IMG/VR virus record: IMGVR_UViG_3300027659_000022
Coordinates: 1-64,000 of that record
Source of the DNA: a virus
Length of the DNA stretch: 64,000 nucleotides
Reading direction: 5' to 3' (one strand)
The notes under the pieces were generated by a model. The model was not told the DNA's origin and searched no databases. It worked only from the letters and a program-made list of their open reading frames with translations. The position numbers and the translations under genes were made by a program. The stretch's first letter is position 1. Each line of letters starts with the position of its first letter. Below, one piece after another: positions 1 to 64,000 of the stretch.

Positions 1-2
1 TG

Positions 3-2225
3 GGAGCATTTGGAACCACCACAGAAGGTGGTGCTGCTAACTTTGCTAGAGTTTCTAAACAGTTAAGAGCTACTGGCAGTGACTTGTACGCCTTGGGATT
101 TTCTACAGCAGAAATAAATCAAGGATTGGCCAGTTATGGTAATTTGATGAAACTGCAAGGTCAGCAAGGCAAAAAATCCAATGCAGAACTAGCTGCTGGT
201 GCAAGAAGTTATATGAAAGAACTGGATCTGTTGGCCAAGGCCACTGGTCAAAGTCGTCAGCAAGTCGAAGATCAAATGGCTGCTATGGCCAAAGATGCAC
301 AATTCCAAGCATCTATGGCTGGGTTAGGACCTCAGGTTAGAGATAGTTTTCTTGCAGTGACTACAGGATTACCTGCTGGCTTAAATGATTTTGCCAAAGA
401 TATCATGGCAACCGGAACAGCCACCACTGAAGAAAATCAAAAGCTCATGGCTATGATGCCTCAATCAGCGGCTATGTTGCAGAGAATGAATGCAAAAATG
501 CAGCGTGGCGAAGCAGTTACCTTAGAAGAAAGAAACGCCTTAAACAATCTCATGAAGCAGGAAGGCGGAAAACAATTACAGAATATGAAATATGCAGGAG
601 CAGCCAACGCTGAACTTGCAGGTACCGTGAATAAATTAGCTGCAACTCAACAGATCAATGCGAATGCACTAGTTGAAGCCACAGAAGAACAGAAAAAAGC
701 CGCTGCTGAAACTGATAAAATGAACAAAAAAATGTCAGAGTTTCAGCAGGCTATTGCACAAGTCAGCAACGATTTTAAGATGCTGCTGGCCAACAGTGGT
801 ATCTTAGATGTAATGATACAGGCATTCCACGGACTGGTAGGATTAGCCAATCAATATCTTGTGCCTGCATTTAACATAGTGGCGTCGGCGGTAATGAAAG
901 TGGCTAATGGTATAAGCATACTGTTGCAACCTGCACTGGATTATCTAGGAGAAAAATTTGGTGTAGATGGACTAGCAGGCACAGCGCAATTCCTGGACGA
1001 TGTGTTAAATGCGGTCTTTCCGATATTAGCAGGAGCCATGCGAGGAGCAATTATCGCCTTTGACGGATTGTGGAATGGAATCACAGCTGTTTTCAACCCA
1101 TTGAAAGAATTATATATCAAAATATTTGGAGTCTCAGACAGTACCAGCAAGTTCAGTGATATCCTTATTGAAGCGGGAGCGTATATTGGAGATGTATTTG
1201 AGATCTTAGGCAAGGCACTTGGATTTGTTATAGATCTTATTACCCCTATACTGGTTCCTGCAATTAAAGGCCTAATCGAGGGATTTAAATTTCTCTGGTC
1301 GGGTGTAAGAACAATTATGTATAAACTATTAAATTTTGGAGATGTGATCCAAGACGTAGGCATGTTTTTTGACAGTATGTTTGACATGATTCTTCTAGGA
1401 ATAAACAAGTTTACCTTTGGGCTTAAGGGTATCTCAGAAGAAGAATACAAGGCCCGTGAAGCACAAAGGAAAAAACAGCAGGAAGCTAATGATAAAGACC
1501 GGAAAGCTAGAGATGCTGCTAGGCTAGGAAGCCAAGAAAATGTTGAGAAGCAAAAGCAGTTGGCCAAGGAAGATGCCAAGAAATTCGGACAACGGACAAT
1601 AACACATAATCAACTTACTGCTTCGGCCCAACGCGAAGCCGCAGCCAAAGAAGCTGCGGTAAAAGCTCAAGAAAAACTCTTAGACTACACAGCTGGTCCA
1701 GAAGAACTATTGAAGCAGTTCAGTTCTAAACAAGGTGGCGCAGTTGAAATAGGCATCAAGAAAGGAGAAATCAGCAAGGAAAAAGAAGCAGCAGACAAAG
1801 AACTGGCAGCAGCAAAAACTGGTGCTGAAAAGAAAGCTGCCGCAGAAAAAATTGAAGCTGCTGAAGCCAAACTGAAAGCTTTAAGCGAGGCAGAAGCATT
1901 GGCCAAACAACGAGCTAGTACCGCACCTGCTTCAGCTAATGCAGACGCTACAAAAAAATCTATTGAAGCAGAAGCGGAAAAGAAAAAAGCAGAAGAAGAA
2001 AAGAAAAAAGCAGAAGAAGCCAGAGCCGCAGCTGCTCAATCAGATCCAAGAAGACTTGACCAACAGGCTCCTCCTAAAACTCAAGAAAACACAGAAACCT
2101 TGCTTGCGGAGTTAAATACGAAGATGGGCACACTTTTGAAATATACCTGGACAGTAGCAAACAATACCAATGAAACGGTTAATGCTACAAGAGGTCTTAC
2201 CAAAGATCTATTCAAGTCGCTGTAA
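3..2225 (+). CDS. Tape-measure-like tail protein, 5' end outside window
   Basis: The frame is open from base 3, so the gene begins before the window; about 740 residues are visible. The N-terminal third is helical and Ala/Gln/Met rich. The middle, around residues 270-440 of the visible part, has several long hydrophobic stretches such as VFPILAGAMRGAIIAF and FVIDLITPILVPAIKGLI. The last 250 residues are charged Glu/Lys/Ala heptad-like coiled coil. Length, coiled coils and hydrophobic central segments are typical of tail tape-measure proteins, which set tail length and may pass through the membrane during DNA entry. It ends 9 nt before the portal gene, which starts with its own Shine-Dalgarno AAGGAAA. 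A different large internal virion protein is possible; no enzymatic motif was recognised. Confidence 0.6.
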   Translation, partial: GAFGTTTEGGAANFARVSKQLRATGSDLYALGFSTAEINQGLASYGNLMKLQGQQGKKSNAELAAGARSYMKELDLLAKATGQSRQQVEDQMAAMAKDAQFQASMAGLGPQVRDSFLAVTTGLPAGLNDFAKDIMATGTATTEENQKLMAMMPQSAAMLQRMNAKMQRGEAVTLEERNALNNLMKQEGGKQLQNMKYAGAANAELAGTVNKLAATQQINANALVEATEEQKKAAAETDKMNKKMSEFQQAIAQVSNDFKMLLANSGILDVMIQAFHGLVGLANQYLVPAFNIVASAVMKVANGISILLQPALDYLGEKFGVDGLAGTAQFLDDVLNAVFPILAGAMRGAIIAFDGLWNGITAVFNPLKELYIKIFGVSDSTSKFSDILIEAGAYIGDVFEILGKALGFVIDLITPILVPAIKGLIEGFKFLWSGVRTIMYKLLNFGDVIQDVGMFFDSMFDMILLGINKFTFGLKGISEEEYKAREAQRKKQQEANDKDRKARDAARLGSQENVEKQKQLAKEDAKKFGQRTITHNQLTASAQREAAAKEAAVKAQEKLLDYTAGPEELLKQFSSKQGGAVEIGIKKGEISKEKEAADKELAAAKTGAEKKAAAEKIEAAEAKLKALSEAEALAKQRASTAPASANADATKKSIEAEAEKKKAEEEKKKAEEARAAAAQSDPRRLDQQAPPKTQENTETLLAELNTKMGTLLKYTWTVANNTNETVNATRGLTKDLFKSL

Positions 2226-2233
2226 GGAAAACA

Positions 2234-3940
2234 ATGAGCTGGAAAAGACATTTTACCCCTGTAAAAATTGATAACTCTAGTGGCTCTATGAGTCCAATCA
2301 GCGGCCGCGGCCGTCCTGGTCCAGCTAGAGCAAACTACTCTAGTTTCCTACCAGATGTATACGCAGGTGCACCCAATCGTGTAGAACGGTATATGCAGTA
2401 TGATACCATGGACATGGATTCAGAAGTCAATGCTGCCTTGGACATCCTCACTGAATTCTGCACACAAAAAGAAAAAGAAAATCGCACACCATTCAACACA
2501 TTTTTCAAAGGCAGTCCCACTGCCACTGAAGTAAAACTGTTGAAAGACAGTCTGCAGAAATGGAGTAAGCAGCAGCAGTTCGAAACTCGCATATTCCGTA
2601 TTTTCCGCAACGCTCTAAAATACGGTGACTGTTTCTTTGTGAGAGATCCAGAAACCAAAAAGTGGCTGTTTGTTGATGCTGCCAAAGTAACTAAGATCAT
2701 AGTCAACGAATCTGAAGGCAAGATACCCGAGCAGTATGTGATCCGTGACATCAACTTTAACTTCAAAGATATGGTGGCTGTGACTCCGCATGGTACCACA
2801 AACACAGCACCCAGCGGAACTAGTTCGTATACCACCGGCGGTGGATTTGGTCGCGGTATGGTCGGCGCAGCAGCACAACCCCCCGGCACTAGATTCAGCA
2901 ACCAGACCAATGAAGTTACTATAGATGCCAAACATGTGGTGCATATTAGTATGAGCGAAGGACTGGATAACAATTATCCTTTTGGCAATTCAATTCTAGA
3001 ATCAGTGTTCAAAGTCTACAAGCAGAAAGAATTATTAGAAGACGCGATCATCATTTATCGTATACAACGTGCTCCTGAAAGACGTATTTTCTATGTAGAC
3101 GTAGGTAACATGCCAGCACACATGGCTATGAGCTTTGTTGAGCGTGTTAAAAACGAAATCCAACAGCGCCGTATTCCTTCATCCACAGGAGGTGGCGCGA
3201 ATGTCATAGACGCTTCATACAATCCATTGAGCGTCAACGAAGACTACTTCTTCCCACAGACCGCAGAAGGTCGAGGAAGTAAAGTTGAAACATTACCAGG
3301 AGGCACTAACCTTGGAGAAATTACAGATCTGCGTTATTTTACTAACAAATTGTTTAGGGCTTTACGCATACCTAGTTCATATCTTCCTACGGCCATAGAT
3401 GAACAGCCCAACACCATGGCAGATGGCAAGGTTGGTACTGCCTACATACAAGAACTGAGATTCAACGAATACTGTAAACGTTTACAGTCAATGATCGTAG
3501 AAACTTTTGATCTAGAATTCAAACTATGGTTAAACGCACAGGGCATCAACATAGACAATGGTCTATTTGAATTGAAATTTAACTCACCGCAGAACTTTGC
3601 TGCTTACCGTCAATCAGAACTGGACACAGCTAGAGCCGCAACATTCAGCCAGGTCATAGCTATTCCGCATCTCAGCAAGAGATTCGCCATGAAACGTTTC
3701 CTAGGACTCAGCGAAGAAGAAATCAAAGAAAACGAAAAGCTATGGAGAGAAGAAAACGGCACAGTTCTTAAACCAGATATGGATGCGCAGAGCCAGTTGA
3801 GAAGTGTAGGAGTCTCAGCGGGTGGAATGGCCGCAGACGCAGCAGCACAGACCGCAGAAGCACCCCCAGACATGGCAGCCGCCGCAGAAGCAGATGCAGA
3901 AGGCACAGAAGCAGCAACACCAGAAGCACCAGTTCAATAA
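2234..3940 (+). CDS. 20: Portal vertex protein of head (T4 gp20)
   Basis: This 568-aa protein forms the dodecameric portal through which DNA is packaged and to which the neck binds. Recognisable T4-portal segments include ERRIFYVDVGNMP (about residue 280), LPGGTNLGEITDLRYFTNKL (about residue 355) and LRIPSSYLP after it. T4 gp20 is 524 aa, so the size fits. The extra length is a Gly/Thr-rich loop near residues 190-220 and an Ala/Glu/Pro-rich low-complexity tail of about 50 residues. The start ATG has AAGGAAA 6 nt upstream. It opens the head module and is followed by the prohead core genes, as in T4. Confidence 0.93.
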   Translation: MSWKRHFTPVKIDNSSGSMSPISGRGRPGPARANYSSFLPDVYAGAPNRVERYMQYDTMDMDSEVNAALDILTEFCTQKEKENRTPFNTFFKGSPTATEVKLLKDSLQKWSKQQQFETRIFRIFRNALKYGDCFFVRDPETKKWLFVDAAKVTKIIVNESEGKIPEQYVIRDINFNFKDMVAVTPHGTTNTAPSGTSSYTTGGGFGRGMVGAAAQPPGTRFSNQTNEVTIDAKHVVHISMSEGLDNNYPFGNSILESVFKVYKQKELLEDAIIIYRIQRAPERRIFYVDVGNMPAHMAMSFVERVKNEIQQRRIPSSTGGGANVIDASYNPLSVNEDYFFPQTAEGRGSKVETLPGGTNLGEITDLRYFTNKLFRALRIPSSYLPTAIDEQPNTMADGKVGTAYIQELRFNEYCKRLQSMIVETFDLEFKLWLNAQGINIDNGLFELKFNSPQNFAAYRQSELDTARAATFSQVIAIPHLSKRFAMKRFLGLSEEEIKENEKLWREENGTVLKPDMDAQSQLRSVGVSAGGMAADAAAQTAEAPPDMAAAAEADAEGTEAATPEAPVQ

Positions 3941-3946
3941 TAAATA
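3941..3946 (+). promoter_or_regulatory. TAAATA late-promoter core
   Basis: TAAATA lies directly after the portal stop codon. The spacer to the ATG at 3951 is 4 nt and there is no Shine-Dalgarno. This is close to the 5-nt arrangement seen at nine other starts in the window, so a leaderless or nearly leaderless transcript is inferred. Confidence 0.55.
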
Positions 3947-3950
3947 CATT

Positions 3951-4193
3951 ATGCTTCTAAACGAATTTTTTTATTTTAACGAAAAAAACAACGACTTTGC
4001 CAATGATCGTAGATATGATGCTGGCAGAGATTCATCAGTTGTGAAGAAAAGTGACACTAGAAAAATACGTTTGACCCTACGGCAGATCAATCAATTGAGA
4101 CTACAGGCAGAAGCACATCAAGTAGAATCAGAGTCAGAACTGGGATTTATCAGGCAAATGTATGCAACCCCAGCAGAAGCACCTGCAGCATAA
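3951..4193 (+). CDS. Small prohead-core-like protein (T4 gp67 position)
   Basis: An 80-aa protein starting MLLNEFFYFN, with a charged middle (SDTRKIRLTLRQINQLRLQA) and the ending YATPAEAPAA. Size and position between gp20 and gp21 match T4 gp67, a small prohead core protein, but sequence similarity to T4 gp67 cannot be confirmed by eye. The start at 3951 was chosen because the TAAATA core is 4 nt upstream; longer readings of this frame run into the portal gene. The 3' end overlaps the next gene by 32 nt. The helical, charged composition would suit a scaffold component. Confidence 0.6.
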   Translation: MLLNEFFYFNEKNNDFANDRRYDAGRDSSVVKKSDTRKIRLTLRQINQLRLQAEAHQVESESELGFIRQMYATPAEAPAA

Positions 4194-4809
4194 TCCTGCA
4201 TTCGTCATAGGCAACGGCACTAGCAGACTGAAATTAAATCATCTCAGTGCAATGGATCGTGGCATAGTATATGGCTGTAATGCACAGTACAGAGAATATG
4301 CTCCACACTATTTGATAGCGGTGGATGTGAAAATGGTGAACGAAATCATAGGTGCAGGCTATCACAAAAAGCATCAGGTCTGGACTAATCCCAACAAAGG
4401 TATCAGCACCAAACACAATATCAACTTCTTTTCGCCTCACAAAGGTTGGAGTTCAGGACCCACAGCTCTGTGGTTCGCTGCTACACAAGGTCACAAAGAT
4501 ATCTATATATTTGGCTTTGATTATCAAGGCGACAACGGCAAATTCAACAATGTGTATGCCAACACTCACAACTATAAAAAAAGTTCGGACAGCGCCACTT
4601 ACTATGGCAATTGGCTGAGCCAAACTGAAAAAACCATCAAAGAATTTAGGCACGTGAAATTTTTTAGAGTGGCAGATCCTGGTGCATTCATACCAGACAA
4701 ACTAGGCCCAACACTGTCAAACCTTAGTCACATCACCTTTGAGGATTTTGACAGAACGTTTCCGGGCACTATATATTCCAATCAAATCAATCAAAAAACT
4801 ACCATTTAA
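4162..4809 (+). CDS. Sialyltransferase-like (GT42/DUF115-type) protein
   Basis: A 215-aa protein with two motifs recalling GT42 sialyltransferases and DUF115-type proteins: an N-terminal nucleotide-binding pattern FVIGNGTSRLK (residues 14-24) followed by VYGCNAQYREY, and a central SSGPTALWFAATQGHKDIYI then FGFDYQGDN (about residues 97-125). Campylobacter Cst-II has equivalent GNGPSL, RCN and SGxxMxxxAxxLGYKEIYLxGxDF segments. If active it would transfer a sugar from a CMP-sugar-like donor; substrate and acceptor are unknown. It sits between capsid core genes, overlapping the preceding gene by 32 nt, which is unusual for an enzyme. No clear Shine-Dalgarno precedes the ATG, so translation may be coupled to the upstream gene. 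Fold assignment is moderate and activity is inferred. Confidence 0.5.
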   Translation: MQPQQKHLQHNPAFVIGNGTSRLKLNHLSAMDRGIVYGCNAQYREYAPHYLIAVDVKMVNEIIGAGYHKKHQVWTNPNKGISTKHNINFFSPHKGWSSGPTALWFAATQGHKDIYIFGFDYQGDNGKFNNVYANTHNYKKSSDSATYYGNWLSQTEKTIKEFRHVKFFRVADPGAFIPDKLGPTLSNLSHITFEDFDRTFPGTIYSNQINQKTTI

Positions 4810-4831
4810 CCCTAGTTTGTAATCTTAGTGT

Positions 4832-4837
4832 TAAATA
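4832..4837 (+). promoter_or_regulatory. TAAATA late-promoter core
   Basis: TAAATA in the 63-nt gap before the acidic core gene. With T4-like geometry transcription would start near 4843, leaving a 30-nt leader that contains the Shine-Dalgarno AAAGGAGAA before the ATG at 4873. Confidence 0.55.
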
Positions 4838-4872
4838 ACTTACAGCCTTGACTATATAAAGGAGAACATAAC

Positions 4873-5697
4873 ATGGCAGACAAACAACTGTTGCAACAGA
4901 TGCTTGAGCATCTTGTGAACGACGATCAAGCGAAAGCTGAAGAATTATTCCACGAGTACGTGGTACAACAATCCCGTGAAATCTACGAATCTTTAATTGA
5001 CAGTGAAATCGCTGAAGAAAAAGATGCAGATGACGAGGATGTAGATGAAGCTGCAAAAGATGATGATGCAGAAGACGAAAAAGTAGACGAAGAATTTGAA
5101 GACATTGCTATCGAAGCTGATGACGAGGATCCAGATATGATGGGCGGTGACCCTACAGATGACCTAGAAGGTGATCTAGAAATGGGCGACGACGACATGG
5201 AAGAAAAGTCCGAAGAAGAACTATTCCAAGACCTAGACAGCATTGTTGATGAACTACAGGCTAAATTTGATGAACTCAAAGGTGGTGATGACATGAGCGA
5301 CATGGGCGGCGATGACATGGGCGGCATGGACGATAAAATGAAAGATGATTTCGATCTTGAAACCGTGCGTGAATACGTGGAAAAAGTTGCTCCTGCAAAA
5401 ATGGGCGACAACGGTGTCAATAACAAATCAATCGTAGCTGGTAAGAATGACATGGGCGGTACAACTGCCAACATTCTCAGCGGCAAAAATGGCACGCCTG
5501 GATCAGAAACAGGCGAACTTAAAGGTTCCGGACTGTTGAAAGGCAAGCCCACTGAAGATAATGCTGGTAACATCAATGTCCCAGGTGCTAAGAACGGGAA
5601 TGCTTTCTCTAAGAAAGAACCTGGACATGGTGCTGAGAAAGCTGGTTCTAAAGAATCCGCTGACAACAAGCAAAGCCTTTTCCGTGGTCGTAGATAA
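4873..5697 (+). CDS. Acidic prohead core / scaffold-type protein
   Basis: A 274-aa very acidic protein. Residues 45-160 are almost wholly Asp/Glu with Gly and Met (DDDMEEKSEEELFQDLDSI, then repeats of DDMGG). The C-terminal 90 residues are Gly/Asn/Lys-rich and end in the basic SLFRGRR. The N-terminus (LLQQMLEHLVNDDQAKAEEL) is helical. It lies directly upstream of the prohead protease, where T4-like phages carry internal core proteins (gp67/gp68), so a scaffold role is inferred. It has its own late promoter and strong Shine-Dalgarno. The antisense frame across the Asp/Glu tract is a compositional shadow. Confidence 0.6.
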   Translation: MADKQLLQQMLEHLVNDDQAKAEELFHEYVVQQSREIYESLIDSEIAEEKDADDEDVDEAAKDDDAEDEKVDEEFEDIAIEADDEDPDMMGGDPTDDLEGDLEMGDDDMEEKSEEELFQDLDSIVDELQAKFDELKGGDDMSDMGGDDMGGMDDKMKDDFDLETVREYVEKVAPAKMGDNGVNNKSIVAGKNDMGGTTANILSGKNGTPGSETGELKGSGLLKGKPTEDNAGNINVPGAKNGNAFSKKEPGHGAEKAGSKESADNKQSLFRGRR

Positions 5698-5709
5698 TAG
5701 GATCAAACG

Positions 5710-6342
5710 GTGAAGAAACTTACGCTAGCAGAACATTTGAGTTACGATCAGGCTAAGATTGTCTTGGAGAGCGAAGAAGGCAGCGACGGTAAAAAGTCGC
5801 TGCATTTAAACGGTATTTGCATTCAGGGAGACATCCGCAATGCAAACCAACGTGTTTATTCTTCTCAAGAAATTGGCAAGGCTGTCAAAACGCTCAACGA
5901 GCAGATCGCTGGTGGTTACTCTGTGCTGGGAGAAGTTGATCACCCACAGGATTTGAAAATCAATCTAGATCGTGTTAGTCATATGATTACCAAGATGTGG
6001 ATGGACGGTCCTAACGGCTACGGAAAACTTAAAATACTTCCAACTCCCATGGGTCAGTTGATTCAGACCATGTTGGAGTCGGGAGTTAAACTCGGCGTCA
6101 GCTCCAGAGGCAGTGGCGAAGTTGACAGCGACGGCAAAGTACAAGGATTTGAGATCATCACAGTAGATGTAGTGGCTCAACCCAGCGCACCTGGCGCTTA
6201 TCCTACACCAGTGTATGAACACCTAATGAATAACACAGGCGGTTATCAGGCCTACCAAATGGCACAACAAGTCCAAGGCGACCCACAGGCACAAAAATAC
6301 CTAGCAGAGAGTCTGAAACGCATAATTTCAGGTCTCAAATAA
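5710..6342 (+). CDS. 21: Prohead core protease (T4 gp21)
   Basis: A 210-aa serine protease that cleaves scaffold and capsid N-termini during prohead maturation. Diagnostic segments are GGYSVLGEVDHPQ (His78, candidate catalytic His) and KLGVSSRGSGEV (Ser131/132, candidate nucleophile), followed by ITVDVVAQPSAPGA (Asp153). T4 gp21 is 212 aa, so the length is as expected. The start codon is GTG at 5710, preceded by AGGATC; no ATG is available before the conserved region. It lies between the acidic core gene and the scaffold gp22, as in T4. Confidence 0.92.
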   Translation: MKKLTLAEHLSYDQAKIVLESEEGSDGKKSLHLNGICIQGDIRNANQRVYSSQEIGKAVKTLNEQIAGGYSVLGEVDHPQDLKINLDRVSHMITKMWMDGPNGYGKLKILPTPMGQLIQTMLESGVKLGVSSRGSGEVDSDGKVQGFEIITVDVVAQPSAPGAYPTPVYEHLMNNTGGYQAYQMAQQVQGDPQAQKYLAESLKRIISGLK

Positions 6343-6355
6343 CAAGGAGAATCAC

Positions 6356-7450
6356 ATGTTAGATATCGTAAAACAGTTGTTCGAAAACAATGTGATTTCC
6401 GAGGAAATCAAATCGGAAATTGAATCCGCTTGGAATAGCAGAATTCAAGAAAACCGTGATGAAGTCACTGCTACACTACGTGAAGAATTTGCACAGAAAT
6501 ACGAACACGACAAAGGCGCTATGGTAGAAGCTGTTGAAGCTATGCTAACAGATCGCCTACAAGCAGAACTAGGCGAGCTTGCAGAAGACCGTCAGGGCCT
6601 GATTGAAGCTCGTGCCAAGTATCACAAGAAAATGAAGGACGATGCCAAAGCAATGGAATCATTCGTGCTTCAAAATCTCAAGAAAGAACTTGCAGAACTA
6701 CACGAAGATCGCAAAGCAGTAGCTGGCAATGTTGAAAAGTTAGAATCTTTTATCGTGGATGCACTAGCGAAAGAAATCGCAGAATTCCACACTGACAAGA
6801 AAGATTTGGCCGAAACCAAAGTAAAATTGGTTCGTGAAAGCAAGGCCAAGTTTGAACAGATCAAGAAAGATTTCGTAGCACGTTCAGCTAAAATCATTGA
6901 AGAAACAGTCGCAAAAGGACTGCGTTCCGAAATGACTCAGCTGCGTGAAGACATTGAAGCTGCTCGCAGAAATGACTTTGGTCGCAGAATTTTTGAAAGC
7001 TTCGCCAGCGAATACGCTGCAAGTCATCTAAATGAGAAATCCGAAACAGCTAAACTATTGAAAGTAGTTGCGGTCAAGGAATCAGAATTAGAAGAAGCAG
7101 CTAAAGTTGTTGCAGAAACACAATCACTAGTAGAAAACAAAGAACGTGAACTACGCATCATTAAAGAAAGCAGCCAACGCAAGGAAGTTATGAGCGAATT
7201 GCTAGGCCCGTTGACCGGTGACAAGCGTGAAGTAATGGGCAGTCTACTAGAATCAGTACAGACAGAAAAGCTACGTACAGCTTTCGACAAGTATATCAGT
7301 TCAGTGATGAACGGTGCTACCCCGGCGAAGAAAGTACTATCTGAAGGCAAAGAAATCACAGGCGACAAAGCACAGGCACAACAATTCAGCAGTGAAGAAA
7401 AAACCGCTGAAATATTTGACATCCGCAGGCTTGCGGGACTAAAAGTTTAA
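6356..7450 (+). CDS. 22: Major prohead scaffold protein (T4 gp22)
   Basis: A 364-aa almost entirely alpha-helical, Glu/Lys/Ala-rich protein with long coiled coils (about residues 20-260), starting MLDIVKQLFENNVISEEIKS. A helical core protein immediately between gp21 and gp23 is the T4 scaffold gp22, which is degraded by gp21 during maturation. T4 gp22 is 269 aa; this one is longer, with a C-terminal segment ending FDIRRLAGLKV. The ATG has AAGGAGA 6 nt upstream. Confidence 0.88.
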   Translation: MLDIVKQLFENNVISEEIKSEIESAWNSRIQENRDEVTATLREEFAQKYEHDKGAMVEAVEAMLTDRLQAELGELAEDRQGLIEARAKYHKKMKDDAKAMESFVLQNLKKELAELHEDRKAVAGNVEKLESFIVDALAKEIAEFHTDKKDLAETKVKLVRESKAKFEQIKKDFVARSAKIIEETVAKGLRSEMTQLREDIEAARRNDFGRRIFESFASEYAASHLNEKSETAKLLKVVAVKESELEEAAKVVAETQSLVENKERELRIIKESSQRKEVMSELLGPLTGDKREVMGSLLESVQTEKLRTAFDKYISSVMNGATPAKKVLSEGKEITGDKAQAQQFSSEEKTAEIFDIRRLAGLKV

Positions 7451-7461
7451 GGAGAACTATA

Positions 7462-8634
7462 ATGTCACAATTACTCGAGTCACGCTGGTCGGAAACCAAA
7501 GAGGCACTGTTAGAAGGTCTTCAAGGTAACAAGCGTTCAGTAATGGCAACTACTCTAGAAAATACCCGCAAGTATTTGTCAGAGAGTGCTACTGCTGGAG
7601 CTACATCCGCCGGTAACGTTGCAACCCTAAATCGTGTGATCCTACCAGTGATCAGACGTGTGATGCCTACGGTCATCGCTAATGAACTAGTTGGTGTACA
7701 ACCACTAACTGGACCAGTTGGACAGATCCACACCCTACGTGTTCGTTATTCTGATACATTCTCAGGCGGCGCAGGCGGATCTACTACAGCCGGTGAAGAG
7801 GCATTAAGCCCATTCAAGATCGCTGAAGGCTATTCTGGAGCATCTCCAGGTAAGCCAGCTAGCACTGCTGCACTAGAAGGTGTTGCTGGCAACAAACTAA
7901 GCATTCAGATCTTGAAACAAACAGTTGAAGCCAAGACACGTAAGTTGTCAGCTCGCTGGACTTTTGAAGCTGCTCAAGATGCACAAGCCCAACAAGGCAT
8001 TGACATCGAAGCAGAAATCATGGCTGCTCTTGCACAAGAGATCACAGCTGAGATCGATCAAGAAGTTCTACGTAGCCTATCAACACTAGCTGGTACTGCT
8101 GCATTAACATACGACCAAGCTGCTGTTTCTGGTACAGCTACATTTGTTGGTGACGAACATGCTGCACTAGCTGTTCAGATCAATCGTGTTGCTAACTTGA
8201 TCGCTCAGCGTACACGTCGTGGTGCTGGTAACTACGCTGTAGTTTCCCCAACAACATTGACACTGCTGCAGTCTGCAACTACCAGTGCATTTGCTCGTAC
8301 AACAGAAGGTACATTCGAAGCACCTACAAACACCAAGTTTGTTGGTACATTGAATTCAGCAATGAAAGTATATGTTAACTCATATGCAGAAAATGATGAT
8401 GTGTTGATTGGTTACAAAGGCGGATCAGAAAGTGATGCACCTGCATTCTATTGCCCATACATTCCATTGATGAGCAGTGGTGTTGTTCTTGACCCAGCAA
8501 CTTTTGAACCAGTAGTTTCTTTCATGACACGTTATGGTTATGTTGAGCTAACAAACACAGCTTCTTCTCTAGGTAACGCAGCTGATTACCTAGGTAAAGT
8601 TGGTGTAACAAGCGCAAATCTACGTTTCGCCTAA
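7462..8634 (+). CDS. 23: Major capsid protein (T4 gp23)
   Basis: A 390-aa major head subunit. Recognisable gp23 segments are the N-terminus with TTLENTRKYLSE, then LPVIRRVMPTVIANELVGVQ and PLTGPVGQIHTLRVRY, and the C-terminal EPVVSFMTRYGYVELTN. T4 gp23 is 521 aa before cleavage, but shorter forms are normal in marine T4-like phages. It is preceded by AAGGAGA and followed 24 nt later by a strong terminator, as expected for the most highly expressed virion gene. Processing by gp21 is likely by analogy; the site was not assigned. Confidence 0.94.
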   Translation: MSQLLESRWSETKEALLEGLQGNKRSVMATTLENTRKYLSESATAGATSAGNVATLNRVILPVIRRVMPTVIANELVGVQPLTGPVGQIHTLRVRYSDTFSGGAGGSTTAGEEALSPFKIAEGYSGASPGKPASTAALEGVAGNKLSIQILKQTVEAKTRKLSARWTFEAAQDAQAQQGIDIEAEIMAALAQEITAEIDQEVLRSLSTLAGTAALTYDQAAVSGTATFVGDEHAALAVQINRVANLIAQRTRRGAGNYAVVSPTTLTLLQSATTSAFARTTEGTFEAPTNTKFVGTLNSAMKVYVNSYAENDDVLIGYKGGSESDAPAFYCPYIPLMSSGVVLDPATFEPVVSFMTRYGYVELTNTASSLGNAADYLGKVGVTSANLRFA

Positions 8635-8657
8635 TCCGCAAAACGTTTGCAAACTTC

Positions 8658-8681
8658 AAAAAGGCTCTTCGGAGCCTTTTT
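8658..8681 (+). terminator. Rho-independent terminator after gp23
   Basis: A perfect 10-bp stem (AAAAAGGCTC / GAGCCTTTTT) with a TTCG tetraloop ending in a T run. It closes the head operon, and a late-promoter core follows 9 nt later. Confidence 0.92.
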
Positions 8682-8689
8682 GTTTGACG

Positions 8690-8695
8690 TAAATA
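8690..8695 (+). promoter_or_regulatory. TAAATA late-promoter core, leaderless geometry
   Basis: TAAATA, then exactly 5 nt (ACTTA), then ATG at 8701, with no Shine-Dalgarno. T4-like initiation would start on the A of the ATG. Confidence 0.65.
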
Positions 8696-8700
8696 ACTTA

Positions 8701-8970
8701 ATGCAGGTAACCAGCGATCAAGATTTCTCCCAGTTGCGCAGACATATTAATCAATGGCGCACAAGATTTCCTATGTTTGCTACCGATGTTCAACAGATTG
8801 AACGCATGGTAGAACAGCACATCGTAGAGTTCAGCAACGCTGGTATACGCTACAGACAAACGCACAGGCGCAGCCATCTAGAACAGGCACAGCGAGAACT
8901 AGATGAAATAAACCGAATCGTTGCTACTGTGGAAAAAATGGAACTGATGAGTCTGCTGAGCCGCGGATAA
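8701..8970 (+). CDS. Small helical protein of unknown function
   Basis: An 89-aa protein, MQVTSDQDFSQLRRH to LMSLLSRG, rich in Arg/Gln/Glu and probably a helical hairpin or coiled coil. The frame extends upstream but would cross the gp23 terminator. The start at 8701 was chosen because a late-promoter core lies 5 nt before it. It is a monocistron between the gp23 terminator and the structural region; its stop codon is part of the next TAAATA core. No family was recognised. Confidence 0.65.
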   Translation: MQVTSDQDFSQLRRHINQWRTRFPMFATDVQQIERMVEQHIVEFSNAGIRYRQTHRRSHLEQAQRELDEINRIVATVEKMELMSLLSRG

Positions 8971-8973
8971 ATA
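8968..8973 (+). promoter_or_regulatory. TAAATA late-promoter core overlapping a stop codon
   Basis: The first TAA is the stop of the preceding gene. Expected start near 8979, giving a leader of about 62 nt with AAGGAGA before the ATG at 9041. Confidence 0.5.
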
Positions 8974-9040
8974 AAGTATCTAGAAGAATTATGCGGTACC
9001 CGCCGCGTAGACCTAGAACGTCAAACACAAGGAGAAACAA

Positions 9041-9424
9041 ATGGGACGTCCAGTAAAAAAAGATAAAAACGGTACGGTTGTATTTGGAGATTATACCACC
9101 ACCGACGTTGGTATTAAATGTGAAGCCTATATAGGCGGAAGTAATCAAACAGATGTTTTCATTGTCCAACAAAGAGGATCAAGCAGATATCTAGTACAAG
9201 ATAAATCTGCCGGTACAAAAGTAATTGCAAAACTAGTTGCAGGTACACCAGCAGCTGTTGGAGAAATGAGGATCACTGCTTTTACAGCAGGTGGCCCTGA
9301 TGCATCAGCAACATACATACGAAAACTTACTAAGAAAATTGCTATAGATTTCAGCGGAAACAGATATTCGTGGTTCTTAGATAACGACTCATCTGGTGAT
9401 CAGTTGATTATTGCTCCATTTTAA
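9041..9424 (+). CDS. Small beta-rich virion protein, unknown
   Basis: A 127-aa protein rich in Thr, Gly and aromatics with alternating beta-strand-like patterns (KCEAYIGGSNQTDVFIVQQR, RYSWFLDNDSSGDQLIIAPF). It heads the long run of fibre/adhesin genes and has a strong Shine-Dalgarno. A minor structural or decoration role is inferred from position and composition only. Confidence 0.6.
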   Translation: MGRPVKKDKNGTVVFGDYTTTDVGIKCEAYIGGSNQTDVFIVQQRGSSRYLVQDKSAGTKVIAKLVAGTPAAVGEMRITAFTAGGPDASATYIRKLTKKIAIDFSGNRYSWFLDNDSSGDQLIIAPF

Positions 9425-9437
9425 TATAGGATCGTAA

Positions 9438-10490
9438 ATGGGACAGTTTCTCAGAGTCAACGGTGACTATAATATAAAAACAGCAGAAGGTGCCAAGATT
9501 GTTCTTGACACTGGTCCTGCTGCTTCTGGTGGATCAGTAAGGGTTACCGGAGACCTAGTCATCGAAGGAGAGACACTGTTTGTTGCTACAGAAAATCTAA
9601 CTATAACCGACAACATCATCACGCTAAATGACGGTGAAACTGGCGAGGGAGTCACACTGATCTATTCAGGAATTGAAATAGATCGAGGATTCCAAGGTGA
9701 TTCCAGTGCTGCCCCTGCCGCAAGTTTTTTGTATGAAGAAACCAATACCACATGGCTGATAGCTAATAACTCTGCACCGGGACCTTTCAACTACGACGAC
9801 AGCAATCTTAGACTGCGTAGAATCTATACCAACCCTACCACAGACGACGGCGACCTTACGCTAATAGGCACAGGTACAGGAGTAGTCAAGGTACTTGGTA
9901 CCATCAATTATGAAACACAGGTCTCACATGATGACGATTTGCCAAACAAAAAGTATGTTGATGATTCAATCCTTAACAACCCTACATTTCAGATTCTATC
10001 GCCGCAGGGTCAAGATACTCGTGTTATAATTGCAGATAAAGAGATTACCCCCGATGTTTCGGCTACAGCCGGATCGTTGTCATATTATACTGCTCAAACT
10101 GGATTTCCTAGCCCAGGTGAAAGTGCAGTGTCTGTGATTGTCGACAACACACTAATAGGTCAGTTCTATAATAATCGTTTAGAAATTTCAGATCTTGAGA
10201 TCGGCGGAGGTATAGACAGCAACGAGATTACCACTAAGCATGGTATTACCAACCTCAACATCTATGTAAGAACACAGGGTACAGGCAAGTTACAGACCAA
10301 CTATGCCATACAGCTAGAAAAAACAGGTGTGGCACCTACATATGTCTCAGACAACATACTGCTCTATGGCGACACTCCTGGTACAGGCACATCGGGCATA
10401 TGGTTTGTCAACGATTCAGCAGAAGCTGCCAAACAGAACGGAGAATTAATCAGCAAAAACCGCGCATTGGTTTTTAGCATGTTATTTTAA
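9438..10490 (+). CDS. Tail-fibre-like structural protein
   Basis: A 350-aa beta-rich protein containing fibre-shaft-like segments such as VTGDLVIEGETLFVATENLT and ITDNIITLNDGETGEG. This 'feature name, then NIITLN' pattern is common in phage fibre and adhesin proteins. A possible assembly segment is DDDLPNKKYVDDSILNNP (about residue 172). It has no enzymatic motif. It follows the preceding gene by 13 nt with AGGAT upstream and begins a co-oriented structural block. Confidence 0.6.
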   Translation: MGQFLRVNGDYNIKTAEGAKIVLDTGPAASGGSVRVTGDLVIEGETLFVATENLTITDNIITLNDGETGEGVTLIYSGIEIDRGFQGDSSAAPAASFLYEETNTTWLIANNSAPGPFNYDDSNLRLRRIYTNPTTDDGDLTLIGTGTGVVKVLGTINYETQVSHDDDLPNKKYVDDSILNNPTFQILSPQGQDTRVIIADKEITPDVSATAGSLSYYTAQTGFPSPGESAVSVIVDNTLIGQFYNNRLEISDLEIGGGIDSNEITTKHGITNLNIYVRTQGTGKLQTNYAIQLEKTGVAPTYVSDNILLYGDTPGTGTSGIWFVNDSAEAAKQNGELISKNRALVFSMLF

Positions 10491-10499
10491 GAGACCCAT

Positions 10500-10901
10500 A
10501 TGATACGTAATTATGAAAACCCAGAAAACACAATTTTACTGATAGATTCCACCAGTGTGACGGTGCCTGTGAAAGTATTCACCAGTTCAACCACAGGCGG
10601 TCCTATTGTCGGAGGTGTCATAGGCAGACAAAATGCAGTAACAACCATAGCACTGTGTAACACAGCTGCCCCAAGTACAGCTGATGAAACAACCAATGCA
10701 GTCACAGTGAATATCTATGTGGTACGCAGCGGCAAGACCGCAGGTAGCGGCAATTTAATCGTCAGCAATCTCACAGTTCCTGCTGGAGAAACTGTGTTTT
10801 TCTCAGAAGAAAGACTGGTGTTTGACAGTGGAGATGAACTGTGGGTTGGAACATCTGCTGCGGCAAGATTAAGTGTAACTGTGAGCGCACTAGCAGTATG
10901 A
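10500..10901 (+). CDS. Small beta-sandwich-like virion protein
   Basis: A 133-aa protein with the pattern 'TTIALCN ... VTVNIYVV ... LTVPAGETVFFSEERLVFDS ... VTVSALAV'. The strand order (Cys-Asn strand, VNIYVV strand, P-x-G/N-T loop, D/AGDELxV, final VTVSxxxx) is shared with the 110-aa protein at 13911 and more loosely with the 106-aa protein at 27581, suggesting a small paralogous family of virion surface domains. It ends in an ATGA overlap with the next gene. Confidence 0.55.
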   Translation: MIRNYENPENTILLIDSTSVTVPVKVFTSSTTGGPIVGGVIGRQNAVTTIALCNTAAPSTADETTNAVTVNIYVVRSGKTAGSGNLIVSNLTVPAGETVFFSEERLVFDSGDELWVGTSAAARLSVTVSALAV

Positions 10902-11623
10902 AGTTCTTAAAGACCAAAGGTATTTCAAAATTCAGTATCAATGATCGCGCATTGATATACTATCCCGATGGTGTGGGGCCCGGTAACAGAATCGTGGTCA
11001 ACGCCAAAGGCGGTATTATGCTGCCCAAAGGAACTACAGCTCAGCGTCCTCAACTAACCAGTGTGCGACAACCCACAGATGCTAACGGCACTATAAGATA
11101 CAACACTTCTACCACTAGCATAGAAGCTTATGTAGGTGGTGCATGGGTTATTGTGGCCAGTGCATTTGCCGCAGCTATAACCAAACAGACACTAGGACCA
11201 GGAGACGGAACTTCTACCATCTTTGGTCCTTTGAACACAACATTTGCTGCTAGTTATGCTGCCAGCGCAGACAATATTATAGTGTTGGTAGAAAATGTTA
11301 TGCAGATTTCTACCACTAACTTTACCATTAATCAAAATCCCACCAGTTCAGGCACAGGTGCGGAAATCAATGCTAGTACATTAACATCGGCCAATAACGG
11401 CACTGAGTATATTATTACTGCTGTCGGTTCTACAACATTCACATCATTTGGTGCGGCTGCTAATACTGTAGGCACAGTTTTTACTAAATCCGGTGGTACG
11501 ATCACGGGCTCTGGTAAGGTGCGTGAAACAGGATATTACCTTTCTTTTACATCAGCTGTGCCAGCATCAGGAGGAGGCGGTAATCCAGTTTACGTAACTG
11601 TGTACTACGGATACGCCAACTAA
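10898..11623 (+). CDS. Fibre-like structural protein
   Basis: A 241-aa protein starting MKFLKTKGISKFSIND at an ATG that overlaps the previous stop (ATGA); the longer frame start inside the previous gene was rejected. It contains the hairpin motif GTIRYNTSTTSIEAYVGGAW (about residues 63-82), shared with several other virion proteins here, and a Thr/Ala/Ser-rich C-terminal half with 'EYIITAVGSTTFTSFGA'. The role is inferred as a virion fibre or adhesin component from composition and neighbours. Confidence 0.55.
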   Translation: MKFLKTKGISKFSINDRALIYYPDGVGPGNRIVVNAKGGIMLPKGTTAQRPQLTSVRQPTDANGTIRYNTSTTSIEAYVGGAWVIVASAFAAAITKQTLGPGDGTSTIFGPLNTTFAASYAASADNIIVLVENVMQISTTNFTINQNPTSSGTGAEINASTLTSANNGTEYIITAVGSTTFTSFGAAANTVGTVFTKSGGTITGSGKVRETGYYLSFTSAVPASGGGGNPVYVTVYYGYAN

Positions 11624-11625
11624 CT

Positions 11626-12720
11626 ATGAGTCAACTGGGACGCATTAGTGGACAGGTACTCACAGACAACCTGTTACGTGCAGGTATTAACCTTGCGTTT
11701 GAAACTGACCTACTTTATCTAGACGTTACTAATAACAGAATTGGTATCAAAGATTCTACTCCTATCTATGATCTAGATATAAATTCAAACATACTTACCA
11801 ACGAACTAACAGTGACAACTCAAGCTGCACTGGGTAATTTACGTATTAATGCTCCTAACACATTTTCTACCAGTGTAGGCGGCATAGACGTTTTTATCAA
11901 TGGTGGCGGAGACATATTCCATGACAGAGTTATCACAAACAATCTAGTCGTTAATGATAATCAGATATCTAGTATAGCTAATTCAAACATAGTTATAGAT
12001 CCCAACGGCTCAGGCACAGCGGAGCTGAGATCCAACACAGATATCACTGGCGACCTCGCAGTTACTGGCAACATCAATGTGTCTGGAAATCTAACTGGAC
12101 TTGATACTCTGACTCTAGGCGACCAAACCATAGATACAGTTACAATAAACACTGATTTTACACAGAGTATTATTCTAGGGGATGATGTTACTTATGCCTT
12201 GGGTGCAGATGCAGGAGATTCAAGCCCTCGACGATGGGCTGAATTACATGTACCTCAATGGCAGAACATTTCTACTGGTGCATGGCCCGGTAGCGGGCTA
12301 GTAACACAAACGGTGACAGTCAGTGGTCAAATGACCCTGGATGGAACCATAAACAAAATATCTGCCATACAATCAAATGAAGATATATTTCTTAACCCTT
12401 ACACTGGTATTACTGATATAGAAAATATACGCTGGCAGATCAATGACATTACTAATCTCAACAGCACTGCACTCACAATAGCAGGCACAGGCATAGGGTA
12501 CTATCAGTTCACAGGTACCAACGGTATGGTGATACCGGCTGGGGACAACTCTCAACGTCGAGCGAGCCCCGAAGTAGGTGAAACTCGCTGGAACACAGAT
12601 GAGGGATATCTCGAATGCTATGATGGCACAGTATGGGTTGTGAGCACAGGTGGCGGTATCGAGGTAACAGTGGAAATCATGGAAGATCTCGGCCACGTCT
12701 ATACCCTAATGCTGGGATAA
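11626..12720 (+). CDS. Structural protein, paralog of 12854 gene
   Basis: A 364-aa protein starting MSQLGRISGQVLTDNLLRAG, then INLAFETDLLYLDVTNNRIG. The whole N-terminus and general plan are repeated in the gene at 12854, so the two are paralogs. The middle is a beta-repeat region with 'GNINVSGNLTG'-type motifs and the C-terminus has GTNGMVIPAGDNSQRR followed by the hairpin GETRWNTDEGYLECYDG and W. This architecture is typical of T4-like marine phage fibre-associated proteins of unknown exact function. The start overlaps nothing and lies 2 nt after the previous stop. Confidence 0.65.
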   Translation: MSQLGRISGQVLTDNLLRAGINLAFETDLLYLDVTNNRIGIKDSTPIYDLDINSNILTNELTVTTQAALGNLRINAPNTFSTSVGGIDVFINGGGDIFHDRVITNNLVVNDNQISSIANSNIVIDPNGSGTAELRSNTDITGDLAVTGNINVSGNLTGLDTLTLGDQTIDTVTINTDFTQSIILGDDVTYALGADAGDSSPRRWAELHVPQWQNISTGAWPGSGLVTQTVTVSGQMTLDGTINKISAIQSNEDIFLNPYTGITDIENIRWQINDITNLNSTALTIAGTGIGYYQFTGTNGMVIPAGDNSQRRASPEVGETRWNTDEGYLECYDGTVWVVSTGGGIEVTVEIMEDLGHVYTLMLG

Positions 12721-12853
12721 TTTCCAAAACAACTAAATACTTTAATTGCTGTAGTTGACCAAATTACTGCAGGATCCGACTGTGGTAAACCGGCAAAGAG
12801 CGTGAGCTGAAAATCTGGTTAACGGTGAAACACCGGGTTATTTTGGAGAGCTA
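12721..12853 (+). promoter_or_regulatory. Intergenic leader with TAAATA and a possible RNA hairpin
   Basis: The longest gene-free stretch of the first 37 kb. A TAAATA core at 12734-12739 predicts a start near 12745 and a leader of about 109 nt, far longer than other late leaders here. The leader contains a small GC hairpin CGGTG-AAA-CACCG (12823-12835 region), imperfect pairing around CCGG/CTGG upstream, and ends with TTTTGGAGAG before the ATG at 12854. No known riboswitch was recognised. Confidence 0.45.
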
Positions 12854-13906
12854 ATGGCTATTGGTCGTATTTCCGGTCAGCTCTTGAAATCCAACTTGCT
12901 TCGTGCAGGCGAGAATTTGGCTTTCGAGACAGACTTACTCTATTTGGATGTTGTTAACTCTCGCATCGGGATAAAAACAGCAGCCCCTAGCACAGACCTC
13001 GATGTCAACGGTCACACTCGTTCAACTAATCTCACTGTAGATACACAACTAAATGTAGGCGATCTACACTTCACTGGTAATACCATAACCAGTGATTCTT
13101 CAACCATAAACTTTGCAGCGGCCGCAGGTGAAGCCACCGTTTATCATTCGAGACTGCAGATAGATGATCTGCAACTGCAGGGCAACACCATATCAACCAC
13201 TGTGAGCAACAGCAGCATAGAAATAGACCCCAACGGCACAGGTACTGTTAATATTATTGCTAATACCAATATCACCGGTAACCTAGGAGTCACAGGCAAC
13301 ATCTCTGCCACAGGCAATGTGGTTATAGGCGGTAACATACAGATTGGTGATGCACTTACAGATAATATTATATTCAATGCCAGCATCCGCAGCGATCTTG
13401 TGCCAGAAACTGACAACACCTATGATCTAGGTTCTGTTGCATTCCGTTGGAGAGCTGTTTACGCTGCTAATCTGTACACAGATATTATCACTGTACCTGC
13501 ACTAGATGTAGGTAACTTGATGTTCCGTGATAATGAAATCACTACCACAACAGGACAAGACCTATACATTGACGGCAATGGTGCAGGAGGTGTGAGATTA
13601 GGCAATTTCCGTATAGTAGATAATGTGATCACTAACATAACCTCCGGAGCGGTATCACAGATAGCACAGACAGGTATTGGATATTTTAAAATACAAGGCA
13701 CCAACGGTTTTGTGCCTCCTGTAGGAGCATCCGGAAATAGACCAACTGCATATGCTGTGTTAGGTATGACAAGATTCAACACTGATTCCGCTGCTTTGGA
13801 GATATGGGACGGCGCAGACTGGGCATCACCAGCAGGTGCATCAGGTGCTGTTTCTGTTGCAGAAGCCAACGACATCGCTGCTCAATTAGCATTGACACTA
13901 GGATAA
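12854..13906 (+). CDS. Structural protein, paralog of 11626 gene
   Basis: A 350-aa protein with MAIGRISGQLLKSNLLRAGE, then NLAFETDLLYLDVVNSRIGI, matching the start of the gene at 11626, with the same series of beta repeats (LGVTGNISATGNVVIGG) and the same C-terminal hairpin (GMTRFNTDSAALEIWDGADW). The C-terminus diverges (VAEANDIAAQLALTLG against a LGHVYTLMLG ending). A duplicated fibre-associated or baseplate-distal protein is inferred. It has its own promoter core and leader. Confidence 0.65.
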   Translation: MAIGRISGQLLKSNLLRAGENLAFETDLLYLDVVNSRIGIKTAAPSTDLDVNGHTRSTNLTVDTQLNVGDLHFTGNTITSDSSTINFAAAAGEATVYHSRLQIDDLQLQGNTISTTVSNSSIEIDPNGTGTVNIIANTNITGNLGVTGNISATGNVVIGGNIQIGDALTDNIIFNASIRSDLVPETDNTYDLGSVAFRWRAVYAANLYTDIITVPALDVGNLMFRDNEITTTTGQDLYIDGNGAGGVRLGNFRIVDNVITNITSGAVSQIAQTGIGYFKIQGTNGFVPPVGASGNRPTAYAVLGMTRFNTDSAALEIWDGADWASPAGASGAVSVAEANDIAAQLALTLG

Positions 13907-13910
13907 ACAT

Positions 13911-14243
13911 ATGCCAACAGTATTTAAACACGCACTGGTTACACAAATAGGCACTAACCCCACCGATGTAGTAGAGATTGGCGCAGGAGTCCGAGCCACA
14001 GTTATAGGCTGTAATCTAGCTAACGTGACAGAGTACGACACTGTGGTAGTGGACATACAGGTAGTGGGTGTAGATACCACAGTGGCATACTATGTCAAGG
14101 GATTAATAATCCCACCAAACACATCTGTGAAAGTGATCACACAGGGCGAAAAATTAATACTGCCCGCAGAAACAGAACTGCGAATGGTCAGCGACACCGC
14201 AGACAGTGTCGATGCCACAGTAAGTTACGTTGAAATATCATAA
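13911..14243 (+). CDS. Small beta-sandwich-like virion protein
   Basis: A 110-aa protein, MPTVFKHALVTQIGTNPTD onward, with 'VIGCNLANVTEYDTVVVDIQ' and 'LIIPPNTSVKV ... KLILPAETELRMVSD'. The same strand plan occurs in the 133-aa protein at 10500. It probably forms a compact Ig-like or jelly-roll domain on the virion. It starts 4 nt after the previous stop, and AGGA overlaps that gene's end. Confidence 0.55.
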   Translation: MPTVFKHALVTQIGTNPTDVVEIGAGVRATVIGCNLANVTEYDTVVVDIQVVGVDTTVAYYVKGLIIPPNTSVKVITQGEKLILPAETELRMVSDTADSVDATVSYVEIS

Positions 14244-14252
14244 GGATCGATC

Positions 14253-14618
14253 ATGCCAAGCACATATTATCTAGGAACCAGTCCAGACGAAGCACTAGGA
14301 GATAGCCCTCGATACTGGTATGCTTTGCGTAGAAATGAAGACGGTGAATTATTTTTGCTACGCAGTGATCAACTCAAAGACAAAGACAGCATTGAATTAA
14401 ATCTTCCTGGGGCCCCCGAAGAAAATTTTGAGGATCTTGAACCTGGAGTAGATTATTTTGACGGTATCACCGAGGACCATGAGGTAGAATACGATAATTT
14501 AGTATATACACAATATCGTTGGGATAATCGTAACATGCTCTACTACGTAGACAGTAACGGTAGGCTAACACAGCGGATAAATCAAGGTTACACATACCCT
14601 ACAGGACATTCAAGTTAA
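14253..14618 (+). CDS. Small acidic virion-associated protein, unknown
   Basis: A 121-aa protein rich in Asp, Glu and Tyr: STYYLGTSPDEALGDSPRYW near the start, then an acidic middle (FEDLEPGVDYFDG) and YTQYRWDNRNMLYYVDSNGR near the end. It is translated from AAGGATCGATC-ATG and sits directly before the first giant fibre gene, so a fibre-attachment or chaperone role is possible. No family was recognised. Confidence 0.55.
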   Translation: MPSTYYLGTSPDEALGDSPRYWYALRRNEDGELFLLRSDQLKDKDSIELNLPGAPEENFEDLEPGVDYFDGITEDHEVEYDNLVYTQYRWDNRNMLYYVDSNGRLTQRINQGYTYPTGHSS

Positions 14619-14630
14619 ACGGAATAAATT

Positions 14631-17600
14631 ATGGCAGAATTTAAAATCAGTAGAATTAGATATACATGGCGCAATGCGTGGTCTAACACTACGGCGTACA
14701 ATCGTGACGATGTAGTTAGATACGGTGGAAGCACATGGATCTGTCAAAGGCAACACACAGCTTCCACGTTCGCTGCTGATCAGGCATATCTTGCTAATGC
14801 GGGAGATTCACAACCATCTCCTGCATGGTTGAAGATGACCGACGGCTATGCCTGGAGAGGTGCATGGACACAGTCAACTTTATATAATCCTGGCGATATC
14901 GCTCTATATGGCGGAGTGATTTATCTATGCGTGACCAGCCATCCATCGCAATCAACATTTGATGCTAACATAGCAAATTGGGCTGTGTATCTCAGTGCTG
15001 ATAATTGGCGCACAGCCTGGTTACCAAATATCAGATACGGTATAGGTGATGTTGTAAGATACAACGGCACCGTATATAGGTGCGTAGTAGGGCACACATC
15101 ATCATCCACAGCACTGGGACTAGAGATAGGTAATAACGATAATCAAGACGACAGCACCGGAGAACTTTGGCAAGTGGTCTATGAAGGTATACAGTATGTA
15201 GGAGCATGGACCGCTGCTACGAGATACAGAGAAAACGATCTAGTAAAATACGGTGGCAGTATATTACGTTGCATAATAGGGCATGTAGCAGATGCAAATA
15301 TAACCAACGCTAATTTTGTCACAGAATTTCCAGGATTTAATTTTTATCAAGAATGGAGCAACTCGGTCTATTATGCTATCGGTGATGTTGTTCGCCATGG
15401 CGGATATTTATACATTTCTAACAATAATAACACAGCCAGTACCTCTCCGGTGTTGGATTCTACAAATTGGCAAGTGTTGTCTAAACAAATTAATTTCCAA
15501 GGCGATTGGTCGGCTAGTGTAGATTATAAAATAGGTGATTTAGTAAGACGTGGTGGAGATCTATATGTTGCAGTTACTGATGTAATCGACGATGGTAGTT
15601 CTCTCGATTATCTCGACGATGGAGATTGGGAAAAAATTACCGTAGGACAAAATTGGAGAGCTTCATGGGTAATAAATCAACAATATAGTGTTAACGATCT
15701 AGTAATTTATCTAGGGAATACCTATAAATGCAATTTTGAACACATAGCCACAAATCAAAATTTTCCTGGAGATAACGGATCTGGATTTTTCTATTGGGAT
15801 TTATTAATACAGGCAGGACAAGACGCTGGTATGACTACCAGAGGCGATTTGCTAACCTATGATCTTAGCAGATCACTGCAAGGTGACGGCAGCACTTTTG
15901 GTCCAGCAAGAGTACCTGTAGGTGAAAGCGATCAGTTGCTGATAGTCAATAATGAAAACAGTGTAGATTACGCCTATTGGGGAGACATTGCCAGAGTACG
16001 CTATGTCAGCCTAGACGGAGTAGACGATGACACAGATCCAGAACGTGGAACCAGCCAATTCCTTCCTTGGAGAACCATAAGATATGCCTGTGAAAAAGTA
16101 GACGACGGATTTTCAGGAACGACTACGATCAGAGTCAGCGTGGGCGAGTTTGAAGAAATTATTCCGATTATCGTGCCAGCACGAACTGTGATACTAGGAG
16201 CAGAACTTAGAAGCACCACAATCAAAGCAGCTGGACCAATCGCAGCATTGGCTCTAGACCGTACATACCACATCGCGGTGTTGAATAGAATTTCAGGAAT
16301 AATACAGGCTATTGTTGCAGGAACTGCTATTAGTCCCCCAAAATCTGCAGGTAATATATTAAATCCTGTAATTGTAACTGAAACAGTATCTATTTCGTTT
16401 AGCCCACCACAGTTCGATGAATTCGGTAGTGAAATTTTTGACACATCCACTCAACCTCGACCTACTAGTAATACTGCTGCAATAGCTATACAGACTAAAA
16501 TTGCAAATATTATTGCTTATATTAATTTTAATATAAATTCTACCGGCAGCAATCCTACACTGGTCGGAACTAACACCGCAGTAACAGATGTTGAATATAC
16601 TAACACTGTGTTACAACTTGAAGCTAACAAAGAATTTCTAGCTGCAGAAGCTGTGGCATTTATGCAGGTAACATATCCTATATACGCATTTGATACCATC
16701 CGATTAAGCACTGACATACGTAGGTACATAGACGCTTTTAAGTATGATATAATTTATACTGGTAATTATAAATCATTACTAGCAGCTAGGTATTATAGAA
16801 ATGCTGTGCTAGGATGTAATGAAAGCGAAGATATGTTCTATGTGCGAAATTCCACAGGTATTAGAAACTGTACTCTCAAAGGACTTGAATCAACGTTAAA
16901 TCCACCCGCAGCTTTTGATCTGTATCAGAAACCCCTAGGCGGTGCATATGTATCCTTGGATCCAGGTTGGGGTCCAGCTGACAATCGCACCTGGATCACC
17001 ACCCGATCACCGTACATCCAAGGAGTTACTACCATAGGTACTGGTTGTGTTGGACAAAAGATTGATGGAGCACTACACAACGGTGGTAACAGATCTATCG
17101 TCAGCAATGATTTCACACAGGTTCTCTCAGATGGCATAGGTGCTTGGGTGTTGAACAACGGTCGTGCTGAATTGGTATCAGTGTTCTCATACTATGCGCA
17201 CATCGGTTACCTAGCTGAAGACGGTGGAGTTATTAGAGCCACGAATGGTAACTGTTCCTACGGTGCCTATGGTGCTATATCCGACGGTGTGGATGCTTCG
17301 GAAACCCCAGCCACGGCCGCGGTCTATACCAGAGCACAACAGGCCAGCATAGCAGCGGCATTTGCTGGAGATTTCGTAGATGAAATACAGATCTTAGAAT
17401 TCGCCAACTGCGGAAATGATTATACCTCAGCTACTGCAACTTTTGCAGGTGCCGGCGTAGATGCTGCTGTGGTATTTGAAGATTTCCGTGATGATGCTGT
17501 TTTTGAAGCCAGGCTGCTTGATGCCAACGCTGGAACAGCAACCATTGCCACAGCCATTGGAGGCACCGGATATGTACTAGTACAAAATAATGCCCAATCC

Positions 17601-20243
17601 GGAGATGCTACTACAATCACCATTGCCAGTAATGATGCTAATTCAATTACAGAATATCTTGGTATGAGAATTGTGATCACCAGCGGTGCAGGCACAGGAC
17701 AGTACGGCTATATCACTGCCTACAACAATGTTTCCAAAGTAGTAAGTGTAACAAGAGAATCAGACGATCAGCCAGGCTGGGACCATGTGGTGCCGGGAAA
17801 ATTACCAACAGTTCCGTTATTAACTAACACCACATATAGAATAGAACCTCGAGTTATATTCTCTGCACCTGCATATTCAGCCACACAGATCACAGTGCCT
17901 GTGAATACTTCATGGTCAGAAATCGTCTATGGTGAAACCACCGAAACATATACCAACGTAGCGGTTAATGAAGCAGGAACAGGAACTACAATAGGAGTTG
18001 GCGCCGCAAATGCTACCTTTAATGTTGTAAAACAGGGCAGAGATTACACTCTCACAATTAATAATGGCGGTGCAGGATACGAAGTTGATCAACTATTAAC
18101 TATTTCCGGAACACTATTAGGAGGAACAACACCAACTAATGATCTATTCATATTGGTCACAGCTGTCAGCGATGACAGCACAAATTCTATACTCGCAGCA
18201 CAACAAAAAACCTACGGTACTGGAGAAGACAACGAAGCAGCCAGCGGTAGATTTGTAGCAGTATCTACCGGAGGCAGCGCCGCTCTGTATAGTGAAGACG
18301 GTACTACCTGGACTGATTTCAACATGCCGACTTCGGGAGACTGGAAGTGTTTAGCCGCAGGTAGAGTCACATATCCTGCATTAGGCAACCATATATTTGT
18401 AGCTATACGCACAGGCAGCGCAGTGGCAGCTAGTTCCTTAGACGGAATCACATGGACCACAAGAGCAATGCCAGCATCAAGGGTCTGGAAATCATGTATC
18501 TATGGGGGAGGTATATTCCTTGCCATAGCTTCAGATTCAAATTCAGCAGCCTACAGCCTAAATGGCATTGGTTGGACTACAACTGTATTACCGGGGTTTG
18601 GTGATTCTACTCTTAACGAATGGGTAGATGTAGCCTACGGAAAAAACACCTACGTGGTGTTGGCCAATAGTGGAAATAATGTAATGGTAGGTGCATATAA
18701 TTCTATCTTGAACACATGGTCGTGGACCGGCCACATCATGGATGTGATCGCAGACTCCTCGGCCAAAGACTGGGTCAGTATAGCCTACGGTAATGATAGA
18801 TTTGTGGCCATATCCAGCACAGGTGAAGTGGCATATAGTTTTGATGGGGTTGTATGGCTAGCAGCCACAATGCCTTCGCAGGACGGAAGCACAGCCCATA
18901 ACTGGAAAAAGATTCGCTATGCACAAGGAGTATTCTTTGCGGTTGGAGATACCGGCGGTAGAGATATCGCAGGCGATCCAGTAGCTGTGCCAACAAACTA
19001 CGCAGCCACATCATTCGACGGCATAGTATGGACGTCTAGAACATTGGCATCTTCCAAAGAATGGGTATCGATAGCGTTTGGTAATCCTTATGTGGATGCC
19101 AGAGACTCTACTACCGGTAAAAGAACCCCTATGTGGATAGCCATAGATAACACTGAAATATTCAACAAAATACAAACAGGAGCAAGAGCACTAGGTCGTG
19201 TGACCATAAGCAGCGGTATCATCAGAAGCATCAAGATGTGGGATCCAGGATCCGGCTATACAGAAGGACCGTTATGCACACTAGTTGATCCTAATAACAA
19301 TACAGATGCTAGAATAGAATCCAGAACCGGAGATGGAGTTTTAGCCCAGCCTGGTTGGTTGAACAGAGGACTGGGTTATAGAACAACCAGTACCACAGTT
19401 ACAATCAGTGGCAACGGATATGCAGATGTTACTCCCTCAGGAAAATTCTTTGTAATGAATGACCTAGATGCTTACCCCGGACCAGGCGCCAGTTTGACTA
19501 TTGGTAACTTGCCAGATTTTTATACGCTGGTAGCCATAGAAGAAATTGGTCAAACTGACAGAGGACTAGCTGCGAGAATACGAGTTAGTCCCGAAATCAA
19601 GGTCAGAGATAATCTACAGCATCTTACACCTATCACTATCAGAACGCAGTTCAGCCAATGCCGTATCACTGGACATGATTTCTTAGACATAGGCACAGGC
19701 AACTTTGAAGAAACCAATTACCCAGAATTATACAGTGGATTCTATACTCCCTCACCAGAAAACGAAGTAGTTGAACTGAATCGTGGCCGTGTATTCTATA
19801 CCTCTACCGATCAAAGCGGTAACTTCCGTGCAGGAGAATTATTTGCGGTAGAACAGGCCACAGGTGTTGTAACGATCTCTGCGGACTTTTTTGATCTCGG
19901 TGGATTATCTGAACTGAGACTAGGTGGTATCAGAGTAGGCGGCACTGGAGCAGTGATTCGTGAGTTTTCAACTGATCCGTTATTCACCGCAGATTCTAAT
20001 AACATCGTACCCACAGAACGAGCTATCAAAAGCTATCTAGCCAGTAGATTGTCAGTGGGCGGATCTGAAATTGCAGTGGGTAGTTTCATAGCCGGTACCA
20101 TATTGGTAGGACCAGATAGAATTAATAACACAGCTGGACTGAGAATCATAGTGCCGGTAAGAGCAGAATTCGATCAAGCGAGTTCGGGAATCAGCGGAAG
20201 CATGCTGGCACAGACGATGTTTTATAGGTCGTTTCGCAATTAA
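14631..20243 (+). CDS. Giant tail-fibre/adhesin with carbohydrate-binding repeats and propeller
   Basis: A 1870-aa multidomain protein. Residues 1-400 hold seven repeats of about 50 residues with the pattern W-x5-Y-x3-D-x-VRYGG-x2-Y-x-C-x3-HT, resembling the CBM5/12 chitin-binding fold. Residues around 460-900 look like a pectate-lyase-type beta-helix region ('LPWRTIRYACEKVDDG', 'LDPGWGPADNRTWITTRSPY', 'ELVSVFSYYAHIGYLAEDGG'). Residues about 1200-1510 hold six 'FVAI ... YSxDGxxW' repeats, consistent with a six-bladed propeller. The C-terminus has GHDFLDIGTGNFEETNYP and a segment FSTDPLFTADSNNIVPTERA. The architecture suggests host surface glycan recognition. It is a full-length paralog of the next gene. 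Neither an intramolecular chaperone nor a catalytic residue set could be identified. Confidence 0.75.
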   Translation: MAEFKISRIRYTWRNAWSNTTAYNRDDVVRYGGSTWICQRQHTASTFAADQAYLANAGDSQPSPAWLKMTDGYAWRGAWTQSTLYNPGDIALYGGVIYLCVTSHPSQSTFDANIANWAVYLSADNWRTAWLPNIRYGIGDVVRYNGTVYRCVVGHTSSSTALGLEIGNNDNQDDSTGELWQVVYEGIQYVGAWTAATRYRENDLVKYGGSILRCIIGHVADANITNANFVTEFPGFNFYQEWSNSVYYAIGDVVRHGGYLYISNNNNTASTSPVLDSTNWQVLSKQINFQGDWSASVDYKIGDLVRRGGDLYVAVTDVIDDGSSLDYLDDGDWEKITVGQNWRASWVINQQYSVNDLVIYLGNTYKCNFEHIATNQNFPGDNGSGFFYWDLLIQAGQDAGMTTRGDLLTYDLSRSLQGDGSTFGPARVPVGESDQLLIVNNENSVDYAYWGDIARVRYVSLDGVDDDTDPERGTSQFLPWRTIRYACEKVDDGFSGTTTIRVSVGEFEEIIPIIVPARTVILGAELRSTTIKAAGPIAALALDRTYHIAVLNRISGIIQAIVAGTAISPPKSAGNILNPVIVTETVSISFSPPQFDEFGSEIFDTSTQPRPTSNTAAIAIQTKIANIIAYINFNINSTGSNPTLVGTNTAVTDVEYTNTVLQLEANKEFLAAEAVAFMQVTYPIYAFDTIRLSTDIRRYIDAFKYDIIYTGNYKSLLAARYYRNAVLGCNESEDMFYVRNSTGIRNCTLKGLESTLNPPAAFDLYQKPLGGAYVSLDPGWGPADNRTWITTRSPYIQGVTTIGTGCVGQKIDGALHNGGNRSIVSNDFTQVLSDGIGAWVLNNGRAELVSVFSYYAHIGYLAEDGGVIRATNGNCSYGAYGAISDGVDASETPATAAVYTRAQQASIAAAFAGDFVDEIQILEFANCGNDYTSATATFAGAGVDAAVVFEDFRDDAVFEARLLDANAGTATIATAIGGTGYVLVQNNAQSGDATTITIASNDANSITEYLGMRIVITSGAGTGQYGYITAYNNVSKVVSVTRESDDQPGWDHVVPGKLPTVPLLTNTTYRIEPRVIFSAPAYSATQITVPVNTSWSEIVYGETTETYTNVAVNEAGTGTTIGVGAANATFNVVKQGRDYTLTINNGGAGYEVDQLLTISGTLLGGTTPTNDLFILVTAVSDDSTNSILAAQQKTYGTGEDNEAASGRFVAVSTGGSAALYSEDGTTWTDFNMPTSGDWKCLAAGRVTYPALGNHIFVAIRTGSAVAASSLDGITWTTRAMPASRVWKSCIYGGGIFLAIASDSNSAAYSLNGIGWTTTVLPGFGDSTLNEWVDVAYGKNTYVVLANSGNNVMVGAYNSILNTWSWTGHIMDVIADSSAKDWVSIAYGNDRFVAISSTGEVAYSFDGVVWLAATMPSQDGSTAHNWKKIRYAQGVFFAVGDTGGRDIAGDPVAVPTNYAATSFDGIVWTSRTLASSKEWVSIAFGNPYVDARDSTTGKRTPMWIAIDNTEIFNKIQTGARALGRVTISSGIIRSIKMWDPGSGYTEGPLCTLVDPNNNTDARIESRTGDGVLAQPGWLNRGLGYRTTSTTVTISGNGYADVTPSGKFFVMNDLDAYPGPGASLTIGNLPDFYTLVAIEEIGQTDRGLAARIRVSPEIKVRDNLQHLTPITIRTQFSQCRITGHDFLDIGTGNFEETNYPELYSGFYTPSPENEVVELNRGRVFYTSTDQSGNFRAGELFAVEQATGVVTISADFFDLGGLSELRLGGIRVGGTGAVIREFSTDPLFTADSNNIVPTERAIKSYLASRLSVGGSEIAVGSFIAGTILVGPDRINNTAGLRIIVPVRAEFDQASSGISGSMLAQTMFYRSFRN

Positions 20244-20253
20244 TTTTTATTAA

Positions 20254-20259
20254 TAAATA
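20254..20259 (+). promoter_or_regulatory. TAAATA late-promoter core
   Basis: Located in the 34-nt gap between the giant fibre genes. Predicted start near 20265 gives a leader of about 13 nt containing GGAG before the ATG at 20278. Confidence 0.5.
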
Positions 20260-20277
20260 TAGGATACGGAGTAGAAA

Positions 20278-23200
20278 ATGGCAGAATTCAAACTAGGTAG
20301 AATTAGATTTGTATGGAAAAATGACTGGAACCCTTCCACCGTCTATTACATAGACGATGTGATAAGATACGGTGCCCGCACCTATATCTGTGCTGTAGGT
20401 CATACCTCCGCAGCGGATTTTAACACAGATCTAGAATACAGTCCTACCAAATGGAATCAAATGAGCGACGGCCAATCATGGACCGGCGATTGGAATACTT
20501 CTACATTCTACAAACTTAATGATGTGGTGAAATATGGCGGATTGTTATATATCTGCAATGACAGTCACACATCTACAGCCACAACAGCATCAGGTCTAGA
20601 AGCTGATCAAGCCAAATGGACATTATATGCCGAAGGATTTGATTGGAAAAATTCTTGGTCAGTCAGCACACGATACAAGGTAAATGATCTAGTTAGATAC
20701 GGCGGTTACACTTATGTATGTAATACCTATCATACATCTGCAGCCACAGCCGCATCGGGACTAGAAGCTGATCAAGCTAAATGGGACAGTTTCAACCAAG
20801 GCATAGAATACAAAGGTACCTGGGTCACCGCTACCAGATATAAACTCAATGATGTTATAAAATATGGTGCAGGACTTTGGATCTGTACCACACAGCACAC
20901 TGCTGATGCCGCATTCTTAACAGACAGCACTGCAGGTCGTTGGGCACAATTTGCAGAAGGTATTGAATTTGAAGATACATGGAGTTCTGGAACTCTATAC
21001 CAACCAGGAGACATAGTTCGATACGGTGGTAATCAATACGTAGCAAAAAATATTCACTCAGCGATTGTTCCATCGACAGGCACATCAAATTGGGATTTAT
21101 ACAGCGAAGGATTCAAATTTCAATCAGACTGGAATGATAGTACTTCTTACAAAATCGGTGAAGTTGTTAGACTTCGCGGATATACCTATCTAGCCACAGC
21201 AGACAATACTAATCAAGAGCCACCTAATGTCACATATTGGCAAAGACTTACTTCTGGTATTGCTTGGCAAGGAGAATGGACTGACGATATAAATTATAAA
21301 TTAGGCGATGCAGTGAGATTTGGCGCAAATGCCTATATCTGTCTTCTGGCACACAGATCAGAAGGTGACGATGGATCAACTATAGGACCAGAAGGCGGAG
21401 GTGCTGCTAATAGTAGACCAGATCAAGACAGCACAGGTACCTATTGGAGCTTACTAAACATCGGTTCTGAAACTGATATCTTATCAGTTCGTGGAGATTT
21501 AGTTTACTACAGCGGTTCGGGCCCTACAAGATTACCTATCGGACGTGAAGGTCAAGTTCTACGGTCCGACGGTGTAGACCCAGAATGGGCCACACTAGGC
21601 GAAATTGATCACAATTATTTTGTAGCACCACACGGCACAGATCTTCCTGCACCTATACATGGCAAGACCTGGGATAAGCCATGGAAGACTATTCGATATG
21701 CCTGTGAACAGGTAGAACGTGGCCCTAGAAATCCCGATGCCACATATCTATTAGAACTTAATCGTGTGTTCATACAACGAGAAACCACAGAATTCATACA
21801 GAATCAGATCACTAACAACATAGCACCGTTCACATCGGCATTTGTCTACGACGATTTCAAATGTGAAAGAGATGTGGGATTTGTTGTAGATGCATTGATC
21901 TATGATCTTAGACATGGCGGCAACGTCAAAACTAGAGGAGCAGCTAATGCTCTCATAGGTGGACTCAGCGCAGAAGAAACAGAAGCATATCCTGGTCTAG
22001 CTGCAGAATCAGACGAATCCATAGCGGCCTATAATTACATGGTCACTGTAGTCGAGGATGTACTAGCACAGACAGCTCCAGCAGTGAACTATCAGACCTT
22101 GAACGGTGACAATTCAACTGCCACAGTATCGCAGTATTTCAATGCTGACCTCACAGCAGAACCAGGAGCATATACCACAGCAGCTGGTTTAGTTGAAGTA
22201 ATCACTGATGCTATCACTGCCCGTGCAGCAGCAGTAACCGCTCCACAGATCGCAGCAGCATTGGCCAGTGTGCCTGCTCGTAGAAGTCCTAACAATCTTA
22301 TCAGCATTGCTACTGGGCAATACAGAGAAACGTTGCCTATCATTGTTCCAGAACAGACCTGCGTGATTGGAGACGAATTAAGATCCACAAACGCTGGTCC
22401 TGCTGGTAGCTTGACGAATCTTGCAGATTCTTACTATTCTATGGGTGCGCTGTCAAGACTAGAAACAGTAGTCAGTCAAATTATCACTGGCTCTAACGTC
22501 ACAGAAAGCTCAGGAAACACTGCTACACAGAGTGCAGCATTTCCGTATGCCAGCGCAGATGAACAGGCAGATATCACACAGCTGGTAAGAGTAATACAGC
22601 ATCAGATCGATTATCGAATCAGCACCACTCACATGGTTACCAACACAGATCCTACAGGTTACGATACTGCTTATCTCACAGGCTACGGTGATGCTAGAAC
22701 ACTGATAAAAGAAAACAAAGAATTTATCAAAGCTGAAATCATCGCCTTTATCACTGAAAACTACCCTTCAGTGAAATATTCTAGAACCATATGCAAACGA
22801 GACACAGGTTTTATTGTCGATGCTATGGTCTATGACTTGACCTATGGCGGTTTTACGCAGACACTGAATGCAGGATTAGCCTATTTTGACGGCACCACAG
22901 GGCTGGAAATTGACGCATCAGAAGTCACTGCTACTGTGGCTGCTTATGGTAGATTAAAAACTGTGATGCAAGAAATCGCTGCTAACACCACAGTGACCAA
23001 ATCCACAGGTAATGCTGCTACACAATGGACCGATGCGACTAATCTCACAGGTGGGTCTGCAGCCAGCGCATTCATCGGCGCTAACATTGACAACATCACT
23101 AACCTATTAGCAGGCGATTCCACCGCAGCTACTCCTCCTATCGTTACAGTGACTTCGATAACTGGCACAGACACCTTTGTTACTGCTGGTCACAGTCTAC

Positions 23201-26200
23201 AAGCAGGCGACCTAGTGGTTCCTATTGAAACACAGAACGGACTCACTGTAGGCACACGTTATTACGTAATTGCATCAGGACTTACAGCTACTGATTTCAA
23301 GGTATCAACAAGTTATGCGGGTGCAGCAGCCACAGGATTTACTAACGGTTCTGGTTTAACCTTGGTAATGACCTACGAGGATCGTCCGATTGCCACCAAC
23401 GCTGTAACTTCTACCACAGCACTAATTACTGCATTTACAACTCTAAGTGCGGCGGCTCAGACTATTGTATCAAACATGACAGTTTATATTGATGCAAACT
23501 TTCCATCATTAACCTATGATCCTAATAAGTGTGAAAGAGATGCTAGAATTATCTTAGATGCAGTAGGCTATGACTTCATGTTTAACGCCAACGGACAAAC
23601 TAGAAATGCAGCTTACGCTTATCTAAGAGCCAGTGCCAGCGATGTTTATAGTCTAGGACAGAAAGCAGCCACCCGAGCAGCATTTAGTTATGTGAAAACA
23701 CAAGCCAAGGCCAACGTAGGCGGTGATGCTACTGCACAGGCTCGCATTGAAACACTGATGACTCTGTTAGATGATATCATTTATGGCGCCACCAACGAAG
23801 GTAGTCGCTGTGCTTCTGGTAACAGGATGGTGGATTACGCAGTTCTGCAGTTAGAAAGAAACAGAGATTATGTTGTTACAGAGATCGATGCGTACATAGA
23901 CTCAACATATACAACCACAGTAACGAATGCCACAGCGGCCACAGATGTGTTTACCTGCACCAGCACAGCTTGGATGCAGCGTAATGCAGCAGTGAGATTC
24001 TCAGGAACTGTATTTGGCGGTATTAGCACAGGTACAACATATTACATACAGAATGTTGTAAGCTCAACAACCTTTAAAATCTCAACTACAAGAGATTCAA
24101 ACACAGCACTAGACATTGCATCTAATGCATCTGGATCTATGACTGTGAGCTTGTATTACAGCAGTGAAGCATGCCTGCGAGACGTTGGTACATATATTGA
24201 CGCACTAAAATATGATTTGAAATATCCAGGCAACTACAAATCTCGATATGCCGCTAGATACTATGGTAACAGCGTGGTTGGCAGCCTAGAAGAAGACATG
24301 TATTATCTACGTGATGGTACAGGTGTTAGAGATCAGACACTGCAGGGACTCACAGGCGATCTTTTAGCACCTAATGAGTACGGTACATCAAGAGTTTCGG
24401 CCGGAGCCTACTGTTCCTTGGATCCAGGTTGGGGTCCAGAAGATTACCGTACCTGGATCAACACTCGCTCACCATACGTACAAGGGGTGACCACACTGGG
24501 TACAGCCGCCGTGGGACAGAAGATCGACGGCTCGCTGCACAATGGTGGTAATGATTCCATCGTTTCCAACGACTTCACACAGGTTATATCAGACGGTATT
24601 GGTGCTTGGATCACCAACAACGGTCGTGCTGAATTGGTATCAGTGTTCTCATACTATGCGCACATCGGATATCTAGCAGAAAATGGTGGTAGGATCCGTG
24701 GCACCAACGGTAACTGTTCATACGGAGATTTTGGAGCTGTGGCAGAAGGATTTGATGCCAGTGAAACACCTGGCACAGCCGTAGTAGATAATAGACTGCA
24801 ATTTGAAGCAGTTATTGATCGCATTGTCACAGACGGATCGGCACTGACACAATTTGAATTTACCAATGCTGGTATTGATTACACTGAAGTCACATATGTC
24901 ATTACAGGTGGCGGCACTGGAGGATCAGTTCAGCAGGATGAATTCCGTGATGACGCTGTGTTCGAAGTACGCATGTTGGATCTAGTTGAAGACAGTACCG
25001 ACGCTGAAGAAGCTGTAGGTAATTTTGGTGGATTTGGTTATATTACAAATTCCAACACCTGCCAGGGCGGCACATCAACTTCAGTGACTATTGCTGCCAC
25101 AGATAGTGAGACCAGCACAGCCTATATAGGTATGAAAATCGTGCTCACAGGCGGTGCAGGTGTAGGACAGTTTGGTATTATCGACACATATAATTCAGGC
25201 ACTAAAGTAGCAGGCTTGGTCAAAGAATCCGATGGCACAGCAGGATTTGATCATTTGATAGCAGGCACAGCAATAGTATCACCAGATGCTTCTAGCACCT
25301 ATATCATCGAACCAAGAGTAACATTCTCAGCACCCGGCTACACATCCACAGCAGCTACACTGCCAACCTCAGGCACATGGACCGCTGTCAAATACGGAGA
25401 AACCGCAGCGGTATACGCATCAGTCACCGGCACCTACAGTGGTGCCGGTGTTGGTGCTACATTTACTGTGATACGCAACGGATGGAAATACACACCGTCC
25501 TTACAGACCGCTGGTACAGGATATGTGAGATTACAAACCATTACCATACTGGGAACCAGTCTCGGTGGGTTGAGCACAGCCAACGACCTAGTGATAACCA
25601 TCACCGCGGTTAATGCTGCAACTGGAGCTATCTTAAACTTTGATCATGCAGGATATGGCATAGGTGGCAGATATGTAGCTCTAAGAGGTGGCAGCACAGT
25701 GGGCGCAACATCTGAAGATGGTATTGCATGGGATACTCGAGCCAGCTTAATGCCGAGTGCGGCAAACTGGTCAGCTATGACTGCTGGCTTGTTTGATGAC
25801 GGATCCACAGTGGGCAAAGTCAGCAAATTCGTAGCAGTTGCTGGAACCTCAGCCAACACCACAGGTGCATATTCAGATGACGGCATTACTTGGTCAGCCG
25901 CCAGTATGCAGACATCAGCAACATGGGTAGATGTGGCATTTGGTGGTTTCAGCGCACAGAAATTTGTAGCAATAGCCAGCGATGTAACCACTGTGCGGAT
26001 CAGCAATGATGGTGAAAACTGGGATCAAACTGGCACACTTACCACCACTGGTTTCACAGCTATTGCATACGGTAAAAACAGATTCGTAGCCATCAAGAGT
26101 GGAACCGCAGTTACAAATTATGCTACCACATCAGGAGTCACGGGCACATGGACTGCAGGCACACTGCCAAGTTCATCGAACTGGAACAGTATAGCCTACG

Positions 26201-27558
26201 GTAATAACAGATTCGTAGCTGTGTCTAACACCAGTGGTACTGTAGCTGCCTACAGTCTAGATGGTATTACGTGGACTGCCAGCACACTGCCATCAACAGC
26301 ACAATGGACCAAGGTCACATACGGTCAAGGAGTATTCCTTGCTGTGAGTACAACCACAGCAGCAGCAACTTCTCCAGACGGTATCACATGGACTCTAAGA
26401 GCTACATCTACAGCAGCCAGTGGATTCTCAGCTGTCACTTTTGGTAACAGAAATCGTTATGGTCAATTTGTAGGTGTTGGCGCTAGCACAGGCACAGTAG
26501 CCACATACATTAGAACTGGAGCCACTGCTAGAGCTCGTGCGTTGGTGGCATCTAACAAGATATTCCAGATTAACATCACAGAGCCTGGTTCTGGATATAC
26601 TACTGAACCAACTATAACATTCACGGATCCTAACAACACCTTTGAAGCACCAGTAACCGTGAGACGAGGATCGGGAGTATTGGCCAATCCATCGTTTGTT
26701 AACCGAGGCACGCAGTATGTCACCAGCAGCTGTGAAGTAGACATCGGCGACGGTTACGCCAACGTGTTCCAACCAGGCGCATTTGTAGCAGTGAGACAGA
26801 TCACTGAACAACCAACTCCGGGATCTAATGTGGTGTTTGGACATCTACCAGATCGCACATTTAAATTAGTGAATGTTATCACGTTCTTGGGCGTCAACGA
26901 TGGAGCCTACACCGCATTCTTACAGATCAGTCCTAATTTAACCATCGGCGAAGCACCTGAAGATGCTGTAACGGTCACCACCAGACTGCGTTATAGCCAG
27001 TGTCGTTTAACTGGGCATGACTTCTTGGACATAGGTACTGGTAGTTTTATTGAAACTAACTATCCTAACTCTCCGTTGCAGCCGCCTATTCCAGCCAACG
27101 AAGCAGTTGATTCCAACGGTGGCCGTGTGTTCTTTACAAGCACAGACCAGGACGGTAACTTCCGAGTTGGCGACCTGTTTAACATTGAACAATCAACTGG
27201 TATTGCTACATTAAATGCTGATGCTTTTAATATTTCGGGCCTGCAAGAACTTAATTTAGGCAACGTGACACTAGGTGGCGGTTCGGCTACGATCACTGAA
27301 TTCTCTACAGACCCGTTCTTTACTGCGGATTCAGACAATATCGTACCTACACAGAGAGCGATCAAAGCCTATATTGGCAGCCAAATTGGTGGTGGTGGTG
27401 CTAGCTTGAACGTTAACTCAGTGACAGCAGGATCAGTGTTTATCAGCTCAAATATCATAACTACTACCACAGGCGGTGCGATTAAAATGAATGCTACCTT
27501 TGATTTCAGAGGGGGAGTAACTGGCCTTCCGTTGGCATTCAACTACTTTTTAAACTAA
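20278..27558 (+). CDS. Giant tail-fibre/adhesin, paralog of 14631 gene
   Basis: A 2426-aa protein with the same plan as its upstream neighbour. It has seven N-terminal CBM5/12-like repeats (for example DWKNSWSVSTRYKVNDLVRY then GG-x2-Y-x-C), a long middle, six or more 'RFVAV ... YSLDGITW' propeller repeats, and a C-terminus with GHDFLDIGTGSFIETNYP and DGNFRVGDLFNIEQSTGIAT. It is about 550 aa longer because the middle contains extra copies of a 'C-x-RD-x-GF-x-VDAxxYDLxYGG' module (near residues 530, 840, 1085 and 1300). One 53-nt stretch is identical to its paralog. It is probably a major host-recognition protein. Confidence 0.75.
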   Translation: MAEFKLGRIRFVWKNDWNPSTVYYIDDVIRYGARTYICAVGHTSAADFNTDLEYSPTKWNQMSDGQSWTGDWNTSTFYKLNDVVKYGGLLYICNDSHTSTATTASGLEADQAKWTLYAEGFDWKNSWSVSTRYKVNDLVRYGGYTYVCNTYHTSAATAASGLEADQAKWDSFNQGIEYKGTWVTATRYKLNDVIKYGAGLWICTTQHTADAAFLTDSTAGRWAQFAEGIEFEDTWSSGTLYQPGDIVRYGGNQYVAKNIHSAIVPSTGTSNWDLYSEGFKFQSDWNDSTSYKIGEVVRLRGYTYLATADNTNQEPPNVTYWQRLTSGIAWQGEWTDDINYKLGDAVRFGANAYICLLAHRSEGDDGSTIGPEGGGAANSRPDQDSTGTYWSLLNIGSETDILSVRGDLVYYSGSGPTRLPIGREGQVLRSDGVDPEWATLGEIDHNYFVAPHGTDLPAPIHGKTWDKPWKTIRYACEQVERGPRNPDATYLLELNRVFIQRETTEFIQNQITNNIAPFTSAFVYDDFKCERDVGFVVDALIYDLRHGGNVKTRGAANALIGGLSAEETEAYPGLAAESDESIAAYNYMVTVVEDVLAQTAPAVNYQTLNGDNSTATVSQYFNADLTAEPGAYTTAAGLVEVITDAITARAAAVTAPQIAAALASVPARRSPNNLISIATGQYRETLPIIVPEQTCVIGDELRSTNAGPAGSLTNLADSYYSMGALSRLETVVSQIITGSNVTESSGNTATQSAAFPYASADEQADITQLVRVIQHQIDYRISTTHMVTNTDPTGYDTAYLTGYGDARTLIKENKEFIKAEIIAFITENYPSVKYSRTICKRDTGFIVDAMVYDLTYGGFTQTLNAGLAYFDGTTGLEIDASEVTATVAAYGRLKTVMQEIAANTTVTKSTGNAATQWTDATNLTGGSAASAFIGANIDNITNLLAGDSTAATPPIVTVTSITGTDTFVTAGHSLQAGDLVVPIETQNGLTVGTRYYVIASGLTATDFKVSTSYAGAAATGFTNGSGLTLVMTYEDRPIATNAVTSTTALITAFTTLSAAAQTIVSNMTVYIDANFPSLTYDPNKCERDARIILDAVGYDFMFNANGQTRNAAYAYLRASASDVYSLGQKAATRAAFSYVKTQAKANVGGDATAQARIETLMTLLDDIIYGATNEGSRCASGNRMVDYAVLQLERNRDYVVTEIDAYIDSTYTTTVTNATAATDVFTCTSTAWMQRNAAVRFSGTVFGGISTGTTYYIQNVVSSTTFKISTTRDSNTALDIASNASGSMTVSLYYSSEACLRDVGTYIDALKYDLKYPGNYKSRYAARYYGNSVVGSLEEDMYYLRDGTGVRDQTLQGLTGDLLAPNEYGTSRVSAGAYCSLDPGWGPEDYRTWINTRSPYVQGVTTLGTAAVGQKIDGSLHNGGNDSIVSNDFTQVISDGIGAWITNNGRAELVSVFSYYAHIGYLAENGGRIRGTNGNCSYGDFGAVAEGFDASETPGTAVVDNRLQFEAVIDRIVTDGSALTQFEFTNAGIDYTEVTYVITGGGTGGSVQQDEFRDDAVFEVRMLDLVEDSTDAEEAVGNFGGFGYITNSNTCQGGTSTSVTIAATDSETSTAYIGMKIVLTGGAGVGQFGIIDTYNSGTKVAGLVKESDGTAGFDHLIAGTAIVSPDASSTYIIEPRVTFSAPGYTSTAATLPTSGTWTAVKYGETAAVYASVTGTYSGAGVGATFTVIRNGWKYTPSLQTAGTGYVRLQTITILGTSLGGLSTANDLVITITAVNAATGAILNFDHAGYGIGGRYVALRGGSTVGATSEDGIAWDTRASLMPSAANWSAMTAGLFDDGSTVGKVSKFVAVAGTSANTTGAYSDDGITWSAASMQTSATWVDVAFGGFSAQKFVAIASDVTTVRISNDGENWDQTGTLTTTGFTAIAYGKNRFVAIKSGTAVTNYATTSGVTGTWTAGTLPSSSNWNSIAYGNNRFVAVSNTSGTVAAYSLDGITWTASTLPSTAQWTKVTYGQGVFLAVSTTTAAATSPDGITWTLRATSTAASGFSAVTFGNRNRYGQFVGVGASTGTVATYIRTGATARARALVASNKIFQINITEPGSGYTTEPTITFTDPNNTFEAPVTVRRGSGVLANPSFVNRGTQYVTSSCEVDIGDGYANVFQPGAFVAVRQITEQPTPGSNVVFGHLPDRTFKLVNVITFLGVNDGAYTAFLQISPNLTIGEAPEDAVTVTTRLRYSQCRLTGHDFLDIGTGSFIETNYPNSPLQPPIPANEAVDSNGGRVFFTSTDQDGNFRVGDLFNIEQSTGIATLNADAFNISGLQELNLGNVTLGGGSATITEFSTDPFFTADSDNIVPTQRAIKAYIGSQIGGGGASLNVNSVTAGSVFISSNIITTTTGGAIKMNATFDFRGGVTGLPLAFNYFLN

Positions 27559-27561
27559 ATA
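27556..27561 (+). promoter_or_regulatory. TAAATA late-promoter core overlapping a stop codon
   Basis: The core shares its first TAA with the stop codon of the giant fibre gene. Predicted start near 27567, with GGAGA in the leader before the ATG at 27581. Confidence 0.5.
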
Positions 27562-27580
27562 TATACATGGAGAACAAATT

Positions 27581-27901
27581 ATGGCAACAGGAAGACTAGG
27601 AGTAGCAGATCTCTCAGCAGCTACTAATACCACATTATACACAGTGCCTGCAAGTACATTCGCAGTTGTAACTGTAAATGTGGTAAACAGGGGTGCATCA
27701 GCGGCTGCTGTAAGAATAGCAGTGGCTTCTACAGCATCTCCAGCAGATTCAGAATATATCGAATATGACGTTAGCCTAGCTGCAAAAGGTGTGGTAGAAC
27801 GCACAGGTATTGTTATGGATGCAGGAAAGCTCTTGGTAGTACGATCAAGTGCAGTAAGTGTAAATGCTGTGGTTTACGGCATCGAAACTTCAACTGCGTA
27901 A
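27581..27901 (+). CDS. Small beta-rich virion protein
   Basis: A 106-aa protein starting MATGRLGVADLSAATNTTL with 'VVTVNVVNRGASAAAVRIAV' and 'KGVVERTGIVMDAGKLLVVR'. It resembles the small domains found beside phage fibres and capsids, and loosely resembles the proteins at 10500 and 13911 (VNV strand, charge-gap-then-DAGKLLVVRSS, final strand). It follows its own promoter core. Confidence 0.55.
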   Translation: MATGRLGVADLSAATNTTLYTVPASTFAVVTVNVVNRGASAAAVRIAVASTASPADSEYIEYDVSLAAKGVVERTGIVMDAGKLLVVRSSAVSVNAVVYGIETSTA

Positions 27902-27914
27902 CTAGGAGAATCAA

Positions 27915-28592
27915 ATGGGTAGAAAACATACAGCAGGATCGGTTGGTAATCAAGGTGTTGGCGGTGTTCAAGTTGATAACACCACGTTGTCTGCTGCTGA
28001 CAATCAAAACATCACCATTGATGCATCCGGAACCGGTTTATTTGTAATCGCAAGTGATACACTGATACAGGCTCAAGGCGACTTGAGATTTGGTGATGCT
28101 GACAGTTCTAATTATGTTGGGTTCCAGGCTCCAGGAACAGTTTCAGCTAATGTGTTATGGACACTGCCCGCAACTGACGGATCTAACACACAGGCGTTGA
28201 CTACCAACGGATCAGGTACATTGTCTTGGGCCACGAATTCCGTAGTCATATCTGACGAAGCCGCAGACGCTGCTTCCAACTATGTGGCGTTTACAACAGC
28301 CACTACAGGACAAATTACCACAGCTAGAGTCAGCAGTACTAAACTTACCTTTCAGCCAAGTTCTGGAACACTGACATCTACCGTTGTGACTTCAACAGGA
28401 AACACCACTGTTGGTGCAAATCTAAACATAACTGGAATTCCCAGTATCACTGGAAGCTTTCCGGTGTACCAAAATCAAACCAGTATAAACACTTATACAA
28501 TACCTGCAGGAACCAACGCTATGAGTGCAGGACCAATAACTATTGCTGCTGGACAAACGGTGACAGTTAATGGAGATTGGAGCATAGTCTAA
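27915..28592 (+). CDS. Short tail-fibre-like protein
   Basis: A 225-aa Thr/Ser/Gly-rich protein. VLWTLPATDGSNTQALTTNG, then SGTLSW (about residues 76-101), is a recurring phage fibre motif. The C-terminus (AGPITIAAGQTVTVNGDWSI) is typical of a fibre ending. AGGAGA precedes the ATG. The stop overlaps the next start as TAATG, linking it to the adhesin array, for which it may be the shaft or adaptor; this last point is inference. Confidence 0.6.
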   Translation: MGRKHTAGSVGNQGVGGVQVDNTTLSAADNQNITIDASGTGLFVIASDTLIQAQGDLRFGDADSSNYVGFQAPGTVSANVLWTLPATDGSNTQALTTNGSGTLSWATNSVVISDEAADAASNYVAFTTATTGQITTARVSSTKLTFQPSSGTLTSTVVTSTGNTTVGANLNITGIPSITGSFPVYQNQTSINTYTIPAGTNAMSAGPITIAAGQTVTVNGDWSIV

Positions 28593-29158
28593 TGAGCACA
28601 CTGGTCACTGACGAATTACAAGGACCACATGAGGCCAACCATCTCATAGCAATGCCAAACAACACTACCTTGTACGCTGCTGGGCAGACAATACAAACTG
28701 TTTGGAGAAAATTTCAAGGTGTGCAGACCTATAACAGCTATAATGATAACACCAGTAGACCAATCAGTGGATTGGATGTTAATATCACACTTAAGAGAGC
28801 CAACAGTAAAGTTATCCTAAAATGGTGGATTTTTTATGAAGCCCATCATGATATAACATTTCAGGCAATCCGTGGGGGCACAGTAATTGGATTCAACTCA
28901 GAAGTTGGTAATGTTAGATACAGCGGTATGGGTGGTGCTGACTATGAACATTCACATGATCAAAATAGTACCCCAACATACCAGCATCATTGCTGGATTG
29001 ACTCCCCAGGCACAGTTGGTCCGCACACTTATCAAATAGGTTCAAGATCATCTTCAAGTGCAAACTATGATATTCGTATGAATCGTTCTTGGAATGGTCC
29101 AACTGATGACCACGAAGTGGGTATAAGCTGGTGTGTGGTAGAGGAGATAGCTGTATGA
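28592..29158 (+). CDS. Adhesin-like protein, subfamily A copy 1
   Basis: A 188-aa protein, the first of three subfamily-A paralogs. Shared features are a strand 'LKRANSKVILKWWIFYEAHH', then 'DITFQAIRGGTVIGFN', a 'SSTP' loop, 'IDSPGTVGPHTYQIGSRSSS', and the C-terminal 'DDHEVGISW ... EEI'. The ATG at 28592 overlaps the previous stop (TAATG) and was preferred to an in-frame ATG 15 nt upstream that lies inside the previous gene. Probably a virion-surface or fibre-tip domain; no database family is claimed. Confidence 0.6.
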   Translation: MSTLVTDELQGPHEANHLIAMPNNTTLYAAGQTIQTVWRKFQGVQTYNSYNDNTSRPISGLDVNITLKRANSKVILKWWIFYEAHHDITFQAIRGGTVIGFNSEVGNVRYSGMGGADYEHSHDQNSTPTYQHHCWIDSPGTVGPHTYQIGSRSSSSANYDIRMNRSWNGPTDDHEVGISWCVVEEIAV

Positions 29159-29709
29159 GCGTGACTCTTAACAATCTCCAACCACAATCAGGCACAGAAA
29201 TCGTATTCAATGCCGCACATCAGATGCAGCACCAAGGTAAAGTTGTGCAGACTCAGACAGTAACTACTCATGTGCGAACCACTTATTCAGCAACCAACAG
29301 CGGAAATGGCAATGTGATCACTCAGCTAAATTTACTCATCACACCATATCGTGCGGACAGTTACATTTGGTTGCGATGGACAGTGGCCTATGAAATGCAT
29401 CATGACACATCGTTTGTTGTACAACGCGATGGTACTTTAATTGGATACAATTTAGATATAGGTAATACTAGATGGAGTAATATACTTACTCCGCAATATG
29501 ATAATGATTACTCATCAACACCCCAGGTTAGTACTATAAATTGGTTTGATCTTGCGGGATCAACTGCTGCGAGAACCTATCAATTAGCTGTAAGAAGCAG
29601 TGGCGGCAGCAACCATACATTTGCTCTTAATAGAACTCTTGGTTCCACAGGCACAGACGGTCACGAGATTGGGGTTAGTCATGGTATAGCAAGGGAGATC
29701 AGTGGATGA
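29155..29709 (+). CDS. Adhesin-like protein, subfamily A copy 2
   Basis: A 184-aa paralog of its neighbours: 'YRADSYIWLRWTVAYEMHHD', 'TSFVVQRDGTLIGYN', 'DLAGSTAARTYQLAVRSSGG', 'DGHEIGVSHGIAREI'. The start ATG overlaps the previous TGA (ATGA), so it is translationally coupled; the earlier in-frame ATG lies within the upstream gene. It shares an 18-nt stretch encoding SGGSNH (AGTGGCGGCAGCAACCAT) with copy 3. Confidence 0.6.
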   Translation: MSVTLNNLQPQSGTEIVFNAAHQMQHQGKVVQTQTVTTHVRTTYSATNSGNGNVITQLNLLITPYRADSYIWLRWTVAYEMHHDTSFVVQRDGTLIGYNLDIGNTRWSNILTPQYDNDYSSTPQVSTINWFDLAGSTAARTYQLAVRSSGGSNHTFALNRTLGSTGTDGHEIGVSHGIAREISG

Positions 29710-30320
29710 CCTTAAAAGTAAACAATATTTCAGGAACCAGCGGCGTTGTTCGCGTGGCACATCCCAACGCCATATATCAACCAGGACAGATCATACAGGT
29801 CAAATGGAGCCGTGCCATGCAGCGTCTACGTTACAATATCCCTAACAACGACGGTGGAAGCCGAGGCGATGTTTTTGCCACGGGTATCTCAGAAGGTGGC
29901 ACCATCATACGTCCCTTGGATGTTACAATCACTCCAAAAAGTCTAGACAGTTATATCTTTGTGGAATTTTGTGTGGCCTATGAAGCCACAAACAATATTG
30001 TGTTTAACATAGTCAGAGACGGAATGTTAGTCGGTGCGTCATTTGCCAACGTCAACGATCAAACATACAATAGTAGATGGACTGGTGCAGGTGTTAGTCG
30101 CTATGACAATAACGATTCATCAACACCGGGTCATATCTGCTTGCCTTGGGTAGACAGACCGGGAACCACAGATCCAGTAACCTACGGATTTGCTGCACGT
30201 AGTAGTGGCGGCAGCAACCATGAGTTCATGTTAAATACCACCTACGGCAGTTACCTAAACGGTCAAGACGATCATGAAGTTGGCGTGAGCTTTGGAATCG
30301 CACAAGAAATAGCATTTTAA
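29706..30320 (+). CDS. Adhesin-like protein, subfamily A copy 3
   Basis: A 204-aa third member of subfamily A, with 'SLDSYIFVEFCVAYEATNNI', 'VFNIVRDGMLVGASF', 'DRPGTTDPVTYGFAARSSGG' and 'DDHEVGVSFGIAQEIAF'. It starts in an ATGA overlap. An N-terminal insertion of about 20 residues (NNDGGSRGDVFATGISEGGT) distinguishes it from copies 1 and 2. It is followed by the tail-assembly-chaperone-like gene. Confidence 0.6.
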   Translation: MTLKVNNISGTSGVVRVAHPNAIYQPGQIIQVKWSRAMQRLRYNIPNNDGGSRGDVFATGISEGGTIIRPLDVTITPKSLDSYIFVEFCVAYEATNNIVFNIVRDGMLVGASFANVNDQTYNSRWTGAGVSRYDNNDSSTPGHICLPWVDRPGTTDPVTYGFAARSSGGSNHEFMLNTTYGSYLNGQDDHEVGVSFGIAQEIAF

Positions 30321-30342
30321 AGAATAATAAGGATCTAATACA

Positions 30343-30777
30343 ATGGCAGACGAACAAACTAAAATTTTACCTGTGGCAACAGCACTGGGCGTGCTGTGTC
30401 CTAATAATAAATGGAGCATCGAAGCTGATGACCTAGCTACTCTAGTTTGGGATGACGATCCAGAAGCTAGACCCACAGATGAAGAGATTACTGCAAAAGC
30501 TCAAGAATTACTAGCGGCAGCTCCATTACGAAGACTGCGTCAAATGCGCGATGAACGCATGCGTGAAGTAGATTGGGTTACATTACGAGCAGCTAGAACT
30601 GGGGAACCTGTTCCCCAAGAATGGCGGGACTACATGCAGGCTCTAGCTGATATCACCGATCAAGTAGGCAATGCTACACTCAGTGGGAGAGAAATCTTTG
30701 GTGTAACATGGCCTGAGCGTCCAGACGGGAAGCCAGCAGGTAATCAGAGAGCCCAACGAGGATTATTCGGTCTATGA
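30343..30777 (+). CDS. Tail-fibre assembly chaperone-like protein
   Basis: A 144-aa protein. Its C-terminal half has the pattern 'LRQMRDERMREVDWVTLRAA' followed by 'VPQEWRDYMQALADITDQ', which matches phage tail assembly chaperones (R-x-x-RD-x2-L-x3-DW ... W-x2-YR-x2-L-x-DI). Such proteins assist folding or trimerisation of fibre tips. Its place between the two adhesin subfamilies fits that role. AAGGATC precedes the ATG, and the end overlaps the next start (ATGA). Confidence 0.7.
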   Translation: MADEQTKILPVATALGVLCPNNKWSIEADDLATLVWDDDPEARPTDEEITAKAQELLAAAPLRRLRQMRDERMREVDWVTLRAARTGEPVPQEWRDYMQALADITDQVGNATLSGREIFGVTWPERPDGKPAGNQRAQRGLFGL

Positions 30778-31277
30778 CAACACTAAGGGTAGATAATCTA
30801 CAACATCAAAATCAAGAATATCTTTTACCACTGACTCAACTACGTCAGCGTACTATTAAAGAATATCGTCAAACCTATCAAAATGGTAGTTGGGAACCCA
30901 GCGACTCTTACGCATGGGCTCCAGGATTATGGGTTGATTATCAGCCAGCTTCGGCATCAAGTAGAATTAGAGCCACTTGGTGTTTTAATTTCGCACACAC
31001 CGACGGTCATGCAATTTCCAGCTGTGTATTTTACAGCAACGGCAGCACCGAACAAGGCCGGCACAGCATAGCAGGTCAGAGCCCAGAATATCGACACACC
31101 TATGTATGGGAATTTGACAGCTGGGGTACTAGTCGTGCTCGTATCGGATATCAAATAAGACGGCACGGCGGCAGCAACCGACCTAGATTTTTTGGTACGC
31201 ACCATTGGGATGGTGTTGGATCAAATCAAACTGGAACCAGCCAACTGTTTGTAGAGGAATATTTGCCAATAACATGA
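30774..31277 (+). CDS. Adhesin-like protein, subfamily B copy 1
   Basis: A 167-aa first member of a six-member subfamily. Common features are 'GSWEPSDSYAWAPGLWVDY', 'HAISSCVFYSNGSTEQGRH', 'WEFDSWGTSRARIGYQIR', a 'HWDGVGSNQTG' loop and the terminal 'LFVEEYLP'. A 23-nt DNA segment encoding WDGVGSN is identical to one in copy 3. It starts in an ATGA overlap with the chaperone-like gene. Confidence 0.6.
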   Translation: MTTLRVDNLQHQNQEYLLPLTQLRQRTIKEYRQTYQNGSWEPSDSYAWAPGLWVDYQPASASSRIRATWCFNFAHTDGHAISSCVFYSNGSTEQGRHSIAGQSPEYRHTYVWEFDSWGTSRARIGYQIRRHGGSNRPRFFGTHHWDGVGSNQTGTSQLFVEEYLPIT

Positions 31278-31783
31278 GCACACTTATCACAAATTCTCTT
31301 AGTTTTGATCCTAATTCAACTCCTATACCTTTAACAGAGTTAGGACATCGTGTGGTCAAAGAAGCAAGAGCCACCTATGATGGTGGTCAATGGAATCCTG
31401 ATACCACCTATGCATGGATTCCTGGTATGTTCAACGACTACACTCCATTGCTGGCAACATCTAGAATACGCATGACCTGCATGATTCCTTATGCAAGAAA
31501 TTCTGGCTCAGCACACGCTATCAGTCACTGGATATTTTATGCCAACGGTGCTGAGCAAGGACGACATGGAGTATCTGGAGAACATCACGAAGATATGCGT
31601 ACCTATGTATGGGATGTGGCCAGCTGGGGCACAGCTTCAGGACGTATCGGCTACCAAATGCGGGCCTATGCCAACGATAACAACGAAGTTAGACCTTATT
31701 GTACGCAATACTGGGATGGTGGCGGCTCAGTACAAAACTGTCGCGGCCAATACGTGATTCAAGAATATCTTCCAGGAGTGTAA
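31274..31783 (+). CDS. Adhesin-like protein, subfamily B copy 2
   Basis: A 169-aa paralog with 'GGQWNPDTTYAWIPGMFNDY', 'AHAISHWIFYANGAEQGRHG', 'WDVASWGTASGRIGYQMRAY', 'YWDGGGSVQNCRGQYVIQEY'. The ATG at 31274 overlaps the previous stop (ATGA); the longer frame start was rejected because its extension lies inside copy 1. Confidence 0.6.
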   Translation: MSTLITNSLSFDPNSTPIPLTELGHRVVKEARATYDGGQWNPDTTYAWIPGMFNDYTPLLATSRIRMTCMIPYARNSGSAHAISHWIFYANGAEQGRHGVSGEHHEDMRTYVWDVASWGTASGRIGYQMRAYANDNNEVRPYCTQYWDGGGSVQNCRGQYVIQEYLPGV

Positions 31784-31786
31784 TAG

Positions 31787-32293
31787 ATGCCTAATAATGT
31801 ACAGATTTCAACCTTACAAGATGTCTCTGGATCTGTGACTATTCCTGTGGTAGAATTAACCACACGAGTCATACAATATATTAGACAGGATTATACCGCC
31901 GGGGTATGGAATCCAGATAATTCATACAACTGGGTGCCAGGCGCTTTTTACGATTTCACTCCAAAACGAGCAGACAGCGTTATTAGTTATACTATGAGGC
32001 TACCAATAGCAAGAGCCGGTGGATCAACACATGCTATTGGAAACTGGTATTTTTACGCCAACAACATAATTTATTATCGCTGGGAAGACAGCCTACAGCA
32101 CGGAGAAAACGGCAACATATGGCAATTTCAAATTCCAAGCTGGGGTACCAGCACCGGTCGTATCGGTCTTCAACATCGCGCCCATAGTAATGACAGCAAC
32201 GAATTTAGAATGTATACCACAGAATACTGGGATGGTGTTGGATCAAATCAGAATTGTCGCGGACAGCTGTTCATCGAGGAGATCGTGTTATAA
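31787..32293 (+). CDS. Adhesin-like protein, subfamily B copy 3
   Basis: A 168-aa paralog: 'GVWNPDNSYNWVPGAFYDF', 'THAIGNWYFYANNIIYYRWE', 'FQIPSWGTSTGRIGLQHRAH', 'YWDGVGSNQNCRGQLFIEEI'. It starts 3 nt after copy 2 and ends in a TAATG overlap with copy 4. Confidence 0.6.
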   Translation: MPNNVQISTLQDVSGSVTIPVVELTTRVIQYIRQDYTAGVWNPDNSYNWVPGAFYDFTPKRADSVISYTMRLPIARAGGSTHAIGNWYFYANNIIYYRWEDSLQHGENGNIWQFQIPSWGTSTGRIGLQHRAHSNDSNEFRMYTTEYWDGVGSNQNCRGQLFIEEIVL

Positions 32294-32844
32294 TGGGTAC
32301 TTTAACCACCAGCTATATAGCCAGCAGCACTGGATCACTGGTAATTCCTATCAGAGAACTGGCTACTAGATGCATACAAAGATATCATAGTCAATATACC
32401 TCAGGAGAATGGAATCCGGACACTACCAGCAACTGGGCACCAGGAGGATTTGTAGATTTTACTCCCCAACGTGCAGACAGCAGGATTGTGTTTATTTGGC
32501 GTGTGCCAACAGCTTGGTCAAACGCCGCCCACAGTATCAGCCATTGGAGATTTTATGTTAATGGTGTTCTTTATTATAGACATGGTATGGGCGGCACACA
32601 TGTGGAAGATGGAAATACACTGAAGTGGGATGTACCAAGTTGGGGTACATCATCTGGACGTATTGGATATCAAGTACGATCTCATACCAACGACAACCAC
32701 GAAACTAGACTGTATAGAACATACTATTGGAACGGCACTACATCAACTCAAAACGCCTACGGACAGTTAATAGTTGAAGAATGGGCACAATCAGGATTAC
32801 CAGCCGGTGCTGATAATACCGAAGGCATAGTTACTGCCCGCTAA
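32293..32844 (+). CDS. Adhesin-like protein, subfamily B copy 4
   Basis: A 183-aa paralog: 'GEWNPDTTSNWAPGGFVDF', 'AHSISHWRFYVNGVLYYRHG', 'WDVPSWGTSSGRIGYQVRSH', then a divergent C-terminal tail of about 20 residues (SGLPAGADNTEGIVTAR). The start ATG overlaps the previous TAA. Its own stop TAA is the first part of a TAAATA promoter core. Confidence 0.6.
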   Translation: MGTLTTSYIASSTGSLVIPIRELATRCIQRYHSQYTSGEWNPDTTSNWAPGGFVDFTPQRADSRIVFIWRVPTAWSNAAHSISHWRFYVNGVLYYRHGMGGTHVEDGNTLKWDVPSWGTSSGRIGYQVRSHTNDNHETRLYRTYYWNGTTSTQNAYGQLIVEEWAQSGLPAGADNTEGIVTAR

Positions 32845-32847
32845 ATA
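32842..32847 (+). promoter_or_regulatory. TAAATA late-promoter core, leaderless mini-ORF geometry
   Basis: Overlaps the stop codon of adhesin B4. Exactly 5 nt (ACATT) separate it from the ATG at 32853, which opens a 10-codon ORF. Confidence 0.5.
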
Positions 32848-32852
32848 ACATT

Positions 32853-32885
32853 ATGGTATTATACAACCAAAAGATTAGGAGATAA
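32853..32885 (+). CDS. Putative 10-aa leader peptide ORF
   Basis: ATG at 32853 reads MVLYNQKIRR and stops at TAA (32883-32885). The AGGAGA inside its last codons is the Shine-Dalgarno for the next gene, whose ATG is 3 nt after the stop. It sits exactly at the +1 predicted from the TAAATA core, as real leaderless genes do here, so it may be translated and couple initiation of the 109-aa gene. It is very short and could be fortuitous. Confidence 0.25.
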   Translation: MVLYNQKIRR

Positions 32886-32888
32886 AAC

Positions 32889-33218
32889 ATGTCAAGTGAA
32901 ATAGATTTCGGTGAAGTTATGCATAGATTCTATGCAGGTCGCCAGTACGGTGTAAGAGGCCCCAACTATGAAGATATTTCGTGGATGGAACCAAGCGAAC
33001 CAATGCCCAGCAGAGAAGCATTAGCTGCTAAATGGGAAACAATCAAAGAAGAAATTAGATTGATGAAAATTGCCCAGAAAAGATCAACACCTGGTGAATA
33101 CCCCGGTAAAGATGAAATTCTAGTTGCACTATGGGAAATGGTAGTTGAAAATCGTCCCGAAAAAGCTGAGGCATTACAAGCACGTAGATTAGAAATCAAA
33201 GCCAAGTATCCTAAATAA
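32889..33218 (+). CDS. Chaperone-like small protein between adhesins
   Basis: A 109-aa charged protein: 'LAAKWETIKEEIRLMKIAQK', 'YPGKDEILVALWEMVVENRP', 'ALQARRLEIKAKYPK'. The pattern 'YP-x-K-DE-x-LVALWE' recalls proteins attached to phage fibre cassettes, and position within the adhesin array parallels the first chaperone-like gene at 30343. It has a strong Shine-Dalgarno AGGAGATAAAAC. The chaperone role is inferred. Confidence 0.5.
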   Translation: MSSEIDFGEVMHRFYAGRQYGVRGPNYEDISWMEPSEPMPSREALAAKWETIKEEIRLMKIAQKRSTPGEYPGKDEILVALWEMVVENRPEKAEALQARRLEIKAKYPK

Positions 33219-33220
33219 TT

Positions 33221-33760
33221 ATGACTGCAACTTTAAGAGTTAATACCATTACTAACTCAACTGCCAGTGTCAGTTTAGCCACCACTTATTTTCAAAGAAG
33301 ATTGGTGCAGAGAATTTACAAGCGATTCCACGGTGGTGGAAATCCAGAGCAAGGCGGTGGAGGACTTTGGAATCCAGGAAACGAATACAGACCAATTCCA
33401 GGAAATTCTTTGAGTATTACTCCCATGTATAGCAACAGTATATTGGTATATACCTGCAATGCTCCTGTGGGGCATCGTCAAAATAGCCACAGTATCACTC
33501 ATTGGAAATTTTATGCAGGTGGTCAAGAATATGCTCGTCACAGTAAATCAGGAACGCACATGAGTCATGCACATGTTCATAGATGGGAAGTTCCTAGTTG
33601 GGGTGCGGGGCGAGCAGGTATGATGGGATATCAAGTTAGACAATACGGTGACGGAACGCACTCAACACATTTCAACGGCCGTCGTTGGCTTGACGGCAGC
33701 GACACTAGTAGATCAGTACCAAGTTACGTAATGGTAGAGGAGTATGTGACAGCACCATGA
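33221..33760 (+). CDS. Adhesin-like protein, subfamily B copy 5
   Basis: A 179-aa divergent B paralog with a Gly-rich insertion (FHGGGNPEQGGGGLWNPGNE), 'SHSITHWKFYAGGQEYARHS', 'WEVPSWGAGRAGMMGYQVRQ', and 'MVEEYVTAP' at the end. The conserved 'PSWG' and 'HW-x-FY' features are kept; WDG is replaced by WLDGSD. It begins 2 nt after the preceding gene and overlaps copy 6 (ATGA). Confidence 0.58.
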   Translation: MTATLRVNTITNSTASVSLATTYFQRRLVQRIYKRFHGGGNPEQGGGGLWNPGNEYRPIPGNSLSITPMYSNSILVYTCNAPVGHRQNSHSITHWKFYAGGQEYARHSKSGTHMSHAHVHRWEVPSWGAGRAGMMGYQVRQYGDGTHSTHFNGRRWLDGSDTSRSVPSYVMVEEYVTAP

Positions 33761-34752
33761 CCGCCCAATTAAACGTTTCAACCATTCAAAGTGAAGATGG
33801 ATCAATATCCAGAAACATACAAGATTTCGCTCACAGGGTAGTTCAACGAGTAAGTTACACACACCGAAACGGCTGGATTCGTGGTGATAACACCTATTAT
33901 TGGATGCCTGGAGGCTATGCCGATTTTACTCCAGTAAGATCAGACAGTAGAATAAGATCCACATGGTGCATTCACACCAGAGACTATGGTTCCAGCCACA
34001 TGATAATGCACTATATTTTTTACAGAGATGACATAGAGTATGGCCGCTTTACTAGAGGCGGACACGAAATAGAAAATACCAACGCCATAGAATGGGATAT
34101 TCCAAGCTGGGGCGCTGGACAAAAAGCTCGTATGGGGCACAGATATCGAGCATACGTAGACGGTAATCACAATGCGCATCTATTCCACACTGAGTGGTGG
34201 GACGGTAGTGGCAGCGGCCAAAGTGTGCCGGGACAATATACAATTTTAGAATACGTTCCTAAACTTCCTCTTAATACTGCTGACATGCCACATAGTCAAC
34301 AGAATATGCAAAACGCTGCTGTAAGAAATAACGGTGCAGGCGGTGCTGGATCAGCGGCCAGCGATGGCCTGGGAGATGATCGTACGCGAAGTCTAAGCTA
34401 CGGTTGGCATTCTAGTCCAGCTGTTTTTAACGGAATTTGTGCAGTTTACATGGGTAACAAATATCCTAACGGAGTTGTTGTAAATCAACTACGTCTAATT
34501 GCTCACACTAACCATTTACAAGCATTTACTATTCAAGGTAGTAACGATAGTGGTCAAGGTGCAAACTTCCATAATGCTGGAAACTGGACCACAATTATTA
34601 CAGGTGACGGTGGCGGCCCAGGCTCAGCATTTGACCGCCAAGCACTGGATTACCAATCAACCAATACTACACCATACCTAGCATACCGCATAGTTGTTAC
34701 AAGCGGTGGTAGCGGTTGGGCCAGCTACGGTTGGGAACTATACGGGTATTAA
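33757..34752 (+). CDS. Adhesin subfamily B copy 6 fused to discoidin-like domain
   Basis: A 331-aa protein. Residues 1-170 are a B-type adhesin domain ('FADFTP'-like YADFTPVRSDSRIRSTW, 'MHYIFYRDDIEYGRF', 'WDIPSWGAGQKARMGHRYRA', 'WWDGSGSGQSVPGQY'). Residues about 171-331 are an extra domain with features of an F5/8 type C (discoidin) galactose-binding fold: 'GWHSSPAVFNGICAVYMGN', 'QLRLIAHTNHLQAFTIQGSN', 'YLAYRIVVTSGGSGWASYGW', 'WELYGY'. Discoidin domains bind cell-surface sugars, so the fusion supports a receptor-binding role for the array. It closes the array. Confidence 0.6.
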   Translation: MTAQLNVSTIQSEDGSISRNIQDFAHRVVQRVSYTHRNGWIRGDNTYYWMPGGYADFTPVRSDSRIRSTWCIHTRDYGSSHMIMHYIFYRDDIEYGRFTRGGHEIENTNAIEWDIPSWGAGQKARMGHRYRAYVDGNHNAHLFHTEWWDGSGSGQSVPGQYTILEYVPKLPLNTADMPHSQQNMQNAAVRNNGAGGAGSAASDGLGDDRTRSLSYGWHSSPAVFNGICAVYMGNKYPNGVVVNQLRLIAHTNHLQAFTIQGSNDSGQGANFHNAGNWTTIITGDGGGPGSAFDRQALDYQSTNTTPYLAYRIVVTSGGSGWASYGWELYGY

Positions 34753-34759
34753 TTCATAT

Positions 34760-34787
34760 TTGATCTCATATCTTATTACTGTAAAAT
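34760..34787 (+). promoter_or_regulatory. Possible sigma70-like promoter before auxiliary cassette
   Basis: TTGATC (34760-34765), 16-nt spacer, TAAAAT (34782-34787), then AGGAGA and ATG at 34811. The -35 matches TTGACA in 4 of 6 and the -10 matches TATAAT in 5 of 6. Weaker than the promoters at 43967 and 57276. Confidence 0.4.
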
Positions 34788-34810
34788 AAGTAGTTGCATA
34801 GGAGATAGAC

Positions 34811-35284
34811 ATGCATCATGACGAAATAATTTCTCAGTTTATCGGAAAAGACGGAAAGGTCCTCTACATCGGAAACCCCACGGATGCTATAAAAAAACCA
34901 ACAACACCGTCGGTTTTCCACGCCATTGATCCTTCAACAACACTCATTGATGCATCTAATTTACCAAAAGATTTTGATACTGTGATATTTGCAACAGCGT
35001 TAGAACTAGTAAATGACCCGCGAGGATTGATAAATCAATTCAAATGGCAGGCCAAATGTACAATTGTCTATGAATTCAAATACGATCACATGGACGACAT
35101 TGATCCGTCATGGAAACTAACCTGGAAAAATATCGGATTAGAAAATATACTCACTTGGGAATTTGATTATGTTAGAAGCATATACCTAGGATATGCTACA
35201 ATATATTTCTGCGAAGGTCCCAACAAATATACTCCTGACGAAATCGGAGAGGGTGTCTCAGTTGAACACAAAAACACAATTTAA
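34811..35284 (+). CDS. Degenerate class I methyltransferase-like protein
   Basis: A 157-aa protein with a Rossmann-like plan: 'GKVLYIGNPTDAI' at residues 14-26 (motif I region, but only one Gly of GxGxG remains) and 'DTVIFATALELVNDPRGLIN' (about residues 56-75), which matches the 'DxVI ... LEHVxDP' motif of class I SAM methyltransferases. The cofactor loop is atypical, so it may be inactive or bind something else. The full domain is short. It starts the auxiliary cassette and lies 20 nt before the halogenase. Confidence 0.45.
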   Translation: MHHDEIISQFIGKDGKVLYIGNPTDAIKKPTTPSVFHAIDPSTTLIDASNLPKDFDTVIFATALELVNDPRGLINQFKWQAKCTIVYEFKYDHMDDIDPSWKLTWKNIGLENILTWEFDYVRSIYLGYATIYFCEGPNKYTPDEIGEGVSVEHKNTI

Positions 35285-35304
35285 AACTTAAAAGGTAACT
35301 GACA

Positions 35305-36777
35305 TTGATTAATAACATAGCTATAGTAGGTGGGGGCACAGCCGGAGTAACTACCGCTTTGATTTTAAAAAAAACATATCCTAATCTACAGATTGATTTG
35401 ATAGAATCAGATCAGATAGGAATCGTAGGGGTAGGAGAAGGCAGCACTGAACATTGGGCTACCTTCATGCAGCACTGTGATATCAGTACCACTGAGCTGG
35501 TCAAACATACTGATTGTACTTTTAAATACGGTATTAATTTTGATAACTGGAATGGCGATGGTACAAATTATATTCACACAATTAGCAGTGCTTTTAACAT
35601 GGAGAGTCAAAGCAACAGTAAATTTGTATACTCATATCTGATAGCCAACGGAGCAGGCCCCAAGGATCTCATTCACAAATATATAGAACCTAGTCTGCAT
35701 AGAATGCCGTTCTTTACTATAAACCAATTTCATTTTAACACAACCAAATTAAATAAATTCCTACACGATCTCTGCGATCAAAGAAAAATAAACACCATAA
35801 AAGCAGAAATCAAAGAAGTTAAATTGGATGAGCAGGGCGCAATCAAAGAGTTAATTACCACAACTGATAAACACCTTAGTTATGACTTATATGTCGATTG
35901 TACCGGATTTCATCGTTTGCTTTTGCACAAAACTATGGGGGTCAAATGGCGCAGTTACCAAAAATATCTTCCAATGAACAGTGCTATCGCATTCCCTACA
36001 GAAACCACAGAAAAAATTCCCAGTTGGACACTAGCAAAGGCAATGAACAATGGATGGTTATGGAGAATTCCAACTCAACAACGATACGGCAATGGTTACG
36101 TGTTCAATGATAGTTTTATAGATTTCGACAAGGCCGTTGACGAAGTTGAAAAGCTCTATGGACATAAAATACAAGTAGCAAAAAAAATAAAATTTGATGC
36201 AGGATGTTTAGAAAAATCATGGGTAAAAAACTGTGTAGCTATTGGTTTATCTAGCAGTTTTATTGAACCTCTAGAAGCCAGCTCAATAGGATGCAGTATA
36301 CAACAGGCATTCAAGTTAAATCATTTATTACCTGCTTATATACCGGAAATTAAAACTACTCGGGTGATCGACGAATTCAATCAAGAATGTGATGAACTTC
36401 TTGAAAATATTTTAGATTATGTAGCATTACATTATATCACTAAGAGAACTGACACAGATTTTTGGAAATCTGCTAAGACTCTTCCAAAACCTTCGGGGTT
36501 AGAAGACAAATTAGAATTATACAAATACAAATTTCCTAGTAAGTCAGAATTTTCAAATAGAAAAGTCATGTTTAAAGAAGCCAACTGGATATTAGTAATG
36601 CATGGTCTAGGATTAATCAGCAAAGAATTAGCACAGAAAGATGTGGACATGCAGGCTAAACATCTAATGGAATCAATACCGTATAATCTTCCTAAAGAGG
36701 ATATCGATTCTGGAGAATTTGTTGATCATAGGCAGGCGTTACAATGGCTAATTGACAATCCAGAGCAGATAAATTGA
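35305..36777 (+). CDS. Flavin-dependent tryptophan-halogenase-like enzyme
   Basis: A 490-aa FADH2-dependent halogenase-family enzyme. It has an N-terminal FAD motif IAIVGGGTAGVTTALIL (residues 5-21), candidate catalytic Lys74 in TFKYGINFDNW (PrnA Lys79 context), the halogenase motif WLWRIP (residues 251-256) and SSFIEPLEASS with Glu321/Glu324 (PrnA Glu346 region). Known family members chlorinate or brominate Trp and related substrates; the substrate here is unknown. The start is TTG at 35305: the FAD motif begins 5 residues in, no ATG is available, and AAGGT lies upstream. It overlaps the following oxygenase-like gene (TTGA). Similar genes are reported in marine T4-like phages. Confidence 0.85.
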   Translation: MINNIAIVGGGTAGVTTALILKKTYPNLQIDLIESDQIGIVGVGEGSTEHWATFMQHCDISTTELVKHTDCTFKYGINFDNWNGDGTNYIHTISSAFNMESQSNSKFVYSYLIANGAGPKDLIHKYIEPSLHRMPFFTINQFHFNTTKLNKFLHDLCDQRKINTIKAEIKEVKLDEQGAIKELITTTDKHLSYDLYVDCTGFHRLLLHKTMGVKWRSYQKYLPMNSAIAFPTETTEKIPSWTLAKAMNNGWLWRIPTQQRYGNGYVFNDSFIDFDKAVDEVEKLYGHKIQVAKKIKFDAGCLEKSWVKNCVAIGLSSSFIEPLEASSIGCSIQQAFKLNHLLPAYIPEIKTTRVIDEFNQECDELLENILDYVALHYITKRTDTDFWKSAKTLPKPSGLEDKLELYKYKFPSKSEFSNRKVMFKEANWILVMHGLGLISKELAQKDVDMQAKHLMESIPYNLPKEDIDSGEFVDHRQALQWLIDNPEQIN

Positions 36778-37418
36778 TAATTAGTCAAGGATTAAATTGG
36801 CTGATCACTGATCACATTGCTGATTTAGGTACTATTAAAAAAGTAGTCAGTGATGTAACGTCGGAAGATTGGTCATCATATACCACAGCTAAAGGCCCAT
36901 TATCTAGACAGCACTACTTAATAAACCCGTCATGGATGCCATCCCAAGTTCATGAAGAACCACAAGGATGGGCTGAACTTAAATTGTGGTATGAAAACAC
37001 CGTACAAAAGTTATTGGTACATCACGGTCTTATGCCAGGTCAATGGCAAGGAATTTCAGCAAACAGATCGTGGACTGTGATCGGCGAAGAAGGCAGTTAT
37101 CATACGATACACGATCATGGACCAAATTCTGTATGCTCTGTGACCTATCTCGAAGTACCGGAACAAAATAAAAACGACGATAAAGCGGGTCAAATTTATT
37201 TTGTATTACAGTCCGATCCCTATCATCCATTAACTCCGGTAAAACATAAAGTAGTTCATATATCTCCAAAACCGGGAATGATCGTAATTTTTCCTAGCTG
37301 GTTACTACATGGCGTTTATCCTCAAGGTCCAGGAATACGCCAAACACTCAATGTTGATTTTGTCGGAAACGTGTGTCCAGGGCCAGAAGATTCTGCTGGA
37401 TATATTAGTATTTTATAA
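36774..37418 (+). CDS. Fe(II)/2-oxoglutarate oxygenase-like protein
   Basis: A 214-aa protein resembling the 2OG-FeII_Oxy_5 type: 'GSYHTIHDHGPNSVCSVTYL' with candidate iron ligands among His110/His113/His115 and Asp114, 'FPSWLLHGVYPQG' (distal His179), and Arg189 in 'GIRQTLNVDF' as candidate 2-oxoglutarate anchor. Such enzymes hydroxylate or desaturate substrates with O2. The start is TTG at 36774, overlapping the halogenase stop as TTGA, so translation is coupled and the two probably work together. The substrate is unknown. Confidence 0.72.
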   Translation: MIISQGLNWLITDHIADLGTIKKVVSDVTSEDWSSYTTAKGPLSRQHYLINPSWMPSQVHEEPQGWAELKLWYENTVQKLLVHHGLMPGQWQGISANRSWTVIGEEGSYHTIHDHGPNSVCSVTYLEVPEQNKNDDKAGQIYFVLQSDPYHPLTPVKHKVVHISPKPGMIVIFPSWLLHGVYPQGPGIRQTLNVDFVGNVCPGPEDSAGYISIL

Positions 37419-37501
37419 AGTTATTTTGTCTAGACGATATCTTTGATATTTTAACTTAATTGTAATATAGTTATTTGGCGAAAACCTAAATCATTTTTCG
37501 A

Positions 37502-37507
37502 TAAATA
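37502..37507 (+). promoter_or_regulatory. TAAATA late-promoter core, leaderless geometry
   Basis: TAAATA, 5 nt (CTATT), ATG at 37513; no Shine-Dalgarno. The 94-nt gap 37419-37512 also contains an AT-rich inverted repeat (CGAAAA ... TTTTCG) just upstream, too weak to call a terminator. Confidence 0.65.
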
Positions 37508-37512
37508 CTATT

Positions 37513-39555
37513 ATGACCAGAGAAACCCTCAATATTTTAAGAATCATACCTAGAGATGCTGATTTTCTAGATAGAAAAACTGGATCTCGCGGAGAAATAT
37601 TCTACGATAAAGATACAAATACACTTCGTTTGTATGACGGACAATATCAGGGAGGTTATACACTAGCTAAGGCAGACTTAACAAATATCACTAACTCAGA
37701 TTTCCTTGCCAAAGCTAATTCAGCAGGATTTAGTGGTGGGGTACAGGCAGGTGTAGCTGGTAGAATAGCCTACTATCCTAGTACAGGCAGTCAGGTCAAC
37801 GATCTTGCTGAAGTTTATTGGCATACACACGATAGCGCCAGTATGTTGCACATCAACGGACTGTTGGAAGTATCTGGCCAAAAAAATAAGATACGTTTCC
37901 ACTGGGACACACTGGCTGATTTAACCAGTGAAGTTCCTGCTGTAGATTGGCACGGTATGGTAGCCCACGCACACGATACGGGGAAATTGTATTACGCTCA
38001 TGCCAGTGCTTGGGTGCCAGTAGCCAGCGAATCTAGTCTGCCCAATTCATTTAGCACTGTGGTTGTTGCAGGACAGAGCTCTGTGATAGCCGATTCTACT
38101 GCTGACACACTAACCCTAGTCGCCGGCTCTAATATTACTATTACTACCAATGCTGGCACAGACACCGTAACCATAAGTTCAACTACCAGCACAGGTTCTA
38201 TTACTTTTGTAGGAACCACAATAGATTCAGCAGACAGTTCCACCATCACATTTACGCCTACGGTGGCATTTGATTCAGATGTTGTGGTAGGCAATGAAAT
38301 TGTATTCGCGGACGGGACAAGGCAATCGACCACCGCCGTAGGAGTTCCCGGACCACAAGGACCACCAGGCCCCACAGGAGCGTCAGGCGCGGGAACAGGG
38401 GATGTATTAAGCGCAGGCGGCGGGTATGTGGATAATGCTATCATACGCTACGATGGTACCACAGGTACAATCATTCAAAACAGTTCTGCGACTATATCAG
38501 ACGCTGGATTATTGACAGCTACCAGCTTCAGTGGTATCGGCAGTTCTCTGACTGCGTTAAATGCTACACAACTGACTGCTGGAACTATACCAGATGCACG
38601 TTTTCCAGCTACACTGCCTGCACTAAGCGGAGCAAATCTCACAGCATTGCCTGCGACCCTGCCAGCCGCCAGCGGTGCAAATCTTACTGCATTGAACGCC
38701 ACTGAACTTACCAGCGGGACAGTACCTGTGCTTAGACTAGGTGCGTCTGGCACTAGAGACGCTACTACCTATCTCAGAGGAGATAATACATGGGCTACAG
38801 TAGCAGGCGGCGGCGGAGCAGCATCCGACAGTTTCGCTACTATCGCAGTAGCTGGACAAAGTTCTGTTGTAGCTGATTCTGCCACAGACACATTAACACT
38901 GGTAGCTGGTAGTGGTATAACTATTACCACAGATGCCGGTACAGATACGATAACTATAACCAATAGCAGTGCTGCTCAAAATACATTTTCCACTGTGGCA
39001 GTCACCGGACAGAGCAACATCGTAGCAGATTCTAGCACAGATACACTGACAATAGCAGCCGGTACAGGTATTTCTATTACCACAGATGCAGGCACAGACA
39101 CAGTAACTATAACCAGCACAGTCGCCGCTGGCGCTACTGCATTCACTGGTCTTAGCGATGCAGGAAGTCTCACCGTGGATAGATTTTATCTTCCTGCGAT
39201 CACTATGTTGGATGTCACTGCCAACGGCACATCAGCCTATAGATTTGATCAGTACGGTACCACAGATGATCCTACCATATATGCCATCAATGCTACGACT
39301 ATCGCATTCAATTTGGCCGGCGCTACTAGCCATCCGTTCCTAATACAGGACAACACCGGTACCAATTACAACACTGGATTGGTGCATGTAACCACCAGCG
39401 GAGTTGTGACCACAGGGGCAGCAGCACAGGGCAAGTCATCGGGTACTTTGTATTGGAAGATTCCTGATTCTATATCAGGCAACTATAGATATCAGTGTCA
39501 ATCTCATGCTGGTATGATAGGGACTATAACCATCAAGAACTTTGGCAGCATCTAA
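37513..39555 (+). CDS. Tail fibre with collagen-like segment and C-terminal cupredoxin-like domain
   Basis: A 680-aa protein. The N-terminus has RKTGSRGEIFYDKDTNTLRL (attachment-type hairpin). Three 41-residue repeats 'AGQSSVIADSTADTLTLVAG ... TTNAGTDTVTI' (residues 181-221, 441-481, 492-532) form shaft repeats. A collagen-like run of G-x-y triplets lies at residues 280-295. The C-terminus, about residues 545-680, resembles a cupredoxin: His607 in SHPF, then Cys662, His665 and Met668 in YQCQSHAGMIGTITI, the C-x2-H-x2-M spacing of amicyanin. It is transcribed from a leaderless-type promoter and converges with the minus-strand block. Confidence 0.72.
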   Translation: MTRETLNILRIIPRDADFLDRKTGSRGEIFYDKDTNTLRLYDGQYQGGYTLAKADLTNITNSDFLAKANSAGFSGGVQAGVAGRIAYYPSTGSQVNDLAEVYWHTHDSASMLHINGLLEVSGQKNKIRFHWDTLADLTSEVPAVDWHGMVAHAHDTGKLYYAHASAWVPVASESSLPNSFSTVVVAGQSSVIADSTADTLTLVAGSNITITTNAGTDTVTISSTTSTGSITFVGTTIDSADSSTITFTPTVAFDSDVVVGNEIVFADGTRQSTTAVGVPGPQGPPGPTGASGAGTGDVLSAGGGYVDNAIIRYDGTTGTIIQNSSATISDAGLLTATSFSGIGSSLTALNATQLTAGTIPDARFPATLPALSGANLTALPATLPAASGANLTALNATELTSGTVPVLRLGASGTRDATTYLRGDNTWATVAGGGGAASDSFATIAVAGQSSVVADSATDTLTLVAGSGITITTDAGTDTITITNSSAAQNTFSTVAVTGQSNIVADSSTDTLTIAAGTGISITTDAGTDTVTITSTVAAGATAFTGLSDAGSLTVDRFYLPAITMLDVTANGTSAYRFDQYGTTDDPTIYAINATTIAFNLAGATSHPFLIQDNTGTNYNTGLVHVTTSGVVTTGAAAQGKSSGTLYWKIPDSISGNYRYQCQSHAGMIGTITIKNFGSI

Positions 39556-39566
39556 TTAGAGTGAAA

Positions 39567-39830
39567 CTAGTCTAGATTTTTTAATTTGTTATCTAGTTTT
39601 TTACGAATAGCTACTATATTCTGTTTCATATCGGAACCCATAGACGGCATCTGTTTGGTATAGATCATTTCCATGTGCATGGTGTCTAGTTTTCTAACTT
39701 CAGAGATCAATTTGTTCAGCAGTTCTTTGACTTCTTGTTTGAACTCACCTTCTGGAATCTGTTCAATCTTGGCTAGATACCGTTCGTGGTCTTGTTGAAA
39801 TCTACTAGATTTCTGTAGTAGGCTTGACAT
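39567..39830 (-). CDS. Small helical protein, unknown
   Basis: An 87-aa Lys/Glu-rich, probably coiled-coil protein: 'HERYLAKIEQIPEGEFKQEV' and 'LISEVRKLDTMHMEMIYTKQ'. It is the last gene of the minus-strand operon, starting at ATG 39830 and overlapping the Nudix-like gene's end by 26 nt. Conserved small proteins of this kind occur in T4-like virion blocks, but no family was recognised. Confidence 0.6.
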   Translation of the reverse strand: MSSLLQKSSRFQQDHERYLAKIEQIPEGEFKQEVKELLNKLISEVRKLDTMHMEMIYTKQMPSMGSDMKQNIVAIRKKLDNKLKNLD

Positions 39831-40200
39831 TTTCTAACTCCATGATAGTTTCAATTTTAATTCTGATCACTTGATTATTCAGCGTGGTTTTCAAACCCAG
39901 ATGCAGTTGTTTAGGAAGATCATCTAGATCGGCCCAGCACACAGTCCGCACCGCAGAGTTTAGAAATTCTTGATCAACCACACACACATAGGTGCCGTAT
40001 TCAAATCCTCGATCCTCTGACAGATACAACTCAATAGGCAGTATTCTGCCTGTGGCATAATCTTTGAGCAGCGGAGCACTGTCTTCCAACAAAGGTCCTG
40101 TTCTCACGAAAGTAGGTACAGTCCATCGTTGATCCTCGAGGATCAACAGTATTCTACCTGTGGTTTTGGCTAAAAATAGCAGTCCGGCACGCTGTTGCAT
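39805..40200 (-). CDS. Nudix-fold-like protein lacking a clear Nudix box
   Basis: A 131-aa protein from ATG 40200. 'AGLLFLAKTTGRILLILED' and 'RWTVPTF' resemble the first strands of Nudix hydrolases, and 'RILPIELYLSEDRGFEYGTY' a later strand. The catalytic box G-x5-E-x7-REUxEExGU is not visible, so hydrolase activity is doubtful. An alternative TTG start at 40236 adds 12 residues (ending in Thr-His) and would overlap the gp15-like gene; the ATG was preferred. It may be a structural adaptor reusing the fold. Confidence 0.5.
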   Translation of the reverse strand: MQQRAGLLFLAKTTGRILLILEDQRWTVPTFVRTGPLLEDSAPLLKDYATGRILPIELYLSEDRGFEYGTYVCVVDQEFLNSAVRTVCWADLDDLPKQLHLGLKTTLNNQVIRIKIETIMELENVKPTTEI

Positions 40201-40214
40201 GTGAGTACTTAGCG

Positions 40215-41777
40215 TCAGACCATCCTGAAGTTCCAACGTCCTGGCGCATACTCGCCCTCAAAGGCCTTGAGCCATTGCGAGCCGTCCCATTTGTATTTGA
40301 TACCTGTGCGGATGTTTTGGATATAGGTGGCTTCGAAATCTTGATCAATAACGGCATCATCTTGTAAGGTGTTATCATCGGGATCCCAGATAGTGTTCCA
40401 CTTGGTTCCGGACCATTCTATGATGGAGTTAGCTGTGATTACAGGATCAGTGCCGTCCTGGTTTTCCCATGACGAATCGTCGTTGCCGGGCTCACGCCAA
40501 GCCTGTGGTCCGCGATAAGGCACATTGGTGCTGTCTGCGGGATTACTAGGGTATTCGATGAATCCTCCGCGATTCGCACTGTTGTTGACATCCTCCAACA
40601 TGAGGAATCTCAAACCTATAGGAATACCAGCATGATTACCATACACTTCTAGAGGATTGTATTTGTAAGGATCGATGATAGCATCCACGGTGCCACGAGT
40701 TTCTATAGCACTTGCTATATCTGAGTTAGCAGGATAGGTATCTGGATCTAGAGTCACAGTCAATACTGTTCTATCTAAAGGATTGATCACAAATGTGCCA
40801 ACAATTTCACTGTCACTATCTTTGAGAAAAAACACATCGCTGCCTGGTACATATCCGCCCTGTACTTCTAGGATACGATCCCATTCTACGGGCTCACCAT
40901 TTTTATATTCTTGTGCATCTAGTCCCAGTGATAAGACTGCTGCGTCAGGATTGACCAGCGTGAGGTCATACTGATTGTCTGTGAGGTTGCCTGTGTTAGA
41001 CTTAAACAGCAGCACACGATATCTGTTACTAGAATTAGTTACTATAGATACTGTTGGTTTTTCACGATTGTAAATTAACTGTTCGAGATCAGCAACATCT
41101 CCAGTTTCTGTGAACACATTTGAAATAATAGTCTGTACGATACCTAATTTTTTAACTTTCGCAGGGGCAGTGATATAGATTGGTATTTCAAAGTCAAGGC
41201 TACAGACATCTATTTCGCTTTCCGCACCAGCAGGAATAGTCCTTGAGGTAAAGTTTGTGCTGGTAAGATACAGTGTGCTGAGACTGGTCCAATCTAGATA
41301 GTTGTCTGTGGTCTGTAGTTCTAGACTAGGGTTAAACAGCACAAGGATCTGTTCCAGCAGTTGCAGCTTTTGATCTGTGTTAGAAGTCCATATGTCTGCT
41401 TTCATGGTCATCTTGAAAGGAGTTGGCATTAGTCTTTCTACGGTATAGTTGCCACCCTGCGCATTTTGATATTCTCTAGTTCCCGCAGCATCTGTGAATC
41501 TGCGTTCCCTCACATGCACTTTAGAAACAAACGTAGGATCACTGAGCCGCGACGTATCCATTTCTAGGGCACTGATATAACAGCTGATCTTGGGCACAGA
41601 CGGCATTTTATTTTCTGAATTTTCTTTGATGATAGCAGCTACCTGGCGTGCCTGGTCACCATAGCTTACAGGCACACTGATCTCATCACCATTGCCAGCT
41701 TTGTATTTGAAGCCTATGAACACACGCATGAACTGTGTTACATAGCGTCTTATTTGTCCGTCATAGAAAAAATCCAT
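40215..41777 (-). CDS. 15: Tail completion and sheath stabilizer protein (T4 gp15)
   Basis: A 520-aa protein. The first 250 residues match T4 gp15: 'FYDGQIRRYVTQFMRVFIGF' (T4 FYNSSFRRYATLMGDLF), 'ISVPVSYGD', 'MPSVPKISCYI', 'TPFKMTMKADIWT', 'LEQILVLFNPSLEL', then 'IPIYITAPAKVKKLG'. T4 gp15 is 272 aa; here a 270-residue C-terminal extension with Trp-rich segments (GIKYKWDGSQWLKAFEG) is added. gp15 caps the tail and joins it to the head neck. It overlaps gp14 as TAATG. Confidence 0.85.
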   Translation of the reverse strand: MDFFYDGQIRRYVTQFMRVFIGFKYKAGNGDEISVPVSYGDQARQVAAIIKENSENKMPSVPKISCYISALEMDTSRLSDPTFVSKVHVRERRFTDAAGTREYQNAQGGNYTVERLMPTPFKMTMKADIWTSNTDQKLQLLEQILVLFNPSLELQTTDNYLDWTSLSTLYLTSTNFTSRTIPAGAESEIDVCSLDFEIPIYITAPAKVKKLGIVQTIISNVFTETGDVADLEQLIYNREKPTVSIVTNSSNRYRVLLFKSNTGNLTDNQYDLTLVNPDAAVLSLGLDAQEYKNGEPVEWDRILEVQGGYVPGSDVFFLKDSDSEIVGTFVINPLDRTVLTVTLDPDTYPANSDIASAIETRGTVDAIIDPYKYNPLEVYGNHAGIPIGLRFLMLEDVNNSANRGGFIEYPSNPADSTNVPYRGPQAWREPGNDDSSWENQDGTDPVITANSIIEWSGTKWNTIWDPDDNTLQDDAVIDQDFEATYIQNIRTGIKYKWDGSQWLKAFEGEYAPGRWNFRMV

Positions 41778-43168
41778 TATTCATCCGCCTGTGGTCTTAG
41801 AGCCTTGGTAAGGCTCTGCTTTTCTTTGGTCTCATGACCATCTATGGTAGTCACTGTGGTGTTGTTGACAAACGTGGCCTTTTGTGTCTGACGAATATCT
41901 TTGCCAGCATAGGTACCACCTGCAGCCACATCACTGGCTCCGAGATTGTTCATGGTCATGCGCACATTGTCCTCAAATTTAGTCCAACGTCTGCCATCAA
42001 ATCTAAACAGTCTGTTGGGTAGATAATCAGTCCTAAGAGCAAACTGCCCCACAGTGGGATTGATAGGAAATGCGATACCAGCAGTAAATGGAGCGCCGTT
42101 AGGCGGCAGGCCATCTCTGGTCAGATACCCGTTATAGCCGTCGCCGTCTGCAGACATAAGCATCGAGCTTGCAGTCTGTCCTACGTAGACAGGATTGCCG
42201 TCTGCATCAAACAACGGTGTGCCATCTATGTCAGTGGCCTGTGTCTCAGCATCTACAGTCACAGCAGTGGCATCTACCGAAGCAAGTTCCGCTGTGCCAT
42301 CCTCTGCTCTCTGCAAGGTGTAGAACTTGCTGTTATCATATCCACTCTTAGGAGCATCAGCTTCTGCTTGATTTAATACAGCTGACGTGATCTGCATTTC
42401 TTTGTTGTAGGTAGAGATGATATCTTTCAGCGTGTCAGCGATCACATAGTAGGTACCATTGGGAGGTGCAACTCCTGTTACTTCTTGGGTGACCTGATAT
42501 TTCTTGCCATCTGCGCCTGTGACAATGTCTCCAGGATAGTAAGTGATATCAGCATTGTAGGAGCCTCGGTCGGAGTCTGTGTTGGCTATGCCGTCTAAGA
42601 TCTGTTTATATTCTTGGCTGTCTACCAATGGTTTGCATTTGGCTCTGTACAGATGCGGATACCATGTCACAGAAAATCCTTCTGCTGCTCTGCTTACTTC
42701 TTCGATGACATAAAATCTTTTCAGCGCATACTGAAGATCGTTCAACGCATATTCATCTGTGAGGTGCGGCAGTTCTATCACATCACCTGCGATGATTTTA
42801 CGACCTATCTTTTCCACAGTGTCGTTGATGTGGAACGTAATAAAAATAGTATCGTTCTGTAGAAACAGTCCAAATTGGCTGAGATTGAAATCTATGTCTG
42901 AGAGATTATACACCCCCCTAAGCAGATAAATGTCGGGATCATATTTGCGATCTCGATTTTCTAAGAACAATAGATCCTGTATGTTAAAGGGATCGTCTGT
43001 GTTGTACGTGGGCGTCGAAGGAGTGTTGCCCTGCACAGCGGTATCGGGCCCAAGATATTTGTGCACCAGCACATCCGTGCCGCCAACCTGGAACATTTCC
43101 CAGATGGTTTTATCTATAAATCGGTAATCATTGCCCTTTTGGGGCCGGTAGAGACTGAGTCTTGGCAT
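41777..43168 (-). CDS. 14: Neck protein (T4 gp14-like)
   Basis: A 463-aa protein. 'DLLFLENRDRKYDPDIYLLR', 'LSQFGLFLQNDTIFITFHIN', 'GRKIIAGDVIELPHLTDEYA' and 'ALKRFYVIEEVSRAAEGFSV' are typical of marine T4-like gp14 neck proteins, which with gp13 form the head-tail joining collar. T4 gp14 is 256 aa; the extra C-terminal region includes a CBM5/12-like segment (ADITYYPGDIVTGADGKKYQ) and a W-hairpin (LPNRLFRFDGRRWTKFED). ATG 43168 was chosen over ATG 43174 because the minus-strand TAAATA core predicts a start at about 43170. Confidence 0.72.
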   Translation of the reverse strand: MPRLSLYRPQKGNDYRFIDKTIWEMFQVGGTDVLVHKYLGPDTAVQGNTPSTPTYNTDDPFNIQDLLFLENRDRKYDPDIYLLRGVYNLSDIDFNLSQFGLFLQNDTIFITFHINDTVEKIGRKIIAGDVIELPHLTDEYALNDLQYALKRFYVIEEVSRAAEGFSVTWYPHLYRAKCKPLVDSQEYKQILDGIANTDSDRGSYNADITYYPGDIVTGADGKKYQVTQEVTGVAPPNGTYYVIADTLKDIISTYNKEMQITSAVLNQAEADAPKSGYDNSKFYTLQRAEDGTAELASVDATAVTVDAETQATDIDGTPLFDADGNPVYVGQTASSMLMSADGDGYNGYLTRDGLPPNGAPFTAGIAFPINPTVGQFALRTDYLPNRLFRFDGRRWTKFEDNVRMTMNNLGASDVAAGGTYAGKDIRQTQKATFVNNTTVTTIDGHETKEKQSLTKALRPQADE

Positions 43169-43175
43169 AGTCATA

Positions 43176-43181
43176 TATTTA
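43176..43181 (-). promoter_or_regulatory. Minus-strand TAAATA late-promoter core
   Basis: TAAATA on the minus strand (TATTTA on plus) between gp14 and gp13. A T4-like start would be near 43170, 2 nt before the gp14 ATG. No Shine-Dalgarno is present. Confidence 0.55.
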
Positions 43182-43190
43182 CCGCTACGA

Positions 43191-43196
43191 TAAATA
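43191..43196 (+). promoter_or_regulatory. TAAATA late-promoter core, leaderless geometry
   Basis: Plus-strand TAAATA, then 5 nt (CTATC), then ATG at 43202, with no Shine-Dalgarno. Together with the minus-strand core 10 bp away it forms a divergent late-promoter pair. Confidence 0.65.
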
Positions 43197-43201
43197 CTAT
43201 C

Positions 43202-43960
43202 ATGAGCACAACTGATCAAGCAAAACAACAGGTTTTTGACTACTGCAAGGCCATGCTGGGTGACGGCATGATCGACATAGAACTAGACCCTATACACTAC
43301 GAAACCGCACTGAATCGCAGTCTAGCTGTGTTTAGGCAGCGCAGTGATAACGCTGTAGAGGAAAGTTATTGTTTTCTCACACTAACTGAAAGCAACAACG
43401 AATATATCCTTCCTAAAGAAATACAACAGGTTAGACAGATATTCCGTCGTTCAGTGGGATCTAGAACGGGCAATGGCACAGGTGGAACGGTGTTTGAACC
43501 GTTCAATTTAGCCTATTCCAATACCTATCTGTTAAGCTCGACTAACATGGGCGGATTAGCTACCTATGAACTGTTTGCACAATATCAGGAACTGGTGGGC
43601 AAAATGTTCGGCTCCTTTATCAACTTCACATGGCACCCACAGAGCCATAAGCTGATCATACATCAACGTCCTAGAGGCGAAGAGTCTGTGATGCTACAGG
43701 TCTATAATACCAAACCCGACTTCGCTATCATAGATGATGTGTATTCTGGGCAGTGGATCAAGGACTATACCTTGGCCAACTGCAAGATGATGCTGGGCCA
43801 AGCACGTGAAAAATTCGCACAGATCGCAGGACCACAGGGTGGTTCGGGGCTCAACGGTGCTGCTATGAAAACTGAAGCTGCCGCAGAAATGGAAAAACTA
43901 GTGGATGACCTAATGAAGCTAGTGCCCGGCGGTTCAGGGTATTCTTGGATAATTGGCTAA
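43202..43960 (+). CDS. 13: Neck protein (T4 gp13-like)
   Basis: A 252-aa protein. The N-terminus 'QQVFDYCKAMLGDGMIDIEL' then 'DPIHYETALNRSLAVFRQR' matches the gp13 pattern of 'VELTxDQIxxxIxRAL'. 'FLTLTESNNEYILPKEIQQV' and 'NFTWHPQSHKLIIHQRPRGE' follow. gp13 and gp14 together form the head completion neck. Position beside gp14, though on the opposite strand, supports the call. The start was set by the leaderless promoter; the longer upstream frame runs antisense to gp14. Confidence 0.7.
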   Translation: MSTTDQAKQQVFDYCKAMLGDGMIDIELDPIHYETALNRSLAVFRQRSDNAVEESYCFLTLTESNNEYILPKEIQQVRQIFRRSVGSRTGNGTGGTVFEPFNLAYSNTYLLSSTNMGGLATYELFAQYQELVGKMFGSFINFTWHPQSHKLIIHQRPRGEESVMLQVYNTKPDFAIIDDVYSGQWIKDYTLANCKMMLGQAREKFAQIAGPQGGSGLNGAAMKTEAAAEMEKLVDDLMKLVPGGSGYSWIIG

Positions 43961-43966
43961 AAATTC

Positions 43967-43995
43967 TTGACTCTTTGATTATTCTATAGTATACT
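43967..43995 (+). promoter_or_regulatory. Strong sigma70-type promoter
   Basis: TTGACT (43967-43972), 17-nt spacer, TATACT (43990-43995). Each box matches its consensus in 5 of 6 positions with optimal spacing. It precedes the dNMP kinase by 20 nt; start near 44002, Shine-Dalgarno AAGGAGA. Confidence 0.85.
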
Positions 43996-44015
43996 GTCTT
44001 TGTAAGGAGACATTT

Positions 44016-44687
44016 ATGATTATAGGAGTATGTGGTTTTATTGGCAGCGGCAAGGACACCGTCGCAGACTATCTGGTTAACTTCCACGAATTTAGACGAG
44101 AATCATTTGCCAGCACACTGAAAGATGCTGTGGCAGCCGTATTTGGTTGGGACAGAACCATGTTGGAAGGTCGTACTAAAGCAGCTCGTGAGTGGCGCGA
44201 ACAGGTAGATCCATGGTGGGCCAAACGCTTAGATATGCCTACGCTAACCCCTCGATGGGTCTTGCAATACTGGGGCACAGAAGTCTGTAGAAAATCCTTC
44301 CACGATGATATCTGGATAGCCAGTTTAGAAAACAAACTGCGAAATTCACAGGATCATGTGGTAATCTCAGACTGCCGTTTTCCTAATGAAATTGCCAGCA
44401 TACGCAATGCGGGCGGTAAAATCATTTGGGTGCAACGTGGTGCGTTACCCGAGTGGTATGATACCGCAGTGGCAGCTAATCAAGGCTATAATTGGGCTCA
44501 TCAAGATCTCAAGATGCGAAAGATACACGCTTCAGAGACTGCTTGGGTGGGCACAGAGTTTGATCATATCTTGATCAACGATCACAGCATAGACGAGCTC
44601 TACGATACTGTGAGATCAATAATCAGCAACGAGATCACCTTGACGCCAAGTGACTCCTTCTTTGCTCAGAACGCCAGCACAGTTTAG
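44016..44687 (+). CDS. 1: Deoxynucleoside monophosphate kinase (T4 gp1-like)
   Basis: A 223-aa dNMP kinase that makes dNDPs for phage DNA synthesis. P-loop 'GVCGFIGSGKDTVADYLV' (GFIGSGKD at residues 7-14), then 'FASTLKDAVAAVFGWDR' and 'TPRWVLQYWGTEVCRKSF', 'DHVVISDCRFPNEIASI' (catalytic/nucleotide motif with DCRFPNE). T4 gp1 is 241 aa. It is driven by a host-type early promoter, unlike the surrounding late genes. Its last 72 nt overlap the antisense HNH-like gene. Confidence 0.88.
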   Translation: MIIGVCGFIGSGKDTVADYLVNFHEFRRESFASTLKDAVAAVFGWDRTMLEGRTKAAREWREQVDPWWAKRLDMPTLTPRWVLQYWGTEVCRKSFHDDIWIASLENKLRNSQDHVVISDCRFPNEIASIRNAGGKIIWVQRGALPEWYDTAVAANQGYNWAHQDLKMRKIHASETAWVGTEFDHILINDHSIDELYDTVRSIISNEITLTPSDSFFAQNASTV

Positions 44688-45011
44688 ACATATGGTTTTA
44701 AGATTCGCAGCTCGGCAGTTGTCTAAATTGCCGTCCATGTGAAACACTCTAAAAACTTCCGCATGCGGAGAACGAAACCCGCATTTTTCACACTGCGATT
44801 TCATTCTATAGCCACTGCGCAACCATCGTGGCACTCCTGTGTATAACCCATGAGCCATACAGATTTCACAGAGACTTCTATAATAGGTCTTGGAATTTTT
44901 CTTATAGTTCACAGCACAGGGTCTTGCACCGCACTTGCATAGTGGTCTCATACAGATATTTAACGCTTCTGTACCTTTTGCGCCCCTTTTGATTGGCACG
45001 TAATCATCCAT
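44616..45011 (-). CDS. HNH-endonuclease-like zinc-binding protein
   Basis: A 131-aa protein with two cysteine clusters: Cys25, Cys27, Cys32, Cys48, Cys51 and Cys74, Cys77, Cys108, Cys111. The second encloses 'FRVFHMDGNLDNCRAANLKT' (His91, Asp93, Asn95) between CEKCGF and CLNC, the arrangement of HNH nucleases with a zinc ribbon. Such proteins are often homing-type or mobile in T4-like phages. It starts at ATG 45011, 53 nt upstream of and divergent from gp18, and its 3' end overlaps the dNMP kinase. Activity is not proven; the 'HNH' signature is partial. Confidence 0.6.
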   Translation of the reverse strand: MDDYVPIKRGAKGTEALNICMRPLCKCGARPCAVNYKKNSKTYYRSLCEICMAHGLYTGVPRWLRSGYRMKSQCEKCGFRSPHAEVFRVFHMDGNLDNCRAANLKTICLNCAGVLSKEGVTWRQGDLVADY

Positions 45012-45027
45012 TTTTACTTGATACAGC

Positions 45028-45033
45028 TAAATA
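45028..45033 (+). promoter_or_regulatory. TAAATA late-promoter core for tail sheath
   Basis: TAAATA upstream of gp18. A start near 45039 leaves a leader of about 26 nt containing AGGAGA before the ATG at 45065. Confidence 0.55.
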
Positions 45034-45064
45034 TTATGAGCAACTATTACCAGGAGAAAATGGG

Positions 45065-48000
45065 ATGGCACTACAATCACCAGGCGTACAAGTTACGGTA
45101 ATCGACGAGAGTTTTTATACACCAGCAGAACCTGGTACCACACCTCTTATCGTAGTAGCAACAGCGCAAGATAAAACCAATGGTGCAGGCACAGGCACTG
45201 CATTAGGTACCACAGCGGCCAATGCTGGCAAGGCCTTTAAGATAACCAGCCAGCGAGAACTTACAGAAACATTCGGCGTTCCATTCTTTGAGAAAACAGC
45301 CAGTGCTACTCCTGTACATGGTTCAGAGCGCAACGAATACGGACTGCTTACAGCCTACAGTTTATTGGGTGTAAGCAATGCTGCTTTTATCGTAAGAGCA
45401 GATGTCGACCTAGACGAACTAGAAGCACAGACTGACGCCCCGGGAGCGAATCCCACAAACGGCCAGTGGTGGATTGATACGCAGGCCACAACCTGGGGTA
45501 TCCAAGAGTGGAATGGTGCCGCTGCAACAGTAGCAGGCGGCCAGAAATTCACATATAAAGTGCCAATCGTACTCACAGACGCAGACTATCCTTCAAAAAT
45601 TGTTCTTAATGGCAACGCCCCAAAAGAAGGAGTAGGCAAGATTGGTGACTATGCTGTGGTTTTCCGCACAGTGGAAGGTGACACTAGTTTTGGTGCAGAA
45701 GAAGAATATGCTAGAATCTATTACAAGAGTCCCGGTGCTCCAGCGTCTGCTGGTGGCAATGTAGCTGCGGTTGATGCAGGCGAATGGGTTCTAGTTGGAT
45801 CTAACGAATGGCAGTCTAGCTGGCCTACAGTTAGCGGGACAGCAGTTAATACTTCAGTGACTTATGATTTTTATATAAACAACAGTTTGGTCACTGGTAC
45901 AGGAACTATTACGCAAGTGGCCTCAGCTATTAACTCTGGCAGTATTGAAGGAGTCAGCGCCCAGGCCATCAGCGGTAGATTGTACATTTACTCCAATGGT
46001 GAAACAAGCGCCACCGACGACTCAACCGGAGCAGATGGCAGAATTGTAATAGCGGTTGGAACATCTCCTTTAAGTAATGTTGGATTGACAGCAGGAACAT
46101 ATCTCAATCCTCGTCTAGCACAACAACCCCATACATCAATACCTGCGTTCAAACTTGCAGATAATGCCGGAACGGTAGGCGGAGCAGCCACTGGCAGTGT
46201 GTGGGTCAAAACCACCGAACCCAATAACGGCGCTCGTTTGAGAGCCAAACGTTGGAGCTCAGCCACACTGTCATGGGTCAGCTATGAAGCACCTATCTAT
46301 GACACCACCTCAGCAGCTCTGTACTATCTAGATCGCAGCGGAGGCGGTGCAGGTATTGCAGAAGATGCATTATTCACACAGTCAAATGCCAAAGAAACAT
46401 CTGGTCTTGACACAACACCTGCTACAGCAACATTTAGATTATGGCGTAGAAATATTGCTGTAGGTTCAGCTACCAGCATCACCAGCAATATAATTAAAAA
46501 CGGCACATTGGGATCATCAGGTACCAAAACATTTACCATCAGTGAATCACTGAAAACCACACTTGCCCTAGACACTGCGAAAACAATTACATTTACAGCA
46601 GTCAATACCAGCGCAGATGCAGAACTAATGGCTGCGGCTATTAACGCAGCTGGATTTACCAACATTGTGGCTTCTGTTACAGCAGTCAGCCTTACATCTA
46701 ACAGATTAATTATCAGTCACACACTAGGTGGAGATTTTAGACTAGTAGATACAGTAAGCACCGCAGTGGCCAGTATGTTTACTGCTTACAACATAGACAC
46801 ACTAGCAGGCACAGAAAACTTCTACGCTGCAGAATCTGCAGTAGGAGGCTACCTAGCTTCTGGTTGGAAGCCACTAGCAGCCTCGGATCCAAGATTTGCT
46901 GCTTCTCCAGATGCTCCGTTGAACGAGCCACAGGACGGTCAGTTATGGTATAATCCGAACTTCTCAGAAGTTGATCTAATGGTGCACAATGGTAATACAT
47001 GGGTTGGATATCGTCATTCGACAGCACCGTACTATGAAGCAGCCACAGCAACATTGAGAAACGGATATCTGCCTATAGTGTCAGCTTCAAATCCCTACAA
47101 GGCCAGCGTAACTGCCAATGGTGATATATGGATCAGCACAGCGGATCTTGAAAATTATCCTACCATTTACAGATACAACACCAACTTGAGTGATGTACCT
47201 GATCTTGCACAGCGTTGGGAACTGGTAGACAAAGCAGACGATACCACAGAAGAAGGTGTGTTGTTTGCAGATGCACGTTGGAATACCGCAGGTACTTCAA
47301 CAGTGGCCAGCACCATAGAAGACCTAATTACCAACAACTTCTTAGATCCAGACGCTCCGGATCCTGCACTATATCCTAAGGGTATGCTGTTATGGAACCT
47401 ACGCCGCAGCGGAGGTAACGTCAAACAGTATCAAAACAGCTACATTGATACTACCGCTGATAATCCAAGAACCAGTGCAGCTACACTAGCAGGTTCAGCA
47501 TTTGTCAGCGGCAGCGGTGAAAGCATGGAAACCTATGCCACAGACCGTTGGACCACAGCTTCAGGCAACAACGAAGATGGCTCAGGATCATTTGGTCGCA
47601 AAGCACAGCGCAAGGTTGTAACACAGGCCTTGAAGAGTGTAGTTGATACCAGTCAAGAGATCCGTGACGAAGAACGCCGCAATTTCAACATCATAGCTGC
47701 TCCTGGTTATCCAGAACTGTTGAGCAATCTAGTGAATCTAAACATCGATCGCGGTGTTACAGCGTTCGTGGTTGGCGACACACCGTTGAGACTACCTTCA
47801 GATGCCACAAGTTTAACCACATGGGGTACTAATGCTAACCTAGTCACAGACAACGGTGACGATGGTGTTGTTACATATGATGAGTATTTGGCGGTTTATT
47901 ATCCAAACGGATTCACCACTGATCTCAGCGGTTCGCCTGCAGTGGTTCCAGCTAGCCACATGATGCTGAAGACCATCACACTCAGTGACAACGTCAGCTT

Positions 48001-48529
48001 CCCATGGTTTGCACCAGCAGGAACACGTCGAGGTGGTATTACTAATGCAACAGCAGTGGGTTATATTGACGCTGCCACAGGTGAATTCCAAACTGTAGCT
48101 CTAAACGAAGGACAGCGTGATACATTGTATGATCTTAAGATCAATCCAATTCCATTCTTCAACGGAATAGGATTAGTAGCACACGGACAAAAGACTCGCG
48201 CAAGAAACGCTTCAGCATTGGATCGTATCAATGTAGCACGTTTAGTGGTATATCTACGCAGCCAGTTGAACAAGCTAGCTCGTCCGTATATCTTTGAACC
48301 CAATGATAAAATCACACGTGATGAAATCAAACAAGCTGTAGATAGTCTATTGTTAGAACTAGTAGGACTAAGAGCACTCTACGACTTTGCGGTTGTCTGT
48401 GACGAAAGCAACAACACACCTGCAAGGATAGATCGCAACGAACTGTATGTTGATATTGCAATTGAACCCGTGAAGGCGATTGAGTTCATTTACATTCCGT
48501 TACGTGTCAAGAACACAGGAGAAATTTAA
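45065..48529 (+). CDS. 18: Tail sheath protein (T4 gp18)
   Basis: A 1154-aa contractile sheath subunit. N-terminus 'MALQSPGVQVTVIDESFYTP' and C-terminal segments 'FPWFAPAGTRRGGITNATAV', 'LNEGQRDTLYDLKINPIPFF', 'RINVARLVVYLRSQLNKLAR' and 'FEPNDKITRDEIKQAVDSLL' are diagnostic of gp18. T4 gp18 is 659 aa, so about 500 extra residues are inserted centrally, including beta-type domains near residues 255-350 and 480-600 and several W-hairpins (GQLWYNPNFSEVDLMVHNGN). These likely decorate the outside of the sheath. The start at 45065 follows AGGAGAAAATGGG; the upstream extension of the frame overlaps the antisense gene's promoter region. Confidence 0.92.
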   Translation: MALQSPGVQVTVIDESFYTPAEPGTTPLIVVATAQDKTNGAGTGTALGTTAANAGKAFKITSQRELTETFGVPFFEKTASATPVHGSERNEYGLLTAYSLLGVSNAAFIVRADVDLDELEAQTDAPGANPTNGQWWIDTQATTWGIQEWNGAAATVAGGQKFTYKVPIVLTDADYPSKIVLNGNAPKEGVGKIGDYAVVFRTVEGDTSFGAEEEYARIYYKSPGAPASAGGNVAAVDAGEWVLVGSNEWQSSWPTVSGTAVNTSVTYDFYINNSLVTGTGTITQVASAINSGSIEGVSAQAISGRLYIYSNGETSATDDSTGADGRIVIAVGTSPLSNVGLTAGTYLNPRLAQQPHTSIPAFKLADNAGTVGGAATGSVWVKTTEPNNGARLRAKRWSSATLSWVSYEAPIYDTTSAALYYLDRSGGGAGIAEDALFTQSNAKETSGLDTTPATATFRLWRRNIAVGSATSITSNIIKNGTLGSSGTKTFTISESLKTTLALDTAKTITFTAVNTSADAELMAAAINAAGFTNIVASVTAVSLTSNRLIISHTLGGDFRLVDTVSTAVASMFTAYNIDTLAGTENFYAAESAVGGYLASGWKPLAASDPRFAASPDAPLNEPQDGQLWYNPNFSEVDLMVHNGNTWVGYRHSTAPYYEAATATLRNGYLPIVSASNPYKASVTANGDIWISTADLENYPTIYRYNTNLSDVPDLAQRWELVDKADDTTEEGVLFADARWNTAGTSTVASTIEDLITNNFLDPDAPDPALYPKGMLLWNLRRSGGNVKQYQNSYIDTTADNPRTSAATLAGSAFVSGSGESMETYATDRWTTASGNNEDGSGSFGRKAQRKVVTQALKSVVDTSQEIRDEERRNFNIIAAPGYPELLSNLVNLNIDRGVTAFVVGDTPLRLPSDATSLTTWGTNANLVTDNGDDGVVTYDEYLAVYYPNGFTTDLSGSPAVVPASHMMLKTITLSDNVSFPWFAPAGTRRGGITNATAVGYIDAATGEFQTVALNEGQRDTLYDLKINPIPFFNGIGLVAHGQKTRARNASALDRINVARLVVYLRSQLNKLARPYIFEPNDKITRDEIKQAVDSLLLELVGLRALYDFAVVCDESNNTPARIDRNELYVDIAIEPVKAIEFIYIPLRVKNTGEI

Positions 48530-48531
48530 AA

Positions 48532-49182
48532 ATGGCAATTACATCACTGAATAATTTAGGTATTCCAACAACTAACGCAGCTGGCAGCACACAAGTGCTG
48601 TTGATGCCTAAATTAAAATATCGCTTTAGGGTTACATTGTTGGGTTTTGGAGTTGCCGCTGCCACAGAACTTACCAAGCAGGTACAGGACGTGACTAGAC
48701 CCAAGGTGTCATTTGAAGAAATGACCTTAGACATCTATAATTCCAAAGTCAAACTGGCCGGAAGATATACCCTGGAAAATATTACATTGACCTTACGTGA
48801 TGATGCCAGCGGTCAAGTGCAAAAACTTGTGGGACAACAGATCCAGAAACAATACGATTTCATGGAACAGGCATCTGCTCGTTCAGGTATCGACTATAAA
48901 TTTACCACACGCATTGAAGTCTTAGACGGTGGTAACGGCGCTTTGGTTCCTTCAACTCTAGAAACATTCGAACTATATGGATGCTTTGTTCAGAACGCAG
49001 ACTACGGTGATGCCAACTATTCTACCAATGAACATATGACGGTGGCATTGACGCTCGCCTACGATAATTTGGTTCAGTTCGCAGCAGGCGCAGCATCTAC
49101 TAGCCCGATTGGTGGTATTGGTGCAGCAGTAGGACGCTCTCTTGGTGCAGCCGTAACTGGTGCATCAACTACACAGGGTTAA
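48532..49182 (+). CDS. 19: Tail tube protein (T4 gp19)
   Basis: A 216-aa inner tail tube subunit: 'LMPKLKYRFRVTLLGFG', 'ELTKQVQDVTRPKVSFEEMT', 'NSKVKLAGRYTLENITLTLR', 'DADYGD'-like NADYGDANYSTNEHMTVALT. T4 gp19 is 163 aa; the extra length is an Ala/Gly tail. It follows gp18 by 2 nt and is closed by a terminator. Confidence 0.92.
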   Translation: MAITSLNNLGIPTTNAAGSTQVLLMPKLKYRFRVTLLGFGVAAATELTKQVQDVTRPKVSFEEMTLDIYNSKVKLAGRYTLENITLTLRDDASGQVQKLVGQQIQKQYDFMEQASARSGIDYKFTTRIEVLDGGNGALVPSTLETFELYGCFVQNADYGDANYSTNEHMTVALTLAYDNLVQFAAGAASTSPIGGIGAAVGRSLGAAVTGASTTQG

Positions 49183-49199
49183 TTGAACCTATAATCAAG

Positions 49200-49227
49200 A
49201 AAAGCTCGATTATTCGAGCTTTTTTTG
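49200..49227 (+). terminator. Rho-independent terminator after gp19
   Basis: A 10-bp stem AAAAGCTCGA / TCGAGCTTTT with TTAT loop and a run of T. A leaderless-type promoter core follows 5 nt later. Confidence 0.9.
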
Positions 49228-49232
49228 TGACA

Positions 49233-49238
49233 TAAATA
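49233..49238 (+). promoter_or_regulatory. TAAATA late-promoter core, leaderless geometry
   Basis: TAAATA, 5 nt (TTTGT), ATG at 49244; no Shine-Dalgarno. Confidence 0.65.
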
Positions 49239-49243
49239 TTTGT

Positions 49244-50347
49244 ATGGCAAACTATTTTACAAGATTTCTCACTGGTGTCGGCGAAGGTTTATTAACTCCT
49301 AAAGGTCAGAGCGCAAACTGGCGCCATGCCACCAAGTTGTTCATAGATGGCAACATGCGGCTGGCTCCTCGCACCAAGTTCAACTACTATGTGAGATTTG
49401 ATCTAGACAAAAGTGTGGTGCGTGTTCCTGCATTTACACAAAAACATCATGAAGAAATTGGCCTGCTAGTCAAAACAGTAGAACTACCTAAGTATAATTT
49501 TGATAGTGTGGTAAAAAATCAGTATAATAGAAAAAAATTAGTCTATAAGAATTTCAATTACGACCCTGTGTCCATAACCATGCACGATGATGCTACGGGA
49601 GTTATCAATGCGATGTGGGCTGTATATTATGGATATTATATTGCTGATAGACAATTGCCAGAATCGGCCTATTCTGAAACCAAATATCGTGCGGCTGATA
49701 CTCCTAAAGACAATTTCCGATACGGTATGGACAACGATGTCACTGCTGGATTTTTTAAATCAGTTAGCATTTATACCATGGCACGCAGAAGATTTTTAGG
49801 ATACACTTTGATTAATCCAAGAATCAAATCATGGAATCACGGTAACATGGATTATGCAGCTAGTGAATTTGCAGAAAGTACCATGACTTTGGAATATGAA
49901 TCAGTTAAATATTCAGCGGGACAGGTATCATTTAATAATCCCAAAGGATTCGCTACACTTCACTATGATTCTATGCCAAGCCCTATATCAGTGGCAGGTG
50001 GCGGCGTTGCTACACTAACCGGCGAAGGCGGTGTCCTAGACGGGCTAGAGCAGATATTCGGAAATATCGGCTCCGGTGCTGCGTTCGACAGCAAAGGAGG
50101 GTTTCTCAGCACTGCCATTGCATCAATAAACACCTACAAGAATTTTAAATCTCTAACACCGGCACAGTTGAAATCAGAAGCCATCAATATACTCAGCGAT
50201 CCAGGAAATATCTCATCAGCTATATCTACAGTAGGTGGAGTTATAGGTGCGGCATTTCCAAAGAGTGCGACACCGACGCCATCTACCACAGCTACTCAAC
50301 GACCGTTGGTAGGAGACTTCCCCCCAGCACCAGGAAATCAAGCATAA
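49244..50347 (+). CDS. Second tube-fold protein (gp19/gp54/gp48-like)
   Basis: A 367-aa protein. Residues about 50-235 follow the gp19 plan: 'FNYYVRFDLDK', 'LVKTVELPKYNFDSVVKNQY', 'NYDPVSITMHDDATGVINAM', 'MDYAASEFAESTMTLEYESV'. T4 has three tube-fold proteins (gp19, gp54, gp48); size and extra C-terminal Gly/Ala/Pro-rich domain suit a baseplate tube initiator or cap. Which of gp54 or gp48 it is cannot be decided by eye. It is transcribed separately from gp19. Confidence 0.65.
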   Translation: MANYFTRFLTGVGEGLLTPKGQSANWRHATKLFIDGNMRLAPRTKFNYYVRFDLDKSVVRVPAFTQKHHEEIGLLVKTVELPKYNFDSVVKNQYNRKKLVYKNFNYDPVSITMHDDATGVINAMWAVYYGYYIADRQLPESAYSETKYRAADTPKDNFRYGMDNDVTAGFFKSVSIYTMARRRFLGYTLINPRIKSWNHGNMDYAASEFAESTMTLEYESVKYSAGQVSFNNPKGFATLHYDSMPSPISVAGGGVATLTGEGGVLDGLEQIFGNIGSGAAFDSKGGFLSTAIASINTYKNFKSLTPAQLKSEAINILSDPGNISSAISTVGGVIGAAFPKSATPTPSTTATQRPLVGDFPPAPGNQA

Positions 50348-50348
50348 C

Positions 50349-50714
50349 ATGGCTACCAATCTACCCTCATTTGAAATCCAAGACAGTGCCGCAGGTACCA
50401 AGCTGTATTTTGACACCTACGGTGAAGCTGCGCTGGAGTTCGCAGCCAACGACGTCACAGCCGCTGTGAGCTTTTTCACTGCCGCAGGTTTTGACTCAGA
50501 TGCAGCTGCCACTGTGGCTATGACACTGCTGCGCCAGGCTAAGATTGATGCTACTCCTATCTCACAGATCTTAGATACGCTTACCGGGACGAACAAAAAC
50601 AAACTCAGCCAATTAGTTGGAGAGATACTGAACAATAATCGTGTGCCAACCAGCCTTCTGGGGTTTAGAACCGCAGATGTCAAACCTGCCCAGATCAGAA
50701 ACATAGCTGCATAA
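50349..50714 (+). CDS. Small helical protein, conserved position before gp4
   Basis: A 121-aa Ala-rich helical protein: 'VSFFTAAGFDSDAAATVAMT', 'LLRQAKIDATPISQILDTLT', 'GEILNNNRVPTSLLGFRTAD'. Its stop overlaps the gp4 start (TAATG), so it is likely co-translated with the head completion gene. Similar small proteins are found beside tail and head completion genes in marine T4-like phages; function unknown. Confidence 0.6.
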   Translation: MATNLPSFEIQDSAAGTKLYFDTYGEAALEFAANDVTAAVSFFTAAGFDSDAAATVAMTLLRQAKIDATPISQILDTLTGTNKNKLSQLVGEILNNNRVPTSLLGFRTADVKPAQIRNIAA

Positions 50715-51154
50715 TGGGCAAATTCGCACAGGGTAGATTTGAAATGAAAAATCCTGCCAAGTACGTAGGATTAAAAACTCCGTTGGCTCGCAGCTCATGG
50801 GAATTCGTGTTCATGCGGATGTTGGATGAACACCCAGGCGTACAGAATTGGGCCTCAGAAAGCATCAAGATACCCTATAGAGATCCCCTGACTGGTCGCA
50901 GTACCATATATGTGCCAGATTTTTTTATCGTGTATCAAGATAAGAATGGTGCTAAACACGCAGAAGTTGTAGAAGTTAAACCTTCTAATCACACATTTAG
51001 AGAAGCTGTGGGCAGAAGCCAATATAATCAACAGCAGTATGTGAAAAACATGGCCAAATGGGAAGCTGCTAACGCTTGGTGCAAACAGCAGAACATAAAA
51101 TTTAGGGTGATAAACGAAACAGACATTTTCCATCAAGGCACAAAACGAAGATAA
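50714..51154 (+). CDS. 4: Head completion protein (T4 gp4-like, TnsA-like nuclease fold)
   Basis: A 146-aa protein. 'YVGLKTPLARSSWEFVFMRM', 'NWASESIKIPYRDPLTG', and 'YVPDFFIVYQDKNG ... VVEVKP' carry the PD-(D/E)xK signature (PD at residues about 69-70, ExK in EVKP). This matches the T4 head completion protein gp4 (gp50/gp65), 150 aa, which seals packaged heads before tail joining. A nuclease role on protruding DNA ends is inferred from the fold. Confidence 0.8.
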   Translation: MGKFAQGRFEMKNPAKYVGLKTPLARSSWEFVFMRMLDEHPGVQNWASESIKIPYRDPLTGRSTIYVPDFFIVYQDKNGAKHAEVVEVKPSNHTFREAVGRSQYNQQQYVKNMAKWEAANAWCKQQNIKFRVINETDIFHQGTKRR

Positions 51155-51161
51155 GTATGAT

Positions 51162-51638
51162 ATGACCAAAAGACTTGAAGAATTGTTAAATCTAGAAACC
51201 ACAGAACACACGGCAGCAACGCCAGTTGAAGCACCTACACATGAACAGGTACAGAGCCTGGATGACAGCTATCGCAGAGTGGCCGAAATCACTAGAGGAC
51301 TGCCGCAGATCAAAGAGCTCGATGAGTTAGATGATAGAGAACTAGACGAGCTGGCTAAAAAAGCAGAAGCTGCATATGATGATCTAATGGATCTTGGTAT
51401 GAACGTAGAAGTTAGATATGCAGGGCGTATCTTTGAAGTAGCTGCTAGCATGATGGGCAACGCTATCACTGCTAAAACCAATAAGATAGATAAAAAACTC
51501 AAGAGCGTAGATCTACAACTAAAGAAGCTGAAAATAGACAATGACGCAGGTAATGAACAAGACGGTGTCATCAACGGTGCTGCCTATGTGATCACAGACC
51601 GCAACGAGCTGCTGAAAAAATTAAGCGGAAAAGCATAA
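51162..51638 (+). CDS. 16: Small terminase subunit (T4 gp16-like)
   Basis: A 158-aa Glu/Asp/Lys-rich helical protein. 'LPQIKELDELDDRELDELAK', 'AAYDDLMDLGMNVEVRYAGR', 'FEVAASMMGNAITAKTNKID' and 'KLKSVDLQLKKLKID' resemble T4-like gp16, which forms a ring, recognises DNA and regulates gp17. T4 gp16 is 164 aa. It is separated from gp17 by three other genes. Its stop is part of a TAAATA core. Confidence 0.7.
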   Translation: MTKRLEELLNLETTEHTAATPVEAPTHEQVQSLDDSYRRVAEITRGLPQIKELDELDDRELDELAKKAEAAYDDLMDLGMNVEVRYAGRIFEVAASMMGNAITAKTNKIDKKLKSVDLQLKKLKIDNDAGNEQDGVINGAAYVITDRNELLKKLSGKA

Positions 51639-51641
51639 ATA
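51636..51641 (+). promoter_or_regulatory. TAAATA late-promoter core, leaderless geometry
   Basis: Overlaps the gp16 stop codon; 5 nt (CAAGT) then ATG at 51647, without Shine-Dalgarno. Confidence 0.65.
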
Positions 51642-51646
51642 CAAGT

Positions 51647-52213
51647 ATGAAAACTTTTAAAGAATATCTCACTGAAAACAAAAAAATCTACAGCTTCAAG
51701 GTCAAAGTTGCTGGCGACATTCCTGAGAATTTTCAGGAAAGTCTCAAGACCAAACTAGAACGCTGCAAGGTCGTGACCTTTGAAAAGATGAGCACAACAC
51801 CTATACAGAAGTTTCCGCTGGATTTTCCAAACAAAAGCAACATGGAAGTCACTGTGTTTGAAGTTGTTACAGAATATCCGGTAACTCCTCCAGAAATTGC
51901 TGTTATGATCAAGGGCTCCGGAATCACTGAAGACTGTTTTCGTGTACGCGGCAGCGGCGAACCTACAGAAATGGATCAGCTGCTCATGGACAATGAGCCC
52001 ACAGGTGATGCACTGTTAGATGAACAGGACATGGACAAAAGCACAGGAAAAATCAAACACAAAGATTATTTCGGAGATGATTTCAACAAGAGTTTCTTAA
52101 AAGATTTAACTAAAGCTGCCAAAGATCGCAAGAAGGATGGCATCAACGTGGAATACAAACTGCCTAAGGGCAAACAAGACAAAGCAGGTGCTAAAAGCGC
52201 CCTAGGGAGTTAA
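51647..52213 (+). CDS. Virion-associated protein, unknown
   Basis: A 188-aa protein starting MKTFKEYLTENKKIYSFKVK. 'KTF-x-E(Y/F)L' starts are common among T4-like head and core proteins. The middle is alpha/beta ('MEVTVFEVVTEYPVTPPEIA') and the C-terminus is Lys/Asp-rich. A structural or capsid-internal role is inferred from the N-terminus and neighbours. Confidence 0.6.
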   Translation: MKTFKEYLTENKKIYSFKVKVAGDIPENFQESLKTKLERCKVVTFEKMSTTPIQKFPLDFPNKSNMEVTVFEVVTEYPVTPPEIAVMIKGSGITEDCFRVRGSGEPTEMDQLLMDNEPTGDALLDEQDMDKSTGKIKHKDYFGDDFNKSFLKDLTKAAKDRKKDGINVEYKLPKGKQDKAGAKSALGS

Positions 52214-52216
52214 TAC

Positions 52217-52972
52217 ATGGATTTCAATCAATTAATGGCACGCATGCGTGAACTGGATCAACCCACAAATGAGGGAGGTTGCGGCATGGATTCGCCAATG
52301 GCACCGCCTATGTCTCCGCCCATGAGCATGACTCCGCCAAAACCAGACACACCACCACCTACAATGAGCATCAATCTAAATGCCCAAGGCATGGACAACA
52401 TCGAGTCATTGATGAAATTAGTGACGAAAGTGAATCCAAGCATGGATAAACCGATGATGCCACCGAGTATCAGTATTGAGCCTATGGACAAACCAGCAGG
52501 CATGCCTCCAATGGGCGGTCTTGGAGACCTAGACCGAGGTCCTTTAAAAATGCTGCCAGATCTAGACGCAGACAACGATGATATGCCAGGCGGTGAAATG
52601 GACAGTGACTATGATGACAGCGGAGATCTAGATGCACATGAAAAAGATCACGCTGATGAAAAACCATTGATCAAAACTCTAGACCGTGATGACGACGGCG
52701 ATCATGACATGGACGATCATGACGCAGAGAAAAAAGAAAAAGATGAAGCGTTCGGCAACAGTGTAGACGATTCCGAACCCGGCTACAAGACTATCGCCGA
52801 TGTGATGAACAAAGGCAACGATCTAAACAGACCAAAGAAAAGCTTCAGCGGCAAACCATATCGCGGTGACAATCCTATGGCAGCTGGAGCATATGAAAGC
52901 AAAGAACAACTACGTGCCGGCATACGTGCAGAACTCATGCAACGTTTGGCAGAAGCTAAAGGAGCGAAATAA
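52217..52972 (+). CDS. Met/Pro-rich, Asp-rich low-complexity structural protein
   Basis: A 251-aa protein with three regions: Met/Pro-rich residues 20-60 ('MAPPMSPPMSMTPPKPDTPP'), an Asp-rich central part containing EF-hand-like DxDxDG loops ('DRDDDGDHDMDDHDAEKKEK'), and a basic helical C-terminus ('EQLRAGIRAELMQRLAEAKG'). It may bind divalent cations; no family was recognised. It is followed by a TAATG overlap. Confidence 0.55.
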   Translation: MDFNQLMARMRELDQPTNEGGCGMDSPMAPPMSPPMSMTPPKPDTPPPTMSINLNAQGMDNIESLMKLVTKVNPSMDKPMMPPSISIEPMDKPAGMPPMGGLGDLDRGPLKMLPDLDADNDDMPGGEMDSDYDDSGDLDAHEKDHADEKPLIKTLDRDDDGDHDMDDHDAEKKEKDEAFGNSVDDSEPGYKTIADVMNKGNDLNRPKKSFSGKPYRGDNPMAAGAYESKEQLRAGIRAELMQRLAEAKGAK

Positions 52973-53673
52973 TGGCATCAGGATTCCAACAAAACACAGA
53001 TCAACTTACACCGGGGTTATATCGTGTGGTAATTGATCTCACAGGTTATTCAACCACAGCAGCTAATGAAGATGCAGGTGGCGTTGAAACCAGAGACAAC
53101 AGTGCGTTCGCCACACAGGTCACTACCACAGCAATTGGCCGACGCAGAGCCAGAGGCAATCTACGCTGGCAAGGAATTTTAGAAAATCTAGGCCGAGGTG
53201 GCGATTTTAGGATCTTAGACATAGAAGAACTAGAAGCTACAGGTCCAAGCGTGTTAGACAATGCAGACGACACCACTACTACACTTACCTTTACCGTGCA
53301 GTATGACAGAGATGCCTTTGTGTTGGGCAACGTACAAAACTTCCTGATCGCCGAAGGCAGAGTTAGCGGTGGTGTGGCTAAGAATTCAGATCACGAAACA
53401 CTGGCCTCAGCAACTACCTGTTCAACTACTGCATTAGCCATAGAGGAGCTTGTGGTAAGAGGCATTACCAAAGGCTATCAGGACTACGTGACCGATGTCA
53501 GCACAGCAGTGACCAGCACGGATATATTCAAAAGAAGTTATCGTGTATTTGATGGCACTAATGCCATTGAGAATCAAGAAGTTCTCACGGTGAAAGCACC
53601 AATCACACCAAAAGCAGCTCACACAGATGTCACTGTTACTAATATTGACGGTACCACTCTGCCAACTACATAA
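52972..53673 (+). CDS. Beta-rich structural protein before gp17
   Basis: A 233-aa Thr/Val/Asp-rich protein: 'GLYRVVIDLTGYSTTAANED', 'RRRARGNLRWQGILENLGRG', 'TTTLTFTVQYDRDAFVLGNV', 'VVRGITKGYQDYVTDVSTAV'. No enzymatic motif is visible. A virion protein is inferred. It starts at a TAATG overlap with GGAG upstream and ends just before a terminator. Confidence 0.55.
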   Translation: MASGFQQNTDQLTPGLYRVVIDLTGYSTTAANEDAGGVETRDNSAFATQVTTTAIGRRRARGNLRWQGILENLGRGGDFRILDIEELEATGPSVLDNADDTTTTLTFTVQYDRDAFVLGNVQNFLIAEGRVSGGVAKNSDHETLASATTCSTTALAIEELVVRGITKGYQDYVTDVSTAVTSTDIFKRSYRVFDGTNAIENQEVLTVKAPITPKAAHTDVTVTNIDGTTLPTT

Positions 53674-53687
53674 ATCCAGCACACACC

Positions 53688-53717
53688 CAAATAGGCTCTA
53701 CGGAGCCTATTTTTTTC
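53688..53717 (+). terminator. Rho-independent terminator before gp17
   Basis: Stem ATAGGCTC / GAGCCTAT (extendable by A-T pairs) with TACG loop and seven T residues. A leaderless promoter core for gp17 follows at 53720. Confidence 0.9.
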
Positions 53718-53719
53718 AG

Positions 53720-53725
53720 TAAATA
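53720..53725 (+). promoter_or_regulatory. TAAATA late-promoter core, leaderless geometry
   Basis: TAAATA, 5 nt (AACAT), ATG at 53731; no Shine-Dalgarno. Confidence 0.65.
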
Positions 53726-53730
53726 AACAT

Positions 53731-55317
53731 ATGGGAAAATCACTAGACGGCGTACTGATTAAAAAGGCTCATGCTCAGACCAAATACACAATGGATGAGG
53801 TCAAGCATCTTGAAGCCTGCTTGGATCCTGTCACAGGACCTTTGTATTTCTGCACTAACTTTTTAAAGATACAGCATCCAACTCGTGGCGCTATCAATTT
53901 TGAACCCTACGAATATCAAGAAAGATTGATAAAAAGCATACACACTAATAGGCAGTGTATAGCCATGCTGCCTCGCCAGATGGGCAAGACCACCTGTGCT
54001 ACTGGTTATCTGCTTTGGTACACCATGTTCATACCTGACTGTCAGGTGTTGATAGCTGCCCACAAGTATGAAGGTGCCAAAGACATCATGGACAGATATA
54101 GATTTGGTTATGAAAATCTTCCAGACTTTATTCGTGCAGGAGTTTATTCATACAACAGAAACACCATTGAATATGACAACGGTGCTAGGATACAGGCCAC
54201 AACTACAACAGAAAACACTGGTCGTGGTAAATCTCTTTCATTGATCTACTGCGATGAGTTTGCGTTTGTGCAGCCGCCAGAAAAAGCCAAAGAGTTTTGG
54301 ACAGCTTTGAGTCCCACACTAGCCACTGGTGGTAAGTGTATAATCACATCCACACCAAACTCAGACGAAGATCAGTTTGCGTTGATATGGGCCGAGGCCA
54401 ACAAGCGTTTTGACGAATTTGGCAACGAAGCCGAAGTAGGACAGAACGGATTTGCTTCATACACAGCTCATTGGTCAGAGCATCCAGATCGAGATGACGC
54501 ATGGGCCAACGTGGAAAGATCTAAAATTGGTGAAGAACGTTTTCGTCGTGAGTTTGAATGTGAATTCTTGATCTTTGATGAAACGCTGATCAACTCTGTG
54601 AAACTGGTCGAGTTAGCAGGCTCAGATCCCACAATGACCATGGGACAAACACGCTGGTACAAAGACATAGATCCCAAGGCCACCTATCTAGTGGCTCTAG
54701 ATCCCAGCCTAGGCACAGGCGGAGACTATGGTGCCATACAGGTCTATGAAATGCCTACAATGACCCAGGTAGCAGAATGGCATCACAACCAAACTCCAGT
54801 GCAGCAGCAGGTCAAACACATGCGAGAAATACTGAGATACATACACGATCGTGGAGAAGAACAGGGCGGTGTACCACAGATCTATTATTCAGTGGAAAAC
54901 AACAGCCTCGGTGAAGCTGCGCTGATAGTGATCAACGACATAGGCGAAGAAAACTTCTACGGCCTGTTTCTCTCAGAACCCATACGCAAAGGACACATAC
55001 GCAAGTTCCGAAAAGGATTCAACACCACGCACCGTTCAAAGATCACTGCCTGCAGCCAACTGAAAAATCTCATTGAAACTAATAAAATGAGCCTTAAATC
55101 AAAACCCTTGATTTCAGAACTCAAGACTTTTGTAGCCACTGGATTGGGTTTCAAGGCCAAAAGCGGTGAGCATGACGACCTAGTATCCAGCACACTGTTA
55201 ATCATACGTATGGCCGATGTACTGGCCGATTGGGATCCGCAGATCTACGATAAAATGACTGAAAAAGTCTCCGAAGAATCTATGCCTATGCCGATCTTTG
55301 TTAGCATGGGCCTTTGA
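53731..55317 (+). CDS. 17: Terminase large subunit (T4 gp17)
   Basis: A 528-aa DNA-packaging motor. Walker A is PRQMGKTT (residues 81-88), Walker B LIYCDEFAF (Asp175/Glu176), coupling motif TSTPN (207-210). The nuclease domain has Asp324 in VALDPSLGTGGDYGAI, Glu389 in YSVENNSLGE and Asp482/Asp483 in SGEHDDLVSS, matching T4 Asp401/Glu458/Asp542. T4 gp17 is 610 aa; the N-terminal tail is shorter here. It is transcribed from a leaderless-type promoter after a terminator, separate from gp16. Confidence 0.95.
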   Translation: MGKSLDGVLIKKAHAQTKYTMDEVKHLEACLDPVTGPLYFCTNFLKIQHPTRGAINFEPYEYQERLIKSIHTNRQCIAMLPRQMGKTTCATGYLLWYTMFIPDCQVLIAAHKYEGAKDIMDRYRFGYENLPDFIRAGVYSYNRNTIEYDNGARIQATTTTENTGRGKSLSLIYCDEFAFVQPPEKAKEFWTALSPTLATGGKCIITSTPNSDEDQFALIWAEANKRFDEFGNEAEVGQNGFASYTAHWSEHPDRDDAWANVERSKIGEERFRREFECEFLIFDETLINSVKLVELAGSDPTMTMGQTRWYKDIDPKATYLVALDPSLGTGGDYGAIQVYEMPTMTQVAEWHHNQTPVQQQVKHMREILRYIHDRGEEQGGVPQIYYSVENNSLGEAALIVINDIGEENFYGLFLSEPIRKGHIRKFRKGFNTTHRSKITACSQLKNLIETNKMSLKSKPLISELKTFVATGLGFKAKSGEHDDLVSSTLLIIRMADVLADWDPQIYDKMTEKVSEESMPMPIFVSMGL

Positions 55318-55323
55318 TAAATA
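55318..55323 (+). promoter_or_regulatory. TAAATA late-promoter core, leaderless geometry
   Basis: Directly follows the gp17 stop codon (TGA-TAAATA); 5 nt (TACTT) then ATG at 55329, no Shine-Dalgarno. Confidence 0.65.
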
Positions 55324-55328
55324 TACTT

Positions 55329-57197
55329 ATGGACGCAAGAAATAACATAGCAACAGATTTATTCTACAAGGTACGTAGTCGGTTTTCTGGCCTTAAATTA
55401 GGTGCGGAAACCGGGGAAATAACCATCAATCCTGAAGAAGCTCGATTCTTTGATTTTGACTACATGGAAGGAAAGACTCCCATAGGACATGTCAGTATCA
55501 GTCTTGCAGAACCCAACTCGATGAAGGTATATTTCAGTCATGGTATTTCTGAAGGCATGGATGAAAAACAAAAGGTCAATTGGTACGGTTTCCTCAAAGA
55601 GCTGCGCCAATTCGCTAAACGTAGACTACTGAGTTTCGACACCAGAGACATAGCCAAAGACAATCTAGATCGCAGGGACTACGAATTTCTAGTGCAAAAC
55701 TCACAGCCCAAGCAGACCAAGCAGGACACTATACAAAAACCAGTCGGAGAAAGTATGATGGCAGAAAGCAATATGTATGGTAGTAGAACCATGAGCTACC
55801 AAAAATTAATGGACACTAGATTGATTATCAAACACAACCAAGCGGTCATGGATGAGAATCAGCCAGGTGCAAGAACACGCCACATAGGTGCGTTGTTCGT
55901 GGAAAACCAAGACGGTGAAAGATTCAAATATCCTTTCATCCATCTAGCAGGTGCTAGAGCCATGCAGAGACATGTGGCCAACGGTGGCGTTCCCTATGAT
56001 GATCTAGGCAAGAGCATAATTGGCATGAGCGAAGAAATCGCACAGTTAAAGAGTTTTGGTAATTATGTTGTACGTAACGATCTTATGAACTCAGATACAA
56101 ATTCAGTAGTAGAAAGATCAACCACTTACCTAAATCAATTGCGCGAGCAGATCAAGGCACTGAGCAAACAGAGCCATTACGAAGCATACAAAGAAAACTT
56201 TCAGGCCTATGACAGTGAAGAAATTCCACAGGACGTGGTAGAAGATTTCAAAGAAAAATTCACTGTAAAATCATTCAAAGAAGATATCGCATCAGTGTTT
56301 CCTGTGTTGTACAGACTGATGAAAGAAGGAAACACCATAGGCTACGACGACATAGTCGCAATGACACAGGAAGAAATAGCCAACGAAGATCTAGAAGTCA
56401 GTGAAGACGCCTATGATCCATTTGATCAATTTGAATCATGGGTGATGGCACTGGGTGAAGAATCCGCTATCACCTCAGAAGATCCAGAAGCACAGGCCAC
56501 TGCCGTCCAGAGCCTACAAGAACTAGTAGGACAGCATTTCCCCGCAGGCGTAGATGGCACTAATGCCATAGAAAGCCTCAAAGGCATCATAGAAGATCCA
56601 GAACTATACAAACGCATCAAAGCACAGGCCGCCGAAGACGCAGACTCATGCGTGAGACCATTGGTCAAAGAATGGTTAGAATTAAATGCTCCAGAAACTC
56701 TAGAGCAATTAGATTTTGGTGATATGGTCGATGAGCCGGAAGCAGCCCAAGGAGGTGACCAAACTGCCCCGGAAGGAGAACCAGTAGCAGTTGATCCAGC
56801 CGCAGCCGAAGTTCCTGTGCAACAACCAGTTCCGCAGGAAGCTATAGATCCTGACAATCCCAGAGATTATGAGAGACCTGCGATTGATAGAAAGAAATCT
56901 GGTCAAGCACCATTAACAATGAAAGACGTCAAAGACAAAGATGAAAAATCAGAACGTGATCGCAAAGAACGCTCAGGCATAAAAGTTGAAGAACTAGCAG
57001 AATTTATTACATCATTCTATGACAGGCAGTCAGGTACGTTCCCTAAAGGACCTGAAGGTGTAGTGATAATGGTAGGCAAAAAGTTTGGCGAACAGGCAGA
57101 ACAAGTTGCTCGAAAGTTTGTAGAGCGCATGGCCCCACAACAGCAAGATCCACAGATTTCAGAATTGGCTCGTATCAGAGAACTAGCAGGCTATTAA
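55329..57197 (+). CDS. Large conserved virion-associated protein, unknown
   Basis: A 622-aa protein. N-terminal alpha/beta region ('LFYKVRSRFSGLKLGAETGE', 'GHVSISLAEPNSMKVYFSHG', 'WYGFLKELRQFAKRRLLSFD') resembles an unnamed family common in marine T4-like phages. The middle is helical and acidic ('EYLNQLREQIKALS'-like), and a Pro/Ala/Glu linker (about residues 490-545) precedes a basic helical C-terminus ending ARIRELAGY. The TTG-initiated longer form was rejected in favour of ATG 55329, set by the late promoter. It may be a prohead or portal-associated protein; no enzyme motif. Confidence 0.6.
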   Translation: MDARNNIATDLFYKVRSRFSGLKLGAETGEITINPEEARFFDFDYMEGKTPIGHVSISLAEPNSMKVYFSHGISEGMDEKQKVNWYGFLKELRQFAKRRLLSFDTRDIAKDNLDRRDYEFLVQNSQPKQTKQDTIQKPVGESMMAESNMYGSRTMSYQKLMDTRLIIKHNQAVMDENQPGARTRHIGALFVENQDGERFKYPFIHLAGARAMQRHVANGGVPYDDLGKSIIGMSEEIAQLKSFGNYVVRNDLMNSDTNSVVERSTTYLNQLREQIKALSKQSHYEAYKENFQAYDSEEIPQDVVEDFKEKFTVKSFKEDIASVFPVLYRLMKEGNTIGYDDIVAMTQEEIANEDLEVSEDAYDPFDQFESWVMALGEESAITSEDPEAQATAVQSLQELVGQHFPAGVDGTNAIESLKGIIEDPELYKRIKAQAAEDADSCVRPLVKEWLELNAPETLEQLDFGDMVDEPEAAQGGDQTAPEGEPVAVDPAAAEVPVQQPVPQEAIDPDNPRDYERPAIDRKKSGQAPLTMKDVKDKDEKSERDRKERSGIKVEELAEFITSFYDRQSGTFPKGPEGVVIMVGKKFGEQAEQVARKFVERMAPQQQDPQISELARIRELAGY

Positions 57198-57218
57198 AAG
57201 TTTCGTCGCAGTTAGATC

Positions 57219-57242
57219 GGGCACTTCGGTGCCCTTTCTTTT
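57219..57242 (+). terminator. Rho-independent terminator
   Basis: Stem GGGCAC / GTGCCC with TTCG tetraloop followed by TTTCTTTT. It separates the late virion block from the replication genes. The rest of the 163-nt gap holds the gp32 promoter region. Confidence 0.88.
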
Positions 57243-57275
57243 GGCAAAACAAAATCAAAAAAACGCAGATAATCA

Positions 57276-57304
57276 TTGACCTTGATAAATAAAAAGCGCA
57301 TAAT
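57276..57304 (+). promoter_or_regulatory. Sigma70-type promoter of gp32 with nested late core
   Basis: TTGACC (57276-57281), 17-nt spacer, CATAAT (57299-57304); each box matches consensus in 5 of 6. A TAAATA late core lies inside the spacer at 57286-57291, so early and late start sites would be about 14 nt apart. A leader of about 50-60 nt with strong AGGAGG precedes the ATG at 57361. Confidence 0.8.
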
Positions 57305-57360
57305 AAAACATGTGCATAAGGCATATAAACATTTTAGGCATAACATAGGAGGCATTTAAA

Positions 57361-58338
57361 ATGGCATCACTCGCAGAAATCCGTGCTAAACTTCAAGAAG
57401 CACAATCAAAGTCCACAGGACAATCCACCGGCGGTGGAGACAACGCAATTTACCCACACTGGAACATGCAAGAAGGCAAGGAAGCGGTTATCCGTTTGCT
57501 ACCTGATGGCAATCCCAACAACACATTTTTCTGGGTAGAACGTGCGATGATCAAACTGCCATTCGCTGGCATCAAAGGTGAGACTGATAGTCGTCCAGTT
57601 CAAGTGCAGGTTCCATGCGTGGAAATGTACAACGACGGCACAGCTTGTCCGATCCTCGCAGAAGTGCGTGGTTGGTTCAAAGACAAAAGTCTTGAAGAAA
57701 TGGGTCGTAAGTATTGGAAAAAGCGTTCATACATTTTCCAAGGCTTTGTAGTTGAAGATCCAATTGGTGAAGACAAGACGCCAGAAAATCCTATCCGTAG
57801 ATTTATCATTGGTCCTCAGATCTATAATATCATCCGCTCGGCATTGATGGATCCAGAACTAGATGAACTGCCAACAGACTTCCTGAAAGGTCTAGACTTC
57901 CGTATCGCTAAAACATCCAAAGGCGGATTCGCTGACTACTCAACATCTAAGTGGAGCCGCAGAGAACGTGCTTTGAGCGATGTTGAAAAAGCAGCCATTG
58001 ACACTCACGGACTGTTTGATCTCAGCGGGTTCCTTCCTAAGAAGCCTACAGATGTTGAGCTTAAAGTGATGAAAGAAATGTTTGAAGCGTCAGTGGATGG
58101 CGAAGCATATGACATGGATCGCTGGGGACAGTATTTCAAACCAGCAGGTATGGGACAGGCCACTGGTGATCCTAACAAAGCATCTGCTCGTGCAGCCCCA
58201 GTTGATGAAGATGCAGATGACACACCCGCTCCTGTAGTCAAACCTGTAAGTGCTCCTGCAGCACCAGCGGCTGCCGCTGAAGGTGCTAGTCGTGCGCAAG
58301 ATATCCTTGCAATGATTCGCAATCGTCAAAAGCAGTAA
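57361..58338 (+). CDS. 32: Single-stranded DNA-binding protein (T4 gp32)
   Basis: A 325-aa helix-destabilising protein. 'MASLAEIRAKLQEAQSKS' is the N-terminal cooperativity segment; 'WNMQEGKEAVIRLLPDGNPN', 'FFWVERAMIKLPFAGI', 'CVEMYNDGTACPILAEV' and 'MGRKYWKKRSYIFQGFVVED' form the DNA-binding core. The C-terminal tail is acidic (Ala/Pro/Asp). The T4 zinc site is only partly kept: Cys86 and Cys96 have the spacing of T4 Cys77/Cys87, but the third Cys (T4 Cys90) is Leu99. AGGAGG is 9 nt upstream. Heads the replication/recombination operon. Confidence 0.92.
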   Translation: MASLAEIRAKLQEAQSKSTGQSTGGGDNAIYPHWNMQEGKEAVIRLLPDGNPNNTFFWVERAMIKLPFAGIKGETDSRPVQVQVPCVEMYNDGTACPILAEVRGWFKDKSLEEMGRKYWKKRSYIFQGFVVEDPIGEDKTPENPIRRFIIGPQIYNIIRSALMDPELDELPTDFLKGLDFRIAKTSKGGFADYSTSKWSRRERALSDVEKAAIDTHGLFDLSGFLPKKPTDVELKVMKEMFEASVDGEAYDMDRWGQYFKPAGMGQATGDPNKASARAAPVDEDADDTPAPVVKPVSAPAAPAAAAEGASRAQDILAMIRNRQKQ

Positions 58339-58347
58339 TTAACACGG

Positions 58348-58381
58348 CTCGGGCCAATGAGACGTAGTTCTTATGCCCGAG
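58348..58381 (+). other. Hairpin between gp32 and uvsX
   Basis: CTCGGGC (58348-58354) and GCCCGAG (58375-58381) form a 7-bp GC-rich stem with a 20-nt loop, followed by TTCTTCTCA. It may act as an attenuator, processing site or weak terminator lowering uvsX relative to gp32. Confidence 0.55.
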
Positions 58382-58405
58382 TTCTTCTCATCACAGGATA
58401 ATAAT

Positions 58406-59485
58406 ATGGCAAAAGCATTTGATATTTCTAAATTTAGAAAGTCAATTACTAAGAGCATCGAAGGACTTAGTATTGGCTTCAATGATCCAGTAGACTGGAT
58501 CTCAACCAACAACTTCGCACTGAACTATTTGATCAGTGGAGATTTTTACAAAGGCATTCCCCTGGGCAAGGTCACTGTGTTTGCTGGCGAGTCAGGTGCA
58601 GGCAAGAGTTTTATCTGTGCCGGTAACTTGGTCAAGAACGCACAGGCATCGGGCATATTTCCTATATTGATTGACACAGAAAACGCCTTAGATAAAGATT
58701 GGCTAGAAGCCTTAGGCGTAGACACTTCAGAAGATAAATTGATGAAGTTGAACATGGCCATGATCGATGATGTGGCCAAGACCATCGTGGAGTTCGTAGC
58801 AGAATATAAATCCATGGATGAAGCCACACGTCCTAAGATCTTGTTCGTGATAGACAGTCTTGGAATGTTACTGACTCCCACGGATGTTAATCAGTTTGAA
58901 GCCGGGGATCTCAAAGGTGACATGGGCCGTAAGCCCAAAGCACTTACGGCACTGGTTCGCAACTGTGTGAACATGTTTGGTAGTCTTAATATCGGTTTGG
59001 TGTGTACTAATCATACCTATGCCAGCCAAGACATGTTTGATCCAGATGACAAGATCAGCGGTGGTCAGGGTTTTATCTACGCCAGTTCAATCGTAGTTGC
59101 CATGCGTAAGCTAAAACTCAAAGAAGACGAAGACGGCAACAAGATCTCAGAGGTCAAAGGCATTCGTGCTGCCTGCAAGGTTATGAAAACACGATATGCT
59201 AAACCTTTTGAATCAGTGCAGGTGAAGATTCCTTATGAAACAGGTATGAATCCATATAGTGGACTGGTCGACCTGTTCGAAGCCAAAGGCATGCTCAAGA
59301 AAGAAGGAAACAGCCTAGTCTATACCACTGCCGATGGCGAGATCATCAAACAGTTCCGCAAGGCCTGGGAACGCAATGACAATCTCGGTCTCGACAAGGC
59401 CATGGCAGATGTATCAAAACACGGTGAAAAATCCATTTCTGAGATAACTACTACAGTTGAACCAGACTTGGAGGAAGCCGAATGA
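58406..59485 (+). CDS. uvsX: UvsX RecA-like recombinase
   Basis: A 359-aa RecA-family recombinase for strand exchange and recombination-dependent replication. Walker A GESGAGKS (residues 61-68), Walker B region 'KILFVIDSLGMLLTP', and 'NIGLVCTNHTYASQDMFDPD', 'KISGGQGFIYASSIVVAMRK' as in T4-like UvsX. T4 UvsX is 391 aa. ATG 58406 was chosen with AGGATAATA upstream; an earlier in-frame ATG at 58373 lies in the hairpin. Overlaps the next gene (ATGA). Confidence 0.95.
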   Translation: MAKAFDISKFRKSITKSIEGLSIGFNDPVDWISTNNFALNYLISGDFYKGIPLGKVTVFAGESGAGKSFICAGNLVKNAQASGIFPILIDTENALDKDWLEALGVDTSEDKLMKLNMAMIDDVAKTIVEFVAEYKSMDEATRPKILFVIDSLGMLLTPTDVNQFEAGDLKGDMGRKPKALTALVRNCVNMFGSLNIGLVCTNHTYASQDMFDPDDKISGGQGFIYASSIVVAMRKLKLKEDEDGNKISEVKGIRAACKVMKTRYAKPFESVQVKIPYETGMNPYSGLVDLFEAKGMLKKEGNSLVYTTADGEIIKQFRKAWERNDNLGLDKAMADVSKHGEKSISEITTTVEPDLEEAE

Positions 59486-59709
59486 AAGAAGATTTAATCG
59501 CCGATATATGGAATGTAGTGATTGGTCATATTCCAGAAAAACAACGAGCTGATGTTGCCGCTGATTTTGTTAATACACTATTAGACTACGGTATCAAAGA
59601 CTCTGTGTTAGAATCACTGCAAGGAGTGGATCCTTATTTAGACGATGCTATCGATTACGCAATCGATGGTGAGGAAATCGAAGAAGAATACGAAGACGAC
59701 GAGGAATAA
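59482..59709 (+). CDS. Small acidic protein between uvsX and uvsY
   Basis: A 75-aa protein: 'DIWNVVIGHIPEKQRADVAA', 'DYGIKDSVLESLQGVDPYLD' and an acidic tail 'GEEIEEEYEDDEE'. It starts in the uvsX ATGA overlap and is followed immediately by uvsY, so it belongs to the recombination operon. The acidic tail could mimic DNA or contact gp32/UvsX/UvsY; function is unknown. Confidence 0.7.
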   Translation: MKEDLIADIWNVVIGHIPEKQRADVAADFVNTLLDYGIKDSVLESLQGVDPYLDDAIDYAIDGEEIEEEYEDDEE

Positions 59710-60165
59710 ATGAATTGGTATGATCGAGTTTCCAAGGATATTTCGAATATTCCTGATGCTGTGGCCTATTATGAAGCTGAATTAATTTCAGCAAAACAAG
59801 ATGTCCGTGTAACGGGAAACATCGAGAAAGCCTCTGCGCAGATGCCTGGCATCGTAGAAACTCGGTTCAATCAACTTCAAGAAATTGAAGGTATTCTAGA
59901 ATATCTCAATATCGAACTTCGAAGACTGCGTAGTCAACACTTTCGTAAATATCTCGAAAACTATCAACGTCAGCTCAGTTCCAGAGACTGTGAAAAGTTT
60001 GTGGAAGGTGAAGCTGATGTTGTAGATTTTGAAAAGATCATCAATGACTTTGCTCTGCTACGTAACAAATGGCTAGGCATTATCAAAGCCTTAGACATCA
60101 AGCAATGGCAGTTGAGTAATATCGTCAAACTTAGAACTGCAGGACTAGAAGACGCTACTCTATGA
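59710..60165 (+). CDS. uvsY: UvsY recombination mediator
   Basis: A 151-aa protein. 'ASAQMPGIVETRFNQLQEIE', 'GILEYLNIELRRLRSQHFRK', 'YQRQLSSRDCEKFVEGEADV', 'LLRNKWLGIIKALDIKQWQL' match the T4 UvsY plan, including 'L(T/S)SRD-x3-(F/Y)V-x-G' and 'L-x-RNK-x-LGI(V/I)K'. T4 UvsY is 137 aa. It loads UvsX onto gp32-coated ssDNA. Starts directly after the preceding stop; overlaps the epimerase (ATGA). Confidence 0.9.
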   Translation: MNWYDRVSKDISNIPDAVAYYEAELISAKQDVRVTGNIEKASAQMPGIVETRFNQLQEIEGILEYLNIELRRLRSQHFRKYLENYQRQLSSRDCEKFVEGEADVVDFEKIINDFALLRNKWLGIIKALDIKQWQLSNIVKLRTAGLEDATL

Positions 60166-61130
60166 CAATTTTAGTAACTGGTGGCCTAGGATTAATAGGG
60201 CACCATGTAGTTAAGAAATTAGAAGATCTCGGTGAACAAGTGGTAATCACTGACACCCGAACCAACTACGGTATTATACCTCAGGCCGAAATCGATTATC
60301 TAATTTCTCAGAGATTAAAATCAATCACGACCGATAAAATACATCGCATTGACATCAGCGAACGAGATAGTGTAGAATGGTTGTTCAGGCACTACCGACC
60401 TTCAGCAGTGGTACATCTAGCATCATTTCCCCGGCAAAAAGTAGTTAATGCTGATCCTGCGCAAGGCGCTAAAGTCATGAGCGAAGGACTACTGAACCTA
60501 TTAGAGGCCAGTGTGAAATATCAATGTCCGAGATTCCTGTATGCCAGTTCTAGCATGGTCTATGGTGATTTCAAAGATTATGTCAAAGAAGATGCTGTTT
60601 GCCGTCCACAAGGTCAGTATGGTATAATGAAATTAGCAGGCGAGTGGTTAGTACGAGATTATCAACGTAAAGGAATCGAGCATACTATTTTTAGACCCAG
60701 TGCGGTGTATGGTCCATTAGATGTTGAGGACCGCGTGATTTCAAAGTTTCTGCTCACTGCCATGAGAGGCGGTGTATTAAAGGTAAACGGGATCCACGAA
60801 ACTCTAGATTTCACCTATGTGGACGATGCAGCCCAGGGCATGGTAAAGGCACTGCTGAGTAAAAACACCAAAAACAAAACATACAATATAACCAAAAGCC
60901 ACAGTAAAACTTTGTATGCAGCCGCACAATTGGCCGTGGAGTTAGTTGGCAATGGCAGCATAGCCATCGGTGATAAAGATCAAGATTTTCCTAGTCGAGG
61001 TGCCTTAGACATTTCTGCTGCACGTCAAGATTTCGGATTTGATCCGAAGATAGATATAGAGGAAGGTTTCGAACGTTATTATCATTGGTTGAAAAATTCT
61101 TCGTACTATCAAGCCAATCTTTTAGATTAG
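60162..61130 (+). CDS. NAD-dependent sugar epimerase/dehydratase
   Basis: A 322-aa extended SDR enzyme. Rossmann 'ILVTGGLGLIGHHVVKKL' (GGLGLIG at residues 7-13), 'SAVVHLASFP' , Ser129-131 in 'FLYASSSMVYGD', catalytic Tyr153/Lys157 in QYGIMK, and 'FRPSAVYGP'. These features define nucleotide-sugar epimerases/dehydratases (UDP-glucose epimerase type). The exact nucleotide sugar is unknown. It overlaps uvsY and begins the sugar cluster. Confidence 0.9.
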   Translation: MTILVTGGLGLIGHHVVKKLEDLGEQVVITDTRTNYGIIPQAEIDYLISQRLKSITTDKIHRIDISERDSVEWLFRHYRPSAVVHLASFPRQKVVNADPAQGAKVMSEGLLNLLEASVKYQCPRFLYASSSMVYGDFKDYVKEDAVCRPQGQYGIMKLAGEWLVRDYQRKGIEHTIFRPSAVYGPLDVEDRVISKFLLTAMRGGVLKVNGIHETLDFTYVDDAAQGMVKALLSKNTKNKTYNITKSHSKTLYAAAQLAVELVGNGSIAIGDKDQDFPSRGALDISAARQDFGFDPKIDIEEGFERYYHWLKNSSYYQANLLD

Positions 61131-61140
61131 TCATTATATG

Positions 61141-61158
61141 TGCAGATAAATATCTGCA
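61141..61158 (+). promoter_or_regulatory. Perfect 8-bp palindrome containing TAAATA late core
   Basis: TGCAGATA-AA-TATCTGCA is a perfect inverted repeat (61141-61158). It contains TAAATA at 61147-61152 with 5 nt (TCTGC) before ATG 61158; no Shine-Dalgarno. Its end overlaps the start codon. It may be a regulatory operator or hairpin, or coincidental. Confidence 0.5.
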
Positions 61159-61919
61159 TGAAAACCTTAGTACTTGTCACAGGGGGATTCGATCCTCTAC
61201 ACTCCGGGCACATCGCCTACTTTCGTGCAGCAAAGCAACTAGGAGACACACTGGTTGTTGGTGTTAATTCTGATGCGTGGTTGGTTCGTAAAAAAGGTCG
61301 AGCATTTATGCCTTGGAACGAACGCATGAATATCGTCAAAAATATCAAAGACGTAGATTTTGTCTTGGAATTCAATGATGATGATGGCAGCGCCAAACAG
61401 GCAATAAAATTAGCCAGACAAACATGGCCGGATCATAAAATTATATTTGCCAATGGCGGGGACCGCACAGACGCTAATATTCCGGAAATGGAGTTTGAGG
61501 ATCGTAATCTCGAATTTGCATTTGGAGTTGGCGGATTCGATAAGGCCAATTCCAGTTCGTGGATATTAGAAGAATGGAAAGCTCCTAAGACCGGCAGGGC
61601 ATGGGGTTACTATCGTGTGTTACATGAAGTTCCTGGAATGAAAGTCAAAGAGTTGACCGTTGATCCCGGTAAAAGTCTGTCTATGCAAAGACATCAATCT
61701 AGATCAGAATTTTGGATAGTCAGTGAAGGGCAGGCGATGGTAAACAGAGCTACACCTTTGAATTTTGATTTACCTACTGCAGAATTAAACAAACACGAAC
61801 AATTACATATCGTTCAACAAGAATGGCATCAACTCACAAATCCTTACAGCCATCCATTAAAAATTGTAGAGATACAATACGGTGATCAGTGCGTAGAAGA
61901 GGACATAGAAAGACGATGA
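61158..61919 (+). CDS. Cytidylyltransferase fused to mannose-6-phosphate-isomerase-type cupin
   Basis: A 253-aa two-domain protein. Residues 1-135 have the nucleotidyltransferase motif 'VTGGFDPLHSGHIAYFRAA' (HSGH at 15-18), 'VVGVNSDAWLVRKKG' and 'NGGDR', as in RfaE/glycerol-3-phosphate cytidylyltransferases. Residues 145-253 are a cupin 'RAWGYYRVLHEVPGMKVKEL', 'GKSLSMQRHQSRSEFWIVSE', 'EWHQLTNPYSHPLKIVEIQY', GDQCVEEDI, as in type II phosphomannose isomerases. The fusion suggests activation of a sugar phosphate. Start set by the leaderless core; overlaps the next gene (ATGA). Confidence 0.82.
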   Translation: MKTLVLVTGGFDPLHSGHIAYFRAAKQLGDTLVVGVNSDAWLVRKKGRAFMPWNERMNIVKNIKDVDFVLEFNDDDGSAKQAIKLARQTWPDHKIIFANGGDRTDANIPEMEFEDRNLEFAFGVGGFDKANSSSWILEEWKAPKTGRAWGYYRVLHEVPGMKVKELTVDPGKSLSMQRHQSRSEFWIVSEGQAMVNRATPLNFDLPTAELNKHEQLHIVQQEWHQLTNPYSHPLKIVEIQYGDQCVEEDIERR

Positions 61920-62587
61920 AAGTATTTGTTGGCTATGATATCAGAGAAGATATCGCATATCAGGTCTGTGAATACAGTATACACAAACATCAATCCGCAG
62001 CACAGGTGATTCCTCTCAAGCAAAAAGAACTTAGAGAAAGCGGTGTCTATACCAGAACTGTAGATCCTCTCAGTTCCACAGAATTTACATTCACAAGGTT
62101 TCTAGTACCTTATCTAGCAGATTATCAAGGTTGGGCTGTGTTTGTGGACTGTGATGTTGTGTTTATCCAAGATGTCAAAGAACTGTTTGCCCAGGCCGAT
62201 GATCAATATGCCGTGATGGTGGTCAAACATGATTATACCCCTAAAGAAGGGTTGAAGATGGACGGGTGTCGTCAACTTCCGTATCCAAGAAAGAACTGGA
62301 GTTCTGTGATACTATGGAATTGTGCTCATCCTTCAAATCGACAAATTACTCCGGACATCGTTAATAGTCAAACAGGACAGTATCTACACAGATTCCAGTG
62401 GCTAGACGAAAAAGAAATAGGTGCATTGACACTAGACTGGAATTGGCTAGTGGGCTGGTATCAAGAACCTCAAGATGGCACACCTAAGGCTCTGCATTAC
62501 ACAGAAGGTGGGCCATGGTTCGCTGAATATAGACGCTGTGATTATCACAAGGTCTGGAAAAAATATCTTCGAGAAATGCTCAAATGA
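61916..62587 (+). CDS. Glycosyltransferase (GT-A, DxD)
   Basis: A 223-aa protein: 'MKVFVGYDIREDIAYQVCEY', 'FTRFLVPYLADYQGWAVFVD' with DCDVVF (DxD at residues 78-80), and 'SSVILWNCAHPSNR', 'LTLDWNWLVGWY', 'ALHYTEGGPWF', similar to GT8-like glycosyltransferases. It uses a nucleotide-sugar donor with a divalent metal. Starts in an ATGA overlap and overlaps the next gene by 4 nt. Confidence 0.82.
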   Translation: MKVFVGYDIREDIAYQVCEYSIHKHQSAAQVIPLKQKELRESGVYTRTVDPLSSTEFTFTRFLVPYLADYQGWAVFVDCDVVFIQDVKELFAQADDQYAVMVVKHDYTPKEGLKMDGCRQLPYPRKNWSSVILWNCAHPSNRQITPDIVNSQTGQYLHRFQWLDEKEIGALTLDWNWLVGWYQEPQDGTPKALHYTEGGPWFAEYRRCDYHKVWKKYLREMLK

Positions 62588-63378
62588 TTTTCCTCAGCAA
62601 AGACGGCCAGGATCCATATATCAACATGCTAGCACAAGGCTGCGGTAAAAAAGTCACTGACACCAACAACTTCGATTATGCCGCTAGTTCTGAACCCCTA
62701 GTGCTACGAGGCATACTCAAGAAAAAAATCATACATCGTTGCTTGGCCGATGGCCGAACATTTTACTACGTAGATACGGGATATTTTGGCAATGAGATCA
62801 CTGCTGGTAATCCCAATGGTTGGAAGTATTGGCACAGAATTGTTAAGAACGATCTACAACACAAATATGTGGTGCCAAGATCAGATGATAGGTTTAAAAA
62901 TTTCAAAAAAAAGATTTCGTCTTGGAAAAAGACAGGTTCTAAGATATTAATAGCAAAGCCTGATGACAAGCCAATGAGATTCTATGACTACAACATGGAT
63001 GTATGGCTGCAGAATACTGTTGACACTATCCGTGAATACACTGACAGGCCTATAGAGATCAGAGATCGTGCGGCCAAGCGCATAGATAGAATACAGCACA
63101 ACACACTACAAGAAGCATTAGATGACGATGTGTTTGCACTAGTGACTTTTAATAGTGTGGCCGCGGTTGAATCTGTGTTTCACGGCATACCGGTGTTCAC
63201 CCTAGCACCAACGAATGCAGCTGAGCCAATGGGGCTGCAGGATCTTTCACTGATAGAAACTCCTCGTTATCCAGACAGCGACGAAGTTTATCAATGGGCT
63301 AGTCATTTGGCCTACGGTCAATTCCACAACAGCGAATTACGCAACGGCAAGGCAATGGAGATGCTACAACATGGATGA
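62584..63378 (+). CDS. Glycan-related protein, tandem paralog 1
   Basis: A 264-aa protein. 'FYYVDTGYFGNEITAGNPNG', 'HRIVKNDLQHKYVV', 'DNFKKKISSWKKTGSKILIA'-like FKNFKKKISSWKKTGSKILI, and 'ALVTFNSVAAVESVFHGIPV'. The last motif resembles the donor-site 'S-x-ALEAL-x-G-x-PV' signature of GT-B-type glycosyltransferases used for surface polysaccharides. It is paralogous to the following gene. Likely part of a glycan pathway with the genes upstream; enzymatic function inferred. Confidence 0.6.
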   Translation: MIFLSKDGQDPYINMLAQGCGKKVTDTNNFDYAASSEPLVLRGILKKKIIHRCLADGRTFYYVDTGYFGNEITAGNPNGWKYWHRIVKNDLQHKYVVPRSDDRFKNFKKKISSWKKTGSKILIAKPDDKPMRFYDYNMDVWLQNTVDTIREYTDRPIEIRDRAAKRIDRIQHNTLQEALDDDVFALVTFNSVAAVESVFHGIPVFTLAPTNAAEPMGLQDLSLIETPRYPDSDEVYQWASHLAYGQFHNSELRNGKAMEMLQHG

Positions 63379-64000
63379 AGAACTATTTAGAAAATCAATC
63401 CCAGGCATACCACCCTCAGTTTTTCGAGGAGTAACCAAGAGAAAACACATACAACAACATTGGAAGGATAAAACAGATTTCTATTACATGGATACTGGGT
63501 ATTTTGGAAATTTTATAAGTCTTGGAAATCCTGGTGGAACAAAATTGTTTCACAGAATAGTCAAAAACGATCTACAAAAACATTGGTTAGAGAAATATCC
63601 CGACGATCGTTGGCAAGAAATTTGTAAAATTGATTCTAGATACCAATGGAACGGATGGAAGAAAAAAGGCAACAAAATCTTAATAATTGTGCCGAATAGA
63701 AAATCGTGTGTGTTTTATGGCTACGAAGAAGGCAAGGCCAAAGACCGAGATGAAAGAAAACCCACTTGGCTAATGAACACCATAGAAACTATAAAAAAAT
63801 ATACAGACATGGAGATTGTTATTAGAGAAAAAGGCAGCAGATCTGATCGACACCATCATTCAATATTTGATGCCCTTGATGAAGGAATATTTGCCACAGT
63901 AACATTTAATAGTATTGCAGCACTAGAGTCTGTGATATACGGAATTCCTGCATTTGTCACAGTACCGTGTGCAGCATCTCCGTTAGCTCTAACAGACCTT
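63371..64000 (+). CDS. Glycan-related protein, tandem paralog 2, 3' end outside window
   Basis: ATG 63371 overlaps the previous gene by 8 nt; the frame stays open to the window end (210 codons). It repeats the plan of its neighbour: 'DFYYMDTGYFGNFISLGNPG', 'FHRIVKNDLQKHWLEKYP', 'KGNKILIIVPN', 'ATVTFNSIAALESVIYGIPA'. It is therefore a tandem duplicate, diverged at roughly half the residues by eye. It continues beyond the window. Confidence 0.72.
   Translation, partial: MDEELFRKSIPGIPPSVFRGVTKRKHIQQHWKDKTDFYYMDTGYFGNFISLGNPGGTKLFHRIVKNDLQKHWLEKYPDDRWQEICKIDSRYQWNGWKKKGNKILIIVPNRKSCVFYGYEEGKAKDRDERKPTWLMNTIETIKKYTDMEIVIREKGSRSDRHHHSIFDALDEGIFATVTFNSIAALESVIYGIPAFVTVPCAASPLALTDL

Follow-up and report, generated by a model that had tools for sequence, protein, structure and literature searches.

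This stretch of viral DNA raises the question of why the hexamer TAAATA so often stands exactly 5 nt before an ATG (spacing N5, and so on for other spacings), and whether the genes concerned are transcribed from a T4-type late promoter into mRNAs without a leader. In the window, that is, the whole stretch of 64,000 nt analysed, 12 of the 30 TAAATA hexamers on both strands have the N5 spacing, whereas each other spacing from 0 to 30 nt occurs 0-2 times. When hexamers of the window were ranked by N5-ATG matches, TAAATA came first (12/30), followed by AGCTGC (8/69). Nine of the 12 matches open genes and two are AUGs at the predicted +1 of promoters of genes led by a Shine-Dalgarno (SD) sequence. 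The remaining one, ATG 2124, is probably a chance match; it lies within a long ORF, opens a frame of only 33 codons and has SD-like bases (-6.1). The original prediction listed N5 ATGs at 8701, 32853, 37513, 43202, 49244, 51647, 53731, 55329 and 61158 and an N4 site at ATG 3951. All of these were found, but four sites had been missed (minus-strand 44951, 27567, 2124 and an N3 site at 33221).

The simplest alternative is that AT-rich intergenic DNA brings TAAATA and ATG together by composition. TAAATA often contains or comes after intergenic stop codons, and the match at 2124 is what chance would give. However, 200 sequences simulated with an order-3 Markov model contained a mean of 0.8 and a maximum of 4 TAAATA-N5-ATG, and in PA5oct, which is richer in AT, only 3 of the 96 boxes with an ORF nearby are followed by an N5 start. 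The count of N5 against other spacings and simulated sequence that had been proposed showed an excess at exactly 5 nt also in 5/5 large relatives (20, 18, 16, 14 and 13 matches vs 1.1-2.5 expected per spacing). The spacing test and the gene-by-gene conservation in orthologs have refuted this alternative, to which we assign a negligible probability. The excess is real and far above chance. N5 ATGs open ORFs of at least 80 aa at 9 sites in the window, 16 in relative G001 and 14 in relative G003.

The genes with a near box are as follows; every ortholog record was counted once as a locus.
3941-4193, plus strand: 80-aa ORF; TAAATA 3941-3946, N4, ATG 3951; two orthologs (G001, G003), one N4 and one N5.
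8690-8970, plus strand: 89-aa ORF; TAAATA 8690-8695, N5, ATG 8701; both orthologs found (G001, G003) N5.
33212-33760, plus strand: 179-aa ORF without SD, a doubtful member; TAAATA 33212-33217, N3, ATG 33221; no ortholog among 108 loci searched.
37502-39555, plus strand: baseplate wedge/tail fibre connector-like protein, 680 aa; TAAATA 37502-37507, N5, ATG 37513; sole ortholog found N8.
41777-43181, minus strand: virion structural protein, divergent partner of gp13; TAAATA 43181-43176, N7, ATG 43168; N7 kept at 5/5 loci.
43191-43960, plus strand: gp13-like head-tail adaptor (phrog_211, 4.9e-33); TAAATA 43191-43196, N5, ATG 43202; N5 at 7/7 loci.
44616-44962, minus strand: conserved 111-aa ORF; TAAATA 44962-44957, N5, ATG 44951; N4-N5 at 26/27 loci.
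49233-50347, plus strand: tail-tube-like protein (phrog_4542, 3.9e-12); TAAATA 49233-49238, N5, ATG 49244; exactly 5 nt at 51/51 loci.
51636-52213, plus strand: 188-aa protein weakly matching a family of head proteins (phrog_14802, 6.1e-4); TAAATA 51636-51641, overlapping the stop codon of the gene before it, N5, ATG 51647; 59 N5 and 1 N7 among 60 loci.
53720-55317, plus strand: gp17 large terminase; TAAATA 53720-53725, N5, ATG 53731; N4-N6 at 72/78 loci, N5 in 59 of these.
55318-57197, plus strand: virion structural protein, 622 aa (phrog_13484, 2.2e-15); TAAATA 55318-55323, N5, ATG 55329; 68 N5, 6 N4 and 1 N7 among 75 loci.
61147-61919, plus strand: cytidylyltransferase-like protein with a mannose-6-P isomerase C-terminal domain; TAAATA 61147-61152, N5, ATG 61158; N5 at 37/38 loci.

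The same box also stands further upstream of a second set of genes.
4832-5697, plus strand: leadered gene; TAAATA 35 nt before ATG 4873, strong SD (-8.0).
8968-9424, plus strand: leadered gene; TAAATA 67 nt before ATG 9041, strong SD (-8.0).
12734-13906, plus strand: leadered gene with an uncertain link to its box; TAAATA 114 nt before ATG 12854, SD (-6.4).
20254-27558, plus strand: leadered gene; TAAATA 18 nt before ATG 20278, SD (-6.1).
27556-27901, plus strand: leadered gene with SD; TAAATA 19 nt before ATG 27581.
32842-33218, plus strand: leadered gene with SD; TAAATA 41 nt before ATG 32889.
45028-48529, plus strand: tail sheath gp18 (phrog_10581, 4.6e-222); TAAATA 31 nt before ATG 45065, strong SD (-7.4).
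57286-58338, plus strand: single-strand DNA binding protein, SSB (phrog_1192, 2.2e-61); TAAATA 69 nt before ATG 57361, very strong SD (-10.2).
The AUG 32853 had been taken for a mini-ORF of the near class. Its N5 site is present, but it belongs with the leadered class like 27567, since gene 32889 is SD-led: both AUGs lie at the predicted +1 and open 10-codon ORFs, one ending 3 nt before the start of gene 32889 and the other overlapping the start of gene 27581.

The expected contrast in SD between the two sets was borne out. Anti-SD duplex energy is -2.1 kcal/mol or weaker at the nine N5 gene starts, and ranges from -6.1 to -10.2 kcal/mol at the far genes 4873, 9041, 12854, 20278, 27581, 45065 and 57361. 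Strong SDs were found at 0/10 near vs 5/5 far genes in the window (Fisher p 3e-4), 0/20 vs 26/39 in G001 (2e-7) and 1/20 vs 24/35 in G003 (3e-6). About a third of the far genes in G001 and G003 have no strong SD, and the operon-internal genes 50714 and 51162 have neither SD nor TAAATA, so that absence of SD alone is no proof of a leaderless start. Start codons of ORFs of at least 80 aa at N4-N6 are 51 ATG, 1 GTG, 2 CTG and 0 TTG. AUG is described as preferred in leaderless initiation (PMC9031893), and near-exclusive ATG is expected if a 5'-terminal AUG is required; it discriminates weakly, because SD-led starts are ATG in 42/47 cases.

Most of the genes tested keep their class across dozens of relatives. 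The near class was found at 51/51 loci for gene 49244, 75/75 for 55329, 72/78 for gp17, 60/60 for 51647, 37/38 for 61158 and 7/7 for gp13. Far box and SD occur together in 2/2 distinct contexts of gene 4873 and 15/15 of the sheath gene, whose box lies 31-36 nt upstream at 28/28 loci. SSB orthologs have SD in 22/22 distinct contexts and TAAATA within 60 nt in none, and the major capsid gene is SD-led in two relatives. As judged from these ortholog counts, the near or far class is a conserved property of each gene that appears to be under selection. In gp17, only synonymous variation was found in codons 3-7 (35 of 80 loci, chosen by us) and the spacer varies in length from 4 to 6 nt, suggesting that protein-level selection starts at this ATG. 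One gp17 lineage has no TAAATA, and SD accompanies that loss.

What is the box? The T4 late promoter TATAAATA is placed at -13 to -6 (PMC1524935; PMC2988020). The TAAATA core is present throughout, and its last A would fall at -6 by this T4 numbering, which places +1 at N5 sites on the A of ATG, in agreement with the original prediction. TATAAATA itself occurs once in the window, the first bases of the box being degenerate. Among 39 N5 promoters, information content peaked at 0.63 bits, at a single base 5 nt upstream of the box, and did not exceed 0.35 bits at positions beyond it; no -35-like conservation was seen. A gp55-like sigma factor is encoded by 5/5 large relatives (phrog_234, E 7.9e-26 to 2.8e-25); a gp55 gene was not found in the 86-kb record of the window itself, which is a fragment. 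Very probably, then, TAAATA is the core of a gp55-type late promoter, from which near genes are expressed as leaderless mRNA and far genes with an SD leader, the class being conserved gene by gene. At near genes RNA would start on the A of ATG or within about two nt of it, and the ribosome would have to initiate on a 5'-terminal AUG. With the box 18-114 nt upstream, the transcript would carry a leader with a strong SD.

The exact +1, estimated by analogy with T4, may differ. If the start site were variable or lay 1-3 nt further upstream, near genes would have leaders of 1-6 nt and be near-leaderless rather than strictly leaderless. Ortholog spacings of 4, 6, 7 and 8 nt fit such short leaders, as do two gp17 relatives (65% identical) at N7. 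The same applies to the minus-strand gene beside gp13, where TAAATA at 43181 and the conserved N7 ATG agree with the 2-nt leader originally predicted. The fixed 5-nt spacing thus holds as a sharp mode, but 4-8 nt occurs among orthologs. Against short leaders stands that mode, with N5 at 59/72 near gp17 loci, at every 49244 locus and at 68/75 for 55329, and we regard them as rather unlikely. A fixed start site would put +1 at N4 sites on the second base of the AUG, its U; a one-base shift would be needed to avoid this.

Intrinsic terminators lie directly upstream of three near boxes.
8657-8682, plus strand: terminator before TAAATA 8690; RNA fold -16.0 kcal/mol, z -5.2.
49196-49227, plus strand: terminator before TAAATA 49233; RNA fold -18.6 kcal/mol, z -6.2.
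53689-53716, plus strand: terminator before the gp17 TAAATA; RNA fold -14.8 kcal/mol, z -6.9.
For gene 49244, a T-run ending 5-6 nt 5' of TAAATA is present in 24/24 distinct ortholog contexts, and a hairpin of -4 kcal/mol or better in 21/24 (inside the 40 nt kept). Hairpin and T-run occur in 26/26 distinct gp17 contexts with a near box, the T-run ending 3 nt before TAAATA, and the stem sequence varies among contexts. These terminators leave no room for a leader, and upstream mRNA should stop short of the box.

They bear on another explanation, that UAAAUA is an AU-rich translation signal (S1-type enhancer) that acts on leadered mRNA from upstream and keeps a constant distance to AUGs without SD. 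The position of the hexamer at -11 to -6 suits AU-rich enhancers, and the starts indeed lack SD. At 51636 and 55318 it shares bases with, or directly adjoins, the stop codon of the gene before, which makes readthrough mRNA likely at these two sites. SD-like bases occur 5' of TAAATA in 11/25 (51647) and 12/19 (minus-strand 44951) near distinct ortholog contexts, and readthrough mRNA could use these. However, upstream mRNA should end before the box at gp17, 49244 and 8701, and the hexamer also lies 18-41 nt upstream of genes with their own SD, which fits a promoter. It is, moreover, the known gp55 box, in phages whose relatives encode gp55. ORF starts at less than N4 are rare (2, 3 and 2 at N0-N3 vs 10, 20 and 18 at N4-N5 in the window, G001 and G003, respectively). 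We regard the enhancer explanation as improbable. The prediction that the near genes are transcribed and translated without a leader is strengthened by the terminators before TAAATA, the near-exclusive ATG and the gp17 lineage that trades TAAATA for SD.

In T4 itself, the well-known late promoter of the textbooks serves mostly leadered, SD-led genes. This promoter apparently also selects the mode of translation in the present group of aquatic phages and in phages of SAR11, where each gene keeps its mode. We tentatively suggest, as one possibility, that the distance from box to start is a heritable two-state dosage switch in T4-like phages of some aquatic bacteria. Leaderless mRNAs would serve low-copy proteins (terminase, neck, end protector, baseplate wedge) and SD leaders the bulk proteins (capsid, sheath, tube, SSB). 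Such a switch would have arisen separately in at least two clades and possibly exploits a late-infection change in the host initiation machinery. A late promoter that selects translation mode would make leaderless translation routine in the construction of a large phage. It would also provide a rule for gene callers choosing start codons. Late-promoter prediction is reported to have failed in pelagimyophages (PMC7029224), which boxes abutting the start codon may explain. Pelagibacter phage HTVC008M on Ca. Pelagibacter ubique HTCC1062, a cultured phage-host pair, makes the idea testable.

The arrangement is not peculiar to this phage, since HTVC008M and relatives share it. HTVC008M has 14 TAAATA-N5-ATG vs 3.0 expected. 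N5 ATGs within 5001-50000 are annotated CDS starts in 9/9 cases, and 9/10 sites checked are annotated starts, the exception (ATG 97647) being inside a CDS. Its near-box orthologs are conserved, its capsid, sheath and tube genes are SD-led, and the SD contrast is weak (strong SD in 2/13 near vs 8/14 far, p 0.046). In contrast to the window, its predicted leaderless set comprises the DNA end protector, head closure, a baseplate wedge and others, its gp17 has neither box nor SD, and its box often reads ATAAATAG. Pelagibacter phage Mosig shows a weak likeness (N5 11 vs 4.9, p 0.012 uncorrected). T4, PA5oct and the cyanophages tested have no such set of N5 starts. T4 late promoters (gp55/gp33/gp45) resemble those described here in the TAAATA core, the absence of -35 conservation, the structural genes served, the gp55 homologue (here in relatives) and a box ending 5 nt before the predicted +1. 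However, 41/57 T4 boxes with a nearby ORF of at least 80 aa lie 13-40 nt upstream and only 2 are at N5. Leaderless mRNAs are known in bacteria such as mycobacteria, Caulobacter, Sinorhizobium and Deinococcus. Like those predicted here, they begin with the start codon and lack an SD, and AUG is preferred (PMC9031893); here, a viral sigma-type late promoter would be involved and would divide the structural genes within a single phage between two classes. Isolated leaderless phage genes are known from lambda cI and P2 (as cited in PMC4633059). Those, too, are phage genes translated without a leader, as predicted here, but they are few, whereas in the present phages a conserved set of late genes would be leaderless beside SD-led ones.

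The virus record is 86,365 bases long, and the window is its bases 1-64000. Among named phages, PA5oct has the closest large terminase (54%), followed by Sinorhizobium phage Phosso (52%), and the phage of the window was therefore assigned to a T4-related group. TAAATA, the putative gp55-type late promoter box, occurs 30 times in the window (24 on the plus and 6 on the minus strand), and 12 of the 30 are followed by exactly five nucleotides and an ATG (N5, the number of nucleotides between box and start codon). This excess had been predicted, and it holds both against other spacings (0-2 matches at each of the others from 0 to 30) and against order-3 Markov sequences (200 runs), in which N5 sites averaged 0.8 and never exceeded 4. 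Neither GTG nor TTG lies at N5 in the window, and N5 sites are absent from the remaining 22 kb of the record. Nine of the 12 sites are gene starts, with ORFs of 89 to 680 aa.

N5 gene starts in the window, named by start-codon coordinate, and two of the leadered genes
8701, plus strand, N5 gene start
37513, plus strand, baseplate/fibre-connector-like (PHROG/Pfam match)
43202, plus strand, gp13-like (PHROG/Pfam match)
49244, plus strand, tail-tube-like (PHROG/Pfam match)
51647, plus strand, weak match to head protein (PHROG/Pfam)
53731, plus strand, gp17
55329, plus strand, head protein (PHROG/Pfam match)
61158, plus strand, nucleotidyltransferase (PHROG/Pfam match)
44951, minus strand, N5 gene start
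45065, sheath, leadered
57361, SSB, leadered

The N5 ATG at 2124 is internal to a long ORF and opens 33 codons only, with Shine-Dalgarno (SD)-like bases; this site is probably due to chance. The AUGs at 27567 and 32853 fall on the predicted +1 of promoters for the SD-led genes 27581 and 32889, which start 14 and 36 nt beyond them. The site at 32853 had been counted among the leaderless starts; its spacing is as described, but the real gene is the SD-led 32889. Each of the two AUGs opens a 10-codon ORF that ends around the real gene start. A +1 AUG as a general upstream-ORF device was rejected, because it occurs at 2 of 7 SD-led promoters in the window and at none in six other phages (large relatives G001, 0/31, and G003, 0/28; Pelagibacter phage HTVC008M, 0/17; T4, 0/32; part of Phosso, 0/32; syn9, 0/13).

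The contrast in SD sequences agrees with the original prediction: anti-SD duplex energies are -2.1 kcal/mol or weaker at the nine N5 gene starts and -6.1 to -10.2 kcal/mol at the seven genes that had been named as leadered. The minus-strand gene 43168, at N7, has -3.1 kcal/mol. When each TAAATA was assigned the first ATG opening an ORF of at least 80 aa, a strong SD (-4 or better) was found at 0/10 near (N4-N6) and 5/5 far (N13-N44) starts in the window, 0/20 and 26/39 in G001, 1/20 and 24/35 in G003, and 2/13 and 8/14 in HTVC008M; about one third of far genes in G001 and G003 are without it. Since some operon-internal genes (50714 and 51162) have neither SD nor TAAATA, the signature is the position of the box and not the absence of SD alone.

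Conservation was followed in the best 80 of 588 IMG/VR stretches encoding a relative, with gp17 at 83-100% identity, and G001 and G003 were added in pieces (28 loci). In per-locus counts from the best 80, these pieces were removed and each record counts once. The gp17 box stands at N5 in 59 of 78 loci, at N4 in 11, at N6 in 2 and at N53 in 1, and is missing in 5. N5 is found in all 51 orthologs of 49244 and all 7 of gp13, in 68 of 75 for 55329 (N4 in 6, N7 in 1), 59 of 60 for 51647 (N7 in 1), 37 of 38 for 61158 (none in 1) and 22 of 27 for the minus-strand 44951 (N4 in 4, none in 1), and the minus-strand 43168 has N7 in 5/5. Orthologs found in G001 or G003 only have N5 in 2/2 for 8701, one N4 and one N5 for 3951, and N8 for the single ortholog of 37513. 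Since many loci are near-identical, distinct upstream contexts give a fairer count; they include G001 and G003 twice, L016 and L088 being parts of these records. By this count, in the best 80 of 588 with G001 and G003, gp17 has a near box in 26 of 28 contexts, and the SD class is kept in 15/15 for the sheath (box far), 22/22 for SSB, 18/18 for 48532, 12/12 for 52972, 20/20 for 44016 and, for 52217, in 31/31 contexts without TAAATA, of 32 distinct. The SD class and the near class are equally stable across relatives, and one box has two placements that are gene-specific and conserved. Six gp17 loci are exceptions. Five (L072, L074, L075, L076 and L085) share one context with an AAGGA-type SD and neither terminator nor TAAATA, and this lineage represents a naturally occurring switch from one mode to the other; in L040 the box is 53 nt off and the SD is -3.3.

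Just upstream of the 44951 box, AAAGGG is followed a few nucleotides on by AAAAGG (44973-44991, minus-strand reading), and by a loose pattern this pair is present in 20/20 distinct contexts of the window and orthologs. Back-to-back divergent TAAATA promoters at 43176-43204 serve gp13 and its neighbour on opposite strands, and those at 18914-18945 of HTVC008M serve the DNA end protector and head closure genes, each gene being predicted to be leaderless or nearly so.

The mRNA of the N5 genes probably begins at the ATG. One paper places the T4-type late promoter TATAAATA at -13 to -6 (PMC1524935), and another gives matching positions and no -35 (PMC2988020); with five spacer bases, the A of the ATG would then be +1. 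At gp17, 49244 and 8701, a hairpin with a T-run ends a few nucleotides before TAAATA (-14.8, -18.6 and -16.0 kcal/mol; z -6.9, -6.2 and -5.2). The upstream transcript should end at these terminators, and there is no room for another promoter between terminator and box. Among relatives in the best 80 of 588, all 26 distinct near-box gp17 contexts have a hairpin and a T-run that stops 3 nt short of the box; in all 24 contexts of 49244 the T-run stops 5-6 nt short of it, and 21 of the 24 have a hairpin of -4 or better inside the 40 nt analysed. The stem sequences vary among relatives. By a simple scan, terminators lie upstream of 3/10 near and 0/5 far boxes in the window, 3/20 and 2/39 in G001, 3/20 and 0/35 in G003, and 2/13 and 0/14 in HTVC008M, most near boxes being without one. 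Start codons at N4-N6 of ORFs of at least 80 aa are 51 ATG, 1 GTG and 2 CTG. At 35 gp17 loci, hand-picked from the best 80 of 588 to thin near-duplicates, codons 3-7 vary only synonymously, which argues that coding selection starts at the ATG. The relatives encode a gp55 homologue, which in G001 (locus L183) adjoins an ORF resembling gp47 by eye.

N5 counts were compared with the mean of spacings 7-16 in 22 records. They were 12 against 0.6 in the record itself, 20 against 2.3, 18 against 2.1, 16 against 2.2, 14 against 2.5 and 13 against 1.1 in the large relatives G001 to G005, 14 against 3.0 in HTVC008M, and 11 against 4.9 in Mosig, also a Pelagibacter T4-like phage. The other 14 records ranged from 0 against 0.1 to 15 against 9.5, with nominal p < 0.05 in T4, Ochrobactrum phage OC and Stenotrophomonas phage Yut3 only. 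Mosig (p 0.012), OC (7 against 2.9, p 0.029) and Yut3 (3 against 0.5, p 0.014) are borderline, these values being uncorrected for 22 records. T4 has a raw count of 10 against 4.6 (p 0.02), with only 2 starts of ORFs of at least 80 aa at N5. Little or no signal was found in PA5oct, Phosso, syn9, P-SSM2, P-SSM4, S-RIM44, KVP40, CBB, RaK2, RHph_Y68 and Melnitz; among little-signal phages, the ORF-based count covered T4, PA5oct, part of Phosso and syn9. The arrangement as a universal T4-like feature was rejected, because T4 and these 11 further phages have little or nothing, and an alphaproteobacterial host as its cause is not supported, since Phosso (Sinorhizobium) and RHph_Y68 (Rhizobium) are without the signal.

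HTVC008M represents a second clade with the signal. All nine N5 ATGs in its bases 5001-50000 are annotated CDS starts (7 plus: 6280, 7562, 11972, 18943, 19456, 31132 and 49760; 2 minus: 18916 and 16007), and that at 97647 is inside a CDS (ten of 14 N5 sites examined). Four of its genes were followed in 124 IMG/VR loci, including HTVC008M itself. At 70% identity or more, the box is kept in 5/5 distinct contexts for gp2, 6/7 for gp4, 6/6 for 19456 and 22/22 for 31132 (N5-N6). Below 70%, it is present in 4/15 for gp2 (SD in 8 of the other 11), 9/17 for gp4 (SD in 2 of the other 8), 7/7 for 19456 and 7/18 for 31132 (the other 11 at N8-N9 without SD). HTVC008M has an SD ahead of its capsid, sheath and tube genes, and G001 and G003 have one ahead of capsid and sheath.

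Phage-encoded bS21 is found in two of the five relatives (G001:C1:15466-15624 and G004:C1:292290-292445) and also in HTVC008M, Mosig, PA5oct, Phosso and Melnitz. Because the last three have no clear N5 signal, bS21 does not correlate with it and was rejected as a helper of leaderless initiation. G001 and G003 each have a tRNA with a CAT anticodon; a phage initiator tRNA was rejected for that of G001, the one judged, by its anticodon stem, which is not of the initiator type. Permuted tmRNA genes are predicted at L148:6573-7023 (G001) and L139:5120-5461 (HTVC008M). Bacterial contigs held just two loci, both 65% identical and binned in MAGs of two different groups, and were not usable for finding the host.

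Leaderless mRNAs would start on a 5'-AUG, and their initiation would probably be less efficient than that of strong-SD genes, so that box placement may set dosage. SD-led capsid, sheath and SSB against predicted leaderless terminase and neck genes agree with this idea, whereas the tail-tube-like gene 49244, predicted to be leaderless, is no obvious fit. Among the open-access papers listed first in literature searches, as far as listings and excerpts go, no description of leaderless T4-type late genes was found. As far as the available excerpts go, late-promoter prediction failed in pelagimyophages (PMC7029224); 15 late promoters were predicted in Melnitz, with 'leaderless' only in a reference title (PMC9004378); and a remark that phage transcripts are often leaderless cites one E. 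coli ribosome paper, without data for T4-like phages (PMC5312081). Lambda and P2 have known leaderless genes, according to the accessible part of PMC4633059. Since leaderless phage genes are known and T4-type leaderless late genes were not found described, the arrangement appears to be a new combination of two known things.

Follow-up and report, generated by a model that had tools for sequence, protein, structure and literature searches.

Which sugar is made by the genes that follow uvsY in this phage, and to what is it attached? The window analysed here, a 64,000-nucleotide stretch of DNA, belongs to a virus contig of 86,365 bases. Its 3' end and the adjoining part of the contig contain the following features.

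59710–60165, plus strand: uvsY recombination mediator, the conserved upstream anchor (PHROG 231 match, 4e-16)
60162–61130, plus strand: NAD-dependent SDR epimerase/dehydratase for nucleotide sugars (Pfam Epimerase PF01370, 1.4e-44; phrog_540)
61158–61919, plus strand: nucleotidyltransferase-cupin fusion (CTP_transf_like, 1.1e-13; MannoseP_isomer PF01050, 4.5e-22)
61916–62587, plus strand: GT-A glycosyltransferase with a DxD motif (DCD) and a predicted GT8-like fold (phrog_28018, 1.4e-54)
62584–63378, plus strand: GT-B-like paralog 1, predicted KpsC/WbbB-like fold without QXXXD (AF2 model, Foldseek, motif tally)
63371–64129 (the window stops at 64000), plus strand: GT-B-like paralog 2, 48% identical to paralog 1
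64126–65220, 65213–66136, 66808–67608 (minus strand) and 68866–69699, contig extension: GT-B paralogs 3–6
66133–66843, contig beyond the window: FkbM gene
75201–76181, same contig: GMD

The initial annotation had described an operon coupled to uvsY, with overlapping starts and continuing past 64 kb. The stop codon of uvsY indeed overlaps the epimerase start (ATGA), and start/stop overlaps between cassette genes are 4–8 bases, the exception being a 27-base gap 5' of the fusion. Extension to the full record confirmed the continuation: the glycan genes run on the plus strand to ~66.8 kb, with related genes to 69.7 kb, followed by uvsW. The phage lineage is best explained as T4-like and jumbo-type, with the cassette occupying the uvsY-uvsW interval. 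The epimerase after uvsY and the DxD glycosyltransferase had been recognised correctly, as had two tandem GT-B-like paralogs, which number six across the 86-kb contig. The starts of the fusion (ATG 61158) and of the GT-A gene (ATG 61916) are corrected here; both are conserved in relatives. The cassette genes neighbour replication and recombination genes, and elsewhere in the contig there are genes for FkbM methyltransferases, a carbamoyltransferase, a halogenase and a 2OG oxygenase.

Intact orthologs were found in many other phage contigs, with the order uvsY-[epimerase]-fusion-GT-A-GT-Bs kept by the majority of the 80 best relatives, and all tested cassette genes are under purifying selection (dN/dS 0.02–0.18). 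The cassette is therefore neither a chance assembly nor a set of degenerate remnants, and the scattered, frameshifted genes that the initial annotation had considered are excluded.

Cassettes of this type have been published in jumbo phages and cyanophages, as capsular-polysaccharide modification clusters (PMC7824862), and in pelagiphages, as the glycosyltransferases of the pelagimyophage host-recognition cluster (PMC7029224). The common elements are SDR epimerases, cupin isomerases, a HIGH nucleotidyltransferase, glycosyltransferase paralogs and polymorphism among related phages, and all the features that define the cluster of PMC7824862 were found here. In contrast to the published clusters, ours is located between uvsY and uvsW, has its nucleotidyltransferase fused to the cupin, contains a six-copy KpsC-like glycosyltransferase family and shows no PfkB kinase among the present cassette genes. 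In the cluster of Pelagibacter phage Mosig EXVC030M, relatives of the GT-A and GT-B enzymes are likewise adjacent and accompanied by methyltransferases, but they are 29–46% identical and no fusion enzyme was found. The novelty is thus the fusion, not the cassette type.

The initial annotation had overlooked that the cassette is anchored by the fusion, its most conserved gene with ~550 viral relatives, and that this gene probably ties it to mannose metabolism. Its N-terminal half (approximately residues 1–138) is a HIGH-superfamily nucleotidyltransferase and its C-terminal half (approximately residues 145–253) a cupin of the phosphomannose isomerase (PMI) type; alignment A2 shows an invariant HxGH motif and, in the cupin, invariant ligand positions (QxH..E..H). 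The earlier label of a cytidylyltransferase-cupin protein was right about the fusion, which Pfam confirms, but "cytidylyltransferase" is merely a superfamily name. ManC/AlgA, the GDP-mannose pyrophosphorylase/type II phosphomannose isomerase, also combines a PMI-type cupin with a nucleotidyltransferase, and the same two reactions are predicted for both. However, the nucleotidyltransferase of the fusion comprises only ~138 residues and belongs to the unrelated HIGH superfamily (CTP_transf_like); an NTP_transferase-type guanylyltransferase domain is not present in the N-terminal half, and the ManC/AlgA model TIGR01479 (GMP-PMI) matches the cupin alone (positions 359–460). The joining of these two enzymes in one gene is previously undescribed, and the fusion seems to stand in for the enzyme that usually makes activated mannose.

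A competing assignment for the fusion, which we consider unlikely, is a heptose-1-phosphate adenylyltransferase or glycerol-3-phosphate cytidylyltransferase combined with a cupin that serves another function. The best curated (NCBIfam) models of the N-terminal half are indeed rfaE domain II (71.1 bits) and then TagD (51.7 bits), and cyanophage relatives are annotated in these terms, but the scores are far below the respective cut-offs of 181.5 and 165.4. In a phylogenetic tree, the phage N-terminal domain and the cellular domain linked to phosphomannomutase (PMM) form one clade with 100/100 support, apart from HldE. The solo genes near gp43 and uvsX of cyanophages S-SSM7 ("RfaE") and S-SCSM2R ("G3P cytidylyltransferase") fall into the same clade and are 51% and 49% identical to the N-terminal half, respectively, but lack the cupin half. 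A separate HldE-like gene is also present in a SAR11 genome that we examined (G013), and the cellular neighbours of the domain are mannose genes, not heptose genes.

These neighbours were seen in alphaproteobacteria, where the standalone domain adjoins genes for phosphomannomutase, GDP-mannose dehydratase and GDP-fucose synthase, in the arrangement cupin-PMM-nucleotidyltransferase plus GMD/GDP-fucose synthase. The fusion itself also occurs in SAR11 chromosomes, sited between polA and an MFS gene and not in a sugar cluster. Among the sampled genomes, the ManC guanylyltransferase was found in 0/14 with the HIGH-type domain versus 158/275, and among the GMD-positive genomes in 0/11 with the domain versus 108/121, counts that are not independent because the 14 domain-bearing genomes are related and incomplete. 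The PMI cupin is kept in all 14. A further 14 genomes have the cupin but neither ManC nor a clear HIGH-type gene, and scanning the whole phylum with a single query sequence at E 1e-20 gave 1/398. A search of the open-access literature for an alternative GDP-mannose pyrophosphorylase found nothing relevant. In the phages, GMD is present in 6 of 21 fusion-bearing records; a true GMD was not found in the 280-, 317- and 357-kb records.

Judging from sequence, a mannose pathway is the likely role of the fusion: it would convert fructose-6-phosphate to mannose-6-phosphate and, using GTP, CTP or ATP, mannose-1-phosphate to NDP-mannose, with a host phosphomannomutase acting in between. More tentatively, and at slightly less than an even chance, we propose that the fusion is a HIGH-superfamily enzyme with mannose-1-phosphate guanylyltransferase activity that has so far not been described. 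It would take the place of ManC, without being its ortholog, in some alphaproteobacteria (SAR11 among them), and hundreds of uncultured large phages would carry it fused to the isomerase feeding it. If true, this would supply the GDP-mannose step that ManC-less bacteria are missing, correct a common misannotation (RfaE, glycerol-3-phosphate cytidylyltransferase) affecting marine phages as well as their relatives, and offer a simple assay for the sugar made by these abundant uncultured phages.

The transferases downstream of the fusion have no clear membrane segments and appear soluble. The GT-A sequence scores below the gathering cut-off of Pfam GT8 (21.1 versus 24.3 bits), but its AF2 model (pLDDT 81) matches GlyE, WbbM and LgtC in Foldseek with E values down to 3e-11, and both aspartates of the DCD/DGD motif are invariant (alignment A5). 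The enzyme is thus predicted to have a GT8-type GT-A fold with DxD. For GT-B paralog 1 (AF2 model, pLDDT 96), all 17 PDB matches at E<=0.001 are to KpsC/WbbB/KrkA (GT107/GT99/GT140; PMC12887879), with TM-scores only up to 0.48; a sequence search of the PDB reached only E 0.7, and a profile scan of viral contigs with the six paralogs yielded no conserved word. The QXXXD nucleophile motif of retaining β-Kdo transferases (PMC12887879) is absent in 280 of 283 family sequences (Q in 83, D at +4 in 3). The HP of the CMP-binding motif (K/R)XHP occurs in 86 of 283, those of the paralog 4 and 6 types, while the others have RxK/RxR. As modelled for paralog 1, the GT-B paralogs share the KpsC/WbbB-type fold without the Kdo-transferase nucleophile, and membership of that family is rejected. 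Phage-made CMP-Kdo is likewise rejected, as the KdsB family is missing from 12 phage records.

The fold matches point to the envelope-glycan transferases KpsC/WbbB and to GT8 enzymes. They do not settle the acceptor, because the GT8 match GlyE is described as glycosylating protein. The capsid, the fibres and the host surface, which the initial annotation had proposed as targets, are all possible judging from sequence. We weakly prefer a host envelope glycan, slightly likelier than a virion protein, and regard it as an even call. The best overall explanation, equally balanced, is a uvsY-uvsW glycan cassette that supplies activated mannose to such an acceptor. The cupin half would interconvert fructose-6-phosphate and mannose-6-phosphate, host phosphomannomutase would supply mannose-1-phosphate, and the HIGH-type half would couple this to a nucleoside monophosphate, of which GMP is the probable one and would yield GDP-mannose. 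The sugar could be tailored by GMD, the epimerase, FkbM methyltransferases and the carbamoyltransferase. The soluble GT8-like and KpsC-like transferases would then add sugars stepwise in the cytoplasm to a glycan still at the inner face of the membrane, and the exported product would block superinfecting phages. Weighing against this explanation are the phages that carry the fusion but not the glycosyltransferases, the large records in which a true GMD was not found, and the siting of the SAR11 fusion outside a sugar cluster. A self-contained O-antigen or capsule locus with its own export is rejected, as the flippase Wzx (PF01943) was found in none of 12 phage records (control positive in 13/14 genomes).

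Alternatively, the same enzymes might attach the sugars, still in the cytoplasm, to proteins of the capsid or fibres, so that the particle is masked or diversified. We judge this less probable, at roughly one chance in three. Soluble transferases, the missing flippase and the GlyE-like GT8 fold would all suit virion glycosylation, and the combination of GMD, FkbM methyltransferases and glycosyltransferases recalls the glycan genes of chloroviruses, which glycosylate with their own machinery (PMC4691112). Against it, the cassette is tied to uvsX/uvsY and not to structural genes, and the GT-B fold is nearest to capsule and O-antigen transferases. A small-molecule product, either a secondary metabolite derived from sugar and secreted or some other glycoside, as proposed for second clusters of cyanophages (PMC7824862), is very improbable: the halogenase, carbamoyltransferase and 2OG oxygenase genes share the contig but are ~10–25 kb away, outside the cassette, and six KpsC-like transferases are better suited to an oligosaccharide. 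T4-like phages possess DNA glucosyltransferases, and the replication/recombination setting would fit DNA-base glycosylation against restriction as by the T4 α-/β-glucosyltransferases, but this T4-type reading is the least credible and was rejected, since the thymidylate synthase/dCMP-hydroxymethylase family (PF00303) is absent in 12/13 phage records (including those of 280, 316 and 317 kb; records may be incomplete), the sole positive record (G003) lacks these transferases, and there is no Pfam match to the T4 enzymes.

Finally, the glycan-synthesis cassette is hypervariable and mosaic, with shuffled alleles that are 43–78% identical between flanks of 96–100% identity; no fixed pairing of cupin and GT-A alleles was seen. 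Shuffling of transferase alleles between near-identical flanks suggests that a glycan is the object of an arms race, and makes the question of the acceptor testable. Gene content varies as well: the epimerase is present in only part of the relatives (immediately 5' of the fusion in 13 of the 80 best), the glycosyltransferases are missing from several phages that carry the fusion, and in some relatives GT-A and GT-B form a single fused protein.

All six ORFs that the initial annotation had joined into a sugar operon headed by uvsY were found where it placed them. The overlapping starts it described hold for most junctions, as stop/start overlaps of 4-8 bases, except that a 27-base gap precedes the fusion gene (61158-61919). 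A domain search of the window matched UvsY (4e-16), an SDR epimerase (1.4e-44) and both halves of the fusion (CTP_transf_like, 1.1e-13; MannoseP_isomer, 4.5e-22); the DxD protein (GT-A) gave a weak GT8 match, and no domain matched the GT-B-like paralogs above the cut-off. The source of the window is a linear virus record of 86,365 bases, of which we examined positions 59001-86365. As the annotation had anticipated, the overlapping run continues past 64 kb, and further genes follow it:

64126-65220, + strand, GT-B paralog 3, in the overlapping run
65213-66136, + strand, GT-B paralog 4, in the overlapping run
66133-66843, + strand, FkbM methyltransferase, in the overlapping run
66805-68830, - strand, three genes: GT-B paralog 5, a second DxD GT-A and a small ORF
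68866-69699, GT-B paralog 6, after the three - strand genes
70.9-72.4 kb, uvsW, separated from paralog 6 by an ORF without assigned function
75201-76181, GDP-mannose dehydratase (GMD), farther on than uvsW
82858-84327 (12858-14327 of locus L003), NodU/TobZ-type carbamoyltransferase, farther on than uvsW, with a possible role in sugar tailoring

Three further FkbM genes, one cupin and a third GT-A also lie beyond uvsW. With 54% identity of its large terminase to that of Pseudomonas phages of the PA5oct kind, the phage is T4-like and probably jumbo; IMG/VR relatives reach 280-357 kb.

By curated models the N half of the fusion belongs to the HIGH nucleotidyltransferase superfamily, and only the isomerase part of ManC was matched by the C half. 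The N half scores under the thresholds of the models for heptose-1-P adenylyltransferase (score 71, cut-off 181.5) and glycerol-3-P cytidylyltransferase (52, cut-off 165.4). In a midpoint-rooted tree with long branches, phage fusions, SAR11 fusions, cyanophage solo genes and phosphomannomutase-linked genes form one 100/100 clade, separate from HldE. The N-half domain occurs at E<=1e-40 in 14 of 289 sampled alphaproteobacterial genomes, across which GMD and ManC were also scored. All 14 have a PMI cupin. The ManC guanylyltransferase is present in 0/14, versus 158/275 of the others (Fisher p 1e-5), and among GMD-positive genomes in 0/11 with the domain versus 108/121 without it (p 7e-10), both p values assuming independence of genomes that are related. 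In G037 the cupin, a phosphomannomutase (PF03332, above cut-off) and the nucleotidyltransferase are consecutive, with GMD close by; phosphomannomutase adjoins the nucleotidyltransferase-domain gene in G089 and G301, and GMD and/or GDP-fucose synthase lies near it in G089, G301, G188, G284 and G047. From gene context, the exclusion of ManC and the tree, we infer that the fusion acts in the mannose pathway, a prediction from sequence; since GMD uses GDP-mannose, GTP is the likely nucleotide of the N half.

In Pelagibacteraceae, one genome scan found the fusion flanked by polA and an MFS gene. The contig of another match (NZVE01000082.1, L085) is assigned to a Rhodobacteraceae MAG but has phage-like genes, among them a DNA polymerase and a sliding-clamp-like protein; it carries a fusion extended at its N terminus and looks like a T4-like phage. 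Within the mannose-linked clade, the solo N-half relatives of cyanophages S-SSM7 and S-SCSM2R (L191, L193) lie near gp43 and uvsX; their RfaE and glycerol-3-P cytidylyltransferase names are probably wrong.

A scan with the fusion as query confirmed 552 relatives in viral contigs. Among the best 80 of these, the match spans essentially the entire query, both halves included; counting related-gene matches only, the fusion is preceded by uvsY in 39 and by the epimerase in 13, and followed by GT-A in 59. The fusion is the sole cassette gene between uvsY and uvsW in phage locus L064 and is present without glycosyltransferases in several phages, and thus it, rather than they, anchors the cassette. 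The cassette has a smaller form in three phages without glycosyltransferases (L066, L067, L071), where uvsY is followed by a methyltransferase-like ORF with a GCG motif and then by the fusion. A single protein of 498-554 residues combines GT-A and GT-B in L022, L041, L059, L062 (known as a long GT-A ORF only) and L072, and relatives of the two adjoin each other in the published pelagiphage Mosig.

Every gene tested is under purifying selection (dN/dS 0.02-0.18). In L098 and L099, identity to the window is 96-100% for uvsX, the epimerase and uvsW, versus 78% for the fusion, 43% for GT-A and 53% for GT-B2. The fusions of L019, L022 and L028 are 96% identical to that of the window in the N half versus 52-54% in the cupin half, and therefore recombination extends inside the gene. 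We read this identity pattern as that of a locus undergoing diversifying exchange; O-antigen loci show a comparable one.

The GT-B paralog model (TRANSFERASES) is very confident (pLDDT 96, pTM 0.92). At E<=0.001 it has 17 PDB matches, each of them to the Kdo transferases KpsC, WbbB or KrkA, with TM <=0.48. Despite this likeness in fold, the QXXXD nucleophile motif is missing from 280 of 283 GT-B members; because of this absence and the TM values, we do not place the paralogs in the Kdo transferase class. In paralogs 4 and 6 the Q of QXXXD is kept, as is the CMP-binding motif (K/R)XHP; the other paralogs have neither. The GT-A model, of moderate confidence (pLDDT 81), matches the GT8 enzymes GlyE, WbbM and LgtC.

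The annotation had suggested capsid, fibres or host surface as acceptor. In T4, uvsY is a middle-mode gene; the coupling of the cassette to uvsY and the envelope-type folds slightly favour the host envelope, where soluble transferases could reach host glycans, lipid-linked or of the core, on the inner side of the membrane. Soluble transferases can also act on virion proteins, for which the autonomous glycosylation of chloroviruses is an analogue (PMC4691112). Export of a polymer made de novo by the phage is unlikely, since Wzx flippase and KdsB were found in none of the phage records tested, which may be incomplete. T4-type DNA glucosylation is likewise unlikely, as thymidylate synthase/dCMP-hydroxymethylase occurs in only 1 of 13 possibly incomplete phage records, and that one lacks glycosyltransferases.

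Clusters with the same ingredients in jumbo phages and cyanophages (PMC7824862) and in pelagimyophages (PMC7029224) were interpreted as modifying the host surface against coinfection. The cassette is thus of a known kind; the new part is the predicted HIGH-cupin enzyme, as neither such a fusion nor a HIGH-type mannose-1-P guanylyltransferase was found described in the open-access literature.

Elsewhere in the record, a tryptophan-halogenase family protein (35305-36777, + strand; phrog_2928, 2.7e-106), together with the carbamoyltransferase and 2OG oxygenase genes, recalls the cyanophage secondary cluster of PMC7824862. A deoxynucleotide monophosphate kinase family gene lies at 44016-44687 (+ strand; PF21448). 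The protein encoded at 20278-27558 (+ strand), of 2426 residues, contains CBM_5_12 carbohydrate-binding modules in repeats and is probably a fibre; its neighbour, of 1870 residues, has a similar N terminus.
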